64,000 bases of DNA from positions 4,320,501-4,384,500 of the forward strand of contig OX637795.1 in NCBI GenBank assembly GCA_951802425.1, given 5' to 3'. Every line of letters starts with the position of its first letter. Positions within the stretch are counted from its first letter, which is position 1. Positions 1 through 64,000 of the stretch are shown piece after piece. The DNA is from Clavaria fumosa. Taxonomy: Eukaryota > Basidiomycota > Agaricomycetes > Agaricales > Clavariaceae. The position numbers and the translations under genes are program-made. The notes beneath the pieces are model-generated. The model was not told the DNA's origin. It worked only from the letters and a program-made list of their open reading frames with translations, and made no database searches.

Positions 1-624
1 CAAATAGTGGAAAGTGAAATTATATATAGCAAACTTGCCAAAACTTTCCCATGCACGGACCTTGGGTCACGTGATTTTTCCCATGCCCTCCTCTTCTTGC
101 TGTTTGTACACGTTTGTAGTCACCGTCTGACGGTGACCTTCCGCATCCGGCCGTGAGGTCATGTGACTTTTCCCACGCTCTCCTCCTCTGTTTTTCCACA
201 ACTGCTCTTTTAGGATTCTTATGTAAGCGATCCTAACATGATCAGACAAAATATACACACTGAACTTCCAGGCTGTGACATCCACAGCATGTGGCTGCTT
301 CATAGAAGTCATTGCAGTTGGCATCAGGTGAGATGCATCGCATGGCCGAGAGCTTGTCATCCAATCATTTTTTCTCACATGTCCATAGCTACTACATCGC
401 CGAATCTGGGAACGTCATAGTGTGTTCACTTATGTAACCCAGTTGATACAAACAGAGCAAGGTGGGACAGGTCAGTGGACATGACATCTCGCAAATGGAC
501 ATCTACTAGCAGTTTACGGTGTGAGATTCATATCAACGTGAGTAACCTCCTGCCTGAGCCTTTGGGTCTTAGATAGGCTGCTTTATCCAGATGCATCACA
601 CTTTCCTAGATTCCAATTTCCAAC
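1..624. other. No gene recognised; left flank
   Basis: No reading frame here has recognisable protein character. A motif pair GTCACGTGATTTTTCCC (from about 66) and GTCATGTGACTTTTCCC (from about 158) forms an imperfect direct repeat around CACGTG/CATGTG cores, which could be a decayed repeat or regulatory sites. Confidence 0.4.
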
Positions 625-1028
625 ATGCCCTCTTTCAGTCCCTTTCCTCCTGACGACAGTAAGCGCCCTCACCGTCAGGTGGCTGCTGATTGGATTTCTC
701 CCACCCTGATCTGTTCGTCTCCGCCAGGTTCTATGAGCCGCGTCCGGAGCTGCAAGTGCGGTTGCAGGAGCTGGCGAACAAGCTCACGTTCAGCGTACCA
801 GTGCTTGGATACGCGGTGCGGTGGCGGGGGTGCTGGGCGCGTTTTCGGGTCGGGGGCATGCACACACCGCTGCGTGGGGGCTGCGTGTCTTCACCGCGCC
901 CACACTGTCGCCGTCCGCCCCCTGGGGCTGGGGCGCAGCTGCGCTCGCTGTTAGTGGCACCCTCCTCGCGAGCACTGCCGTTGGGGTGGCCTACCAGAAA
1001 TGCACGGACCTCACGTCGGGATATGGCT
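625..1028 (+). pseudogene. Possible host exon fragment interrupted by the copia element
   Basis: A stretch from about 728 reads as plausible protein (FYEPRPELQVRLQELANK, then a hydrophobic glycine/alanine-rich segment ending GVAYQKCTDLTSGYGWI). It is preceded by an intron-like GT-AG segment at 679-727. One reading-frame change lies near 815, so the gene is probably already decayed. The copia target duplication GGATC falls at the end of this frame, and the flank after the element (5668 on) continues the same frame for a short distance before becoming C-rich low-complexity DNA. The hydrophobic part could be a membrane segment. I do not recognise the family and the exon boundaries are uncertain. 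Confidence 0.3.
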
Positions 1029-1033
1029 GGATC

Positions 1034-1264
1034 TGTTGGTAATCACCCGGACAGATTACGTAATGATGCGCCTATTTAGGAGCGACCGGAACTCTGCCAC
1101 AGCTCAGTCTTACATTTGACTGGGCTGTGAGTAATTTCCTTTTTAACTTCGCACTAGTACTTTTCTGATGCCCTAGGGTAGAACGGACTATCCCTAGGTA
1201 CTACTGCAATACGACAGTCTTACATTTGACTGGGCTAACGGACTATCCCTAGTTTTTTTCAATA
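1034..1264 (+). repeat. 5' LTR of copia element
   Basis: 231 bp, starting TGTTGG and ending AATA (TG...TA rather than TG...CA). It contains an internal repeat of GACAGTCTTACATTTGACTG-like sequence and of CTATCCCTAG. The Gag ATG lies 4 bp after the end. Confidence 0.93.
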
Positions 1265-1268
1265 GATT

Positions 1269-2336
1269 ATGAGATTCGTTGCACAAACCGACAACATGAC
1301 TGCCAACACCTCCACCAACGCCATGGCCGTGCCCCGACTCCGCGATGACGGAGCAAACTGGGCCGATTACGAGTCAAAAGCTCGAACCGCTATGGGGGCT
1401 AGAGGACTGATCAGGCATCGTGACGGCACTGCGCGAAAACCGGTTGCTTACCCTGAACTTGAAGGAATCCTGATGAAGGCTCCGGGAGTTAAAGCAACTG
1501 ATGAAGATCTGGAAGAAAAAGAACGTAAATTTGACGAATACGAGCAAAAGGAATACAGTGTGCAACATATTTTGCTCACCACAGTGTCCCCGCGTCTCTC
1601 TACGATCATCAAGTCCATGTCAGCAGCACAGATGTGGACTGCTATCCGCCTGGACACTACGAAGAAAAGCCAACTTCACAAAGTTGACACGCGTCGCAGG
1701 CTGCAGTCCATGCTCTGCAACGAGGACAGCGACATTAAAGCTCACCTCAATGCAATGTTAAAGATCCGAGAGGAGCTGGACGGTATAGGCGCGTCAGTCG
1801 CCGACAAGGACTTCGCAAATATGATTCTTACGTCCTTGCCGCCGAGCTACCGCTCTCTTCTTCACTCAATAACACATGCCGCCAGCTTGTCTGGTGCGGA
1901 CATATCTCCGAACGACCTTATGCGCATTGTCCTCGAAGAGGCAAGACAACGCGAGCTGGCAAATCAGGCTTCCAAGTCCGGCGACGCAGCCCTTCTCGTC
2001 AAAAAGGGGAGAGGCCGCAAAGGCAATTCGGACGAGTCAGCTACGAAAACGCCATGTACGAATTGCAAACGTACCAACCACAAGACCGAGAACTGCTACG
2101 CCGACGGCGGAGCAAAACAGGGCCAAGCCCCTTGGCAAAAGAAAAAGGAAAAGGATAAAGCCAACGCAGCAGCTGCGTCGACCAAGGAGAAAGATAAAAG
2201 CGAGGAGTACCTTGCGTTTACTTGCCTAGGGGACCAGTATGACCACATGGCGGCCATGTTTCCAGGTAAAAACCGCGACATAATACTTGACAGCGGCGCG
2301 ACGGCGCATTTCGACGGCGCATTTCGGTCCGGATAA
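1269..2336 (+). CDS. Copia Gag with zinc knuckle and start of protease
   Basis: 355 residues. This is the nucleocapsid/capsid polyprotein that packages element RNA in cytoplasmic virus-like particles. The body is of the UBN2-type copia Gag kind. A zinc knuckle C-x2-C-x4-H-x4-C (CTNCKRTNHKTENC) lies at about residues 260-273, followed by a lysine-rich stretch. The frame then enters the aspartic protease, with the catalytic DSGAT near residues 342-346, and stops shortly after because of the 13-bp duplication at 2300-2325. The ATG at 1269 is the first in the frame and lies 4 bp after the LTR; a second ATG follows at 1296. Known from the family: Gag and Pol are usually one frame in copia elements, so the stop is most likely damage and not a regulatory frameshift. 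Confidence 0.88.
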   Translation: MRFVAQTDNMTANTSTNAMAVPRLRDDGANWADYESKARTAMGARGLIRHRDGTARKPVAYPELEGILMKAPGVKATDEDLEEKERKFDEYEQKEYSVQHILLTTVSPRLSTIIKSMSAAQMWTAIRLDTTKKSQLHKVDTRRRLQSMLCNEDSDIKAHLNAMLKIREELDGIGASVADKDFANMILTSLPPSYRSLLHSITHAASLSGADISPNDLMRIVLEEARQRELANQASKSGDAALLVKKGRGRKGNSDESATKTPCTNCKRTNHKTENCYADGGAKQGQAPWQKKKEKDKANAAAASTKEKDKSEEYLAFTCLGDQYDHMAAMFPGKNRDIILDSGATAHFDGAFRSG

Positions 2337-5300
2337 GTCTATGTTCGTGAACTACTCATCTACAACCCCGACTCCAGTCACTGCTGCTGACGGCCGCGAG
2401 CTCAACGCCATCGGTCGCAGCGACGTTGTTCTACAGACCCTGAATGGTGACCGTGTAAGCACATTAAGACTAAAAAATGTCGCGCACGCACCTAGCATGG
2501 CTTTCACCCTGGTGTCCCTCGGAAAACTCGACGACGCAGGTTACACCGCTCATTTCACCAACAACCTGTGCCTGGTAAAGGACAAACAGGGGAACACCCT
2601 GGCCCACATCCCGAAAGTAAACGGGCTCTACCGCATAAAACCGTTACCGCTTGAAGCACACATAGCAAAGAAGTCCAGGACACTCACCTTGTTCGAAGCA
2701 CACCGTCTTCTCGGCCATATCCATTACGCCGCAGTTAAACATGCTATATCGACTGGGAAAGTCCGCGGAATCCACCTTGACAACTCGTCAGAGGAAGTGT
2801 TCTGCGAAGCGTGCGCACAGGCAAAACCTCACCGCCTGCCATTCCCCGAGAAAGCAACAAACAGAGCGGCGACATACGGTGAACGCATCCACGCAGACGT
2901 GTGGGGTCCCGCGTCTACCGCAACGATAGGCGGCAGCCGCTACACCGTCGATTTTGTCGACGATGCGACTCGTTGGACGGAAATTTTTCCCCTGCATAAG
3001 AAGTCAGATGCTTTTGATGCCTACAAGGCCCTGGAAGCCCAAATAAATACTCACGAGAACGTAAAGATAAAGTTCCTACGCTCGGACCGAGGTGGCGAAT
3101 TCAACAGTGATCTGTTCTCAGATCATTTAGCTGCAAAAGGGACGAAGCGAGAGCTCACGACTCACGACACACACGAACAGGTAGGAGTCGTCGAGAGGTG
3201 GAATCGAACGAAAGCGGAGCTCGCAAGAGCCATGCTTATTGATTCAAAACTGCCAAAGTTTCTATGGGGCGAAGCAATGAACCACGCGGCATGGATAAAG
3301 AATCGATCACCCACCCGCGCGCTCGATGGCCAAACCCCGTTCAACGCCCGGTATGCTAGACACCCCGACCTCTCAAAACTTGTCCCGTTTGGGACGCAAG
3401 CTTGGGCCAAGGTTGTCGACGCTGGAAAACTCGAACGCCGAGCCCGCATGGGCCACTTCATCGGCATTGATTCGACCAGCACCGGTTACAGGATTTATTT
3501 CCCTGACAAAAAACAAATTAGGATCGAGCGTGAAGTCGTTTTCAACTTGGACGAAACGGCTGACCCTATTGCTTGGACTGGCGAAGTGCCGTCTGGGGGG
3601 AGGATGACTAAGTTCATCCGGCACCCCGCCGTCAAATCCGAACCGCCTAACGACCCCCAGACCGACGACGATCAGTTGCTCGAAAACCAGCTACACGAAA
3701 ACGACGATCCCACCGATGGATCACCACCCCCCGACGAACCCTCTCGCGGCCGCATCCGTCCTGAACCGGGCTTCTACAAGATCCTCGCTGGCTACCCACC
3801 ACGCGGAACTGCTGCGAACGTTACTCACATCGAAAACGACGACCACTCACCTCTATTTGCTCTCCACGCTGGGCTAATCGGCATCGAGCCACGCACAATC
3901 GCGCAAGCTCTCTCCGGTCCAGATGCCACCCACTGGAAGAAAGCTTATCAGGCTGAGTTGGACCAATTGAACCGCGTACGTACCTGGGACATTGTCCAAT
4001 GCCCCGCAGCCAAGCCAGTCATCCCGTGCGGTTACGTTTTCAGGGTGAAGCTTGGACCAAAGGGCGAAATCCTGAAGTACAAAGCGCGTGTCGTCGCAGG
4101 CGGACACAAACAAACCAAAGGCACAGACTATAACGAAACCTTCGCCGCAGCGGCGAAGATCGCCTCGATCCGAGTCTTGCTGGCGCTGGCAGCTCAACGA
4201 AATTGGGAGATTGATCAAGTTGATGTTGTAGGGGCTTACCTCAATGCAGAGCTCGAGGAAGAAGTCTATATGGAGCCTCCGCACGGCGTGTTGAGCGAGA
4301 AGGAGCGGGGCATGGTGTGCAGGCTGCGAAAAGGCCTATATGGATTGAAACAGGCCGGACGCATGTGGTACCGCATGATGGCAGCGACCTTTATATCGCT
4401 CGGTTTTGCCGTCTCCAAACTCGACCAATCAGCGTTTATTAGAACAAAAGGAGATCAGAACGTACATGTCACGGTTTCCACGGACGACATGGTCGTGATG
4501 GGAAACACGCGGACAGCTGTCGACCTTGTGAAGGCCGAATTACGCAAGTCCTTCGAGATAACGGACCAGGGCAAATTGTCATGGCTGTTGGGGTTCGAGG
4601 TTAAGCGAGACAGAGCGGCAAGAACCATAGCGTTGAACCAGCGTGCTTACCTCGAGGTACTCGCGAAGCGTTTCGGTTTGGAGGATGGACACCCCGTCTA
4701 CACCCCGATGGACCCCGGCGAGGTCCTGTCTAAGGATCAATGCCCTGTGGAGCCGATTAACGTGCCTTATCAGGAGGCATGCGGTGGTGCGCTCTGGCCA
4801 GCGGTAATCACGCGGCCCGATATCCAGTTGGCGATCGGAATCTTGTCGCAATTCACGATGAACCCCCCACGCGCTCACTGGGAGGCATTGAAGCGGTTAA
4901 TTAAATACCTGAATACCACCAAAGACCTCTGGCTCACGTTGGGAGGCGCTGGGACAGCGCCGGAAGTCTTTTCCGATGCAGATTGGGCGTCGCAACCGGA
5001 TCGACACTCGATATCGGGTTTCGTGGTCCGAATTGGATGCGGCGCAGTCAGTTGGTCATCGAAGAGGCAAACTTTGGTCGCGCAGTCAAGCACCGAGGCG
5101 GAGTACATCACAGCCGCGACGGCTGCGAGGGAGATCTTCTGGCTGAGGACGTTCCTCGCCAAGGTGGGAGTCAGCGAACCAGGGGCGACGAGGCTGTGGC
5201 TTGACAACATGTCAACGATCGCGATAACAAAGAATAACAAGTTCCACGCACGCACCAAACATATCGACATCCGGCACCATTTCATTCGCGAGGCGGTCGA

Positions 5301-5424
5301 GAGCGGAACGATAGGCGTGGAGTATGTGCTGACGGGAGAGAATGTTGCCGACGGCCTGACAAAGCCGCTTCCGCGTCCCGCTTTTGAGGTGTTCGTTAGG
5401 GAACTCGCGCTCCTGCCCGTTTGA
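2287..5424 (+). CDS. Copia Pol: protease rest, integrase, reverse transcriptase, RNase H
   Basis: The frame runs about 1045 codons to the stop at 5422-5424 and lies +1 relative to Gag. The order is: protease remainder; GAG-pre-integrase zinc region (HRLLGH...CEACAQAK, about residues 138-180); integrase core with catalytic D (ADVWGP), D (RSDRGGEF) and E (VVERWNR); RVT_2 reverse transcriptase beginning near WKKAYQAELDQL, with VDVVGAYLNA and GLYGLKQAGR; RNase H with SDADWAS, SSTEAEY and TKHIDIRHHFIRE. The active-site box is STDD in place of the usual YVDD; both aspartates are kept. The frame has no internal stop, fitting a young copy. Expression would need Gag-Pol continuity, which the duplication breaks. 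Confidence 0.92.
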   Translation: MTAARRRISTAHFGPDKSMFVNYSSTTPTPVTAADGRELNAIGRSDVVLQTLNGDRVSTLRLKNVAHAPSMAFTLVSLGKLDDAGYTAHFTNNLCLVKDKQGNTLAHIPKVNGLYRIKPLPLEAHIAKKSRTLTLFEAHRLLGHIHYAAVKHAISTGKVRGIHLDNSSEEVFCEACAQAKPHRLPFPEKATNRAATYGERIHADVWGPASTATIGGSRYTVDFVDDATRWTEIFPLHKKSDAFDAYKALEAQINTHENVKIKFLRSDRGGEFNSDLFSDHLAAKGTKRELTTHDTHEQVGVVERWNRTKAELARAMLIDSKLPKFLWGEAMNHAAWIKNRSPTRALDGQTPFNARYARHPDLSKLVPFGTQAWAKVVDAGKLERRARMGHFIGIDSTSTGYRIYFPDKKQIRIEREVVFNLDETADPIAWTGEVPSGGRMTKFIRHPAVKSEPPNDPQTDDDQLLENQLHENDDPTDGSPPPDEPSRGRIRPEPGFYKILAGYPPRGTAANVTHIENDDHSPLFALHAGLIGIEPRTIAQALSGPDATHWKKAYQAELDQLNRVRTWDIVQCPAAKPVIPCGYVFRVKLGPKGEILKYKARVVAGGHKQTKGTDYNETFAAAAKIASIRVLLALAAQRNWEIDQVDVVGAYLNAELEEEVYMEPPHGVLSEKERGMVCRLRKGLYGLKQAGRMWYRMMAATFISLGFAVSKLDQSAFIRTKGDQNVHVTVSTDDMVVMGNTRTAVDLVKAELRKSFEITDQGKLSWLLGFEVKRDRAARTIALNQRAYLEVLAKRFGLEDGHPVYTPMDPGEVLSKDQCPVEPINVPYQEACGGALWPAVITRPDIQLAIGILSQFTMNPPRAHWEALKRLIKYLNTTKDLWLTLGGAGTAPEVFSDADWASQPDRHSISGFVVRIGCGAVSWSSKRQTLVAQSSTEAEYITAATAAREIFWLRTFLAKVGVSEPGATRLWLDNMSTIAITKNNKFHARTKHIDIRHHFIREAVESGTIGVEYVLTGENVADGLTKPLPRPAFEVFVRELALLPV
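2300..2325 (+). repeat. 13-bp perfect tandem duplication that breaks gag-pol
   Basis: GACGGCGCATTTC occurs at 2300-2312 and again at 2313-2325, just after the protease DSGAT codons. Thirteen is not a multiple of three, so the second copy shifts the frame and accounts exactly for the gag/pol discontinuity. Confidence 0.9.
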
Positions 5425-5431
5425 GAGGGAG
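5423..5431 (+). other. Polypurine tract of copia element
   Basis: GAGAGGGAG directly abuts the 3' LTR, as expected for the plus-strand priming site. Confidence 0.8.
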
Positions 5432-5662
5432 TGTTGGTAATCACCCGGACAGATTACGTAATGATGCGCCTATTTAGGAGCGACCGGAACTCTGCCACAG
5501 CTCAGTCTTACATTTGACTGGGCTGTGAGTAATTTCCTTTTTAACTTCGCACTAGTACTTTTCTGATGCCCTAGGGTAGAACGGACTATCCCTAGGTACT
5601 ACTGCAATACGACAGTCTTACATTTGACTGGGCTAATGGACTATCCCTAGTTTTTTTCAATA
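5432..5662 (+). repeat. 3' LTR of copia element
   Basis: 231 bp, identical to the 5' LTR except T for C at 5637 (a CpG site). It is followed by the target duplication GGATC. Confidence 0.93.
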
Positions 5663-5667
5663 GGATC

Positions 5668-6455
5668 ACGGACCAAGTACGTCGGCCTCCTCTGCCTCCT
5701 GCCTCCTGCTCACCTCCTGCCTGCCTCCTCCCCCTCTGCCTGCCCCCTCTGCCCGCTTTCTTTGCACCTCCCCCTCCCCTGCCTCAGCCTCTCGCCTCCC
5801 GCCCCCTGCCTAAACCGGACTGTGGCAACACTACTCCTCACCAGCGTATCGGCAAGAGTAACAATGGTGCAGCAACAGCAGCAGCGACAACGGCGGAGGT
5901 GGTGGCAGTGGCAACAGCGGCAGGGGTAACAGTGGCGGCAAAGCAACAGCGGCAACAGCGGCGGCGGCAATAGTGGCGGCGGTGGCGGTGACGGTGGCAG
6001 AAGCAACAGCGGTGGCGGCAGCCGCAGCCGCAACAGCAGAGCAACAGTGGCGGCAACAAGCAGCAGCGGCAGCGACGAGCAGCAGCAAAAGCAACAGTGG
6101 CGGCGGCGACAAGTGGTGGGAGCGGCGACAGGCAACAACAGCGGCGACAGGCAACAACAGTGGCGACAAGCAACAGCGGCAGCGACGAGCAGCAGCAGCG
6201 GCGACAAAAGCAACAGCGGCCAGGGTGACGAGCGGTGGTGGCGGCAACGAGTAACAGTGGCGGCGACAAGCAGCGGCGGCAGCGATGAGCAGCGGCAGCG
6301 GCAGAAACAGCAACAGCGGCGCTGGCGACGAGCGCTGGTGGCGGCGACGAGTGGTGGCGGCGGCAAAAGCAACAGCGGCGGCGGCGACAAGTGGTGGCAG
6401 CAGCAAAAGCAACAGTGACGGCGGCGACAAGCGGTGGCAGCGGCGACGAGCAACA
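5668..6455. repeat. C-rich tract and GC-rich triplet array
   Basis: 5690-5810 is a CCTCC/CTGCC-rich tract. From about 5870 to 6455 an irregular array of AGC, GGC, AAC and GAC triplets (for example GGCGGCAACAGC) fills the region. It has almost no stop codons in several frames, so it yields long meaningless reading frames on both strands. Similar arrays occur at 18.9-19.5 kb and 27.9-28.6 kb. Confidence 0.8.
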
Positions 6456-8042
6456 TATTCGACTCGAGTTCCCTGGTTGAGATACCTGAGGACATACCTG
6501 ACATATCTACCACCCCCTTCGCTGTTGCCCACTGCGCATGCTTCGACTCCGATATCCGTAAGTCACATTTTCTGGTTGCTTTTATGAATTTGTTCTGAGG
6601 GAATATCCAGATACCTCCTCATTTGATCCCATTGCCAGATTCGACACTACCGTCAATACCAACCTCACGATCGATGAGCGTCAGCCTCAGTACACCTCAT
6701 GGTGATGCTATATCCACTCGTTCGGGTTTGGAAGCTATTTCTGTCATCTCTCCGCAACGGAGCGAAATCCTCAGCCGTGACATCAATATGCTCCTGCAGC
6801 ACCTTCATGGGATTTACCAATCCAGAGGGGCGGAGAACAGGGAGCTTGCGGATCATGTCCGTGCCCTACGGAGTGAACTGGGCGACCTGGCAGATTGGCT
6901 TCGCGCTCGTGACATTCCACCTCCCATTCCACCCAAAAAAGACGTGGGTATTGATAGGATCAGTGTTGCATCCTCGGAGCGACTGGTGGTACCTCGCGCG
7001 ACGGAGCCCATTCCTTTGTCGCCACCACCATCGGCAGCTCCGGCTCCTGGTTCTCCCAGTTCGATATCATCTGGCATGTCATTCCTTTCATCGCGTCATT
7101 CTGATGATTTATCATTGTTGGAGTCGGAGACGTATCCCCTGCCTGCATCCCCACCGTGGGATTCTGATCCAAGCTTACCTTCGTCCCCCCCCCAAGTCCG
7201 CACTCTATGGCATCAACGCGTTCTCTCGAGGAACAAGCACGCCCACTCCTGCGCAGATTCCCCGCGCACCTTTTTTTCCTGTACCTTTGCTCCCCCTACC
7301 TGACACGGCGCATATTCGGTCTGAAGTACCCTCACCAACTGCTTCCCCCGTCTCATCAGCTGGTACGGTTCGAGCTCGAGCCGGCCCGTCTCTCGCGGAT
7401 CATGGTGGTCTCCTAGGCGCTCTCAGGGGTCAAACCCAAGGTTTGCAGGACGGACAGTATGACGTCAACCAAAAGCTTGACGATCTCCTGGGCCGACGCA
7501 TTTCGCCCCCGGAAAACGCAGGACTCAACCGCAAGATGGACCGCCTCGATGATCTGTTGCGAAGGGTGATCCAACAAACGCAACCTCGTTCAGGAGAATT
7601 CCCAGATACATATCACAGTTCCGAACCTGAGATAGAAGATATCGAAAGTATCCGATGTAGATGGGCTCACCTCATGCCTCAACGAGGAGCACAACAACCG
7701 CTCCAACCCACACCTGTTCGACCTGGGCCAAACATCAATGAAATGGTTGCGGATATGCTAGCTGCGGGTCCTCAGGCAACTCCTGGAGATGTCGAACAGC
7801 CCCCTTCGACCACGCCTCTCGTCCATCGGCCTCACGTCCCGGACCACAGAGATAGCATACTCGAGCTATTGCATACCCCACCCCGACCACACACCGTTGA
7901 ACCTGTGGGATTCACTGAGAGAGACCAACCGGCTAGCAGGCCCCCGGGTCAACGAGGGCCAGAAGCAGGGATGCCTCAACCGAGAGATCAGGGGGCAGTG
8001 TCTCAGGATGCCCTACTAGCAGATCGTCGCCGGCTCCGTTGA
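6455..8042 (+). pseudogene. Truncated mushroom hypothetical gene (Ser/Pro-rich, coiled coil)
   Basis: Two exons can be read: one ending at 6557, an intron 6558-6610 (53 nt, GTAAGT...CAG), then 6611-8042. The protein has a Ser/Pro-rich start, a segment ISPQRSEILSRDINMLLQHL that looks helical or coiled, PPPIPPKK, a motif RHSDDLSLLESE, and a second helical part with KLDDLLGRR and MDRLDDLLRRV. I recall this pattern from a repeated family of uncharacterised Agaricomycete proteins, but cannot name a function. The 5' end is cut off by the triplet array. The frame changes at a run of nine C residues (7185-7193), which could be a mutation or a homopolymer error. Confidence 0.55.
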
Positions 8043-9140
8043 CCGACAATCTGGGATCGATCATCTGTGTCTCATTCTCAATAGATGGCTCCAGGTTGGT
8101 CTATGGTGTGGCAATCGGAGTGGCTATGATAGATGTTGGGAACAAGACGCAGACTTTAGTTTCCGACGTGGGCGGGGCTGCTTGCGTGGCGTGGTCATCA
8201 AATGAGCTGCTTGCGTTTGCGTGCGGCGCTGTCGTCTATGTCGCGCCAGGCGATGGGCACCTACGGACCAAGTTGGAAGCCCCGTACGAGTGGCGAGGTC
8301 AGCAATACACTCCGGCTCCGGTGACGGCCCTCACTTTCTCATCCGATGGCTCCTTGATTATTTCGGGCCATACCGGTAGTTACACGACGAACACGCTTGC
8401 GTGCCCCGTCACTCAGATTGGGAACCGGTTCGTGTCCGGTTCCAATGACTGCTCGACACGAATGTGGGATCTCGAGCTGGCTTTGCGCGAGAGCAAATTC
8501 GAGACGCACACATCCCAGGTCTATGCGCTGACATTTTCGCCTCATGGCCAATATGTTATCTCAGGGTCCCATGACTTTACGGTGAGACTCTGGGACGGAA
8601 ACACTGGTGCTGCGCTGGCTACGTTAACAGATCACACATCCTGGGTCCTCAACGCCTCCTTCTCGCTAGACTCGAAATCCTTCGTGTCCTGTAGTGTGGG
8701 CGGATCAGTTATAGTTTGGGATACGGAAACGCGGGAGCCCAAGCCGGAGCTAGAGACCGAGAGAGACGCCTACGTGGTCATGTTTTCGCACGGGCATCCC
8801 CAACTCCTTGCTGCTGGTGATGACACGGGTTTGTATGTGTGGGACATCTCTGAGGAGGAACCCAAGGAACTCCTCAATCAGACGCTTGACCATCGCGTCT
8901 ACCAGTTGTGCTTCTCAGCGGACGACAGCGTCATCGCGTGTTGGGTCGATTCACAAACTGTGTACGTCATTAATATCAAGACTGAAGACCAGTCGTGGCA
9001 AGTGTCCAGCACTCAGCACTCCTAGTTGGTGCACTGTTATTGCTTTCTTCGAAGATGGCACCCGCATCATGGCATTCGCCAAGCCGAACACGTATATCCA
9101 CAGCGTCCAGAGCGGGGAGCCGTTGATGACCACCAAATGC
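8041..9140 (+). pseudogene. WD40-repeat protein, 5' part, cut by the KDZ transposon
   Basis: The frame gives several WD40 blades: CVSFSIDGSRLVYG, ALTFSSDGSLIISG, NRFVSGSNDCSTRMWDLE, ALTFSPHGQYVISGSHDFTVRLWD, SFVSCSVGGSVIVWDTE, LLAAGDDTGLYVWD and QLCFSADDSVIACW. The first frame stops at about 9025. The next blade continues in another frame (IAFFEDGTRIMAFA...YIHSVQSGEPLMTTK), so one frameshift lies near 9010-9030. The sequence is then broken at 9140 by the inverted terminus of the KDZ element, and the matching end of the gene lies at 33325-33632. Proteins of this kind are scaffolds or, in mushrooms, often the C-terminal part of NACHT/STAND proteins. No NACHT domain is visible here. There is no convincing ATG before the first blade. 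Confidence 0.7.
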
Positions 9141-11265
9141 GAGCGATTCTATGCATTATATACGCTAACTACCGTAGGTCAATAATGCATGATTTTTGCT
9201 AACTACCATACACTGCCACTACTGTGTGCAATGCATCCCTCTGCCGTCCTTGTCATGCATCCCTCATTGCGCTCATCATGCATCCCTCATCACTCATCAT
9301 GCATCTCTCACTGTCCTTGTCATGCATCCCCTCGCCATCCTCATCATGCATCCTCTTGCTGCCCTTGTCATGCATCCTCTTGCTGCCCTTGTCATGCATC
9401 CTCTCGCCACCCCTACTGCCCTCATCATGCATCCTTCATCGTACGTTGCCTCATCATGCATCCTTTATTGTGCATTCTCTCATCATGCATCCCCTTGCCG
9501 TCCTTGTTGTGCATCCCCCTACCATCCTTGTCATGCATCCCTCATTGGTCATCATGCATCCCCTCGCCGTCCTCGTCATGCATCCCCTCACTGTCCTCAT
9601 CATGCATCCCCTCGTCGTCCTCGTCATGCATCCGCTCGTCGTCCTTGTCATGCATCCCTCACCATCCTCGTCATGCATCCCTCACCGTCCTCGTCATGCA
9701 TCCCCTCACTGCCCTTGTCATGCATCCTCTCGCCATCCCTACTGCCCTCGTCATGCATCCTTCATCGTATGTTCCCTCATCATGCATCCTTCATTGTGCA
9801 TTCTCTCATCATGCATCCTCTTGCCGTCCTCATCATGCATCCCTTCGCCACCCTTGTCATGCATTCCCTCGCCGCCCTCATCATACATCCCGTTGCCGCC
9901 CTCGCCACTGCCATTGCCCTCGCTGCCCTCGCCGCCGCCGCTGCCCTCGCCGCCACCGTTGCCCTCGCTGCCCTCGCCACCGCCATTGCCCTCGCTGCCC
10001 TCGCCACCGCCATTGCCCTCGCTGCCCTTGCCACCGCCATTGCCCTCGCTGCCCTCACCACCGCTGCTGCCCTCGCTGCTCTCGCCACCGCCATTGCCCT
10101 CGCCGCCCTCGCCGCCACCATTGCCCTCGCTGCTCTCACCGCTGCCGCTGTCCCCGCTGCCATCGCCGCTGTCGTTGCCCTCGCTGCCCTCATCATGTAT
10201 CCCTCGTTGCTCATCATGCATCCCTCATTGCTCATCATGCATCCCTCATTGCTCATCATGCATCCCTCATTGCTCATCATGCATCCCTCGTCATGCATCC
10301 CTCATCATACGTTCCCTCATCATGCATCCTTCGTTGTGCATTCTCTCATCATTCATCCCCTCGCCATTGTCATCATGCATCCCTTTGCCGTGTGTTCCTT
10401 GTCATGCATCCCCTCGCCACCCCTCGCTGCCCTCGTCATGCATCTCCTCACTGCCCTCATCATACATCCCATTGCCACCATTGCTGCCGCCGTTGCCTTC
10501 TCTGCCCTCGCCGCCCTCACCGCCGCCATTGCCCTCACCACCCTCGCCACCGCCGTTGCCCTCGCCGCCCTCGCTGCCGCCATTGCCCTCTCTGCCCTCG
10601 CCACCCTTGTCGCCGCCGTTGCCCTCTCTGCCCTCCCCACCCTCGTCGCCGCCGTTGCCCTTGCCGCCCTCTCTGCCCTCGCCGCCGCCGTTGCCCTCCC
10701 TGCCCTCGCCGCCACCATTGCCCTCGCCACCCTCGTCATACATCTCTTCACCGCCCTCGTCATACATCCCCTCGCCACCCTCGTCATGCATCCCTCGCTG
10801 CCCTCGCCGCCACCATTGCCCTCTCTGCCCTCGCCACCCTCGTCGCCGCCGTTGCCCTCGCCACCACTGTTGCCCTTGCCACTCATCATGCATCCCTCGT
10901 CACTTGTCATGCATCCCTCGTTGCTCGTCACGCATCCCCCTGCCACCCCCGTTGCCCTTGTCATGCATCCCTCGTCGTACGTCCCCTCGTCATGCATCCT
11001 TCATTGTGCATTCTCTCATTATGCATCCCTCACTATCCTCATCATGCATCCCCTCGTCACCGCTGCTGCCCTCATCATGCGTCCCCTTGCAGCCCTGTCA
11101 TGCATCCCCTCGCCACCCTTATCATGCATCCCCTCACTGCCCTTGTCATGCATCCCCTTGCCACTGCTGCTGCCCCCATCATGTGTCCTCTTGCCACCTT
11201 TATTCATTCCTTACCCTTACGTTGCAATGCATCACCTGTAGCCTGACTTTGCCTATCATGCATTG
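9141..11265 (+). repeat. Left inverted terminus of KDZ element, ATGCAT minisatellite
   Basis: The outer ~100 bp (with two CTAACTACC-containing motifs) is followed by a ~2-kb tandem array. Its dominant unit is TCATGCATCCCTC with short CGCCGTCC or CACTGCCC spacers, and two sub-blocks (about 9895-10195 and 10450-10870) are made mostly of GCCCTCGCCGCC triplets. The palindrome ATGCAT recurs dozens of times. The array is the inverted counterpart of 31560-33324. Its open frames are stop-free repeats, not genes. Confidence 0.85.
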
Positions 11266-11333
11266 CCATGTATCATTTGTCTTTTATATGCTTATCTAAA
11301 TTGAACGAAATATACTGAGAACTACTAGCCAGA

Positions 11334-13288
11334 TCATGTCTCGCGCACATGCTTGGGAGACCTTAAGTTCACTCCATCTACTTCACCTGGTCCACCATGG
11401 CCACCATGGCTACCACGGCCTCGAAGGCATCCTCCTCTAGACCCAACACCGGTGCCATTGTTGCGCACACCTCTTTTCTGTCCGCTGTTGGGTATTTTGT
11501 TCTCCTTCCCATTTGCCATTGTCATTGTCGCTGAGGCCTTTAGTGTAGGTATGATAGTACGTATAGAGCGGCGAACAGAGTCTCCAGCAACAGCTGGGGA
11601 AGGTGTTAGATTTGGCATCAACACACCGTGTTGCGGTTCAGCAGTTATGGCTGCCCCGGATAGAGAAGACATTGTGCCGCTGGCAGCGGGCAGGAAATTG
11701 AAAGGCGCTTTAGGGATAGTGGAGGAGACAGTCAGAGATGTGGTACTGGAAAAATCATAGGCCGGTGCTATTGCAAATGAAAGGCCAGTTGGAGTATGGT
11801 AAGACACATTACCAGCGAGCACAAGATTGCCTTGAGCCTCGCCGGTCAGCGCTATATCACGGCGGGTTGGCATGCCAATCTGGGGGGCAGGGCTCGGGAA
11901 GATATACGAAGCAGATGATGCATCCCCACAGGACGGAACTGGTGCATCAAAGTCGATAGGAGTGTTATCTCCGCTGAGCGCACGAGAAAAATGTGGGAAA
12001 TGGCTTGGGAATGCATCACCAAACTGCGAAAACGAGACGTCGGGGTCCATATCGTTATCCAGATACGTGGGTTCCATGGCAGCGATACCTGGTAGGGCAG
12101 GTAACCAAGGTAGAGATAGAAGATCCGCGCTGATGCTATGCATTGGCAAAGGCTCGAGCGATAGCTCGGATGAGATTATCGGTTGTGAAACTAGATTCAT
12201 TGGGGTTGCTTGAGATGATTCGGCAGGGGCACTGCCCGAAGGTAAAGATGAGGCTGCCTGATGCGAATCTGGCCTGGCTGCTGGATTTTGAGCCATTACA
12301 CAACTCGAAGGCGGTGTATTGTCTTGAGATCAAGTCTCAATATCGGCAAAGAATTCAAATATCCATGAATGCTCACTATAGACCGTCTTCAGATAATTGC
12401 CAAATGGCACAATGATATCACTCCCGAAGGTCGGCAAAAACATCTGAAAGGCTTGATGTTCTAGGCCACTATCTGTGAAAAATCTGGAATAAAATTAATC
12501 GTTGAATATATGGTAAAGACTCTTTGATCAAAATACACACGACGCAAGGGCGATCTCTCCTCCAACGTCAGGTTTTGGTCCACCCACGACCATAAATCCA
12601 GTCCAGTTGGTCGTTTTCTTGAGATGTTCGAAGAAATTGTTCACAAGGGAGTCCAAATCATCGATCGCGGCTTGATATTTTTCGGGTGAAGGCAAGGCTG
12701 AGTCGTCCAGATCAGGTTTGCGCTCGTTCTCTAGTTCACCCTTTTTGGCCTTGACATGCGCTTTTACCTCCTCAGATTCGTTGGCCCACTCCCGCTTTGT
12801 CACCTCAAGAATTTTGGCCAACTTCTCCGAATGGGTGAGTGACACTCCTACGCTCTCTGCCTCCACAAGGCCCTTCAGCTTACTCTGATAGAAAAGCTTT
12901 GAATAGGCCTCAGTGTCGTGTAAGTGTCGTTTTTTGGATGTTGAGCCTGCAAGAAAAAATCCCCCCTTCTTGCGCACAGTGTTATTGCCTCTCCACCGGA
13001 ACCAGGTACGCAGCATCTACTAGGTCATTCTCTCGTTGGCATTGCATAATGGAACAACTCACTTTCCGTCGCTCTTCTAGTCTGGACCTTAAAAGCACCT
13101 CCTGCTCTTCTGTCAGCTCATCCTGGGGACACTATGGCTTTCTCCGGAAAAGTTTGGAACCATTCACGATATATGAGCGGCCAAAACACGCTAGACAATG
13201 AACCGTTTGCCTGCGTCTCGCGATATTGTGGCACATAGTCGAGTAGAAATTTCACTTGTTCATCCGTTGTCCACGGCTTGCCAGGCAT
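11334..13288 (-). CDS. Conserved Agaricomycete protein of unknown function, four exons
   Basis: Model: exon 13288-13063 (starts MPGKPWTTDEQVKFLLDY), intron 46 nt, exon 13016-12541 (LRTWFRWRGNN...RHLHDTEAYSKLFYQSK...FMVVGGPKP), intron 57 nt, exon 12483-12377 (FFTDSGLEHQAFQMFL), intron 54 nt, exon 12322-11334 (Ser/Pro-rich tail with an RG-rich C-terminus). All introns are GT-AG. The first two exons match a widespread uncharacterised mushroom family that I recall by its WT-EQ, LK-WF-R and VGGP patterns; I know no function. One base is out of frame in exon 1, near the CCCC at about 13118, so this copy may be inactive. The location inside the KDZ element suggests cargo. Confidence 0.6.
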
Positions 13289-13910
13289 TATCAACACTGC
13301 CTGGCAACCAGGTAAGCAATAGAATATGACTTTCTGTGCGCAGCGCTCACCACAGCTGACGTTCGATAGTGTCACAGAGCGAGGGATTAATGCAACACCC
13401 AATATATTCTACCCGGTAACAGGCGCGAATTTGTGGTACTGTATGTGATGTCGTTCGATTCTGATCGCTCTCCCAAAATTTCTATGGCTTCTAATTCACC
13501 TTTTGACCCTGTTTTCGACCCCTTGCTACGTCTGCCTGTCTATAATGCATCATTGGCCGCTCTCCGATGGATCATTCAGGCACACAGCTCGCCTCCACAA
13601 TGCATCACTGACATGGTTTTGTGGTTTTGGGGCGTGCTAAGCCATTCTAGGCCTTCTAAATGCGGGTTTCTCTCACAGGTTTTCCCTTTCGGACCATTTT
13701 TTCAACGCCGTGGCCCCACAATGTATCGGCCTCAATTGTCCTGTAGTCTAACGGACCATTAACCCTGTCCGTAATACGTATGGTAGTTAGGGTGAGTGGG
13801 TTCACACACAAAATTGAGGTATGTGATGGATTACGATTGCGTGCTGGGTCATTTTCAATCCGCTTTGTGAATTTCAGGACTCATACCCCGTCCCCTTCGT
13901 CGTAACCACC

Positions 13911-14537
13911 ATGTGCACGGAGAAAGTGGAAGCTATTGCTCATGCATCTTCCCCTTCCTCCGCTGATCCTATCCTGACAGCTCTACTGAAGCGAGTTGAA
14001 CGTGCGTGCTAGAGTGTATTTTTGTCGTCTCACTCAGTCTTTTTTGCAGGGCTTGAACTTGCCCATGATGATTCATCCAAGACTTCTAGCAATGTCCCTG
14101 TACCAGCCATCGTTCCGGACCAAACCCACCATCCAATCAAAAGTGTCAGGCAGTTTCTCGATCAAAGGCTCTCCAAGCTGGGTACGTGAATTCAGCCCAC
14201 ATTTTCTTATGTGCGCCTCATCGTGTCGAAGGGGTGCCTCACTGTGCAAGCTGCACATGCCATCCTCGTGAGCAAGAAGGCACCAACCGTCTGAACATCA
14301 ACACGTCTGAGAAATGGTATGTAATCACCAAAGGCCAGCAGGTTGGTGTGTTTAATGGATGGTGAGTCGCATCCTGAAGTCGAATGTGCTACTCAAACCT
14401 TGACTTCAAGGCATTTTGTCTCGCCTCTGGTCACTGGCGTGAAAGGTGCCTGTTTCCAACGCCACTCAAGCAAAGAAGCGGCAGAGTCTGCTTCGAAAGC
14501 CGCAGAGGAAGCAGGCAGAGTCGCTATAATTACATAG
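13911..14537 (+). CDS. RNase H1 N-terminal (viroplasmin-type) domain protein
   Basis: Four exons read in one frame: 13911-14001, 14050-14181, 14232-14361, 14411-14537, with GT-AG introns of 48-50 nt. The N-terminus (MCTEKVEAIAHASSPSS) is followed by a segment with clustered cysteines (CASCTC). The C-terminal half has the signature KWYVITKGQQVGVFNGW and then SPLVTGVKGACFQRHSS, which is the RNase H1 N-terminal hybrid-binding domain (caulimovirus VI-type fold) that binds RNA-DNA hybrids. No RNase H catalytic domain follows, so it would bind and not cleave. In mushrooms such stand-alone domains are common and of unknown role. Lying between the KDZ terminus and the transposase, it is probably cargo. 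Confidence 0.68.
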
Positions 14538-15101
14538 TCTATGACATTGTATTCCGTTGTACGTTCTTAGAGTGCATCCGAAAAAGTGGTCTCTGAATTC
14601 CACATCCGGAGCTCTGAGCACTGTTCAGTGACCTCGGCACAAGACTGAGGTTTAGCCTCAAAATCCATGTAGTTTTAACAGCAGTGCTGGGAGGTTCATG
14701 CGAATGAGTCAAATGTGAACCCCCGAGACTACAACATAATGGTATATAAGGTGCGAGGGCGGGAAAAGTGACTATGAAGTATTGTGGCTGTCAAAAAAGT
14801 GTGAGCTGTACCTGAGGCCCAATGGGCGCTCTCTCGCGTCAGGCTTACAGCGGCACAAACAAGACTACCAGCCTCAAATTTCATGCAGCTTACAGTGGTG
14901 CAGATAGGCTGAGCAAGACTAGAATAGTTTGTGTAAATTCCTACAAATGTCAAGAGTAGATACATAAGTGCTAAGGAAGAGCACAAAGGTGCAAGGCAAA
15001 ATATTGCAAAGCACGAAGTCCCAAAGGTAGAGCAAGAATTACCTAAAGACGCGGATCCGGAGACGTGTGCAGCTTCTGAGGCGCGCCACTCTGCGACTCC
15101 A
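14538..15101. other. Intergenic, probable KDZ promoter region
   Basis: No convincing gene. Reading frames on the minus strand here are antisense to the neighbouring exons and lack family character. Confidence 0.4.
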
Positions 15102-16285
15102 ATGTCCAGCCACCAAAATAAACGTGTCAAATTCCATCGCCCTGCAGTCCCCAACCGTATTCGCCATACATCATACACTACAGCGTCTGGGAAGACCTCT
15201 GTTCGCAACACATTTGTTGAGCTCAATGACGCCCCACAGTCTTGTCGCAACCCAGACAATGACACTGGCAATCCCTCCCCAGTCAATGACGATACACTCT
15301 TCGACGATCTTGATGGCATTGGCCATTCAAGCACTGGCCGACACAAACAATCAGTCAGGATCTCTATACTTTATCTCTTTACTGCAACTAACCAAAATCT
15401 AGGACGAAATCCTTGTCTCAGTGGTGTGGATGAGTGAGCGGGACAAATACTTGGCAGAATTGATCATGTTAGAAGGGCGTCACTCTGCTGCTACCAATCT
15501 GTGTGGTCAATGTAGGACTCAAGATGCAGAATACCGCTGCTTAGATTGCTTTGGTGAAATCCTGTTCTGCGCATCTTGCCTCGTCTCAAACCATAAATAC
15601 TGTCCATTCCACATTGTTACTGTGAGTTGGGTTTTCAGATCCTATTAAGTTATCATCTGATGATGCATTGATGCTAGAAATGGAATGGCAGCTTCTTCGA
15701 GCGGATCACTCTCAAAGACATCGGGCTTCGAATTCAACTTGGCCACGAAGTGGGCACCTGTTGCTTCAACCCTCAACCCGCTATCGGAGATGTATTCACA
15801 ATTATTCATTCTAATGGCATACATGTGGTTTCTCTTGATTTCTGTGCATGCGAGACAGCGCCTGCCATCGTTGCACAGCTGCTTCGAAGCCGACTTTTCC
15901 CTGCGACTTCTAAATCCCCAAGAGTGGCAGCAACCTTTTGCGTCTTGCGGCAATTCCAAATTCTCTCGTTTCAGTCCAAAATTTCTGCATTTGATTTCTA
16001 CTATGCACTGGCTCGGATAACTGACAACATCGTCTCACTACCTTCGGTGAGTCTTCTTCATATCGTTATGTACGCGTCTCATGTCTTTTAGGACCAATAC
16101 AGGTCTTTTCTCCAGATGATCCGACAGTGGCGTCATCTCAACATCAGGAAAAAGAACCCCCAGCAGTAGCTATCAGCATAGACTATGTAGACTACACAGA
16201 CTGTATAGACTGCTGTAGCATATGTAGTGAGAAAAATAGTAATACATAGAAGGTATGGATTACTATATAGCATGCAATAGACTGG

Positions 16286-16665
16286 GTAGCATATTATGAG
16301 TGCATTGTAGTCACGGTAGTAGAGCCTATGTACTATGTTGAGCCTAGTAGCATATTATGAGTGCATTGTAGTCATGGTAGTAGAGCCTATGTACTATGTT
16401 GAACCTAGTAGCATATTATGAGTGCATTGTAGTCACGGTAGTAGAGCCTATGTGCTATGTTGAGCCTAGTAGCATATTATGAGTGCATTGTAGTTACAGT
16501 AGTAGAGCCTATGTACTATGTTGAGCCTAGTAGCATATTATGAGTGCATTGTAGTCACAGTAGTAGAGCCTATGTACTATGTTGAGCCTAGTAGCATATT
16601 ATGAGTGCATAGTAGTAATAGTAGTAGAGCCTATGTACTATGTTGAGCCTAGTAGCAACTAGTGA
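16286..16665 (+). repeat. 61-bp tandem repeat, about six copies
   Basis: The unit begins GTAGCATATTATGAGTGCAT and ends near TATGTTGAGCCTA. Copies start at 16286, 16347, 16408 and onward with a 61-bp period and a few substitutions. It is a subterminal repeat of the 12.9-kb element. Confidence 0.85.
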
Positions 16666-17491
16666 TAGTGCTGTTGGGTAGGATAGTAAGCCTTTGTACT
16701 ACATTGAATTGACAGCACAGATGTTGTCATGATTATGATATAATCAGGAGCTGAGTGGAGGTGAGGTGAATTCCAGTGCAAGGTTGAAGCAATAAACTCA
16801 TGAGTGTTTCAGCATGCTATAGATTAGGATTAAAATGAACAATTCATGATATTGTGCAGTATATGACAAGTACATAGAGTAGTCTCTTTTTGTTGCTTAC
16901 ATAAGCCATCCCAAAGAGGAGTTGTGGAGAAACTGGGGAGGGTTGTTGGAAGGTCACATGACCTGTGGCTGGGGTCAGATTACATAATTGTAAGATCACA
17001 TGACCTGGAGCCTGGGCATGTCATGTGATCCAAGGGTCTGAGCATGGGAACACAGTATCTTTTCCTCTTTTGTACTCTTTCCCCCTTATGTTAGTATTGT
17101 CGTTGTGACCTTACATTTAAGTTGTGTGAGACCCAGTCTGATACTTTTGGACTAAAATTGTTACAAAGATTTGTACTCCATAAATGAATGCATATCAGTA
17201 TACTTGTTGAGATAAAATTGAGCTGCTGAATCAAGAGCATTATTTCTGGTCCATGAGATAGGTACATCTGCTGATCCAAAGTGAGGAATCAACAGACAAC
17301 TGTGCCAAATCCTATCAATGCTGACTACTTCAGCATTTGCAGAATTTTGTTAAGTAGACAAAATAATCTGATACATGCCAGTTGCTAGATCAAAGCTTGT
17401 AAGTGGTCTGTACCAGTGAACATATGCTAAAGGATGTGGTACTATGCCCAGGCCATCAGCAAAACAGCTTGGCTAAATGTAAGTATGGACT

Positions 17492-17551
17492 GGTATGGAC
17501 TGGTGTGTAACACCCCAAGTTGTCTTGGGGTGTTACATACCAGTCCATACC
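17492..17551. repeat. Near-perfect 28-bp hairpin
   Basis: Arms 17492-17519 and 17524-17551 are reverse complements with one mismatch, separated by a 4-nt loop. The core is AACACCCCAAG / CTTGGGGTGTT. Confidence 0.85.
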
Positions 17552-17555
17552 TCTC

Positions 17556-17821
17556 TACTGTACCATTTCATTCAATTGACCAGGTGGTGTGATGCATTCC
17601 TCTGGTCAAATTTTGAATTGACTGAAAGTAGAAGTCAAGTGTCACATGAGGGATAATTGACTGCCCCTCCACCAGTATATATTAGGTAACTGTCACCCAA
17701 AAAGGGAATTTCACCTTACAAATTGACCAATTCCTCAAATGATGTGTGACCAGTGTGATTTTTGGCCAATTTGGGGAGGTGCATGATGCATGACAGGTCA
17801 ATTGAATGAAATGGTACAGTA
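17556..17821. mobile_element. Small inverted-repeat element (MITE-like), 266 bp
   Basis: Terminal inverted repeats of 26 bp: TACTGTACCATTTCATTCAA... at 17556-17581 and its reverse complement at 17796-17821. No coding potential inside. The superfamily is unknown and the target duplication unclear. Confidence 0.6.
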
Positions 17822-18211
17822 TACTGACAACTCAGCTGAGCTGTTTTGCTGATGAGATGCTTTGGAAGATCAAAAATCTTGCTACATGAAGACCTAGTTG
17901 AAGTTGACATCAAATTGTAGACAATTGATAGCCTTAGACTAACCTTTTAATCCATCCTCTTTCCACTGTGATTTGTTTTCAATGATCAAGGTAGTGTCAA
18001 AGCATGGTGGAGTTGCTGGCTTGCATGGTCCATTAGAATGGCCAGGCATTCCATGAATCTGATATAATTGTTCATCAGCTTGGGGCTTGGATGGCAACTT
18101 GACAGTAATATATTTATACACATCAAATCAATCATGATAGTTTGGATGAATATGATCTCTTCCAAAAGATTGCTCCAAAAAGGTGTTCAAAGCTTGGATA
18201 AAGCTAGGTAC

Positions 18212-18395
18212 CCATTTATTTTGGTAAATTAGTACAGAAAATATCAATTATTTTTTTTGACATATCCACATTAATCTACAGATCAAGTAGTGTCTTATGA
18301 AAAAAAAAAATCTTGAGAATTGCTTGAGAATTGACTGAGAAATGGGCCAGAACATTTGTGGGTCACTGATTTGGTAAGCTTGCTGTACTTGTGGC
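18212..18395 (-). repeat. Dispersed repeat copy without the MITE (related empty site)
   Basis: The reverse complement of this stretch matches 57660-57780 plus 58354-58425, for example CTCAGTCAATTCTCAAGCAA and GATATTTTCTGTACTAAT. Here the sequence is uninterrupted at GATCTGTAGATTAATGTGG, the place where the other copy carries the MITE. Confidence 0.75.
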
Positions 18396-18479
18396 ATGGT
18401 GGGAATTGCCGTCCCAGAAAGTCGTCACATGCTCTGTGTTGAACTTGTCGTTCTCTCTGCCTCCCACCATCACCCTCTC

Positions 18480-19485
18480 TCCTCCCTTTCTCCCATCCCC
18501 AGCAACGACGACAGCGGCGACGGCACCCTCACCTTCTCTCCTCCCTTTCTCCCATCCACAGCAACGACGACAGCGGCGACGGCACCCTCACCCTCACCTC
18601 CAGCGATGACGACGGCGGCGGCGGTACCCTCACCCTCTCTCTCTCTTCCAGCGATGACGGCGGCAGCGGCAGCACCTCCTCCCTCTCCCTCTCCCTCTCC
18701 TTCAGTGACAACCACGGCAGCGGCGGCACCCTCAGCGAGGGGCCACCAGGTGCGCCCTCTCCCTTTTTTCCATGATTCTTTTCATTTTTTTAATCTACAG
18801 GGCGATGGTGAGGGCGGCGGCACTTCTCCGTCTCCTCTCTCTCACTCTCCTCCCTCTCACTCTCCTCCCTCTCCTCCCTCCCTCTCTCCTCCCCCTCCCT
18901 CTCTCCAGCAACTACGACGACGGCAGCGGCAGCAGCAACGCAACAGCGGCGGCGGCAGCGGCAACAGAGCAACAGCGGCGGCAGCAACGGTGATGGCGAC
19001 AGCGGTGGCAGCGACAGCAGCGGCAGCGACGGTGACGGCGACAGCGGCGGCAGCGATGGTGACGGCGACAGCGGCGGCAGCGACGGTGACAGCGACAGCG
19101 GCGGCAGCGACGGTGACAGCGACAGCGGCGGCAGCGACGGTGACGGCGACAGCGGCGGCAGCGATGGTGACGGCAACAGCGACGGTGACGGCAACAGCGG
19201 CGGCAGCGACGGTGACGGCGACAGCGGCGGCAGCGATGGTGACGGCAACAGCGACGGTGACGGCAACAGCGGCGGCAGCGACGGTGACGGCAACAGCGGC
19301 GGCAGCGACGGTGATGGCAACAGCGGCGGCAGCGACGGCGACAGCGACAGCGGCGGCAGCGACGGCGACAGCGACAGCGGCGGCAGCGACGGTGACGGCG
19401 GCGGCAACAGCGGCAGCAACGACAGCAACGGCGGCGACAGCAGCGGCAGCAATGGCGACGGCGGCGGCAATGACAGCAACGGCGC
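18480..19485. repeat. CTCC-rich tract and GC-triplet array
   Basis: 18480-18900 has repeats of CTCTCCTCCCTTTCTCCCATCC and CAGCAACGACGACAGCGGCG type. 18910-19485 is a regular array of AGCGGCGGCAGCGACGGTGA-like 18-24-bp units. It produces long stop-free frames on both strands with homopolymeric Ala/Ser/Pro/Arg composition, not genes. Confidence 0.85.
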
Positions 19486-19599
19486 CCACTATGGACCCAA
19501 TAGCAGGTTATTATCACCATCCAGTCAGATGATTTGTGACTTTCACCCAAAAATCAGTGCAAAACAGGTGATGGGTGATTTCTAATCACCATTAAAATC

Positions 19600-20217
19600 A
19601 AGGGATATTCACTAGATAAGATTGAGTTATATAATACACCCCTCAATATGGTTGATATTAAACTAGGGGATATTGGGTTGTACAAATCACTCTTTACAAC
19701 AAGGGATTTTCAACATGATAAGATTGAGTTATATAGTACACCCCTCAATATGGGTGATATTAAACTAGAGGATATTGGGTTGTACAAATCACTCCTTACA
19801 ACAAGGGATATTCAACATGATGAGATTGAGTTATATAGTACACCCCCCAATATGGGTGATATTAAACTAGAGGATATTGGGTTGTACAAATCACTCTTTA
19901 CAACAAGGGATATTCAACATGATGAGATTGAGTTATATAGTACACCCCCCAATATGGGTGATATTAAACTAGAGGATATTGGGTTGCCTGCAGGTGAAAT
20001 TGGTGAGTGGGCCATATGTAGGACATTTAGGCCAAACAAGGGCACAACTACTATACATGGAGAGGGCAGGAGGGTAGCAACACAAAATACAGATGCAAGG
20101 CTGGTGGAGGGACAACAAATGAGAGCAAGGAGGGATGACATATGCAAGGGAGGGCAAGAGAGGAGGCAGAGGAGCAGGGAAAAAGAGGTCTTAAGTGAAA
20201 AGCAAGCACTAGGGTGA
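19600..20217 (+). repeat. 102-bp in-frame tandem repeat (34-residue units)
   Basis: About 3.5 copies of a 102-bp unit lie at 19600-19990. The unit length is a multiple of three, and one frame stays open from 19648 to 20217, with units reading NMGDIKLEDIGLYKSLFTTR then DIQHDEIELYSTPP. The tail (to 20217) is basic and glutamate-rich. No homologue is recognised. The conserved frame may be chance for a young repeat, or a small repeat protein. Confidence 0.55.
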
Positions 20218-20801
20218 AAAAGGAAAGAAGCAGAGGATGAGATGCAGGGCATCTAGAGGTGCGGAGCATGAGACGCACGGGGCATGGTGTGCAAGGGCGA
20301 AAGATGCATGGGGCATGGTGTGCAAGGGCGAAAGACGCAGAGTGTGGGAGGCACGGATGCCGAGGGGGTATGCTCGGGTCACTGATTAGACTATAGTAAA
20401 TGCCCTCTTGTCTATGCCCATATTGAGATTGGTACTGTCATCTGAGTTTGTGAATGACTGACCCGGTTCCAGGAGGGAGGCATCGACCTCAAAAAAATCT
20501 TCCTTGTCCCCATTGTCTAAGCCTCTCTAGTCCCAATCCTATGTTCTCCTTCTCCCTCTGGCCAGGTGACACGATGGCTCATCCTGCTCGTTCCACCTTA
20601 TTGTGCAGCCAGAAACGCAGTGATAATCCTGCCTGTCCAGTCACATGAGTTGGAGATGATGAATGAGAATCCGGTCTTCCCCGGCTCAGAGATAGATGCA
20701 AAGGAGTGCCACTGGAGTAGAGGGCTTGTGCTAAGATGGAAGTAGCTCCCTGCTTTCCACTTGTCATGCCAATGCATAATTTCTTCGGCACCTACTAACA
20801 T

Positions 20802-21225
20802 TTTGGAGCAGTCAACCGTACGCGACCTTGTGCATCAAGTCCGTCTTGACCTGCAGCTCGCATATCGTTGCCAACCCACCAAGGACCTGGGAGACTTATT
20901 CAAGATGGTAAGCAAGGGATATCGTAGACAATTGTGACTTAAGTTGTCCACGTAGGCACGTCACCTTCAACCCCATCTTTCATATTTTCAGAATGACTGG
21001 GCTACAGCCGAACTGGTCAAACAATATCTCAGTAATCACAGGAAAAGCAACTCACGTAAGAGACGACTACTGCCCGGAGCACCGGAACAGGCGAAGAGGC
21101 GCCGTCGGACTGATAAAGCGACCTCAGGTGACGAAGATAGCAACGATGCTGACGAAGAGCAGGAATATGATGTCCAGAATGCGGCGGGTGGTGAGGGCAG
21201 TGAGGGAGAAAGCGTGGATTGTTGA
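20802..21225 (+). pseudogene. C-terminal gene fragment with basic/acidic tail, two exons
   Basis: Reads TNILEQSTVRDLVHQVRLDL...GDLFKM to 20907, then an 84-nt GT-AG intron, then from 20992 NDWATAELVKQYLSNHRKSN, a lysine/arginine-rich nuclear-localisation-like stretch and an acidic tail ending ESVDC with stop at 21223-21225. The upstream part of the gene is missing. The family is unknown. Confidence 0.4.
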
Positions 21226-22074
21226 CCAGATGGACATTTAGATTGGATAGGCTGATAAAATGGACATCGAGCGCGACAAACTTGAGGCATGGTGAAGTCG
21301 TGTAATTGAGTGTCATACATAGACGTCGAGCGCGACAAACTTGAGGCATGGTGAAGTCGTGTATTTGAGTGCCATAGTGTGCTAGTTGAACCCGATGACT
21401 TGCGACGCTTTCTGCACATCGTCGGGCTAAGCCTTCGGGTGCTCATCATTGCCTGTCCCCAACATCCCCAACATCCCCAACATCCCCAACATCCCCAACA
21501 TCAGTGCCGTACGCAGATGACAACAATTTTGGTTTAGGATACTGACGACGCCGCTATTTTGATGCTTTTGCGCAATGCGCCTCATTATTGTTACATTTTC
21601 TATGCTATCTATTAACTGGCTGGTATAAAGTACGCCGACAACGGTCAGCGGTTGAGGATTGCGCGATGATGTGGTTGGAAGCGAGAAGAAAAAAACATTA
21701 CCAAACAACCCCCCCTGCTTACTTACGCCCCACGCTTCGGTAACTGCCGAGTGCAGTCTGCACACATATGGAAACGCCATGTTCGCGTCGACGGTCTGGG
21801 TCACACCACCACTCTTCACGCGCGAGGTGCTCGAGATGACACAGGTCAGTGAGCGCCTTCCGAGTCGTGCTTGCGCTGCACTTCACCTACAGCAAGGCAT
21901 AGTAGCAGCAGCAGCTGGCAGCAACGGTTCGTCCCCATCCCTTCTCCCCTCGACCTATCATTTTTCAGTCCAATTCGTGGCAACGACAGCGGGAGCAACA
22001 GCAGCGTGCGGCGATAACAACGACAGAATGACAATACCTGCTACACGGGCCGGCGACGGCTGCAGCAGCTGACA

Positions 22075-22560
22075 ATCACCAGCAGCCGACGAGGACGACG
22101 CACCAGCGACTAACGACGACGACGACGCACCTGCAGCCCACGGAGACGACAACCGACGACGGCAGCAGTGGCCGACGATGAGACGCACCAGCAGCCAATG
22201 ACGACCGACGACGGCAGCAGTGGCCGACGGTGAGACTGGCAGCAGCGGCCGACGACGATGACGACGCACCAGCAGCTAACGACGACGACGGCGCACCAGC
22301 AGCCAACGACGACGACTGACGACGGCAGCAGCGGCCAACGATGACGACGCACCAGCAGCTAACGATGACGACGGCCCACCAGCAGCGGCCGACGATGACG
22401 ACGCACCAGCAGCTAACGACGACGACGGCGCATCAGCAGCCAACGACGACGATCGACGACGGCAGCAGCGGCTGACGGTGACGACGCACCAGCAGCCAAC
22501 GACGACGATCGACGACGGCAGCAGCGGCCGACGATGACGATCGACGACAGCTGCTGCTGC
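22075..22560. repeat. Degenerate GAC/CAGCAG triplet array
   Basis: Repeats of GACGACGACGCACCAGCAGC and CGACGACGGCAGCAGCGGCC fill this stretch and the reading frames over it are low complexity. Confidence 0.7.
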
Positions 22561-23259
22561 AGGGGCCAGCGGCTTCAGCAGCCAGCGACGGCAATAACAA
22601 CAATGGTGGCTGCGGCAGAGGCAACAGCATGCGGCAACAATGGCGCAAGCCCCCGACAGTGGTCGCTGACCAACGGCGGGGACTTGGGCCATTGGTGGCA
22701 GCTGGGCAAGTGGCAGCTGGGCAGGGAGTGGCAGTGGCGGCAGCAGGGCGGGGAACGGAGGTGGCAGTAGGGCGAGGAGTGAGAATGGCAGCAGCGCAGC
22801 AAGGGCAGGCGGGAGCAGCCATGAACAAGCTTGTCGTTGTTGCCAATGATGAGGAGAACGGCGCGAAGTTCATGTCTGTTATCAGTTCAGCTGCAATTTT
22901 TTAGATGACCAAAAGTTGTCCATTGCTTTCAGTCTTGGAGCCAGAGGTACTGGAGGCGCCTGAGGCAGAGACAGTTGACATACATGAACCGCTGAAATGA
23001 ACGAAGCAAAAACAAGGATTGATGATACTATTGTAAACCAGGAGAGGCCGCCGACCAAAACGACTCAAGACATTGCTGCTCTCTGAATCCTCCATCCGCA
23101 CCCCATATTTTCCTCGCGCTCTCGCAACAAAAGACAAAGTCAGTAATCTCTCCACCCTCCTGGAACCTGACCTGCTTGTCCCTTGTTCCCGCCTACGCCA
23201 AACAACTGCGCGCACGAATCGTACACCACCTTGTTCACCTTGAAAGAGTCGCCGAGAGA

Positions 23260-23460
23260 GATGGTGGATCGTCGATGATGGCATGCCGCCGAGCCCGAGG
23301 AGTGCGCCGTCTGGATGCACAGCTAAGGATGTGAACGGCTTGTCGGATGCGACTGAGCGGAAGATCAGCTTGTTGGCAAATAATTCGTGGAGGGAGTACG
23401 TCTTATCGAGAGAACTGAGGGCAAGAAGGGTTGATGTGGGATGGCTAGACCCATGATCTG
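23260..23460 (-). pseudogene. Fragment resembling PRP19 WD40 C-terminal region
   Basis: In one minus frame the sequence reads HPTSTLLALSSLDKTYSLHE, a short variable part, then KPFTSLAVHPDGALLGLGG and PSSTI. This resembles the last WD40 blades of the splicing factor and ubiquitin ligase Prp19, where LAxHPDGxLLGLG is typical. Similarity ends at about 23260, and the rest of the frame down to 22901 is not WD40. Probably a captured or decayed host fragment. Confidence 0.4.
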
Positions 23461-24712
23461 TGGATACGAATATTTAAAAGTATATACTCTGGAGTAAAAA
23501 ATTGTTTTGAATGAAAAATGGACTCACGGGAGAGGACCACCGTTATCATAGCCACTGCCACCCATAATCATACTCATCATTACCGCAGCCACCTGCAGGC
23601 GCAGTGCACCAATGCCCTTCCCAGATGCCAAGCGGTCACAGCGGTGGGCAGTGACAATGTCCATGAAGGATTGTATAATGAAGCAGACATGTATGAAAAA
23701 GAACCGAATCAAAATATATATTCTTGACAAGATATTGACAAATGATTGAGCTCGTTGTTGGGGACGATGAGCACGAAGGTTCAGGACGGTGGGCGGGCGC
23801 ATGATGGCAGTGACAGGCGTGGGAACACGGGGTTAACACGGGGTTAACACGGGTGAGCCCTCTCGATACTTGGAAGGCCAGACCGAATATTAGGAATAAA
23901 CTGGAATCTGAATGCGTGGGTACGCGAACATGGCGTTTCCATATATGTACTGCACTCGGCAGTTACCGAAGCGTGGGGCGTAAGCAAGCAGGGGGGGTTG
24001 TTTGGTAATGTTTTTTTCTTCTTGCTTCCAACCACATCATCGCACAGTCCTCAACCGCTGACCGTCGTCGTACTTTATACAATAGATAGCACAGAAAATG
24101 TAACAATAATGAGGCGCATTGCGCAAAAGCATCAAAATAGCGGTGTCGTCAGTATCCTAAACCAAAATTGTCGTCATCTGCGTACGGCACTGATGTTGGG
24201 GATGTTGAGAATGTTGGGAACGTTGGGGACAGGCGATGATGAGCGCCCGAAGGCTTAGCCCGACGATGTGCGGAAAAGCGTCGCAAGTCATCATCGGCGT
24301 AGGTGACTTGCGGACGACACTGATGTTGGGGACAGGCGATGAAGCTTCGATGAAGGTTTGTCTTACATCCCTTTTCGACTGCTGACATCTCAAACTGGCG
24401 CATAAATTACTAGCATTCGCCACTGCACCGCCGTTACGCCTCTAGTCTTGAAAGTCTCGAACAGGCGCATAAATTATTGTGCCGTTTCGGCCGCTTCAAT
24501 CATACAATACACGCATATCCGCTGTACAAACACTAGCGGCAGGGACATGGGCAATGATTGTGGTGAGCACTGGCAGTATTTGAGTTTCGGGCAGGCATTA
24601 CATACACGGCAGTGCTCACTTACACTTCGTACCAGCGCTCGCAGTTAGTGGTTGGCGAATGGCCCTCTCCATGACTCCACATTGTGTTCCCTGTATTGCG
24701 AAGAATGTAGCC

Positions 24713-25175
24713 TCATGAACGTTCAGAGGATACTGGATTCACGTACGCCTCTTCTACGGGGAGGCACATCTCTCCGGTAAGCATCCCATGTCGAGCTATT
24801 TGCTGCAGTGTGCGCCCCTGCTGATGAGCCTGACGTATGTCATGTTTTATGTCAACCATCAGCTTCCGATAGTGGTAGGCCATACGAAGTGCATGACGGT
24901 ATCGTAGCTCGGCAGAACGTGCAGTGATGTGAAGAGACTGGTATCGCTTATACGCATCGTTTACTTCCCTCTGTGCGTATATTCCCATGACCTCGTGAAA
25001 TACTAAGCATGCTTAGAGTGTTTGCTTTACACAGTTTGCTCACAACACTTCGGAGGCGTCGATATGCGCCGGCTGACTCGCGTGTGTTGTTAATCAATGG
25101 GGCAGTAACCAGTGGGGGAAGCTCGTCATTGAATGTCGTGTGGGGGAGCTGGGCCGTTGGCGTCAAGGAGGGCAT
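24713..25175 (-). pseudogene. Hypothetical gene fragment, helical, one frame change
   Basis: The frame starts MPSLTPTAQLPHTTFNDELP at 25175 and runs to about 24970. It continues in a second frame (REVNDAYKRYQSLHITARSA...EEAYVNPVSSERS) to 24713. The second part is rich in charged residues and probably helical. No family recognised. Confidence 0.35.
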
Positions 25176-25185
25176 CTCCTGGTGA

Positions 25186-26100
25186 GTGTTGGGGTTGTCT
25201 GTTGTGTTCCGAAGAAGAAATGGAACTGATCTGTTCCTAGCTGATATTCTAGCCTACGCTTTCTCGCTTTCTCGCTTTGTTGTTTCACTTTCTTGCCTCG
25301 CCGCTATTTTGTTGCTTTATTGCTTCCCTTTCTCGCTTTGCTTTGATGCTTCATTTCCGTCGCTTTGTCATCTCACTTTCTCGCTTTGTTGCTTTGTTTC
25401 TTCACTCCTTATGTCACCTCGTTGCGCGGCCGCACGTGGCACCTCGTTGCGCGAACGCACGTGGCTTTATTTATGTACCGCGTCCAAGACATTGGCAGTT
25501 AGCAGTTTGTCTGTATCGGGTTGAGTGGTTTTCTCGTGGCGGGTGGATATTGTAGCAGTTGGCCGACGGAATTGACATTCTCCGCCCGCCCTCCTTCCTC
25601 CTCATGACCTTGCTGAACATGGCTCTTCGTGGGCGGACTCTGATATTGTACGCCATCGGTTACTCGCTATGACAAAACACTCACCAGATCCTATTGCCCG
25701 CCCCAGCACCCAATTTTTACCATGCTGTGTCAATGTCCTTACATTTCCTTCGTAATTTTGAAGCACTGAGAGTCGACAATGACTCTCACAGATCAAGCTC
25801 AAGGTGCGCAAGAAGAAAGAAGACCATGAGCGGGATGCGAACAGGGAGGATTTGCTCAAATTTCTCAATTCGACCTTCGGGTGAGCTCTGTCAGCTGTAC
25901 GTACGTCGAGGCACGTCCCTGGTGCCGTATTTTATCGACCGAAATCCTCTTCATTTTTGGAGCCCATCTTGGCGTACTCCTGGGAGCAGTGGAGCGATCA
26001 TAATATTGTACTTTGTCCGGCTCAGTGCTCAGCCGCCAGCTCGTCGTCGGCCCCGTTGCCGCCCCAGTTCGTTTACCTTTTTACTATAGAGAAACCTCCT
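25186..26100. other. TTTCTCGC-rich intergenic DNA
   Basis: 25255-25420 repeats CTTTCTCGCTTTG-like motifs. No reading frame with protein character was found. Confidence 0.4.
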
Positions 26101-26114
26101 TTCCCTACTCATTT

Positions 26115-27125
26115 ATGTCGTCCTCACTAGCACCATACAACGTCACCCTTTCTGACCAGACTCCAACTATCCAATACTCACCCACTCGCGATGGCCCACT
26201 CTCCCAAGGCTGGAATATCTCCTACTCGGGCCCCATCATCCCGAAACAAATCGATCCGACCGCTGCAGGCTCCAGCTCACACCGCACGACGATGCCCGGT
26301 GCCCGCTTGCTGCTCAATTTCACGGGCACAGCCGTGTACCTCCTTGGCACAGCCCAAGCCCCTGGCGCATACGACGCCACGGTTGACAGCCACAAGCGCG
26401 CGCCTGGCAGCGGTGGGGGTCTGTTGGCGAGCATCACTGGTCTTCCGTACGGAGATCACCAAGTTGGGCTAACCGTCGTGAAGCCGGTGGAGGTCGCCGT
26501 ACGGGGGGCTATCGTCACAATCGGACTGGACCTGCCAGGGTTCGTTTCCCGAGGTTGCTCTATGTCTTTGCTCATGCAGAGCTTGCCACCAGGATTTCTC
26601 CTGTGCAACGCATGGTGAACGCTGTCCTCATGGACGGAACAATTAGGCCCAACCCGTTCTTCCAATATAACAATCCGCCAGGAAATCCTGGCAGCTTGGC
26701 CCGCCAATGTACAGTAAGTCTCTGTCCTCTGCGTGCCTGCATACTCTAGAAATCCGAACGATGTGTTTCTTCACTAACAGTCCACAATGGGATGACACCA
26801 CTGGTGCTCAGGCCCGAGATGACCACCGCAGGCGGCAAGCGTTCGCAGGGCTCGTCTCTCTTATTTACCCTCACGCAGACGTCCGCGTTCTTCCTACGTG
26901 GTGCGGCTTCTCGACCCGCACTCGACATGGGTCGACGCGGATGAAGTACTCTTCTGGCGGAGCGGCCTAGACTGCGACACGACATATCTGGTCGAAGTCA
27001 AGTCCGAGGTGGCTGGCGCAAACATGTTTTTCGGTGTCAGATCGGTGGATATACTTGATGCTGGCAGGTGTGTTTCGTCCGACTTCTTGTTCATCTGGGG
27101 TTTGCCGCTCACGGTCATTTAGCAA
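26115..27125 (+). pseudogene. Decayed fungal Gal-binding-like (Ser/Thr-rich secreted or membrane) protein gene
   Basis: From ATG 26115 the protein reads MSSSLAPYNVTLSDQTPTIQ, then GARLLLNFTGTAVYLLGTAQ, SGGGLLASITGLPYGDHQVG and VTIGLDL. This pattern (FTGTAVYLYG, LPYG-H) belongs to mushroom proteins with an N-terminal jelly-roll domain before a transmembrane segment. Later pieces (MVNAVLMDGTIRPNPFFQYN and, near 27000, CDTTYLVEVKSEVAGANMFF) look like the second such domain. Frames change between pieces and no membrane segment follows, so it is a relic. Confidence 0.5.
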
Positions 27126-27299
27126 CGGTGGCCCAGCCGCGCGTCTACAGGTGCGTGTTCTCAGATGCGTTGGGCAATGTGTTCACATCCATACCAAAAG
27201 TAGCATCGTAGCTCTCGTGCATGTTGACCGTACTCCCCGCTCGAACCGAGCCCCCGCAAATGCTCACCCAACAGACTCTCCCCTCTGAGTTCACCTTAT

Positions 27300-27924
27300 C
27301 TCTTCCTTTTGCCGTGTAGCATCATTCAGGCAAATGCCCTGGATTGACCTCCCTTAGGTTTATTGCTCAGATTACCTGTATTCAACGTAAATGACCCAAA
27401 TTTCATTTCACAAATTACCTACCTGTACTCAGTGCAATTGACCCAAATTTCATTTCACAAATTACCTACCTGTATCCAGTGCAATTGACCCCTGCTTTAT
27501 GGTTAATATACTCTGTCTAAAATGGGGAAAATAGCCCGACAGAGCCCCAGTTTCATGGCTAATAATCACCTGTTTTCCAGCTTTTGACTGGTACAAAGAT
27601 AGTGAAAAGCACCTCAGATTATGGTTGAGATGACCCAAAAACTATTGTGAAATTAACCCATTAGATCAGCTTAAAATGCACTTATGATATAGTGAAATTC
27701 ACCATTAGAAATCAGCTTAAAAGACACCTGTACTGTAGGAATAATCACCCAGAGAACAGCGGGTGAATTCGGTCATATAAGTGGCGAAAATCACCCGTTT
27801 CATGTACCCAATAAAGATGTGATTATCAACAAGTCCTGGTGATTTTCACCTAGGAAACCATTGCTATTCACCACTTCTCAGGGTGTTTCATATGGTGATT
27901 TTCACCAGGTTTTGGTCTTGCAGT
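27300..27924. other. AT-rich spacer with GGTGATTTTCACC palindromes
   Basis: Contains two copies of ACCCAAATTTCATTTCACAA (about 27390-27475) and several GGTGATTTTCACC-like palindromes toward the GC-triplet array. Similar GGTGATTTCTAATCACC sequence lies at ~19.57 kb on the other side. No gene. Confidence 0.5.
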
Positions 27925-28555
27925 GGGCGGCGGCAACGACAGCGACAGCGACGGCAACGGCGGCGGCAACGGCAACGGCGGTGGCGACAGCAACGGCGGC
28001 GGCAACGACAGCAGCGGCAGCGACGGCGACGGCGGCAGCAACGACAGCGACGGCAGCGGCAACGACAGCGGCGGCAGCGACAGCGGCGGCAGTGACAGCA
28101 ACGGCGAGGGCGACGGCAACGACAGCAACGGCGGCGACAGCAGCGGCAGCAACGACAGTGACGGCGGCGGCAATGACAGCGACGGCGGCGGCGGCGATGG
28201 CGGCGACAGCGGCGGCAACGACAGCGACGGCGGCGGCGGCGATGGCGGCGACAGCGGCGGCAACGACAGCGACGGTGGCGGCGGCGATGGCGGCAACGGC
28301 GGCAGCAATGGCGGCAATGGCGGCGACAGCGGTGGCAATGACGGCGGCAACAACAGTGACGGCAGCGGCAACAACAGTGACGGCGGTGGCAACAACAGCG
28401 ACGGCGGCGGCAACAACAGCGACGGCAGTGGCGGCGATGGCGGCGACGGCGGTGGCAACGACGGCGGCAACGACAGCGATGGCGGCGGCGGCGATGGCGG
28501 TGGCAACGACAGCGACGGCGGCGACGGCGGCGGCGGCAGCAGCAGCAGCAATGGC
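27925..28555. repeat. GC-triplet array (GGCAACGACAGCGACGGC type)
   Basis: A 630-bp array of GGC, GAC, AGC and AAC triplets, open in many frames on both strands, with the same character as 18910-19485. It sits near the right end of the 12.9-kb element. Confidence 0.85.
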
Positions 28556-28799
28556 CCAGGCCCCCTACTGCAGTCCCAGACTGACAGCAGGGACCTGGGC
28601 CATTGATTTTGTGGTGGCTGGTGTGCAGAGGAAGGAAGGAGCAGTGGTGGCAGCAGGAAGCGGCACATAGCACTACCATAGTCTACTCATAGTCTACTGT
28701 AGTATCAACCCGGGCTACCATTTGAGACAAGTGAACTACCATGTACCATTGAATCACATTTATGTCCTTTGTATACTCTGGTGCATTGTATGGGATCTA

Positions 28800-28925
28800 C
28801 TCAGTGCTACAGAGCAATATATAAGAACTACCATTACTACAGAGCAATATATGGGAACTACTGTTACTACAGAGCAATATATGGGAACTACCATTACTAC
28901 AGAGCAATATATGGGATCTACTGGG
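28800..28925 (+). repeat. ~30-bp tandem repeat, four copies
   Basis: The unit CTACAGAGCAATATATGGGA plus ACTACCATTA or a close variant. It is a subterminal repeat of the 12.9-kb element and, like the left end, is rich in CTAC. Confidence 0.8.
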
Positions 28926-31559
28926 TCTATATAACTCGTTACTAGCTACTGAGCTACTGCTGCTACCATGACTACATAGTACTATATTGTTTGAACTTTT
29001 TTTCCTGATGAAGATGCTCAAACGTGCGGGCCGTGGTCACGATCACTCCGGTGTTGCTGCCACTGCCGAAGGTGAATGTGCGGTGCTTTGTCCCGCATGT
29101 CCACAACCTGGGAAAAACTTACCAGATGGGTGGAAAGACGCTCCTGAGCGCCAACGCTGGCTGTATTCACTATTTGTTGGCATTGATGCCAACTTTAAGT
29201 TGAAGTGGAAGAATGTTTCAAGCGAGAATGCTGACCCATCATTAAGTGGGGGGTGGTCTTATTTCGTAGAGGAACCAAAGTACAAAGCCTTCCTGGATGC
29301 ACATGGAACACAGCGACAGGAGAGAAGCACATGCTCGAACTATGATGCGCTCGCGAGGGCAGACTCTAAGGACACACGGTTCCTTGACAGTACTGGAGTA
29401 GGAACTGTCAACTGCATTCGCCATGACATGAAACGCCCAGGCGGAGTGGGTGCCCTTCAGAAAGGAGAAAGGTAAATGATTTGCACCATTCATTTCATAA
29501 ATACCTCAATGCTATGTTCTAGATATATCAATATGGATTATATCTTCTTCAACAGCATACGCAGGAACAATGATGAGTTCAAGAATATTGTCATCTCGTA
29601 TGATATTGCGTGTCAGTGGAGTCGTCACTTTTGGGATCGCATGCTTCAGTTCCCTCGCGAGTGTCATATCAACTGCAGTTCTGTCAAGATCAACTTTCTG
29701 GTCCCCAAATTCCATCTTCCAGCTCATCGCCCAGCCTGTCATGTTGCTTACTCCTTCAATTTTACGCCCTGTGTTGGCCGGACTGATGGCGAAGCGCCGG
29801 AGCGTGGATGGTCAAACAGCAATGCTCTCAGCTCGAGCACGAAGGAGATGGGGCCGGGTTCTCGCCGGGATACGCTTGACGATCATTTTGGTGACCTGAA
29901 CTGGAGGAAGGTCTGCGGGTTAGGTTTGATAATCCTTTTTTTCATTCACTGCTAAGTTAATATCCGACTCAGGAGCCTCACTGTTGCGTAAACTTAGAGG
30001 AGCAGTACCAGAGCGAAATGAGCACCTCAATGCGTTTCGGGAATTGACTGATTCTCTACATCATTCCGCAGAAAAATGGTCAGAGAGCATCAAGGCATGG
30101 GAGAGGGACAACACAAATCTAAATCCGTATCAATCCAAAAGTTCAAGTACGTGTTCCTGCTTGAAAGGAAAGGCCGATCTTGATTGTCTCCCTCATGCAG
30201 CCATTGGATTGGCTGCCGTGAAGCTTACTTTACTTCAACGGGAAGCACAAGAGATCCAACAAGGCACTGCATCAGTGCTCGATGATATGGTCTCTCACAG
30301 TGTTTTGATTTCTATGGGACTTGAGTTGGAAGAGCAACAGTAAGTGATTTGAACAAGCTCCTCTGTTCTCGGCACTCAAAAAGCACTTCATTTCCTCTAG
30401 GTGCAGATTACAAGGTGATCTGTCGTCGCTGGGTCCATATGCTACTGTTATCCAGCTCGCAAAAATCCAAGAACGTCGAAATGCACTTCAACGCAAGATT
30501 GACAGCTGGAGTGCCATCCAGAAAATCTACGTGCCCTGTTTGGTAGCGCTGCAAAGGGATTCTGACATTTGCAGTCAAAGTCAACCACATAATACTCCAC
30601 TATGGTGGCCTTCAGCCATTTCTGGCAGAGTGCAATGCGATTCTCGTCTTTACTCGCATGAATGGGAACTGCGCCACGCGCAAGCAAATGATGCCCTCAG
30701 TGACTTGCGACGGAACCTACAGCTCCGCTCGCATCTCTTCAAATATAAAGACCGTTTTACTACTGGACAACAGGCCAATACACGAGCCAATGCGACCATC
30801 TCCCGGGTCCAGCAGTATATAAATGCATGTGTTGCCCGATACCGGGTTGCACGCAATGCCTTACCGTCGCTTTCTACCCAGCTGAATAAGGGGGATTTGT
30901 GGAAGGCCTTGCTGTTGGAACTGCGTGACGAAGACGTTCGTAACATTACTCTTGGACTGGATGGTGAATCGGAGGGCAAGAGATCCCTCTCGTGGATCTG
31001 GAGATGCGGTGGCGACGAGATGACTGAAGACGATAATCTCCATGAGTGTATGTCATTGTCTTGGGCTCGCTTTTGTTGTCTAACAAAATTTGAAGCTCTA
31101 CGAATTGAATGGTGCAAAGCACGCGCCAGGGCACTGCGCTGGACAGAAGAAGTTCTACTTCTTGTGGAGGAGATGCGACGGGTCCTAGAGTTTTTCCAGT
31201 GGAGGGCACAATTTTGGAAAACACATGCTGAGTTTTTGCAACTTGATACTGATGCAGATCAGACAGTCCGGCTCCTCGGGAGCCATCTGTTGCTCCCTCG
31301 CAGAATTGAGGGTGTGCGATCATACGGGCTCCGTCAGGCACATATCCAAAACGTTTTACATGACAACTTCAGGAATCTCTGGCGCAGCATTCCCACCCTT
31401 ATCATATCGCAACTTGGCAGAGATGCCAACATGGTTACACAACTGGATTCCAGTATGATGGATGAACTCTTACAGGCCGTGTCCTTTATACAGAAATGAT
31501 AGCTTGTATTTGTAGAATCGTGTACTTAACAGAATAATGAGTGCTTGATTAGGAATACA

Positions 31560-33324
31560 GTCATTATCTCCTGCAGGATGAGAGAACACATGGGGGGTCA
31601 TGGGCAGTGAGGGGATGCATGATGAGGGCAGCAAGGGCGGTGAAGGGACACATGATGAGGGCAGCAGCGGTGGTGAGGGGATGCATGATGAGGACAGTGA
31701 GGGATGCATAATGAGAGAATGCACAACAAAGGATGCATGACGAGGGGACGTACGACGAGGGATGCATGACGAGGGCAATGGGGGTGGCAGGGGGATGCAT
31801 GACGAGCAACGAGGGATGCATGATGAGTGGCAAGGGCAACAGTGGCAGCGAGGGCAACGGCGGCGACGAGGGTGGCGAGGGCAGAGAGGGCAATGGCAGC
31901 GGCGAGGGCAGCGAGGGCAGCAGCGGCGGCGAGGGCGGCGAGGGCAGCAGCGGCGGCGAGGCCGGCGAGGGCAATGGTAGTGGCGAGGCCGGCGATGGGA
32001 TGTATGATGAGGGCGGTGAGGGAATGCATGACGAGGGCAGCGAGGGGTGGCGAGGGGATGCATGACGAGGAACACATGGCAAAGGGATGCATGATGACAA
32101 TGGCGAGGGGATGAATGATGAGAGAATGCACAACGAAGGATGCATGATGAGGGAACGTATGATGAGGGATGCATGACGAGGGATGCATGATGAGCAATGA
32201 GGGATGCATGATGAGCAATGAGGGATGCATGATGAGCAATGAGGGATGCATGATGAGCAACGAGGGATACATGATGAGGGCAGCGAGGGCAACGACAGCG
32301 GCGATGGCAGCGGGGACAGCGGCAGCGGTGAGAGCAGCGAGGGCAATGGTGGCGGCGAGGGCGGCGAGGGCAATGGCGGTGGCGAGAGCAGCGAGGGCAG
32401 CAGCGGTGGTGAGGGCAGCGAGGGCAATGGCGGTGGCAAGGGCAGCGAGGGCAATGGCGGTGGCGAGGGCAGCGAGGGCAATGGCGGTGGCGAGGGCAGC
32501 GAGGGCAATGGCGGTGGCGAGGGCAGCGAGGGCAACGGTGGCGGCGAGGGCAGCGGCGGCGGCGAGGGCAGCGAGGGCAATGGCAGTGGCGAGGGCGGCA
32601 ACGGGATGTATGATGAGGGCGGCGAGGGAATGCATGACAAGGGTGGCGAAGGGATGCATGATGAGGACGGCAAGAGGATGCATGATGAGAGAATGCACAA
32701 TGAAGGATGCATGATGAGGGAACATACGATGAAGGATGCATGACGAGGGCAGTAGGGATGGCGAGAGGATGCATGACAAGGGCAGTGAGGGGATGCATGA
32801 CGAGGACGGTGAGGGATGCATGACGAGGATGGTGAGGGATGCATGACAAGGACGACGAGCGGATGCATGACGAGGATGACGAGGGGATGCATGATGAGGA
32901 CGGTGAGGGGATGCATGACGAGGACGGCGAGGGGATGCATGATGACCAATGAGGGATGCATGACAAGGATGGTAGGGGGATGCATGACAAGGACGGCGAG
33001 GGGATGCATGATGAGGCAACGTACGATGAAGGATGCATGATGAGGGCAGTAGGGGTGGCGAGAGGATGCATGACGAGGGCAGCAAGAGGATGCATGACGA
33101 GGGCAGCAAGAGGATGCATGATGAGGATGGCGAGGGGATGCATGACAAGGACAGTGAGAGATGCATGATGAGTGACGAGGGATGCATGATGAGCGCAATG
33201 AGGGATGCATGACAAGGACGGCGGAGGGATGCATTGCACACGGTAGTGGCAGTGTACGGTAGTTAGCAAAAATCATGCATTATTGACCTACGGTAGTTAG
33301 CGTATATAATGCATAGAATTGCTC
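31560..33324 (-). repeat. Right inverted terminus of KDZ element, ATGCAT minisatellite
   Basis: Reverse-complement counterpart of 9141-11265, with units such as GAGGGATGCATGATGAG. It is ~350 bp shorter than the left arm, and blocks present on one side are missing or rearranged on the other. The outer ~100 bp is nearly identical to the left end. It starts ~60 bp after the transposase stop. Confidence 0.85.
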
Positions 33325-33632
33325 GCATCGCCTGTGATGACGATACCATCCGATGATCCCAGCACGATCATGGCGGTGCAAGGGCTCTCTGGGCAGCACG
33401 CGCAGGTGTGGTCGGCCGACCCGTCGCTCTTCGTGCAGCACCATGACCACCGCTCGCCTCGCTCTGAGCCTTACCAAGTTTCTGGATCGTGGATCCTGGG
33501 CCGCTCGGACACGAAGGTGTGTCGGATACCTCTACCAATGGCGGAGCCCCAGAAAAGATGGCGGTGTGGGAGAACAAGATTGCGATTGTCCTAGGCAGTG
33601 GGCGAATCACCGTCATCCATATACCTTCATAA
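33325..33632 (+). pseudogene. WD40-repeat protein, 3' end, separated by the KDZ transposon
   Basis: Reads SPVMTIPSDDPSTIMAVQGL, HAQVWSADPSLFVQHHDH and SGSWILGRSDTKVCRIPL in one frame. It finishes in another frame with GGAPEKMAVWENKIAIVLGS then GRITVIHIPS and the stop at 33630-33632. The G-WILG...IP pattern is the usual last blade of mushroom WD40 proteins. It continues the gene broken at 9140. The frame change near 33530 means the gene was not functional, or was damaged after splitting. Confidence 0.6.
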
Positions 33633-33858
33633 GGTTGCATTTATCTAACTGTCCATCCCTTTAAAGACATGCTTTTCCCTTTCTCTGCATGGGTAACTTT
33701 GGACCTGTTATTGTTTGACTTTTCTATACCTCCAATCTAATGAACATCTATCCCTGTTGTCATTTGGATAGGTTGCACGAGCCTGGCTGTGTAACCTATC
33801 ATGTAAATAGGGCCAAATGAAAGTACAGCCAGCTGTATTTGACTGCTTTCCCCACACC
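33633..33858. other. Spacer between WD40 end and foldback element
   Basis: No gene or repeat recognised. Confidence 0.4.
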
Positions 33859-33879
33859 ATATTGGCCATGTATAGTGTA

Positions 33880-34249
33880 CACCCCACCATATCTTCAGCT
33901 CTAATATGGTAGGCTCCACACCATATGGCCATGTATAGTGTTCACTTCACCATATCTTCAGCTCTAATATGGTAGGCTCCACACCATTTTGACTCAAGGT
34001 GGAAATATGGTAGGCTCCACACCATATCAACTCAAGGTGGAAATATGGTGGGCTCTACACCATTTTGACTCAAGGCACAAATATGGTGGGCTCTACACCA
34101 TATCAACTCAAGGTGGAAATATGGTGGGCTCTACACCATTTTGACTCAAGGCACAAATATGGTGGGCTCTACACCATATCAACTCAAGGTGGAAATATGG
34201 TGGGCTCTACACCATTTTGGCTCAAGGTGGAAATATGGTGGGCTCTACA
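33880..34249. repeat. Foldback left-arm minisatellite
   Basis: Units of ~35 bp: GGAAATATGGTGGGCTCTAC plus ACCATTTTGACTCAAGGT, with alternating CACCATATCAACTCAAGG. The E-element target site CTACA is part of this unit. Confidence 0.85.
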
Positions 34250-34840
34250 TGTTACAGCTCACTACTTGATGGATCCAGGGCAGACTAGCTGGGCTGGGTG
34301 AAGAGAGGGAGGGTAATATTGCGAGAATAACAAGTCTAGAGAATACATGACATGCGTCTACCTGTATATATACTAAGTCGCAATGATAAGGTAACTATGT
34401 AAATACAATGGACTGAGGGAAAGGTGGCGACGGTAGGGAGGAGAGCGGCGTGTCAAGGGAATGATCACGTGGTTGCGAAGGCGGGAACAAGGTTGTGAAG
34501 GCAGGGTTGGCAGGGCGATGGGATATTAGCCAGGAGTATAAGGGCGCTAGGGGGACGGGATAGCGGTAACGAAGGGAGGGAACAAAGAAGGAACCAGATT
34601 AGGCTTAATGCTGATGGAGTCAAGGCAACAGATGTCAGATGTTGACAGGATGATGGCATCCCGCATAGACATCCCATCACAAATATGGGCTGTCCTCTTG
34701 GTAAGGGTCACGTGACTGGGCGCTTGTAGGTCACGTGATCGTAGAGGGTCTATGAGCGCTAGTGCCAAGGTTGCGAGTGTCCAGTGAAGGTCGCTGGGTG
34801 CTAAAGGTCACGGTCCGTCACGTGCTTATGTACCGTAACA
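34250..34840 (-). repeat. 3' LTR of gypsy E
   Basis: 591 bp, TG...CA. Contains a TATATATAC box in the reverse orientation near 34365 and two GTCACGTGA-type E-box motifs near 34710-34740. Confidence 0.9.
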
Positions 34841-35160
34841 TAGCCTCCCCCCTAAGATTGAGCTTCCTGAGCAATCTCAAAGTCGCGTATGGCTTCCTGT
34901 GCATCCTTGAGATTTTGACAGGCTCCCAGGTATCGTCCTCCAGAGGGTAACCTGTCCACCGTACCAAGTATTGCACTTGTCTTCTGCGTTTTTGTTTTGC
35001 ACGGACGAACTCTACCTCGTACTGAGGCTCACTGTCGATCTCCATGCTTTCGGGACGCTCGGGGTGGTCGGGGCCAGGGGTGGATAGGGTGAGGAGTGAC
35101 TCGTGGAAAACTGGGTGTATCTGCCAATGTTGCGGTAGCTCGAGTTCGTAGGCAGTGGCG
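34818..35160 (-). pseudogene. Gypsy E integrase C-terminus with chromodomain
   Basis: Reads ATAYELELPQHWQIHPVFHE (integrase C-terminal SH3-like region), then a chromodomain: YEVEFVRAKQKRRRQVQYLV, RWTGYPLEDDTWEP, and a basic helix. The stop lies inside the LTR. Chromodomains of this class bind modified histone H3 and steer integration into heterochromatin. Upstream the frame is broken by the G insertion and a stop. Confidence 0.82.
34841..34855 (-). other. Polypurine tract of gypsy E
   Basis: On the minus strand CTTAGGGGGGAGGCTA directly precedes the 3' LTR. Confidence 0.75.
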
Positions 35161-35173
35161 CCTCATTTCGCAA

Positions 35174-36092
35174 TGTAAGGATAATACGTGGTTTAAACAA
35201 GGAAACTTAACAGATATCGACTATCCGGATATTTTGGGATCCAAGGCAATTACATCCGATATGATCCGATAACAATCCGACACCGTCCGATAACGTCTGA
35301 AAAATGTCCAATACTTATCCGACATCGGACCCTCCAGTCTCCGATCCCCCGTGATGATCACAACCCGCAGGTCACACACACCACCCATACCCCTCTATTT
35401 CATCACTCCAGCATGGTCAGCGCTCGACATACTCACTATTTCATTCCCCTTCCTTTATTTCATATACCATGCTGTAAATTTCATATTGTGATCCCTTTCA
35501 ACCATCCGATCATTGAAACATTTCAAACCCTTTGCAGTGCTTTGCCCATTGTTCCTAGTACCCCTTTGCTGTACCAGCCTCACTTTCCTTCATTTTACGA
35601 GCGGTCTGGACATATGCTAGTTATTGGACATTTCATCCCTCCGAACCGCATGACTCACTTATGAATTATGGCCCTTATATGACCTTGTACACAATACCGC
35701 ATTGCCTTCTGTAGCTTCCAGAGATTTCCGTAGGATCGGATTTGCTGTACTTAGAAAATTGTACATAAGTATGTACCGGACTCTATGGAAATCCAGCTTT
35801 TTGAATGTCCACATTGTGCTGTGATCTTTAGCAAGCTCACCCCTCATCGTACCTATTGTTCCGCTGGCCTTCGTCATCGCTGGCCCCCTCAAACCTTCGA
35901 TCCGAACATTGGACTCTATCGGATCCAATACCAGATACTCCGGACAGCATATATTTTCATTCCCTGAACTTTCTGCACTCAACCTCTACATCCTCCAAGG
36001 TTCTGTCTAGTGTTCCCATTGTGTAATAAGACCCCCTGAAGAACCTGGCCACGAACATCTATTTGCAGCCAACACCTGTACAGCCTACTACA
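35174..36092 (+). repeat. 5' LTR of gypsy G
   Basis: 919 bp. Compared with the 3' LTR, most differences I checked in the first 250 bp are CG versus TG or CA. Confidence 0.88.
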
Positions 36093-36096
36093 ATTT

Positions 36097-36113
36097 TGGA
36101 GCCCACTGCAAGG
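36097..36113 (+). other. Primer-binding site of gypsy G
   Basis: TTGGAGCCCACTGCAAG, 4 bp after the LTR, contains TGG complementary to a tRNA CCA end. The tRNA was not identified. Confidence 0.55.
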
Positions 36114-36472
36114 GGGTCATAACAACATCTTCACTACAGCCTTCGAGGATTCCCAGAGGCTCCTCCGCTTTCCAGCCTCGACGCTCCAAACACCTGAGAA
36201 CTCGAAACCTGAATCTGATCACAGAACCACCACATTCCAGACCTCCTAGAGAAGTAATTGAAACTTCCCACTTTCTTCCATCAGACATTCCCAGTATTTC
36301 ATCCATTGTTTACTCCCACACAAGCTTCGCCACCCCGGTCACCACATTACCACAGATCTTCGGAGAACCACTTACACCGCTCCCCTTCGAATCAAGCATC
36401 CTTCACTTCCCACCAGAAACACCTCAGAATTCACCGGACAAAGTTCACCTACCACCTTACGCACCAATACAA

Positions 36473-37771
36473 ATGGCTAATCAACCAAGATATCCGCTCT
36501 GTGGCGCCCACGGGGCCCCTGCCTTTGACGGAGTACTGACGCACCTTAACCAGTACTTCGAGGACATCGACATCATGCTAACCAGCATTAATCCAGACGT
36601 TCCAGAGACCGATTTAATTCAGTATGCAAAGCATTACCTCGACACCGATACATGTCTCCTTTGGGAGACTCTCACACCCGACCCGCACCCAGAATGGACT
36701 TGAGATACCTTCAAAGTGGCTGTCCGATGCCTTTATCCAGGTTCCGATGGCAACCATTTGTTTTCTGTCGCCGATTTGGACTGTTTCATATCAGACTCGG
36801 CCCAAAAAGGAGTTTACACATGCGCAGGACACGGAGAGTATTACCAGGACTTTCTTCGGATCACCTTGCATCTGATCAGTTCACAACGTATGTCCACCAA
36901 TGATAGGAACCGGCTTTACATCCTCAGATTTGGGGGTCGTACTAGGTGCTGGATCAAGAGCTGGCTTGCTATTATACTTCCGAATCACCATCCGGAAGAC
37001 CCATACCTGATGAATGAGGTTCACGCCACAGCCGAGTTCCTGCTCTCCTCAACGTCCCCACACTCCATGACAACCGATCAATTCTCCAGACCCATCTGAT
37101 TCGCATCCGCAGCCCCCGGGAGGGAACTGAAACCAATAATCAAGAAGGAAGAACTCGACATGTCCACGGCCTTGGCAACATTTGCTTCTACAATGGCTCA
37201 CCTGGAATCAATTTTATCAGCTCAGTCTCTCGAACCAGCAAAACGTTCTGCTGCTCGGACCACGAATTCCCCTACAAATCGGATGTGTAATTTCTGTTTG
37301 GAACTAGGTCATTTTGTTAGTGCCTGTCCGAAAGCTCTCGAATCCATCAAGTCCAGTAAATGTATACGAAACACCGAAGGCAGGATTTGCCTTCCCTCTG
37401 GATGATACTTGCCAGGTACCATTGTGGGGAACAACCTATCAGAGCGCTTTGACAAGTATTACGCTACCTACCAATCTCAGAATACGCAGCCGGTGACTAC
37501 CGTGGTATTTGAAGCACAGCCTACCAGATCATCCGGTGATCCCATGGATATGGAAGACGATTCGGACAAGGAAGATAGCAAGAGGATTGCCCTGGAAAAT
37601 ATGGCTCACACCTTTGCAAACAATGTGGCAAAGAAAATAGACAAGGGCAAAAGGAAAGCGCCCGCACCCCAGAATAATGATCCACAGCCATCTAGGTTAC
37701 CTCCTCCGCCCGCCGTTGTCATTACCCCGCCTCCGGTCATGCGCCCATCGAAGCTGGAAAGAATCGAATGA
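36473..37771 (+). pseudogene. Gypsy G Gag relic with zinc knuckle
   Basis: Starts MANQPRYPLCGAHGAPAFDG and has the Gag-like LYPGSDG and VADLDCFISD parts in several frames. A zinc knuckle CNFCLELGHFVSAC (C-x2-C-x4-H-x4-C) lies at about 37289-37330, then a charged linker to 37771. At least one stop (near 36702) and frame changes make it inactive. Confidence 0.75.
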
Positions 37772-38458
37772 GCCGACATCCAGTATCATTACCAAGCTCC
37801 CATTGAGAATCCGGTAACCATTCAACAAGTCTTTGATCGTGCACTCAATACACCTCGTGAACTACTCGCCATTTCCGGAGATGTCCACAAAAAGATGAAG
37901 GATATGGTTACCACCCGCCGTGTTCTGGTCACTGCTTCCCTCGTACAGGATACGCTCTACACAAATATTACTGCTCTGGACACCTCCGATCTCATTGTGG
38001 CAGTCGATGCCGCTCCGCTCTGCATCATAGAAGGCATGTTGGATGGTCGGATCGCAGCGGAGTGTCTTCTCGACCAGGGTAGCTCTATTGTAGCAATGAG
38101 GTGAGATGTTTGGAAAAAGCTCGGCAATCCGCTGCACTCAGAATGAGTAATCCATATGGAATCATCCCATGGCACCATCGCTCCAATGCTCAGACTCATT
38201 AAGAACTTTCCATTGCAGATCGGTCCGTGCACGTTTCACATTCAGATGCAAGTAGCAGACACGCTGCCTTGCGAGGTTCTCGTTGGACGACCATTCTTTA
38301 TGCTAACCGGCTCTCAGACAATTGACCATCCCCATGGAGCCCAGGATCTCATTCTAAACGATCTGAACACAGGAGAACGAATCATAGTGCCAACAAAAGA
38401 GCGAATCCCGGTCCGCAAAACATTGAATAACAAGAAACCACATCCAGATTTTTGATGG
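37772..38458 (+). pseudogene. Gypsy G aspartic protease relic
   Basis: The active-site segment AAECLLDQGSSIVAMR (Asp in DQGS) is near 38055-38103, followed at once by TGA where relatives have arginine. A downstream part reads LPCEVLVGRPFFMLTGSQTI, the second protease lobe. Confidence 0.75.
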
Positions 38459-40170
38459 CTGGAGCCTTGAATATCCGCAAACCCACGGACTCACCTCCGA
38501 TCAATGCGGACATGGAAACTATACCCAAATACGAGACTCCAGCCATCTTTTCCACTTCCATTCAGAATTCCTCATCATCTTCTTTTGTAAATCTAGCCCC
38601 TCTCGATCCCATTCCTTGTATCAGTGTCTTGGACATTTCTCTCGATTCTGTTAATTCCCCGGTCGCTATCGAATATGAACCGATGTGTCTGAAGATCGCA
38701 TACCCCCTGTACAACAATACCTCTGAAATGAATTTCCCATCTACAGATGCCATTTTGCCAGTTTACCTAGGAAAGAAATACAAGAAGGTAGTGAACCACG
38801 TCAATCCGATCAAAGCAACAGTTCCCGAAGAATTCTGGATTGTCTGATGATGGCATCCGGACCCACTAGCCAATATACTGACACTTCCAACACACCCACC
38901 CGATTTCACCCCTGGTCTCCGATATACTCAAGACCGGAAACAAGCACATGATGCAAACCCCACCAGATTTTTATGGCCAGAGGAAGAAAAACTCGTTCAC
39001 CATCTTATTAAAGCCCAGGAAGATGCCTTCGCTTGGACGGAGAAACGGCTCACTTGCATCCCGATGGGATACACAAACACGATGCAAATTATGCATGGAG
39101 ACATCATGCATATCTTGCAAGACGAAATTCCGCACGTAACCATTCCATTTGTAGACGATGTAGTGATCAAGGGCCCGGAAACCCGATACGAGCTTCCGGA
39201 CAGCACTTACAAGACGATTCCGGAGAATCTGCAAATATGGCGGTTCGTTTGGGAACATTTGAATAATGTCAACCGGGTGCTCCAATGAGTCAAGATAGTC
39301 GGAGGAACCTTTAATGGCAAGAAAACGACAATCTGCACCCCCGAAACAATCATTACCAGACACACGTGCACATATGAAGGGCAAGTTCTGGATGCTTCCA
39401 ATGTTCAACGCATCCGAGACTGGCCTCCGTGCGAAACACTTACCAATGTCCGATCATTTTTAGGTGTTTGCAGACTGCTCCGGATGTTCATTAAAAACTA
39501 TGCCGTACTTGCCCGACCACTCGTAAGTCTAACTCACAAAGACGTTCCATTTAAATTTGAAGAAGAAGAGCAAAACTCAATGGCCCGACTTAAAAACGCA
39601 ATAGTCAACTCATCCGCCATTTGACTGATCGATTACCACTCTGGACGGCCCGTAATTATAGCCATTGACTCATCCAACATTGCTGTCGGCTTTGCGCTAT
39701 TTCAAATCAGAGAAGATGGAATCCGGTACCCATCTAGGTTCGGTTCGATTACCTGGAACAAGCGCGAGGCCCGATACTCTCAAGCAAAAATCGAGTTATA
39801 TGGACTCTTCCATGCCCTTCAGTCATACTGAATCTACCTTGTCAGCCTTCCGAAATTCACCATCGAAATGGATGCCAAATTTATTCAGGGTATGCTAAAC
39901 AATCCGGACATTCAACCAAACGCTGCCATGAATCGATGGATTACTGGTATACTGCTTTTCGATTTCGACCTTGTTCACATCCCTGCAGATAAACATACCG
40001 GAGCCGACAGATTATCACGCCGACGTGCCGCAGATAGTGAAGAAGACACTGAGTCTGAAGATCACGAAGAATGGATCGATCGGAGCTATGTCTTTGCCAT
40101 TGAATGCATGAACCGAGCACCGGAATCTTCCTATCTATCCGAGGCGCAGCCCCCTGGCACTGCTCATACT
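38459..40170 (+). pseudogene. Gypsy G reverse transcriptase-RNase H relic with internal deletion
   Basis: A linker (PPDFTPGLRYTQDRKQAHDA) leads into AFAWTEKRLTC, and then directly into IPMGYTNTMQIMHGDIMHIL and IPFVDDVVIKGP. In relatives about 190 residues, including the fingers and the first catalytic aspartate of RT, lie between these two parts, so they are deleted. The rest follows in order: VGGTFNGKKTTICTPE, NVRSFLGVCRLLRMFIKNYA, RNase H with AIDSSNIAVGFALFQI and the tether to ADRLSRRR. Three internal stops, at least two of them TGA at expected arginine positions. Confidence 0.82.
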
Positions 40171-40269
40171 GGCTTCCAAGCTTACACAGGATCGATGCTA
40201 CTCAATTTGATGGATCCATCCGATGATTCACTGGCATCTAAACAATCTTCTGCCATTCCTATCCCTCGG

Positions 40270-41110
40270 TCCGATGTGGCAAACAAAAGAAACGACCAAC
40301 TCCGCAAAATCGAATCTCCACCTCCGCAGCCGCCACCTCGACCGCATGCAGCTCCGCAACGTCCGGCGATACCATTGTTGTTGCCGCCGCCACTGCGGCG
40401 GGCTCCTCCGCTCCTGTCGTTGCTGTTGCTGCTACCGTCGCCCCGCCGTTGTCCTCGCTGTCACTAATCACAATGAGGCACGCCTGGGCAAGGCGCGCCC
40501 TCTTCTCGGCAGCACTTGCCGCCTCTGTCCGCCTCTCCTCCGCCTCCGCCTCCGCTGCGGCCCTCTCTATGGCCGCCCTCTCCTCCTCCGCACGCTCCTG
40601 TTCGGCTTTGGCCTCCTCCTGTTTCCTCGCCCGCTCAGCAGTCCATTCGTCCCTGCGGAGTTTTCGCCATTTCTTGAGCCTTCACGCAACGAGGACGAGT
40701 CCCTCGTCCACTTCCACGTCATCGTCAATTGCCGCAATGTAGCCGGCAAGAAAATCATCCTAAAACCTGTCAGTGCGATGTGAAAAGGAAACAAAGAAAC
40801 ATCACGTACCGCATCACCCCCGTACATCTGCACCCATTCCGCGTACTCACTGTCCTGCCCCTGCTCTGGCAACGCTTCACCCAGCGCCATGGCCCGTGCC
40901 TCCGTCATTGTCTGGGCCACGTTCCGGAAAACGAGAGTGTCGAAGTTTTCCTTTTTTTTTGGATGGTTGATGTGTTGCTGTTATTGGAGAAGACACAAGC
41001 ACATGTTTGGACCTATGTGCACCCACACAACGCGTACTTCACGATCAACAAACGATTATTTGGCCTTGTTTGGTTGCAACCAAGGGCAGTTGCATTTTCA
41101 GCCCCTGGGA
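40270..41110 (-). pseudogene. Two-exon gene fragment lying antisense inside gypsy G
   Basis: On the minus strand: NFDTLVFRNVAQTMTEARAM...WVQMYGGDA to about 40810, an intron GTACGTGATG...TTTTAG, then DDFLAGYIAAIDDDVEVDEG, a TGA, and a long Glu/Ala/Arg-rich coiled coil (RARKQEEAKAEQERAEEERA) ending in an acidic segment (ISDSEDN) and Ala/Thr-rich tail. The family is unknown. The intron shows this was a host-type gene and not retroelement pol. Its placement between RNase H and the 3' LTR suggests capture or insertion. Confidence 0.5.
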
Positions 41111-41113
41111 GAA

Positions 41114-42962
41114 TGTAAGGATAATACGTGGTTTAAACAAGGAAATTTAACAGATATCGACTATCCAGATATTTTGGGATCCAAGGCAATCACGTCCGAT
41201 ACGATCCGATAATGTCCGAAAAATGTCCGATACTTATCTGACATCAGACCCTCCGGTCTCCGATCCCCCATGATGATCACAACCCACAGGTCACACACAC
41301 TGCCCATACCCCTCTATTTCATCACTCCAGCATGGTCAGCGCTCGACATACTCACTATTTCATTCCCCTTCCTTTATTTCATATACCATGCTGTAAATTT
41401 CATATTGTGATCCCTTTCAACCATCCGATCATTGAAACATTTCAAACCCTTTGCAGTGCTTTGCCCATTGTTCCTAGTACCCCTTTGCTGTACCAGCCTC
41501 ACTTTCCTTCATTTTACGAGTGGTCCAGACATATGCTAGTTATCGGACATTTCATCCCTCCGAACCACATGACTCACTTATGAATTATGGCCCTTATATG
41601 ACCTTGTACACGACACCGCATTGTCTTCTGTAGCTTCCAGAGATTTCCGTAGGATCGGATTTGCTGTACTTAGAAAATTGTACATAAGTATGTACCGGAC
41701 TCTATGGAAATCCAGCTTTTTGAATGTCCACATTGTGCTGTGATCAAGCTCACCCCTCGTCATACCTATTGTTCCGCTGGCCTTCGTCGTCGCCAGCCCC
41801 CTCGAACCTTCGATCCGAACATTGGACTCTATCGGATCCGATACCAGATACTCCGGACAGTGTATATTTTCATTCCCTGAACTTTCTGCACTCAACCTCT
41901 ACATCCTCCAAGGTTCTGTCTAGTGTTCCCATTGTGTAATAAGACCCCCTGAAGAACCCGGCCACTGTAAGGATAATATACGGTCTGACTATGGAAACAC
42001 AGCAGATATCGACTATCCGAACACTCTGGGATTCAAGTCATTCACCTCCGATAAGGATCCGATACTGTCCGATAACGTCCGGCACATCCGACAAGTCCCG
42101 GATATCGGACTCCTCGGTCTCGAATCCCTCGTGGCGATCACAGCCTGCTGCTCACACACACCGCCCCCACCTTTCTATTTCATCACCACAGCATGGTCAG
42201 CGCTCGAGATAATCACTATTTCATTTTCCTTCATTTATTTCATATATACCATGCTGTAAATTTCATATTGTGTTCCCTTTCAGATGTCTGTTGATTTCAA
42301 CGTCTTAAACCCTCTGTAGCACCTCGTCCATTGTTCCCAGCGCTCCTTTGCTGTATGCCATACATTTTCCTTCATTTCACGAGCAGTCTGCAGGTACGCT
42401 GATCATCGGACACTTCATTCCTCTGAACTGCATGACTCCTTTATGATTTATGACCTCCATATGACTCTGTACGCAATACCACATTCTCCTCCATAACCTC
42501 CAGAGATTTCCGTAGAACCAGATTTGCTGTACTTAGGAAAATGTACTTAAGTATGCACTGGACTCTATGGAAAACAAGCTTTTGGACCGTCATCCTCTTG
42601 TTGTGACTTTCAATAAGCTTGCCCTTCATCATACCCTTTGAACCGCTGGCCTTCGTCGACGCCGGCCTCTCACATTCTTAATCCAGATATCGGACTCTAT
42701 CGGACCCGATACCGGATACTTCGGACAGCGTATATTTTCATTCTTTGAACCCTTTTGCATTCATCCTCTATATCCTCAGAGGTTCTGTTTAGTGTTTCTG
42801 ACATGTTACAAGACCCCCTGAAGAACCAGGCCGTGAACACTTGTTTGCAGCCAACACCAGATCAGCCTACTACACTGTGAACACTTGTTTGCAGCCAACA
42901 CCAGATCAGCCTACTACACCGCGAACATCTATTTGCAGCCAACACCTGTACAGCCTACTACA
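41114..42962 (+). repeat. 3' LTR of gypsy G, opened by a second LTR
   Basis: 41114-41965 matches the 5' LTR up to CCGGCCAC, and 42923-42962 supplies the remaining end (GAACATCTATTTGCAGCC...CTACTACA). The gap is filled by a related LTR. Confidence 0.85.
41966..42918 (+). repeat. Solo LTR of the G family nested in the G 3' LTR
   Basis: Starts TGTAAGGATAATATACGG and ends CTACTACA; diverged from the G LTR. Its last 44 bp are tandemly duplicated (ends at 42874 and 42918). Flanks CCAC (41962-41965) and CCGC (42919-42922) fit a 4-bp duplication with one later CG/CA change, matching the 4-bp GCAA of the host element. Confidence 0.8.
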
Positions 42963-42966
42963 GCAA

Positions 42967-43831
42967 CCACTTTGAAGGGTCCAACTCGCCATGGCATCAG
43001 CTTCTTACAGAGATCCTCCAGTACCAGGTTACAGCTCTCTAACCAGACTAGGGTCCCCTCTTTCTAATCGGTTGTGTATCCTCCTTGTCTCTCCATAGTC
43101 TTGTTGGACTGCTCTACTAACCTCTTCATCTTTCCTTGCATTTCGTAGGCCTTTTCCAGGAAGCTATCAGTGGCAGGGTTGTTAGACTCAGTGAGACGAA
43201 GGTCGGGGAGGGCAACAGGGTGTCAGGCGTAGTCAAGCAGGAAGGGAGAAACGTCGGAGCTTCCGTAGGACCGGTTGTTGAGGGCGAACTCTGTGATTGG
43301 GAGCCAGGAGGCCCAGCTCTCGGGCATCTCACTACAGACATGTTTTAGTAGCGTGAATACCTCTTGGTTGGCCCTTTCTGTGAGACCGTCAGTCTGGGGG
43401 TGGTATGCCGTGCTAGGGTTAGTTCCCACCCCCAGCTGTCCATACACGTTCTTGAGGAATTTAGCCACGAAATTTGACCCTCGGTCGCTTGTGACTTTGG
43501 ACGGGAGTCCGTGGCTAGCATAGATGCGGTGTAGGAATATTCGGGCTGCTCCTTCGCTTGTCAGGTCCATACTGATGGGCTCTAGTAGGGAAGACCTCGT
43601 GGCCCGGTCTCGAATGACCAGGACTCTGTCATAGCCTTCAGAGAGGTTTAGTGGCCCTACGATGTCCCAGCTTATTTCATCCCACGGCTGGAGTGGGGAG
43701 GGGAAAGGGTGTAGAGCAGGTCGGTTCCCGGCATGATTGATTTTATTCCTTTGGCAATGCCAACATCGTTGGAGATGGGCCTGTACGTCGCTATCGAGTC
43801 CGGGCCAATCGAAGTTTCGACAGATGTCAGA
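42967..43831 (-). pseudogene. Gypsy E integrase relic
   Basis: On the minus strand: zinc-binding end (QRCWHCQRNK), catalytic core with WDIVGPL, SDRGSNFVAKFL and the E in GLTERANQEV, followed by EFALNNRSYGSSDVSPFLLD. A TGA follows at DYA, and the C-terminal part (VALPDLRL, then VWLESCNLVLEDLCKKLMPW) continues to the G insertion. This is the strand-transfer enzyme that joins element DNA to target; it is inactive here. Confidence 0.85.
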
Positions 43832-44778
43832 ACTTTACACTCTCCCACCCATTCCTCAGGAGTCCTCAGGAGTCCTCAGTACTCCTCAGTACTCCTCAGT
43901 GCTCCTCAGTACTCCTCAGGAGTCCCCCCAGGGTCCTCACCCACTCCTCAGGACTCCTCACCCACTCCTCAGGACTCCTCATTCACTCCTCAAGACTCCT
44001 TGCCACTCCTAGGGACTCCTGAGGAGTGGGAAGGACCCCTGAGGAGCAGTGAGGAGTACCAGGGAGTCCTGAGGACTCCTCACTACTCCTTACTACTCCT
44101 CACCACTCCTCACCACTCCTCACCACTCCTCACTACTCCTCACCACTCCTCACTACTCCTTACTACTCCTCACCACTCCTCAGGGCTCCTTACTACTCCT
44201 CACTACTCCTCAGGACTCCTTACTATTCCTCAGGACTCCTGAATAGTCCTTAGTCCTCCCTGTCATTCTCCTCATGGTTCCAAGGACTTAGTATATAAAT
44301 GACAAAGTGTAAAATAGCATCTGAATGCAATTGATGGCCTTCAGTATGTGCCTCATGTTCTGCATTTGGTCACAAATACAATCTATTATGAGAATGACCA
44401 TTTAGCTTAGTGGTAATGTACATGGCTCAGTTTGTCTGGAGGCCTGAGTTCAATCCTGAGAGTTGCCAAAACATTTATGACTCCTGACTGCTCCTCAGGA
44501 CTCCTTACTACTCCTCACTACTCCTGAGGAGGACTCCACATGGAGGCCTCCGCATGGAGCACTGAGGACTCCTGACTGAGTTGGGACTCCTGAGGAGTAG
44601 TGAGGAGTCCTCACAGCAATTTGGCTGGAAGGAGTCCTGACTGGCTCCTCAGGAGTCCCAACTCACTCCTCAGGAGTCCTTACTACTCCTCACCCACTCC
44701 TCAGTACTCCTCAGTACTCCTCACTCACTCCTCAGGAGTACTGAGGACTCCTGAGGAATGTGTGGGCGAGTGTAAAGT
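43832..44778. mobile_element. TIR element filled with ACTCCTCA repeats, in gypsy E
   Basis: Ends are ACTTTACACTCTCCCACCCA (43832) and, inverted, TGTGGGCGAGTGTAAAGT (to 44778). The interior is dominated by CACTCCTCA / CAGGAGTCC repeats in both orientations around a tRNA-like sequence. It interrupts E integrase between ENIHE and RNFDWPG. A GAC at both edges is the only hint of a target duplication. Confidence 0.7.
44396..44468 (+). repeat. tRNA-like (SINE-type) sequence with A and B boxes
   Basis: TAGCTTAGTGG fits the RNA polymerase III A box and GAGTTCAATCC the B box, 33 nt apart as in tRNAs. The T-arm pairs four of five bases and the acceptor stem is poor, so it is a tRNA pseudogene or tRNA-derived SINE head and not a working tRNA. 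Confidence 0.45.
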
Positions 44779-46972
44779 CCTCATGGATGTTCTCGCTGGT
44801 CTTCCAGATGCCTGGGTGCCCGGCAGAGGGGGCATCATGGTGGATAGCCAGTACATCATCGATTAGGCTGGGGGGGACCCAAATCTTGTTTCAGTAGTAT
44901 TTAACCCCATTGGCTTCCTGTATGATGGCAGGCCCATGCATGGTCTCTATTTGGCTGACCTTGATGCAGTCAAGAAGGCTTAGCTCGGTTGCTGACTTAA
45001 AGAGGGCATCTGGTAGTAGCGGGGCCAGGGTCGGGGTAGTTTCGTTGTCATGGTCAGGCCGATGGGACAGTGCGTCGGCAGCGGTGTTGGTCTTACCCGG
45101 GCGGTGCTTGATCTCGAAGTTATACAAGGCCAGGAGGGCTCTCCAACGATTCTGTCATCCGTTAAGAGGATTTGGCTTACGGAAGTAAGCCAAGTTGGCA
45201 TGGTCAGTCCAAATCTCGAAGGGTTCGGAGGTCGCGATGAGGTACTGTGGCCAGGCTTCAAGGGCGTGGACGATGGCTAGCAATTCCTTATTGTAAGTGT
45301 CATAGTTCTTCTCGGCGTCTTTGAGAGCTTTAGAAAAACAATCAATCATTGCCCAATTACCGTCCTCTTGTTGCTGGTACAGGATACCACCTATCGCAAC
45401 GTTGGAGGCATCCATTTTGATCTTCCAGCTTCCCTCATCTCTGGGGACTGCCATACGTCGCCTGTCAAGTAGCTGCTGGATGAGACGGTCAAAGGCATTC
45501 TTCTCGTCTGGGCCCCACTGCCAGTCCATATTCCCAGTGAGTTGGTGGAGGGGAATTGCGGTCATGGCGAAATCAGGGATGTGTCTCCTGAAATAATTCA
45601 GGAATCCGAGGAACTTCTGGACTTCTCTTTTGGACTGCGGGACAGGCCACTCTCGGATCCCTGCGCATAATCGCTCCAACTTCTCAATGTGTCCATGTTG
45701 GATATAGTGTCCGAAGAATTCCACTTCGCTTTTCTGGAAGTGGCACTTTTCCAGTCTTAGGCAGAGCGAGTTTTCCGTGAGTCTTTGGAGGACAGCACGA
45801 GTGAGTCGCTGGTGTGTCTCTAGGTCCGGAGTGTGGATGAGAATATCGTCGATGTAGACGTGTACGTGCCCGGTGGCTATCTCTTCCCGGAGAATGGCGT
45901 TCATAAACCATTGGAATCGGGCTGGGGCATTGGTCAGTCCAAATCCCATGACAGTGTATTCGAATTGGCCCTTGGGGCATATGAATGCCATCATCCACTC
46001 GTCTCCTTCTCAGATCTTGATATTATTGAATCCCCGTACGACGTCCATCGAGGTAAAGAAAGTCTTTCCCTTGAGGGCGTCGAGGATGTCTCGAATGAGG
46101 GGGAGAGGGTGTGCGTCCTTCTTCGTCATGGCATTGAGTTCTCGGTAGTCGATTATGGGGCATAACTTCTTTACTTCTTGTTTAAAGAAGAGAGGCGAGG
46201 CCCAGGGTGAATTTGAAGGTCATATCCGTCCACTCTTCAGGTTCTCCTCAATCCATGATTTCAGCTCTGGGTAGTATGCGTGTGGTACGGAGTAGATCTT
46301 TGAGCATTTAGCGATGGCTCCTTCCTTTAGTTCGATTGGGTGGTCTATGGCTCCTCGGGAAGGGGGTAATTTCGCGAACTCTGCTATCGAGAAAACCTTC
46401 GGGAATTCTTCATGGTAAGGGGGTACTGTGGCTTCGACGAAAGCACCTCACATGAGTGCCACACGAGGTTTGGGGAATTCGATCGTCCGTTTGACCCAAT
46501 CAATCATGGGGTTGTTTCTTCTCAACCAGTCATATCCTAGGTAGAGGTGGGGAGGGTGAAATTGTCCAACTAGGAGGGTAACCTTTTGGCGGAAGTCCTG
46601 CCCGATGGAAATGATTAGATCGGCAGTTTTAGTTACCATTCCCAAGGCGTTGGAGGTTCTGTCAGCGTTGATTGAGTATAGGGGTTGGGGGAGGTCCCAT
46701 AACCTTAACCCTAGGTTTTGGGTGTATTTTTGGTCGATAGCGGAGGCCGAGCATCCCGAGTCCACAAGGGAATATCCCAGTTTTCTTCTCCCATTACTGG
46801 GGTTTTCCATTGTGATGGGTATTTCCATACAAGGCTTTTTGGGGTTAGCCTTGATTTTCTCTTTCCTCAGGTTCAGTCTGGGGGACAGAGAAGGGGTCAC
46901 CAGGACCTGTTTATTTACGGCGGGGGCACGAGGGGGTACATAACTTTTTACCGGCAAAGATGCTGAACTCAA
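44779..46972 (-). pseudogene. Gypsy E protease, reverse transcriptase and RNase H
   Basis: Protease at 46972-46448 (LVDSGCSASAI active site; LYLGYDWLRRNNP). Then RT: EFAKLPPSRG, PSNSPWASPLFF, CPIIDYRELNAMT, FTSMDVVRGFNN (first Asp), FGLTNAPARFQ and VYIDDILIHT (catalytic YIDD), thumb GFLNYFRRHIPDF. RNase H follows with KMDASNVAIGG and YDTYNKELLAIV, then the KHRPGKTNTAADALSHRP tether to 44880. At least four TGA codons replace expected arginine (for example before PSNSPWA, before EGDEW and before QNRWRAL). Otherwise well preserved. Confidence 0.9.
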
Positions 46973-47084
46973 TCTTCACCACTGGCAAAATCCGCAATTT
47001 CCTTTTCTCTGAGCATGACCAGGTCTTTCAACCTCACGATCTCAGCCTGCACTTCTTCCAATTTGTCGCATGGTGCGGTTACGG

Positions 47085-48234
47085 GTGTCATGGCGATTGG
47101 GGCAGGGAGGGAGATGACCCCTCGAACCTGCTGGGTGTGTCGTGTAGGCAGAAGCGGGCAGTTCTTTGAGATGTGGCCGAAGCTGCGACAGTTGTAACAC
47201 TGTACTTCGGCGGGCTTGGGTCATGAGCGGTCAACGATCATCGCGTCAGGGTGGGGAGTGGTCATGGGTATGGCAGGGGCACGGGTCTGGGAGGTCGCGG
47301 GGCGACCAGGCAGGACTGGGGCGCAAGCTTTGCGCAAGGATTTGAACTCTTGCCACAGGTCATCCATCCTGATGGCTTTGTTCCTCCATCCAACATAGGC
47401 CGCAGGGAGTTCGTCGCTGTTGTAAATCTTCTCAACCAGGGGTTGGTTGAGACCGTTCTTGAGGTACTCAATGAGTACCGACTCGTGGTGGGCTATGGAG
47501 AGGTGTGCCTGGCGATAGAGGCGGTCGAAATCGGTGAAGAATTCACGGGCGGTTTTTCCGCTCTGTTGGAGTTTTTGGAGGTTGGCGAGAGCTCTCGTTT
47601 CCTCGGTCGTGTCGAGGAACTCGTCATCTAGGTCTTGGACAGGGTTGGTCCAGGTACCTGTGGTATCCCTTTCTATGATGCGGTCCACTTGGGCATTCGC
47701 CCATAGTTCTGCATACCCAAGGCACATCTTGTTGAGTACGAAATAGGTTTTCTTTTTGTGGGATTTGAAACGTTCTGGCTTGCAGGCAAAGAGGAGGGTA
47801 AATTGACGTTTGAAGGTGCAGTAGGTCGCCCGGGTCCTGTTGAAGTCTCTGACGGTGAGGCTGCTACTCGCTGTTGCTGTCGAGGTCGTATGGTTCGATT
47901 GATGAGACGGAGCTTGGGCTTGGGGATTGGACATCTTTGGGGTTAACGAACGGGTCGACAGGCTCGGGCTGTGGTAAGTTGATTGTGGCTTGGTGTTGGG
48001 TGGCAAGTTCTCTGGGGGCGAGGAGATCAGGGATATTCTTTGGGGTGACTGTGGCGATTGGAACGTTAATGGGGATCCTGGAGTGTCGAATAGGAATGGC
48101 GGGATAGGGGATGTTGGTGCGAGGTTTCCAGTCCACGATGGATCTGGTAGTGGTGTCGATAAGGTACTCCGTTCGGTATCCGACGGCCGAGATGAATCGC
48201 TCCGGGGGATGTGTCTGCATGCACTTGTTGGCAA
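47085..48234 (-). pseudogene. Gypsy E Gag with zinc knuckle
   Basis: The Gag body is TYCTFKRQFTLLFACKPERF...LDDEFLDTTEETRALANLQK...GKTAREFFTDFDRLYRQA...VLIEYLKNGLNQPLVEKIYN, the retrotransposon Gag domain. A TGA at 47221-47223 separates it from the zinc knuckle CYNCRSFGHISKNC (about 47160-47200). The N-terminal 130 residues are Ser/Pro-rich. The frame is open for 337 codons. Confidence 0.85.
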
Positions 48235-48786
48235 AAGTGCGGGTGGAGGGTATGGGCGAGGGGGCGCGCGAAGGTGCGAAGGCTTCGGTGGAAGCAGGGG
48301 TCAGGATATTGTCGATTTCGTCAATGTTGAGGCCTTCTAGGTCCTCTGCAATGTTTTCTTCTTCTTGTTTTTACCCAAAGGGCAAAGAGTCATTTGTATA
48401 GGAGTCATGGGAAGTCTCTGACGGTGTAGTCCTCAAAGAGACGCTGCACTCTGAGAGCTTGGGAGGTAAGTAGGCTGGTCGGTATGAATTGGCGCTCAGT
48501 TCCTCGGTAAACCACTGATCGTGGGTAGTGGTGGTTTTGGGAGTGTTCGGGCGGGTGATTGCAGTTGGGGTGCGTATGTCGATATATTGTAATTGGAGGC
48601 GTCTCCACATTTCTCTGTTTTCTGTCAATCTGGCTGGGGCTGGCAGATGTCGTGTGTATTGTCATTGGCGGTACTCGCAATCGACAGGGTCATTTGTTCG
48701 CGTAATGCAGGGCGTGTAGGAAGCCAGTGTGAAGTGAAGAGCAACCAGGTCCTAGTAGGAGGTGGTGGTGGTTAGACTTGTTATTA
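48235..48786 (-). other. Gypsy E 5' leader and N-terminal Gag region
   Basis: Short frames only. A small frame near 48371-48680 may be the Gag N-terminus before a frame break. No clear tRNA primer site next to the LTR. Confidence 0.4.
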
Positions 48787-49356
48787 TGTTATGGCTCACT
48801 ACTCGATGGGTCCAGGGCAGACTAGCTGGGCTGGGTGAAGAGAGGGAGGGTAATATTGTGAGAATAACAAGTCTAGAGAATACATGACATGCATCTACCT
48901 GTATATATACTAAGTCACGATGATAAGGTAACTACGTAAATACAATGGACTGAGGGAAGGGTGGCAATGGTAGGGAGGAGAGCGGCGTGTCAAGGGAATA
49001 ATCACATGGTTGTGAAGGCGGGGTTGGCGGGGCGATGGGATATTAGCCGGGAGTATAAGGGCACTAGGGGGATGGGATAGCGGTAATGAAGGGAGGGTAC
49101 AAAGAAGGAACCGGATTAGGCTTAATGCTGATGGAGTCAAGGCGACAGATGTCGGATGTTGACAGGATGATGGCATCCCGCACAGACATCCCATCATGAA
49201 TATGGGCCATCCTCTCGGTAAGGGTCACGTGACTGGGCGCTTGTAGGTCACGTGATCGTAGAGGGTCTATGAGCGCTAGTGCCAGGTCGTGAGTGTCCAG
49301 TGAAGGTCGCTGGGCGCTAAAGGTCGCGGTCCGTCACGTGCTTACGTACCATAACA
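48787..49356 (-). repeat. 5' LTR of gypsy E
   Basis: 570 bp, reverse orientation, TGTTAT...ATAACA. A run of ~20 bp present in the other LTR near 34480 is absent here. Followed by the CTACA duplication. Confidence 0.9.
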
Positions 49357-49508
49357 CTACACCATTTTGGCTCAAGGTGGAAATATGGTAGGCTCTGCTC
49401 TATGCCATTTGACTCAACTTTTTCGCATGGCAGGCAAACTAAACAAATTATATATCAAAATATCGCTAAAATTCAGCAGATTCTGATTCTGAAAACTATA
49501 TGTCTGTA

Positions 49509-50078
49509 TGTTACAGTACGTAAGCACATGACAGACCGTGACCTTTAGCACCCAGCAACCTTCACTGGACACTCACGACCTGGCACTAGCGCTCATAGAC
49601 CCTCTACGATCATGTGACCTACAAGCGCCCAGTCACGTGACCCTTACCAAGAGGACGGCCCATATTCATGATGGGATGTCTGTGCGGGATGCCATCATCC
49701 TGTCAACATCTGACATCTGTCGCCTTGACTCCATCAGCATTAAGCCTAATCCGGTTCCTTCTTTGTTCCCTCCCTTCGTTACCACTATCCCGTCCCCCTA
49801 GCGCCCTTATACTCCCGGCTAATATCCCATCACCCCGCCAACCCCGCCTTCGCAACCACGTGATCATTCCCTTGACACACCGCTCTCCTCCCTACTGTCG
49901 CCACCCTTCCCTCAGTCCATTGTATTTATGTAGTTACCTTATCATCGCGACTTAGTATATATACAGGTAGACGCATGTCATGTATTCTCTAGACTTGTTA
50001 TTCTCGCAATATTACCCTCCCCCTCTTCACCCAGCCCAGCTAGTCTGCCCTGGACCCATCGAGTAGTGAGCCGTAACA
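49509..50078 (+). repeat. Solo LTR of E family in the foldback arm, CTGTA duplication
   Basis: TGTTACAGTACGTAAGC... to CCGTAACA, 570 bp, opposite orientation to element E. CTGTA flanks it at 49504-49508 and 50079-50083. The other arm of the palindrome (near 51095-51110) shows the uninterrupted sequence AGGTACAGACATATAG, which confirms the insertion. Confidence 0.92.
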
Positions 50079-51110
50079 CTGTACCTCCTTTCGTTCAGCT
50101 GTAATTTGCAAAATACACAAAATATATTCATTTGTCCTCAGTTCTGCAGTACCCTGGCTTGAAAATGGATTAGATAACTGGAGGACCCACATACTACCTG
50201 TGGGTATATGGCAAGGGTGTGGATTAGTTTTAACTACCCACCCACCGTCTCAATCCCCTCTCTGGAATACATTAATAGGAATCAGGGTATTATTGTCCTG
50301 GGAGAGTGACCATTGGTTGGATTGCAAATTCCAGCCATCAGATTACAGCTTATGACATCTAATACAGTCATGCAAAGGCCCATAATATTTGGTACAGATC
50401 TACAGATTCCCCATGTCTATTTTCCCAAAATTCTCAAAATCTCTCCCCAGATAGCCCCCTTTGGCAAATCACATATTCCTGTGGTCAAATAGCTGACAAT
50501 GTATACATAAAGACATGTGCAAAGTTTGGTGAAGTTAGGAAAAGTTCTCAGGAAGATAGCTCAGAATGTGTCTCTTGGGGGATACTCTGAAGTGAAGGCA
50601 AAGACAAGGCATTACCTTGCCTTACACTCCAAAAGACATCCTGAGAACTTCACCAAACTTTGCACATGTCTTTATGTATACATTGTCAGCTATTTGACCA
50701 CAGGAATATGTGATTTGCCAAAGGGGGCTATCTGGGGAGAGATTTTGAGAATTTTGGGAAAATAGACATGGGGAATCTGTAGATCTGTACCAAATATTAT
50801 GGGCCTTTGCATGACTGTATTAGATGTCATAAGCTGTAATCTGATGGCTGGAATTTGCAATCCAACCAATGGTCACTCTCCCAGGACAATAATACCCTGA
50901 TTCCTATTAATGTATTCCAGAGAGGGGATTGAGACGGTGGGTGGGTAGTTAAAACTAATCCACACCCTTGCCATATACCCACAGGTAGTATGTGGGTCCT
51001 CCAGTTATCTAATCCATTTTCAAGCCAGGGTACTGCAGAACTGAGGACAAATGAATATATTTTGTGTATTTTGCAAATTACAGCTGAACGAAAGGAGGTA
51101 CAGACATATA
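50079..51110. repeat. Inner palindrome of the foldback element, ~490-bp arms
   Basis: 50084-50590 is the reverse complement of ~50610-51100 with almost no differences outside the centre (for example GTATATGGCAAGGGTGTGGA against its complement). The centre lies near 50600. Confidence 0.9.
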
Positions 51111-51189
51111 GTTTTCAGAATCAGAATCTGCTGAATTTTAGCGATATTTTGATATATAATTTGTTTAGTTTGCCTGCCATGCAAAAAAG

Positions 51190-51673
51190 TCGAGTCAAAT
51201 GGCGTAGAGCCCACCATATTTGTGCCTTGAGTCAAAATGGTGTAGAGCCCACCATATTTCCACCTTGTGTTGATATGGTGTGGAGCCTACCATATTTGTG
51301 CCTTGAGCCAAAATGGTGTAGAGCCCACCATATTTCCACCTTGAGTTGATATGGTGTGCATATTTGTGCCTTGAGTCAAAATGGTGTAGAGCCCACCATA
51401 TTTCCACCTTGAGTTGATATGGTGTGGAGCCTACCATATTTCCACCTTGAGCCAAAATGGTGTAGAGCCCACCATATTTCCACCTTGAGTTGATATGGTG
51501 TAGAGCCCACCATATTTGTGCCTTGAGTCAAAATGGTGTAGAGCCCACCATATTTCCACCTTGAGTTGATATGGTGTGGAGCCTACCATATTTCCACCTT
51601 GAGTCAAAATGGTGTGGAGCCTACCATATTAGAGCTGAAGATATGGTGAAGTGAACACTATACATGGCCATAT
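51190..51673. repeat. Foldback right-arm minisatellite
   Basis: About twelve ~35-bp units such as GTAGAGCCCACCATATTTCC plus ACCTTGAGTTGATATGGT, inverted relative to 33880-34249, ending in GAAGTGAACACTATACATGG. Confidence 0.88.
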
Positions 51674-51894
51674 ATCATCTAAGGAACACTTACCAAGTCT
51701 ACAATCCCTTCAATCACCTCTGCTGAAATATTCAATTCACACAGAACCACAGATATTAGATCTGTAGCTCATATAAGTTAGAGATCCACCTGAGAACAGG
51801 AAGCATAAAAACCTTCCTTGGTGTGGCTCTTCTTTGCCACACCAGCTTGAGAGTTCTGCTTGAGGAGCTTTTTGAGCTCCTCTTTCATCAAAAG
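51674..51894. other. Spacer
   Basis: No gene seen. Possibly the 3' untranslated part of the next minus-strand gene. Confidence 0.3.
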
Positions 51895-52581
51895 CTAGAC
51901 AAGGTGAGTCTGCTTGTGCTCTCTAACAGAAGCAGAGCTTACCTGCAACCGGGTGCGAAGTGCCAGTTGGGGGGGGACAGAACTGTGGAACTGGCTAGCG
52001 TCTGCATAGGAAGGGGTAGGGCTGCCGCCGAAGTTGCCACATCCGAAGGAGCCATGACCTAGATGTTTGGAATAAGTAGAGAAAATTTTGAGGTAGAAAC
52101 GACACACCATTCTCTTGCTTCTCCATGCCTCCGAAAGCTGTTCAATGACCATACCTAAATACATATCACTCAAGTATGATGATGGCTTGATTCCCTTCTG
52201 AGCACAAATATATCTGGCAACAACTGAGGTCTTGAGGGTGGCAGCAATCAATCGACAGGCAGTTGTGGTGTTTCCAACACTGTCCCAACTGGTCAGCACA
52301 CTACGCAAGGAGAGATGACCGGAAGTGAACTGGGCATGGCCCCAGCTCTCATTCCCATCATCTTCAGAGATGCTTGGGTCGTTCGGATCGGCGTTCTCAA
52401 TGCATTCAATGAATGTAATCATTTCTTGAGAAGGTTGAGCACTGTCGAGGATGATATTTGCACTCATGGCATCAAGGAGGTTGATGGCGAGCAGAATTGA
52501 CGAAAATTCTTGTGAAAATAAGACTGTTAATGTAAGGCTATAGGCCTTTTCTATTCTTTTATTATATAATCTACATACCAT
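51895..52581 (-). CDS. Conserved mushroom hypothetical protein
   Basis: Frame of 228 codons. The core reads MSANIILDSAQPSQEMITFI, ECIENADPNDPSISEDDGNE, SWGHAQFTSGHLSLRSVLTS and LIAATLKTSVVARYIC. I recognise this as a recurrent Agaricomycete family, often next to retroelements, but no function is known to me. The acidic ESWGHxQFTSG part is the best landmark. The C-terminal ~60 residues look less conserved and the gene may have unrecognised introns. The neighbour on the other strand is a copia relic. Confidence 0.5.
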   Translation of the reverse strand: MVCRLYNKRIEKAYSLTLTVLFSQEFSSILLAINLLDAMSANIILDSAQPSQEMITFIECIENADPNDPSISEDDGNESWGHAQFTSGHLSLRSVLTSWDSVGNTTTACRLIAATLKTSVVARYICAQKGIKPSSYLSDMYLGMVIEQLSEAWRSKRMVCRFYLKIFSTYSKHLGHGSFGCGNFGGSPTPSYADASQFHSSVPPQLALRTRLQVSSASVREHKQTHLV

Positions 52582-52689
52582 AATAGTCTATTAGCATAGC
52601 CGCTTAGGTTATGCTTACATCAGCAGCCCCTAGAGGGCTGCTTGCCTATATATATAGTGTCGCGACTGTACAGAGAGGGTAGATCCCTC

Positions 52690-53807
52690 TATATAGAACG
52701 CCAAAAGGAGCCAGAACACTTCAGAGATGAAGCCACCGAAGCTGATATTGAGGAAGCCCCAAATCGCCATCCCGAGCACTGTGCATATGTCACGTATGCG
52801 AATGAGCCTCAATCCTACCATGAAGCCATGCTGTCACCATGCTCGAAGCAGTGGGAGAAAATGAACTTGTGCAGTTAAGTGAGACTGGCACCTTCGACTG
52901 CGTCTGCAGTGCTCCCGCTGGTAGAAATGTTATTGGGAGCCGCTGGGTCTTGAAAGAGAAGTGAGACGGCCAGGGAAAGCTGTTGAAACACAAGGCTCGA
53001 GTTGTTGCTCAGGGATTCTTGCAGGTACCAGGTCAGGATTTCAATGGGACTTATGCATCTGTAGCAAAGTTCACGATGCTCCGAGCTCTCCTTGCCATCG
53101 TAGCCAAAGAAAACTGGGTCCTCCACCATGTCAACGTTCGAGGCACTTACCTACAAGGTGATCTCGACAAAGAGATATACATGTGATTGCCTGACAGAGT
53201 GGCCGAACCAGCAAAGAAAGGCTGGCTGTGGAGGTTGTGAAAGCCACTCTATGGGTTGAAACAAGCTGGTTGACAGTGGAAAACGAAGCTAGATATGAGC
53301 ATGGCTGACTTGGGATTCATGAAGAGTGTTGCAGATCTTATTGGCTGGACTGACTTGGACTGGGCTCAAGATGTCAATACATGATGATCTGTTGGCGGTT
53401 TCGTCTTCGACTTTGCTGGAAGTTCCGTTTCCTGGTCATCTAAGAAGCAACCTACCATCGCTCTCTCCACAGTCGAAGCAGAATATATGGCGGCCTCAAA
53501 CACTACTAAAGAGGCCATTTGGCTTCATACACTACTTGAGGACCTTGGATTCACACAGGTAGAAGCAACGACGATCCACGCCGATAACCAAGGGTGTATC
53601 ACACTCTCTCACAACCCTGTTTCGCACTCTTGCACGAAACATATCGACATTCAACACCATTTCATCCGTGAATGCATTGCAAATTTAGAAATCGACCTGA
53701 AATTCTGCCCTATGAAGGACATGGTAGCTGACATATTCACTAAAGCCTTGTCCTGTGAACCATTCGAAAAATTTCAGGCTGCACTTGGAGTGGGAGATAG
53801 GACGTGA
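52690..53807 (+). pseudogene. Ty1/copia Pol relic with internal deletions
   Basis: The RVT_2 start (EPQSYHEAMLSP, GTFDCVCSAPAGRNVIGSRW, HKARVVAQGFLQVPGQDFNG, NVRGTYLQGDLDKEIYM, LYGLKQAG) carries stops after EIYM and elsewhere. The YVDD region is missing, and the sequence jumps to RNase H: VSWSSKKQPTIALSTVEAEY, IHADNQGCITLSHNP, TKHIDIQHHFIREC, MKDMVADIFTKAL, ending at 53807. It is unrelated in detail to the copia element at 1034. No LTRs recognised around it. Confidence 0.85.
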
Positions 53808-53859
53808 TCCGAGTGGGAGTGATGAAAGTTCGGCTAACATTCTATCTGAAAGAGGACTA

Positions 53860-54718
53860 CAATCGATTCCCTCATAACCCATACCCCTTGGTGGACAGTC
53901 CGGGGTATGGGTTATGAGGGGTCATGGGCTTTGAGGGATAAGGTAAAAATGGACTTGAAAAATCACAGAAAATTTGTAAAAAATCTATAAAAAATTGGGT
54001 GATTACAGAATGATTGTAAATGACATTATAGACATAGCTGTAGACTAATTTGAGTGGTCTGTCTATAATCTCTGGAAGAAGTCAGTTAAAATTGTGGCCT
54101 TCATGCTCCTCATTTCATCAAGGCAGAGCTGCCTGTTATTGTAGCATGGATTATAAGTAGAGGAGGTTGGAATAACAAACTATAAAGCATTGCAGGATCC
54201 CCAAGTAGGATCCACACTATGAGCATATCAAGAAAAGAATAGAAGTACAAGTGGGAGCCAAAAAGCAGGAGCCAGCATAGTCACAGAGAAGCACAAGCCA
54301 TACCTGATGTGTACTACATCTCATCATTGCTTCATTGTCTAACCGTGCTCATCTGATGATGAAATGGTTTTTGCCCTAGCTAGCTTTGCACTGAGTTCTT
54401 TTTTACAAGTCTTAATTGTTTCTTTAAATCTGGCAAGCCCTTTTTTAAGGACTTTGAGTGGGTTGAGAGCCATATTAAAGGTAAAAAACTCAAAAACTTT
54501 ATTCTGAGGCTCTTCAGTAGGCACAGTGGTGCAGTAAATTATTATTATGTCAGCAAAACCTATGGGTTTTGTGCACAGAGGGGTATGGGTTATGGGTTAT
54601 TGCGGACCTATGGCTTATGGCATGCAATTCCCTGTGAACCAAGTTGGTGGACAGGTCAGGCTATGGGATATAAGGGGTTATGGGTTATAAGGAGTATGGG
54701 TTAGGAGGGACCCAACTG
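53860..54718. mobile_element. MITE-like element with TA duplication, 859 bp
   Basis: Left end CAATCGATTCCCTCATAACC and right end TATGGGTTAGGAGGGACCCA-ACTG are imperfect inverted repeats, with TA at 53858-53859 and 54719-54720. CCCATACCCC/GGGTATGGG motifs recur inside both ends. TA target and CAGT-like ends suggest a Tc1/mariner-derived MITE. No coding sequence. Confidence 0.55.
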
Positions 54719-54720
54719 TA

Positions 54721-55677
54721 GTACATTTAGTTTAAACTCCTATTGGTTACATGCCTGTGTAGCAGCCTCAGGGCCCTGATGATTTTTCATACTGCTGTAT
54801 CTGGAGCTTCACGTCTCTCATGTGAACTCCAGGTATGTGCTATCCTTGTGATCATTATTACACTACTGAATAGCTTCATATCTCTTGCATGAACTCCAGT
54901 CGTCTCGATGTGAAGCCTTCCCTGCATTACATATATATGATATTGCTTCTGAAATGTTAGAAAGGAATTCTCTTCTTCCTCTTTCTGTTTGGAATGTGTG
55001 GTGGTGCACATGATGACAACGATGTTGATAGGGCCATGATGACAACAGACAAGAGCACAAGGAGGAGGAGGAGGGGGAACGACAGCAAGCAACCGCCTCC
55101 AGGGTCAATGCTCTTCAGTGCCATAGGGATGCATCACTGTCTAAAGAGACAGCTGCACTGTCATAAGGTCAACCTTGTCGTGCTACACACATGGTCAGTT
55201 CATGTGAGTGTGTGAAGATGATGGCAATCAACGAGTTGCGCTGTTTTTTTAGGAGTTTAGCGCAATGTTCTGAGCAAATGGGGTAAGGATAAGAATACTG
55301 CCCTTGAATTGAAATGACCCTGCAGGGGGTGGGAATGGGTTCCAGGATGGAGAGAAAGTACTTTATTCAGCTGACTCACAGACAACAGTGAAGGACATGG
55401 TATGTGGTGTGTAGTATGTATGGTGGTGTATGTAGTGTAGTGTAGCTACAAGAGATTATTTTACAGTTGAACAACAATAATATGAATAATAATAAGGCAC
55501 AAAATGGTACTCTTGAGTTGATGTTCATTTGGTTGTATGACGTTAACCTTCGAGACGCAACATCAAATAACATCAGGGCAGACTATATGCGCTCTCGTAC
55601 TTATATGGCCACCGTCCACACTCCTTCAGCTGTCCATTTCCTCTTTTTTGTATCCTCCTCATCGTCAAACTCTCACT
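54721..55677. other. Intergenic DNA upstream of Zn2Cys6 gene
   Basis: No convincing gene or repeat family. Short frames lack protein character. Confidence 0.4.
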
Positions 55678-56749
55678 ATGTTCAACCTCGACCACCATCT
55701 CCGCCCTCTCATTCCCCAGCAAGGCCCTTCCGACTACCTCTCTTATGACGTCCACCCCGCATCCACCCCGACAGCCCACTATGACCTCAAAGCCTACTAT
55801 CTCGCGGCTCACCAAACCCTCTATTGCCCCGAACAGGTCCGTAGTACTTCCATTTTCATAGCTCTCAACCGCCACCAATAAAACCCCTGCAGTCATTCGA
55901 GAATGACGTGACAAATATGCGCCCCGCGCCGCCCGCACACGCGCTGCCACCATACCCCACATCCTTTCATGTCCAGCTCGAGCAGGAGTGGCTCCCCGTC
56001 TCCAATCTGGTGCCGTTTCATAGGCACGAACACCCTAACCCCTTCCCTGTCCTACCACTACACAAGGAGGACGGTGCAATTGTAATCACCAATCAGTCGA
56101 TTCCTGTGTTGCCCGTGCAGCACGAGCACATCTTGCACACTTATCATGAGGGAAATGCACCGTTTGCGACTCATCCGGCACCTGCACCTGCACCTGCATT
56201 GGCGGCGGCCGCACCTGTGTTCCCCCCACCATTATCGGAACTGGTACCCAAACACCAGCCCCAGTACCAGGAACACGAGCGTGTATATGCGCCTCTCGAC
56301 CAGCCAATGTTGGTTTGTGACGAACCGGAGGTTGTCAGTCCCGTGGTGACGATGATGGAAGTGGGCTACTGTGAGGTACAGGTGCACGAGCAGGAATACT
56401 CCGCAGGCGCGGTGCCTTTCCTGCTCCTGCCGCTGCAACCTGTGTTACCACCCTTCCTCCCCTCATCGTCTTCACTCGCAGGTGCCATCACGTCATTGCC
56501 CCAGCAGCCAAGCATGAGTTCATCGTGGTGCCAAGAGTGCGAGTACCCGCCTCATCTAGCATGCCTTTTCTGTCGGAAACGGAAGATTAGGTGTGGTGTG
56601 CCCTCACCAGGTAGTAAGGACTCTACTTGCAAGTGAGTACCTTCTCTTTTTCTTGGTGTGGAGTTTTGCTCACTGTTTTCAGCCAATGCACAAAACGTGG
56701 CCTCAGGTGCGTGTATCCAACCTGCTTTTGCAGGCGGCGTGTGCGCTAG
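55678..56749 (+). CDS. Zn2Cys6 (fungal zinc cluster) protein, three exons
   Basis: Exons 55678-55836, 55893-56632 and 56683-56749 with GT-AG introns of 56 and 50 nt sum to 966 nt in one frame, 321 residues. The N-terminus MFNLDHHLRPLIPQQGPSDY is followed by a Pro-rich central part. The DNA-binding cluster is at the C-terminus: CLFCRKRKIRCG (C-x2-C-x6-C), an 11-residue loop, then CNQCTKRGLRC (C-x2-C-x6-C), interrupted by the second intron. A C-terminal cluster of this form is typical of basidiomycete regulators, which bind DNA in the nucleus. Targets are unknown. It is the only non-transposon gene in the window that appears intact. Confidence 0.78.
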
Positions 56750-56847
56750 GTACATTACCAGTGTCATCAACAACTGTGGCACGACCGATCCCTCTGAGTC
56801 TCGACCTCTCTCCACCACCACATCACCAACCACCATCCCCACCGCTG

Positions 56848-57405
56848 ATGAACATCCACCCCATGCGCATCGATGACCTCCTGGGCATGCAAGCCTGCAA
56901 GCAGCAGAGCCTACCCGAGAACTACACCATGGAGCTCTGTGCGTTGCCCCCTTCACCCCGCCGCACACTGACCCATTGACCCACTGCATGCGTGTAGACA
57001 TGTACTACGCGCTCACCTGGCCGTCACTCTCCTACATCGCCGAGGACCAGAAGGACTGCATCGTCAGCTACGTGCTCGCCAAGATGTGCATGCGCCGCCC
57101 CCGCCCCCGTTCCCGTTCTCACCTGCCATGTCTGCGCTGCGCTGACCACTGACCGCTGACCATCACCACGGAAGAGGAGTCCACGCAGGAGGTGCCGCAC
57201 GGGCATGTCACCTCGGTCGCCATCCTGCACTCGTACCAGCACCTCGGGCTTGCAAAGGAGCTCCTGCTGCAATGCCGTGTGTGATGCTCCCCCATTATGC
57301 CCCCCGCTTCCGCTTCCGCTGATCGTGGTCGTGATGCTCCCCCGCCATAGAGGAGGCTATGGCATGGCCCAGGTCTCGCTGCACGTGCGAGTCTCGAACC
57401 GGTAG
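56848..57405 (+). pseudogene. NAA10/ARD1-like N-terminal acetyltransferase, decayed and truncated
   Basis: Exon 1 56848-56938 gives MNIHPMRIDDLLGMQACKQQ SLPENYTMEL. After an intron (GTGCGT...GTGTAG), exon 2 56998-57085 gives MYYALTWPSLSYIAEDQKDC IVSYVLAKM. A third segment, 57170-57278, gives EVPHGHVTSVAILHSYQHLG LAKELLLQC, and a last one AQVSLHVRVSNR before TAG at 57403. These are the GNAT segments of NAA10, the catalytic subunit of NatA that acetylates nascent N-termini. The acetyl-CoA loop differs from the usual R/Q-x-x-G-x-A (YQHLGLAK). The third segment lacks an AG acceptor at the expected edge, and the protein stops where NAA10 continues. It lies ~100 bp after the Zn2Cys6 gene. Confidence 0.72.
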
Positions 57406-57659
57406 TACTCATCATTGGTGGCTGTAGACAATGTAATCTCCTATGAAATGGATGTACCCTTTCACAACAGAGGTCTGATCTACTCGTCCTGGCTGGTTGG
57501 GTGAGTGATCCTGATAGCTGATGAGGACTGCGGCAAAAAAAGCCATGGTGCTTGCCAAAGCCAGCCTGAGGGTAATATCTGCATGCTGAGCAGTCGGGAC
57601 ATCCCGAGTCGGAGGAACCCGCACACGATGATGTGGGACCCGGCCACACAAAAGCTGTG

Positions 57660-58425
57660 CCACAAGTACAGCCACAAACTTGCCAAATCAGTGACCCACA
57701 AATGTTCTTGCCCATTTCTCAGTCAATTCTCAAGCAATTCTCAAGTTTTTTTTTTGATAAGACACTTTGATCTGTAGATACTGTCTTTTTCAGATAGGTT
57801 GGCAGAGTCTAAAATGTTACCAAAAAAGGAGGGTGAAATTGTTTCTGCTATAACTCACCCAATTCTAACTGGAATTCCAAATGGTAAGTGGATTCAGAAT
57901 CCCAGAGCTGAGAGCTTTTGAATGATATGTAACCAGAGCCATAATGTTGGGTTATGAAAATACTGGTTTTCAGCATTGCTGGGTATCACCAGAGGTACCT
58001 GTCTGAGCTATGAACACGTTATCCCTGCATTGACAGTCACTCTGGGCAGCCTGTCTCATACTTATACTCATACAGGTGTGTTTCTTTGCCTACTACCTGA
58101 TAGTCTCAAGATCATAAATTCATCAGATAGACTTCAACATGTGCATGTACTACAGCAATGCCAAAAACCAGTATTTTCATAACTCAACATTACAGCTCCG
58201 GTTACATATCATTCGAAAGCCCTCAGCTCTGGGATTCTGAATCCGCTTACCGTTTGGAATTCCGGTTAGAATTGGGTGAGTTATAGTAGAAACAATTTCT
58301 CCCTCCTTTTTTGGTAACATTTTAGACTCCGCCAACCTATCCGAAAAAGACAGTAATGTGGAAATGTCAAAAGAAAATATTAACTGATATTTTCTGTACT
58401 AATCCACCAAAATAAAATGGGTCTC
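57660..58425 (+). repeat. Dispersed repeat copy, interrupted by a MITE
   Basis: 57660-57780 and 58354-58425 match, in reverse, 18212-18395. Its source element is unknown. Confidence 0.72.
57781..58353. mobile_element. Long-TIR MITE, 573 bp, TA duplication
   Basis: Ends CTGTCTTTTTCAGATAGGTT and the inverse AACCTATCCGAAAAAGACAG. The arms pair over about 200 bp (for example AATTCTAACTGGAATTCC against GGAATTCCGGTTAGAATT). TA at 57779-57780 and 58354-58355. The empty site at 18.2-18.4 kb has a single TA. TA target suggests a Tc1/mariner-type source. Confidence 0.85.
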
Positions 58426-59150
58426 AATTTAAATAGTGACATTTCATGTATCCAAATGATGGGTTGTGCAATCTTGATTTCCAAGGCTCTGTAAATAATA
58501 CTGGAGTGTTGATGGGTCTATATGACTCACATTTCATGCAAAATTTTAAATTCTGTGCTGTTCTGAATATGCTGAGTATTCTGTTCCTTCAGAACATTGC
58601 TAATGCAGTAGCATAGTTGGAACCATTATTAAAATAGTTCAGAAATAATGCAGCTGAGCTAGTACAAATATTATACACATCAGGATTCAGGACAGGCAAT
58701 GGAAAAGCTGGCATAGTCATCAATTCTCCAAATCTATCTGTGCCGGAGTGGTTGCACAGCCACAATTACCTAATTAGTCCATACCCTCCATCCCTTGCCT
58801 CGAATATGGTGAAGTCCAATCTGGACATCTCGCCTGAGCACCGGACCCGAAATCCCAAATCCCATAACTCTGAAATATGGGACACCCAGGACTCAGTAGG
58901 GGTGTCATTTTGATACATTCACCAAAGTCCCACCCAAACCCAAAAGTCCAAATCCAGATGTCCCGGACACCCAGACCTGAACTCTGAACTCCGACCAGAC
59001 TTCACCCCAACCCTCCGAGCACGCACGTAACAGGAAGCATCTCATTTCCACCCATGCACATGCATTGGACTTGGAAAAAATTCAACATCAGTTCATCACA
59101 TGATCTTATGTTGAATTTTTTATCAAATTGTCCCACACTCATTTTTCCTC
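58426..59150. other. Spacer without recognised genes
   Basis: AT-rich. Includes CCGGACCCGAAATCCCAAAT-like repeats of CCCAAATCC/CCGGAC near 58830-58990. No coding signal. Confidence 0.4.
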
Positions 59151-59159
59151 ACTCCTTCA

Positions 59160-60200
59160 CCTTCACCAAAGGATGTCACAGCAAGACATTCATTTCTATC
59201 TTATGCCTGAAGGAGGAGTTGGTAAATCTAAAACACTCCAAACCATTACAGAAAACTTCAGGCAGCAAAACTTGTCCCACATTCTGCTAAAAACTGCCTA
59301 TATGGGAATTGCAGTGTCAAACATCAATGGGAAAATGTTACATAAAATCACAATGCTCCCCTTGAATGGCAGATGACAATCATCCCATACCAAAAAAAAA
59401 CTGGAATCCTTTTGGCAAAACATAGAATACTTGATGATTGACAAGATGTCAATGGTTTCAAAAGACATCTTGGCAAAACATCCCATATTATAGGAGAAGC
59501 AAAGTGAAACCCTGACCAGTTATTTGGAGGAATAAATGTCTGCTTGACTGGAGACCACCATCAATTCCCACTGGTCATCTGCAGAGTGTTGAGTCCCTTG
59601 GCCTGTCAATGTGGATAAAGATAAAGGCAACACATTACTAGGTGGATGCATTTATGAACAATTTCAGACAGTCATACAATTGAAACAACAGATATGAATG
59701 AATGACCCTGTATGGCACAACGTCATGCAACATGTACGCCATGGAACTTGTTGAGGAGAACACCTCACCATACTATGCGAACTCGTTATGACAAACCCAA
59801 AATGTCCTCCGGTCAACTTTTCTGAAGAACCTTGGAGCAATGCAGTCCTAGTAACACCAAGACATGCTGTGTGAAGGCATTGGAACTCTGCTATAACCAT
59901 GAGGGAATGTAAGTCGAAGAATAAATGACTATATTACTGCATGGCAGAAGATACCATTGCAGGATGACCTAACAACAGCTCCATATCATGATGACAAATA
60001 AAGCAAAGAAAGGGTGTTGAAAGGACAAAGGAGGCTTACCAGATGTCATCGAAATTTTTATAGGAATGAAGGTGGTAACATTCAATGTCTCTGTCGATCT
60101 AGACCTAGCAAATGGCAGCCAAGGAGAAATCGTCGATATCATTCTTGATGAAAGAGATGATGAAGACAGTCCAGTTCTGGACCAAGGTTCGAACCCAAAC
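59160..60200 (+). pseudogene. PIF1/Helitron-type helicase relic
   Basis: The Walker A region PEGGVGKSKTLQTITENF is followed by LLKTAYMGIAVSNINGKMLH (motif Ia-like), EYLMIDKMSMVS (Walker B-like DKMS for DEIS/DEVS), and near 59850 VTPRHAV...LNSAITM. Near 60060-60150 comes GMKVVTFNVSVDLDLANGSQ GEIVDIILDE, the C-terminal helicase part typical of PIF1 proteins in Helitrons and host copies. Many stops and frame changes; no Rep domain or Helitron ends were found. Confidence 0.65.
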
Positions 60201-60720
60201 CTTTGCTGAACCGGACCCTGGTCCAGTTCAAGGTCTGAGCTCATGCTGAACCTGAACCTTGAGTGCAGTTCAGGTCCAGGGGCTGCTCACCCTTCCTGGA
60301 CTGGTTCTGAACCCATCTGAACTGGACCAAATGATTCTCACCTGCCATGTTTGAGGCACTGCAGATTTTGAAGAGTGCCTATTGGAATGGCCATATCAAG
60401 ACCTCTGAACAATCTGAGGCATATATTACCATGGTTATGGATGGGCAGGATGGTGCAAATCACTTTGAGGAGGTAGTATAGGGTGTTTGAATGCCTTCTG
60501 CACACTATTTTTCATTTGCTGTAGGTACCTGCACAGGCTTTACAAATTTTCAGGTCCAGTTCTGGCTTGCACCTTACTGAACCAGAACCAGACCCCTTGA
60601 ACTTGTCCACTATGAGTCCAGTCTGAGGTTTGAGGAAAGTGCCAAACTGGACCCCAGGTCCAGTCTGGAGTTCAGAGAAATTGGCTGCTGGACCAGACTG
60701 AACTGGACCATGGCCACACT
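60200..60720. repeat. CTGGACC / GGTCCAG-rich repeat tract
   Basis: Recurring CTGGTCCAGTTCAGGTC, GAACTGGACC and GGTCCAGTCTGGAG motifs in both orientations on either side of a unique part. Probably ends of a decayed inverted-repeat element. Confidence 0.45.
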
Positions 60721-60745
60721 AATGAAGACATACCTGATGCTGAAG

Positions 60746-61607
60746 TCATAGTGCTGAAACACCTCCCTCTCTAAATAGGTGTGCTTCCCATCCATGCTGG
60801 TTAGTGTAAAATGTCTGGTGGACATGACTTTCTATGATCGTGTGATGCACTATTGAAAGGTTGAGTGCAGCCTTTTCCATGAACATCCTTACTCCCCTGG
60901 GCACAGCCTGGAGGTTGTCTGGCAACTCTGCCATCATTTGGGGCATGTACCCATAGGTTAACTTGAACAGGGCAAATCCCATAGATGCACTTACTGACAT
61001 GTTAATGGTGAACTCAACCATTGGGATTTGTTCTGCCCAATCTGTCTGGTCCAGCTGGACCACAGATCGGAGGATTTGTGATATGGATCGGATTGACCAT
61101 TCCGTCACTCCATCCATCTGTGGATGGAAAGCTGTGGACATTTGAAGCTTAACACTGAGCAATCAGTGAGTCTCCTGCCAAAAGGCAGAAGTGAATCTAG
61201 GATCATGGTCTGACACAATCGATCCTGGCAGCCCATGCAGTCTTACTACATGTGTTAAAAAGAGCCAGGCTAGCTCTGCTGCCAGTACTGACATGGTGAC
61301 TGGTACTAAGTGTACCAGTGAGGTGAGGTGGCAAATTACCACCCAGAGGTAGTCTGCCTCTTTTGACATAGGAAATGGACCTACAAAGTCCATTCCTATT
61401 GATTCCCAGGGCCACCTAGGAATTGGAAGGGTATGTAAAAGCCCTTGTGGCTTCTGAGGAGAAGTCTTGCTCGTCTGGCACACACCACACAATGAGCAAA
61501 ACCTATCAATGTCCTTTGACACCAATGGCCACCAATAATAATGGCAGACATAGTCCTTTGTTATCTGCAACCCCATGTGTCCTAGGACTGCATGGGCTTC
61601 CTGGATT
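60746..61607 (-). pseudogene. Ty3/gypsy integrase relic (Tf2-like)
   Basis: On the minus strand: VIQEAHAVLGHMGLQITKDY, YYWWPLVSKDI, zinc ligands CSLCGVCQTSK, core GMDFVGPFPMS, SDHDPRFTSAFWQ, then after one frame change STAFHPQMDGVTEWSIRSIS (catalytic E) and EQIPMVEFTINMSVSASMGF. Upstream it is cut off at 61607-61611 by an LTR. The family differs from element E. Confidence 0.82.
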
Positions 61608-61610
61608 ACT

Positions 61611-62174
61611 TGTCAGGATTGCTTACGTAAGCCACCAGCACTGAACTCCAGAGCAGACTGGGAACCAGCAACGAGAAGTGCATATGGGGTCATGTGACTG
61701 CCCATGACCTTTGCCACATGCTCATGACTATGCACCTGCGCCTACAGGCTTCCAACAAGCTCCCATCATGTGCCCACACCCACATTTCTCAACCTTTCCC
61801 ACACTTTGCAATTCGTGATGGAGGCGGATCCATGACAGTGGAACTGACAGCCCCCATCAAGCAATCTATCCTAAACAAGCCTAATTGAGGTCTCCCCTTG
61901 GCCAGCCAAGCCCATGCCAAGATTTCTCCCTGTTGTCCTCCCCTTGTCTGTACCTCACTGCTACCTTCCTTATTTGGTGTTCCCCTTTCCCTATACTGCC
62001 TCCCTCATTCTGCATGACTCAGAGTGCATAGCCTTGTTCCCCTCTTATGACTCACTCTCTACACAGCCCCCTTCCCTAGTATATATATAGTGCCCATGTA
62101 ATGAGTGTAGTTCTTCACATTGAAATTGAGTCTCCCTCCCCTCTTGCTTCTGTGAGGGACCTGAGCTGACAACA
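61611..62174. repeat. LTR-like sequence, 564 bp
   Basis: Begins TGTCAGGATTGCTTACG and ends CTGAGCTGACAACA. It has a TATA-like TAGTATATATATAG at ~62080 followed by a pyrimidine-rich stretch. It interrupts the integrase frame. A matching target duplication was not found, so ends are approximate. Confidence 0.5.
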
Positions 62175-62530
62175 GATATCCTAATATCTCTGCTGGACAA
62201 GTCTCATACTGGAGAAGGATATCCTAATATCTCTCTGCTGGACAGGTCTCATACTGGAGAAAGATATCCTAATATCTCTCCACTGGACAGGTCTCTTACA
62301 GGAGAAGGATATCCTAATATCTCTGCTGGACAGGTCTCTTAGACTCTTACAGGAGAAGGATATCCTAATATCTCCACTGGACAGGTCTCATACTGGAGAA
62401 GGATATCCTAATATCTCTCTCCTGGACAGGTCTCATACTGGAGAAGGATATCTCCACTGGACAGGTCTCATACTGGAGAGGGATATCCTCTGGTGGACTT
62501 GTATTATACTAAGGATACAGATATCTCCAG
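62175..62530 (+). repeat. ~45-bp minisatellite, about eight copies
   Basis: The unit GGATATCCTAATATCTCTCT plus GCTGGACAGGTCTCATACTG and GAGAA, with variable length, directly after the LTR-like end. Confidence 0.8.
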
Positions 62531-62599
62531 TGGAGTCCGGTACCATGTTATATACAGGGGATATGCAGCATCTGGTACATAGTTATATACTACAATATC

Positions 62600-62910
62600 T
62601 GACTGAACTATGTGGATGGTTTGGGTAGTCTGTGTTGCAGCTCAATTTCTCCAATTCACTCAACAACTTGACTCTCACTGCATGTTGTATATGCTTCTGC
62701 AAAGACAACATCCAAGTTGACTGCTTTTCCCATGAGGACATTCCTCCATTCAGAGGCTGGGAAATGAGGGAGGGACCCCCGGCATTGTTGACAAGTGAAG
62801 CTTGGCGTTTTTGATATTGGTTGCGAATTTGATAATGAGTCATTCTGGTACGTTTCAAGCTTGGGTTGAGGCTCTGTCACAATCTTCACTCTCTGGCCCC
62901 AAGGATACAA
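62600..62910 (-). pseudogene. Fragment of a mushroom hypothetical protein
   Basis: Reads MYPWGQRVKIVTEPQPKLET, CQQCRGSLPHFPASEWRNVL and MGKAVNLDVVF. The F-x-SEW-xx-xx-G-x-xVDLD pattern recurs in mushroom proteins near transposons; function unknown. Confidence 0.4.
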
Positions 62911-62919
62911 CTCTTCGTC

Positions 62920-63469
62920 AACCAGTTGTTTCCAGAGGATTATATCCCTGAACTTGGGCTTGCCATTTGGTCTATCAGCACATGGTCCTCCCCCCCCTTT
63001 GTCAGCAGCTGTTCACAGGATGATGGCATGCAGCTCAAGTGCATCAAGGTAGGACTCATATGCTGAGTTGATTTGCTCTTCTGATAATGATGTCCCCTCC
63101 TGTTGAAGGATGTTAAGGGGATATCTGACAAGCCTAGATGGCTATGACGAAGAGTAACAGGCCTAGAAGGCTGGTACAATGGAGTATGGACTCCAGGGGA
63201 AGTTTCACTACTCCTTGTTTTATTTATGTTTCATATTATCATTACTATAGCTACCACAGGCTGGTATAAGCCTTAGTATAGTCGTCCACACTCCTTAGCT
63301 TCGTCCAGAACTAAGGAGTGAGTACTTACTGTTCTGCTCTTCATTACTTTACTGATAGAGTTGCTAGTCTTACTCTATTCAGGTATTTATTGAATATAAC
63401 TTGTAGCTTCATCCAGAACTAAGGATCTTACTCTATTCAGACTAATATCTACTCTATTGCTGCTAATAG
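62920..63469. other. No gene recognised
   Basis: A repeated CTTCGTCCAGAACTAAGGA / CTTCATCCAGAACTAAGGA pair (about 63300 and 63410) is the only structure seen. Confidence 0.35.
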
Positions 63470-63560
63470 AAGAGAGAGAAGAGGGAGAGGGGAGAGGAAA
63501 GGGGGAGAGGGAGAGGGAGAGAGGAGAGGGAGAGGGAGAGAGGAGAGGGAGAGGGAGAGC
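63470..63560. repeat. GAGAGGGAGA microsatellite
   Basis: Purine-only run of GAGAGG and GGGAGA units. Confidence 0.8.
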
Positions 63561-63850
63561 CACTGTGGCCCATTGCTAGCTCCCTGAGGGTGGTAGAGTG
63601 GTGTGAGGCTGAGAGTGATGCATCATGTTCAAGTTCAACATGGGGCATGTGACTCATTGTGAGTCATGTGATAACTTTTGTGTCTCTGTAGGAGCACATA
63701 GCCATACACACTGAAATCTACTGGTGCTACAGTTATTGACTGAATATCTATAAGGCCCTACCATGGAAATCACAAAATGACATTGGTCTATGTAGCCTCT
63801 CAATATCTTCACACTGACAACAACTGTGAATTTCACAGTGTGAAATTATG

Positions 63851-63862
63851 TTTTTCCTGATG
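63851..63862. repeat. Terminus of a second CATCAGGAAAAA element
   Basis: TTTTTCCTGATG is identical to the right end of the 12.9-kb element at 28999-29010 and is also followed by AAG. An inner hairpin GTGAAATT...AATTTCAC (about 63825-63848) lies just before it. The partner end was not found in the window. Confidence 0.5.
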
Positions 63863-64000
63863 AAGAAAATTTGATGCTTCCTGACACTATGATTTGGCCA
63901 CCTGACATTAGAGCTGTATGTTCAGGGCCAGACTATATAGCACTATGTTGCACCTTATAGATAAGGCAGGTGTTATGAAGCTATGAGTGTGCTATGGAAA

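Follow-up and report, generated by a model that had tools for sequence, protein, structure and literature searches.

Structure of the locus

The window, by which we mean the whole 64,000-nucleotide stretch analysed here, corresponds to C2:4320501-4384500 of a 48.8-Mb, 17-contig assembly. Within it, a WD40 gene is interrupted by a KDZ transposon that occupies positions 9131-33334, starts with CACC and finishes with CCTG, and this transposon is itself interrupted, within its transposase gene, by further repeats (Table 1). When the 12,869-bp nested insert is subtracted, the KDZ core in the window measures 11,335 bp.

Table 1. Features of the interrupted WD40 gene and of the nested elements, in window coordinates
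Feature	Position	Strand	Remarks
WD40 gene, 5' part	8028..9130	+	WD40 Pfam; alignable to paralogue C2:3397200-3402900; ends in left TGATGAC
Left 7-bp target-site duplication, TGATGAC	9124..9130	.	Flank comparison, empty site
Left terminal inverted repeat / subterminal array	9131..11085	.	Starts CACCAAATGCGAGC
Second gene of KDZ element	11334..13288	-	Conserved in sibling family A
KDZ transposase gene, 5' part	14937 (approximate start)..16141	+	Cut at 16141
CxC2 cysteine cluster	15711-16031	+	PF18803, E 1.4e-41; left of nested insert
Nested insert 1, PlavakaB-like	16142..29010 (12,869 bp)	.	CATCAGGAAAAA...TTTTTTTCCTGATG ends; AA target duplication
Nested insert 2, inside insert 1	19489..27926 (borders approximate)	.	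Multicopy repeat of about 8.4 kb; CACTATGGACC...GGTCTTGCAGTG ends
KDZ transposase gene, 3' part	29011..31499	+	Holds KDZ catalytic domain
KDZ catalytic domain	about 29164-29472 and 29518-29901	+	PF18758
Right terminal inverted repeat / subterminal array	31645..33334	.	Ends GCTCGCATCGCCTG
Right 7-bp target-site duplication, TGATGAC	33335..33341	.	Flank comparison, empty site
WD40 gene, 3' part	33335..33700	+	Joined-flank and paralogue alignments; +2 bp frameshift at 33553

Other repeats lie nearby. Two 315-nt inverted arms (33923-34237 and 51359-51673) consist of 38-bp tandem repeats, are 97% complementary to each other and lie 17.1 kb apart; they start soon 3' of the second part of the WD40 gene and probably mark another transposon next door. 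Two long hairpins stand back to back at 48787-50078 and 50079-51103, with arms of 570 nt (95% identity, 152-nt spacer) and 458 nt (100%, 109-nt spacer).

Ends, target-site duplication and other copies

The ends were set from eight aligned termini, comprising three left and four right termini of the family and one divergent relative on C4. In this comparison the common sequence runs 10 bp outward of 9141 and 33324, and because CACCAAATGC (left) and GCATCGCCTG (right) are common to other copies of the family, the ends lie at 9131 and 33334. Left ends of the family read CACCAAATGCGAGC and right ends, on the reverse strand, CAGGCGATGCGAGC, with CAGGTG in one copy; correspondingly, one copy has GCATCACCTG in place of GCATCGCCTG at the right end. 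The near-identical inverted termini described in the initial annotation are thus real, but the positions given for them, 9141 and 33324, fall 10 bp inside the true ends. The 2-bp GC proposed there as a candidate duplication recurs in other copies together with the 8 bp outside it and is therefore part of the element, the duplication being the 7-bp TGATGAC.

Paired copies of the termini are present elsewhere in the genome. With the terminal patterns, 20 matches were obtained for the left end and 15 for the right, against one each for the reversed patterns, and pairing on all 35 coordinates yielded five left-right pairs, all with CACC...CCTG termini and all with exact 7-bp duplications. These five copies belong to two families, and the four outside the window (C6:1991070-2010170, C3:553341-566653, C5:2208073-2220213 and C11:817250-828901) also bound KDZ matches.

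The copy on C6 is a second complete member of the window family, located at an unrelated site with its own duplication, GCATGCA. Its identity to the window is 97.4% over 9131-14522, 99.4% over 14517-16141, 99.3% over 29011-30070 and 94.8% over 30068-32653. It carries two insertions of its own, a 2.7-kb one in its transposase gene, bounded by CATCAGGA ends and flanked by duplicated CA, and, further upstream, a 4.8-kb one (C6:1996433-2001253) that starts TGACGAAG and has an AGAGTC repeat on both sides.

The other three pairs form a sibling family, family A, with duplications CAGGGGC (C5), CGGACAG (C11) and CGATGAA (C3). Two of these copies are 12,141 and 11,652 bp long, and that on C3 spans 13,313 bp. 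Family A resembles the window family in its CACCAGATG...CGCCTG ends, its 7-bp duplications and a minus-strand second gene that both families share. Its C5 and C11 copies have TGCATC arrays at the two termini, and the C5 copy has 57-79% translated identity to the window transposase over the larger segments. In contrast to the window family, its inverted repeat is short and its arms agree imperfectly, at 66 of the 84 positions aligned over the first 85 bp, and, unlike that of the window copy, its transposase is unbroken, with WRHLKMLKRAGRG read through the homologous place.

Flanks were inspected for 13 of the 20 left and 10 of the 15 right ends, namely the five pairs, the single ends at C5:2143700, C4:3772793, C2:373787, C6:600752, C2:552436, C4:368082 and C4:370782, and six further single ends. 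Four of these last six, at C9:1269543, C10:437452, C4:750767 and C1:1292226, continue like neither family and look like chance matches. For the family-A left end at C2:552436, a right partner was not found within the 701 bp searched. The two inward-facing right ends of family-A type at C4:368082 and C4:370782, 2.7 kb apart, have no 7-bp duplication and stand outside the count of five; possibly they represent a small composite or rearranged element.

The interrupted WD40 gene and its empty site

The gene flanking the element was followed with a joined-flank query of 105 amino acids drawn from both WD40 flanks. This gave 12 matches in the genome, four of which (C2:3397543, C8:383055, C2:3269244 and C2:3337622) span residues 2-105, the best at 95% and within an open frame of 1,271 amino acids. 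Two close paralogues, at C2:3397.2k and C8:382.7k, align to the flanks without a gap across the join (DNA identity by BLAST 95.5% and 94.6%) and hold a single TGATGAC, which is the empty site, known here from paralogues, not from an allele of the window gene. The proposal that a KDZ transposon splits a WD40 gene, with coding sequence on both sides and uninterrupted paralogues to be found, is borne out by these alignments.

A different origin of the locus, in which the WD40 halves and KDZ ends were joined by rearrangement or by an assembly error, would find some encouragement in the family termini without a partner in the stretches inspected (C5:2143700, C2:373787 and C6:600752), since such termini make recombination between elements possible. 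It is nevertheless highly implausible, as the 7-bp duplication is common to both flanks, two paralogues contain the joined sequence with nothing missing, and the second complete copy has a duplication of its own at an unrelated site.

The two halves, which the initial annotation held to be still readable, can be read as WD40 coding sequence only in part and not in a clean frame. Relative to both close paralogues, the window gene has gained 7 bp at 9006 (CCAGCAC before TCAGCAC) and 2 bp (AA) at 33553; relative to the C2 paralogue it misses 87 and 15 bp, both multiples of three. The gains of 7 and 2 bp equal the duplication lengths of the KDZ and PlavakaB groups and may therefore be candidate excision footprints, but slippage would account for them equally well.

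Nested insertions

The 12,869 bp at 16142-29010 have no counterpart in the C6 copy, which is 99% identical to the window on either side of the break. They split the transposase gene, leaving the CxC2 cluster to the left and the KDZ domain to the right, and they have termini of their own, in short form CATCAGGA...TCCTGATG. The left end of this insert has at least 40 matches in the genome at 97-100%, its own included, and the right end has at least 42 matching pieces. Other copies match the window from 16700 to about 19484 and have the right end within a further few hundred bases; the insert's own body amounts to about 4.4 kb (16142-~19488 and ~27927-29010). The stretch between, from 19.5 to 27.9 kb, matches other places than does insert 1, for example C2:2980105-2988114 at 99-100%. 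By eye, the ends of this inner repeat are CACTA-like, which makes CACTA a candidate class for it; at its approximate borders no clear target duplication was found.

Could the block instead be one KDZ element of about 24 kb with cargo, ending at 9141 and 33324 and flanked by a GC duplication, as initially annotated? Such an element would fit with the inverted termini and with a KDZ domain lying between them, yet the C6 copy lacks exactly 16142-29010, this segment, bounded by ends of its own and flanked by duplicated AA, disrupts the transposase gene, other copies also contain the GC with the 8 bp beyond it, and the empty site retains TGATGAC, not GC. We regard this reading as very improbable; with KDZ, PlavakaB-like and CACTA-like insertions superimposed, the 24-kb block is a nest of three around a broken transposase gene.

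Fifteen ORFs of the insert, six from its own body and nine from the inner repeat, were compared with Pfam, low-complexity ORFs being left out, and none matched the Plavaka transposase (PF18759). Non-autonomous PlavakaB members are to be expected. One inner-repeat ORF (22901-23473, minus strand) is similar to a portion of the WD40 domain of Prp19; at E 4.5e-9 the match falls well short of the curated cut-off for the whole domain, and the ORF is perhaps a captured host-gene fragment. Elsewhere, at C5:3334462-3334782, a KDZ match begins where another PlavakaB-like insert (C5:3334058-3334486) has its right end; here the insert-1 family may have broken an additional KDZ gene.

Coding capacity and terminal arrays

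The KDZ transposase gene that the initial annotation placed between the termini is there. Two ORFs match PF18758, with E values of 3e-19 and 2.7e-41 and scores of 70 and 142 against a cut-off of 26.6 bits, and the two domain segments are separated by a stop and probably an intron. Both features of the KDZ superfamily, the PF18758 catalytic domain and the CxC2 cysteine cluster, are thus present. The unbroken family-A transposase had 1,523 relatives at E <= 1e-30 among 7,233 candidate proteins scored, and is therefore an ordinary KDZ transposase; the 120 relatives listed come from Boletales and other mushrooms.

The second gene, which has a frame change near 13118 in the window copy, gives a weak prediction of an HMG-box-like fold at about 12723-12917. 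Foldseek matches were weak, the best having E 0.42 and none reaching 0.001, and HMG boxes made up 13 of the 33 rows at E <= 10; the other 20 rows and the lower rows of a second comparison were scattered over non-HMG folds, which were set aside. At least two relatives, in Suillus plorans and Paxillus rubicundulus, were found among 7,992 candidates scored within length bounds. Judged from the predicted fold, the product is a possible accessory DNA-bending protein.

The inverted repeats of the window family are about 1.5-2 kb long, the left and right arms agreeing at 92.4% over 1,523 columns and at 88% over a further 294, and they are dense in inward-oriented TGCATC. This motif occurs 43 times in the first 2 kb of the element and its reverse complement, GATGCA, 39 times in the last 2 kb, with no occurrence in the opposite orientation in either stretch. 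In the right-hand arrays of family A, TGCATC is about equally frequent in both orientations. By inference, the oriented arrays of the window family would be binding sites, recognised either by the transposase or by the second, HMG-box-like protein; the weak HMG matches and the mixed orientation in family A speak against these roles.

Carriage of a TET/JBP gene by the window element was ruled out, no match lying inside it. The genome contains at least 185 matches to KDZ and at least 64 to TET/JBP. Of these 64, 56 score above the cut-off, and all lie outside the window element, its C6 sister and the C3, C5 and C11 copies of family A. Among the strongest KDZ matches (the best 46 of 185), two start within 10 kb of the start of an above-cut-off TET match. 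Outside the window family, some KDZ copies have a TET/JBP match at a distance of about 2 kb (for example C1:479215 and C1:481297; C7:1281675 and C7:1283939), and another TET-positive KDZ copy lies around C8:739298.

Discussion

The most economical account, and one we hold with high confidence, is that an 11,335-bp Kyakuja-like KDZ transposon inserted into a WD40 gene at TGATGAC and was later split by a PlavakaB-like insert carrying a CACTA-like repeat of about 8.4 kb. Directly observed are the ends, the target duplications of the outer two elements, the empty site, the nesting and the breakage of the gene. The first step would be a cut-and-paste insertion by the element's transposase, KDZ transposases being of the DDE type. 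Later, the PlavakaB-like element, which carries the further repeat, would have entered the transposase gene at a point that separates the CxC2 cluster from the catalytic domain, the order of events being the one we infer.

Complete fungal KDZ elements are already known (PMC12730594; PMC12810828; PMC8290104), and the initial annotation's view that their full extent is rarely clear is dated: complete Kyakuja structures with 7-bp duplications have been described (Kojima 2025; PMC12730594), and KDZ and Plavaka terminal motifs have been characterised in Marasmius oreades (PMC8290104). The window element shares a KDZ transposase, a 7-bp duplication and CA..TG ends with Kyakuja-1_LB and Kyakuja-2_LB of Laccaria bicolor, which in the account of these two families are TET-positive, with 5'-CA..TG-3' ends and no terminal inverted repeats (PMC12730594). 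It differs from both in that its inverted repeats measure 1.5-2 kb and contain TGCATC arrays, and in having no TET/JBP match. Since the repeats set it apart from the two Laccaria families, only the length of its duplication and its CA..TG termini speak for the Kyakuja label; and since the missing repeats belong to the description of two families and are not a criterion stated in that source, we call the element Kyakuja-like rather than a member.

A KDZ element of Zisupton or Dileera type would account for the long inverted repeats and the missing TET/JBP gene, and KDZ families with inverted repeats of 139-241 bp do exist in Cryptococcus (PMC12810828). However, Zisupton, and likewise the Dileera member Zisupton-1_PGr, are described with 8-bp duplications (PMC12730594), against exactly 7 bp in all five left-right pairs, and we consider this assignment rather unlikely. 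The mobile elements KDZ1, KDZ2 and KDZ3 of Cryptococcus neoformans are like the window element in having inverted repeats and a transposase with a cysteine cluster, and their 9-11 kb compare with its 11,335-bp core. They differ from it in a CxC1 instead of a CxC2 cluster, in the shortness of the repeats (139-241 bp), in duplications of 8 bp (KDZ1) or 4-8 bp, and in that they have been shown to move (PMC12810828). Nested insert 1, for its part, has the CATCA..TGATG termini and, with AA, the 2-bp duplication of PlavakaB, an EnSpm-related group with 2-3 bp duplications (PMC12730594), and the related 2.7-kb insert in the C6 copy likewise has a duplication of this length, CA. Insert 1 is unlike PlavakaB in that the 15 ORFs scanned hold no Plavaka transposase and in that it carries the 8.4-kb repeat.

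How the Kyakuja-like element would bring its ends together can be sketched tentatively. The second, HMG-box-like protein would bend the ends together at the TGCATC arrays, making a two-component KDZ system in which a CxC2-KDZ transposase acts with the element's own bender, bound to the inward arrays at both ends, and in which the additional 7 and 2 bp of the WD40 gene would be KDZ and PlavakaB excision footprints. We think this combination possible but doubtful. If true, the footprints would mean that the WD40 gene has been hit more than once.

In summary, the case as a whole is solid and mostly ordinary. Several copies, together with an empty site, fix where the elements of a KDZ family end, how long their target duplication is and how large the core is, and the locus illustrates that nesting can double the apparent length of a KDZ element. 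To our knowledge, little biochemistry is available for the KDZ superfamily, and the exact ends (CACC...CCTG with 7 bp) and oriented TGCATC arrays offer testable cleavage and binding sites.
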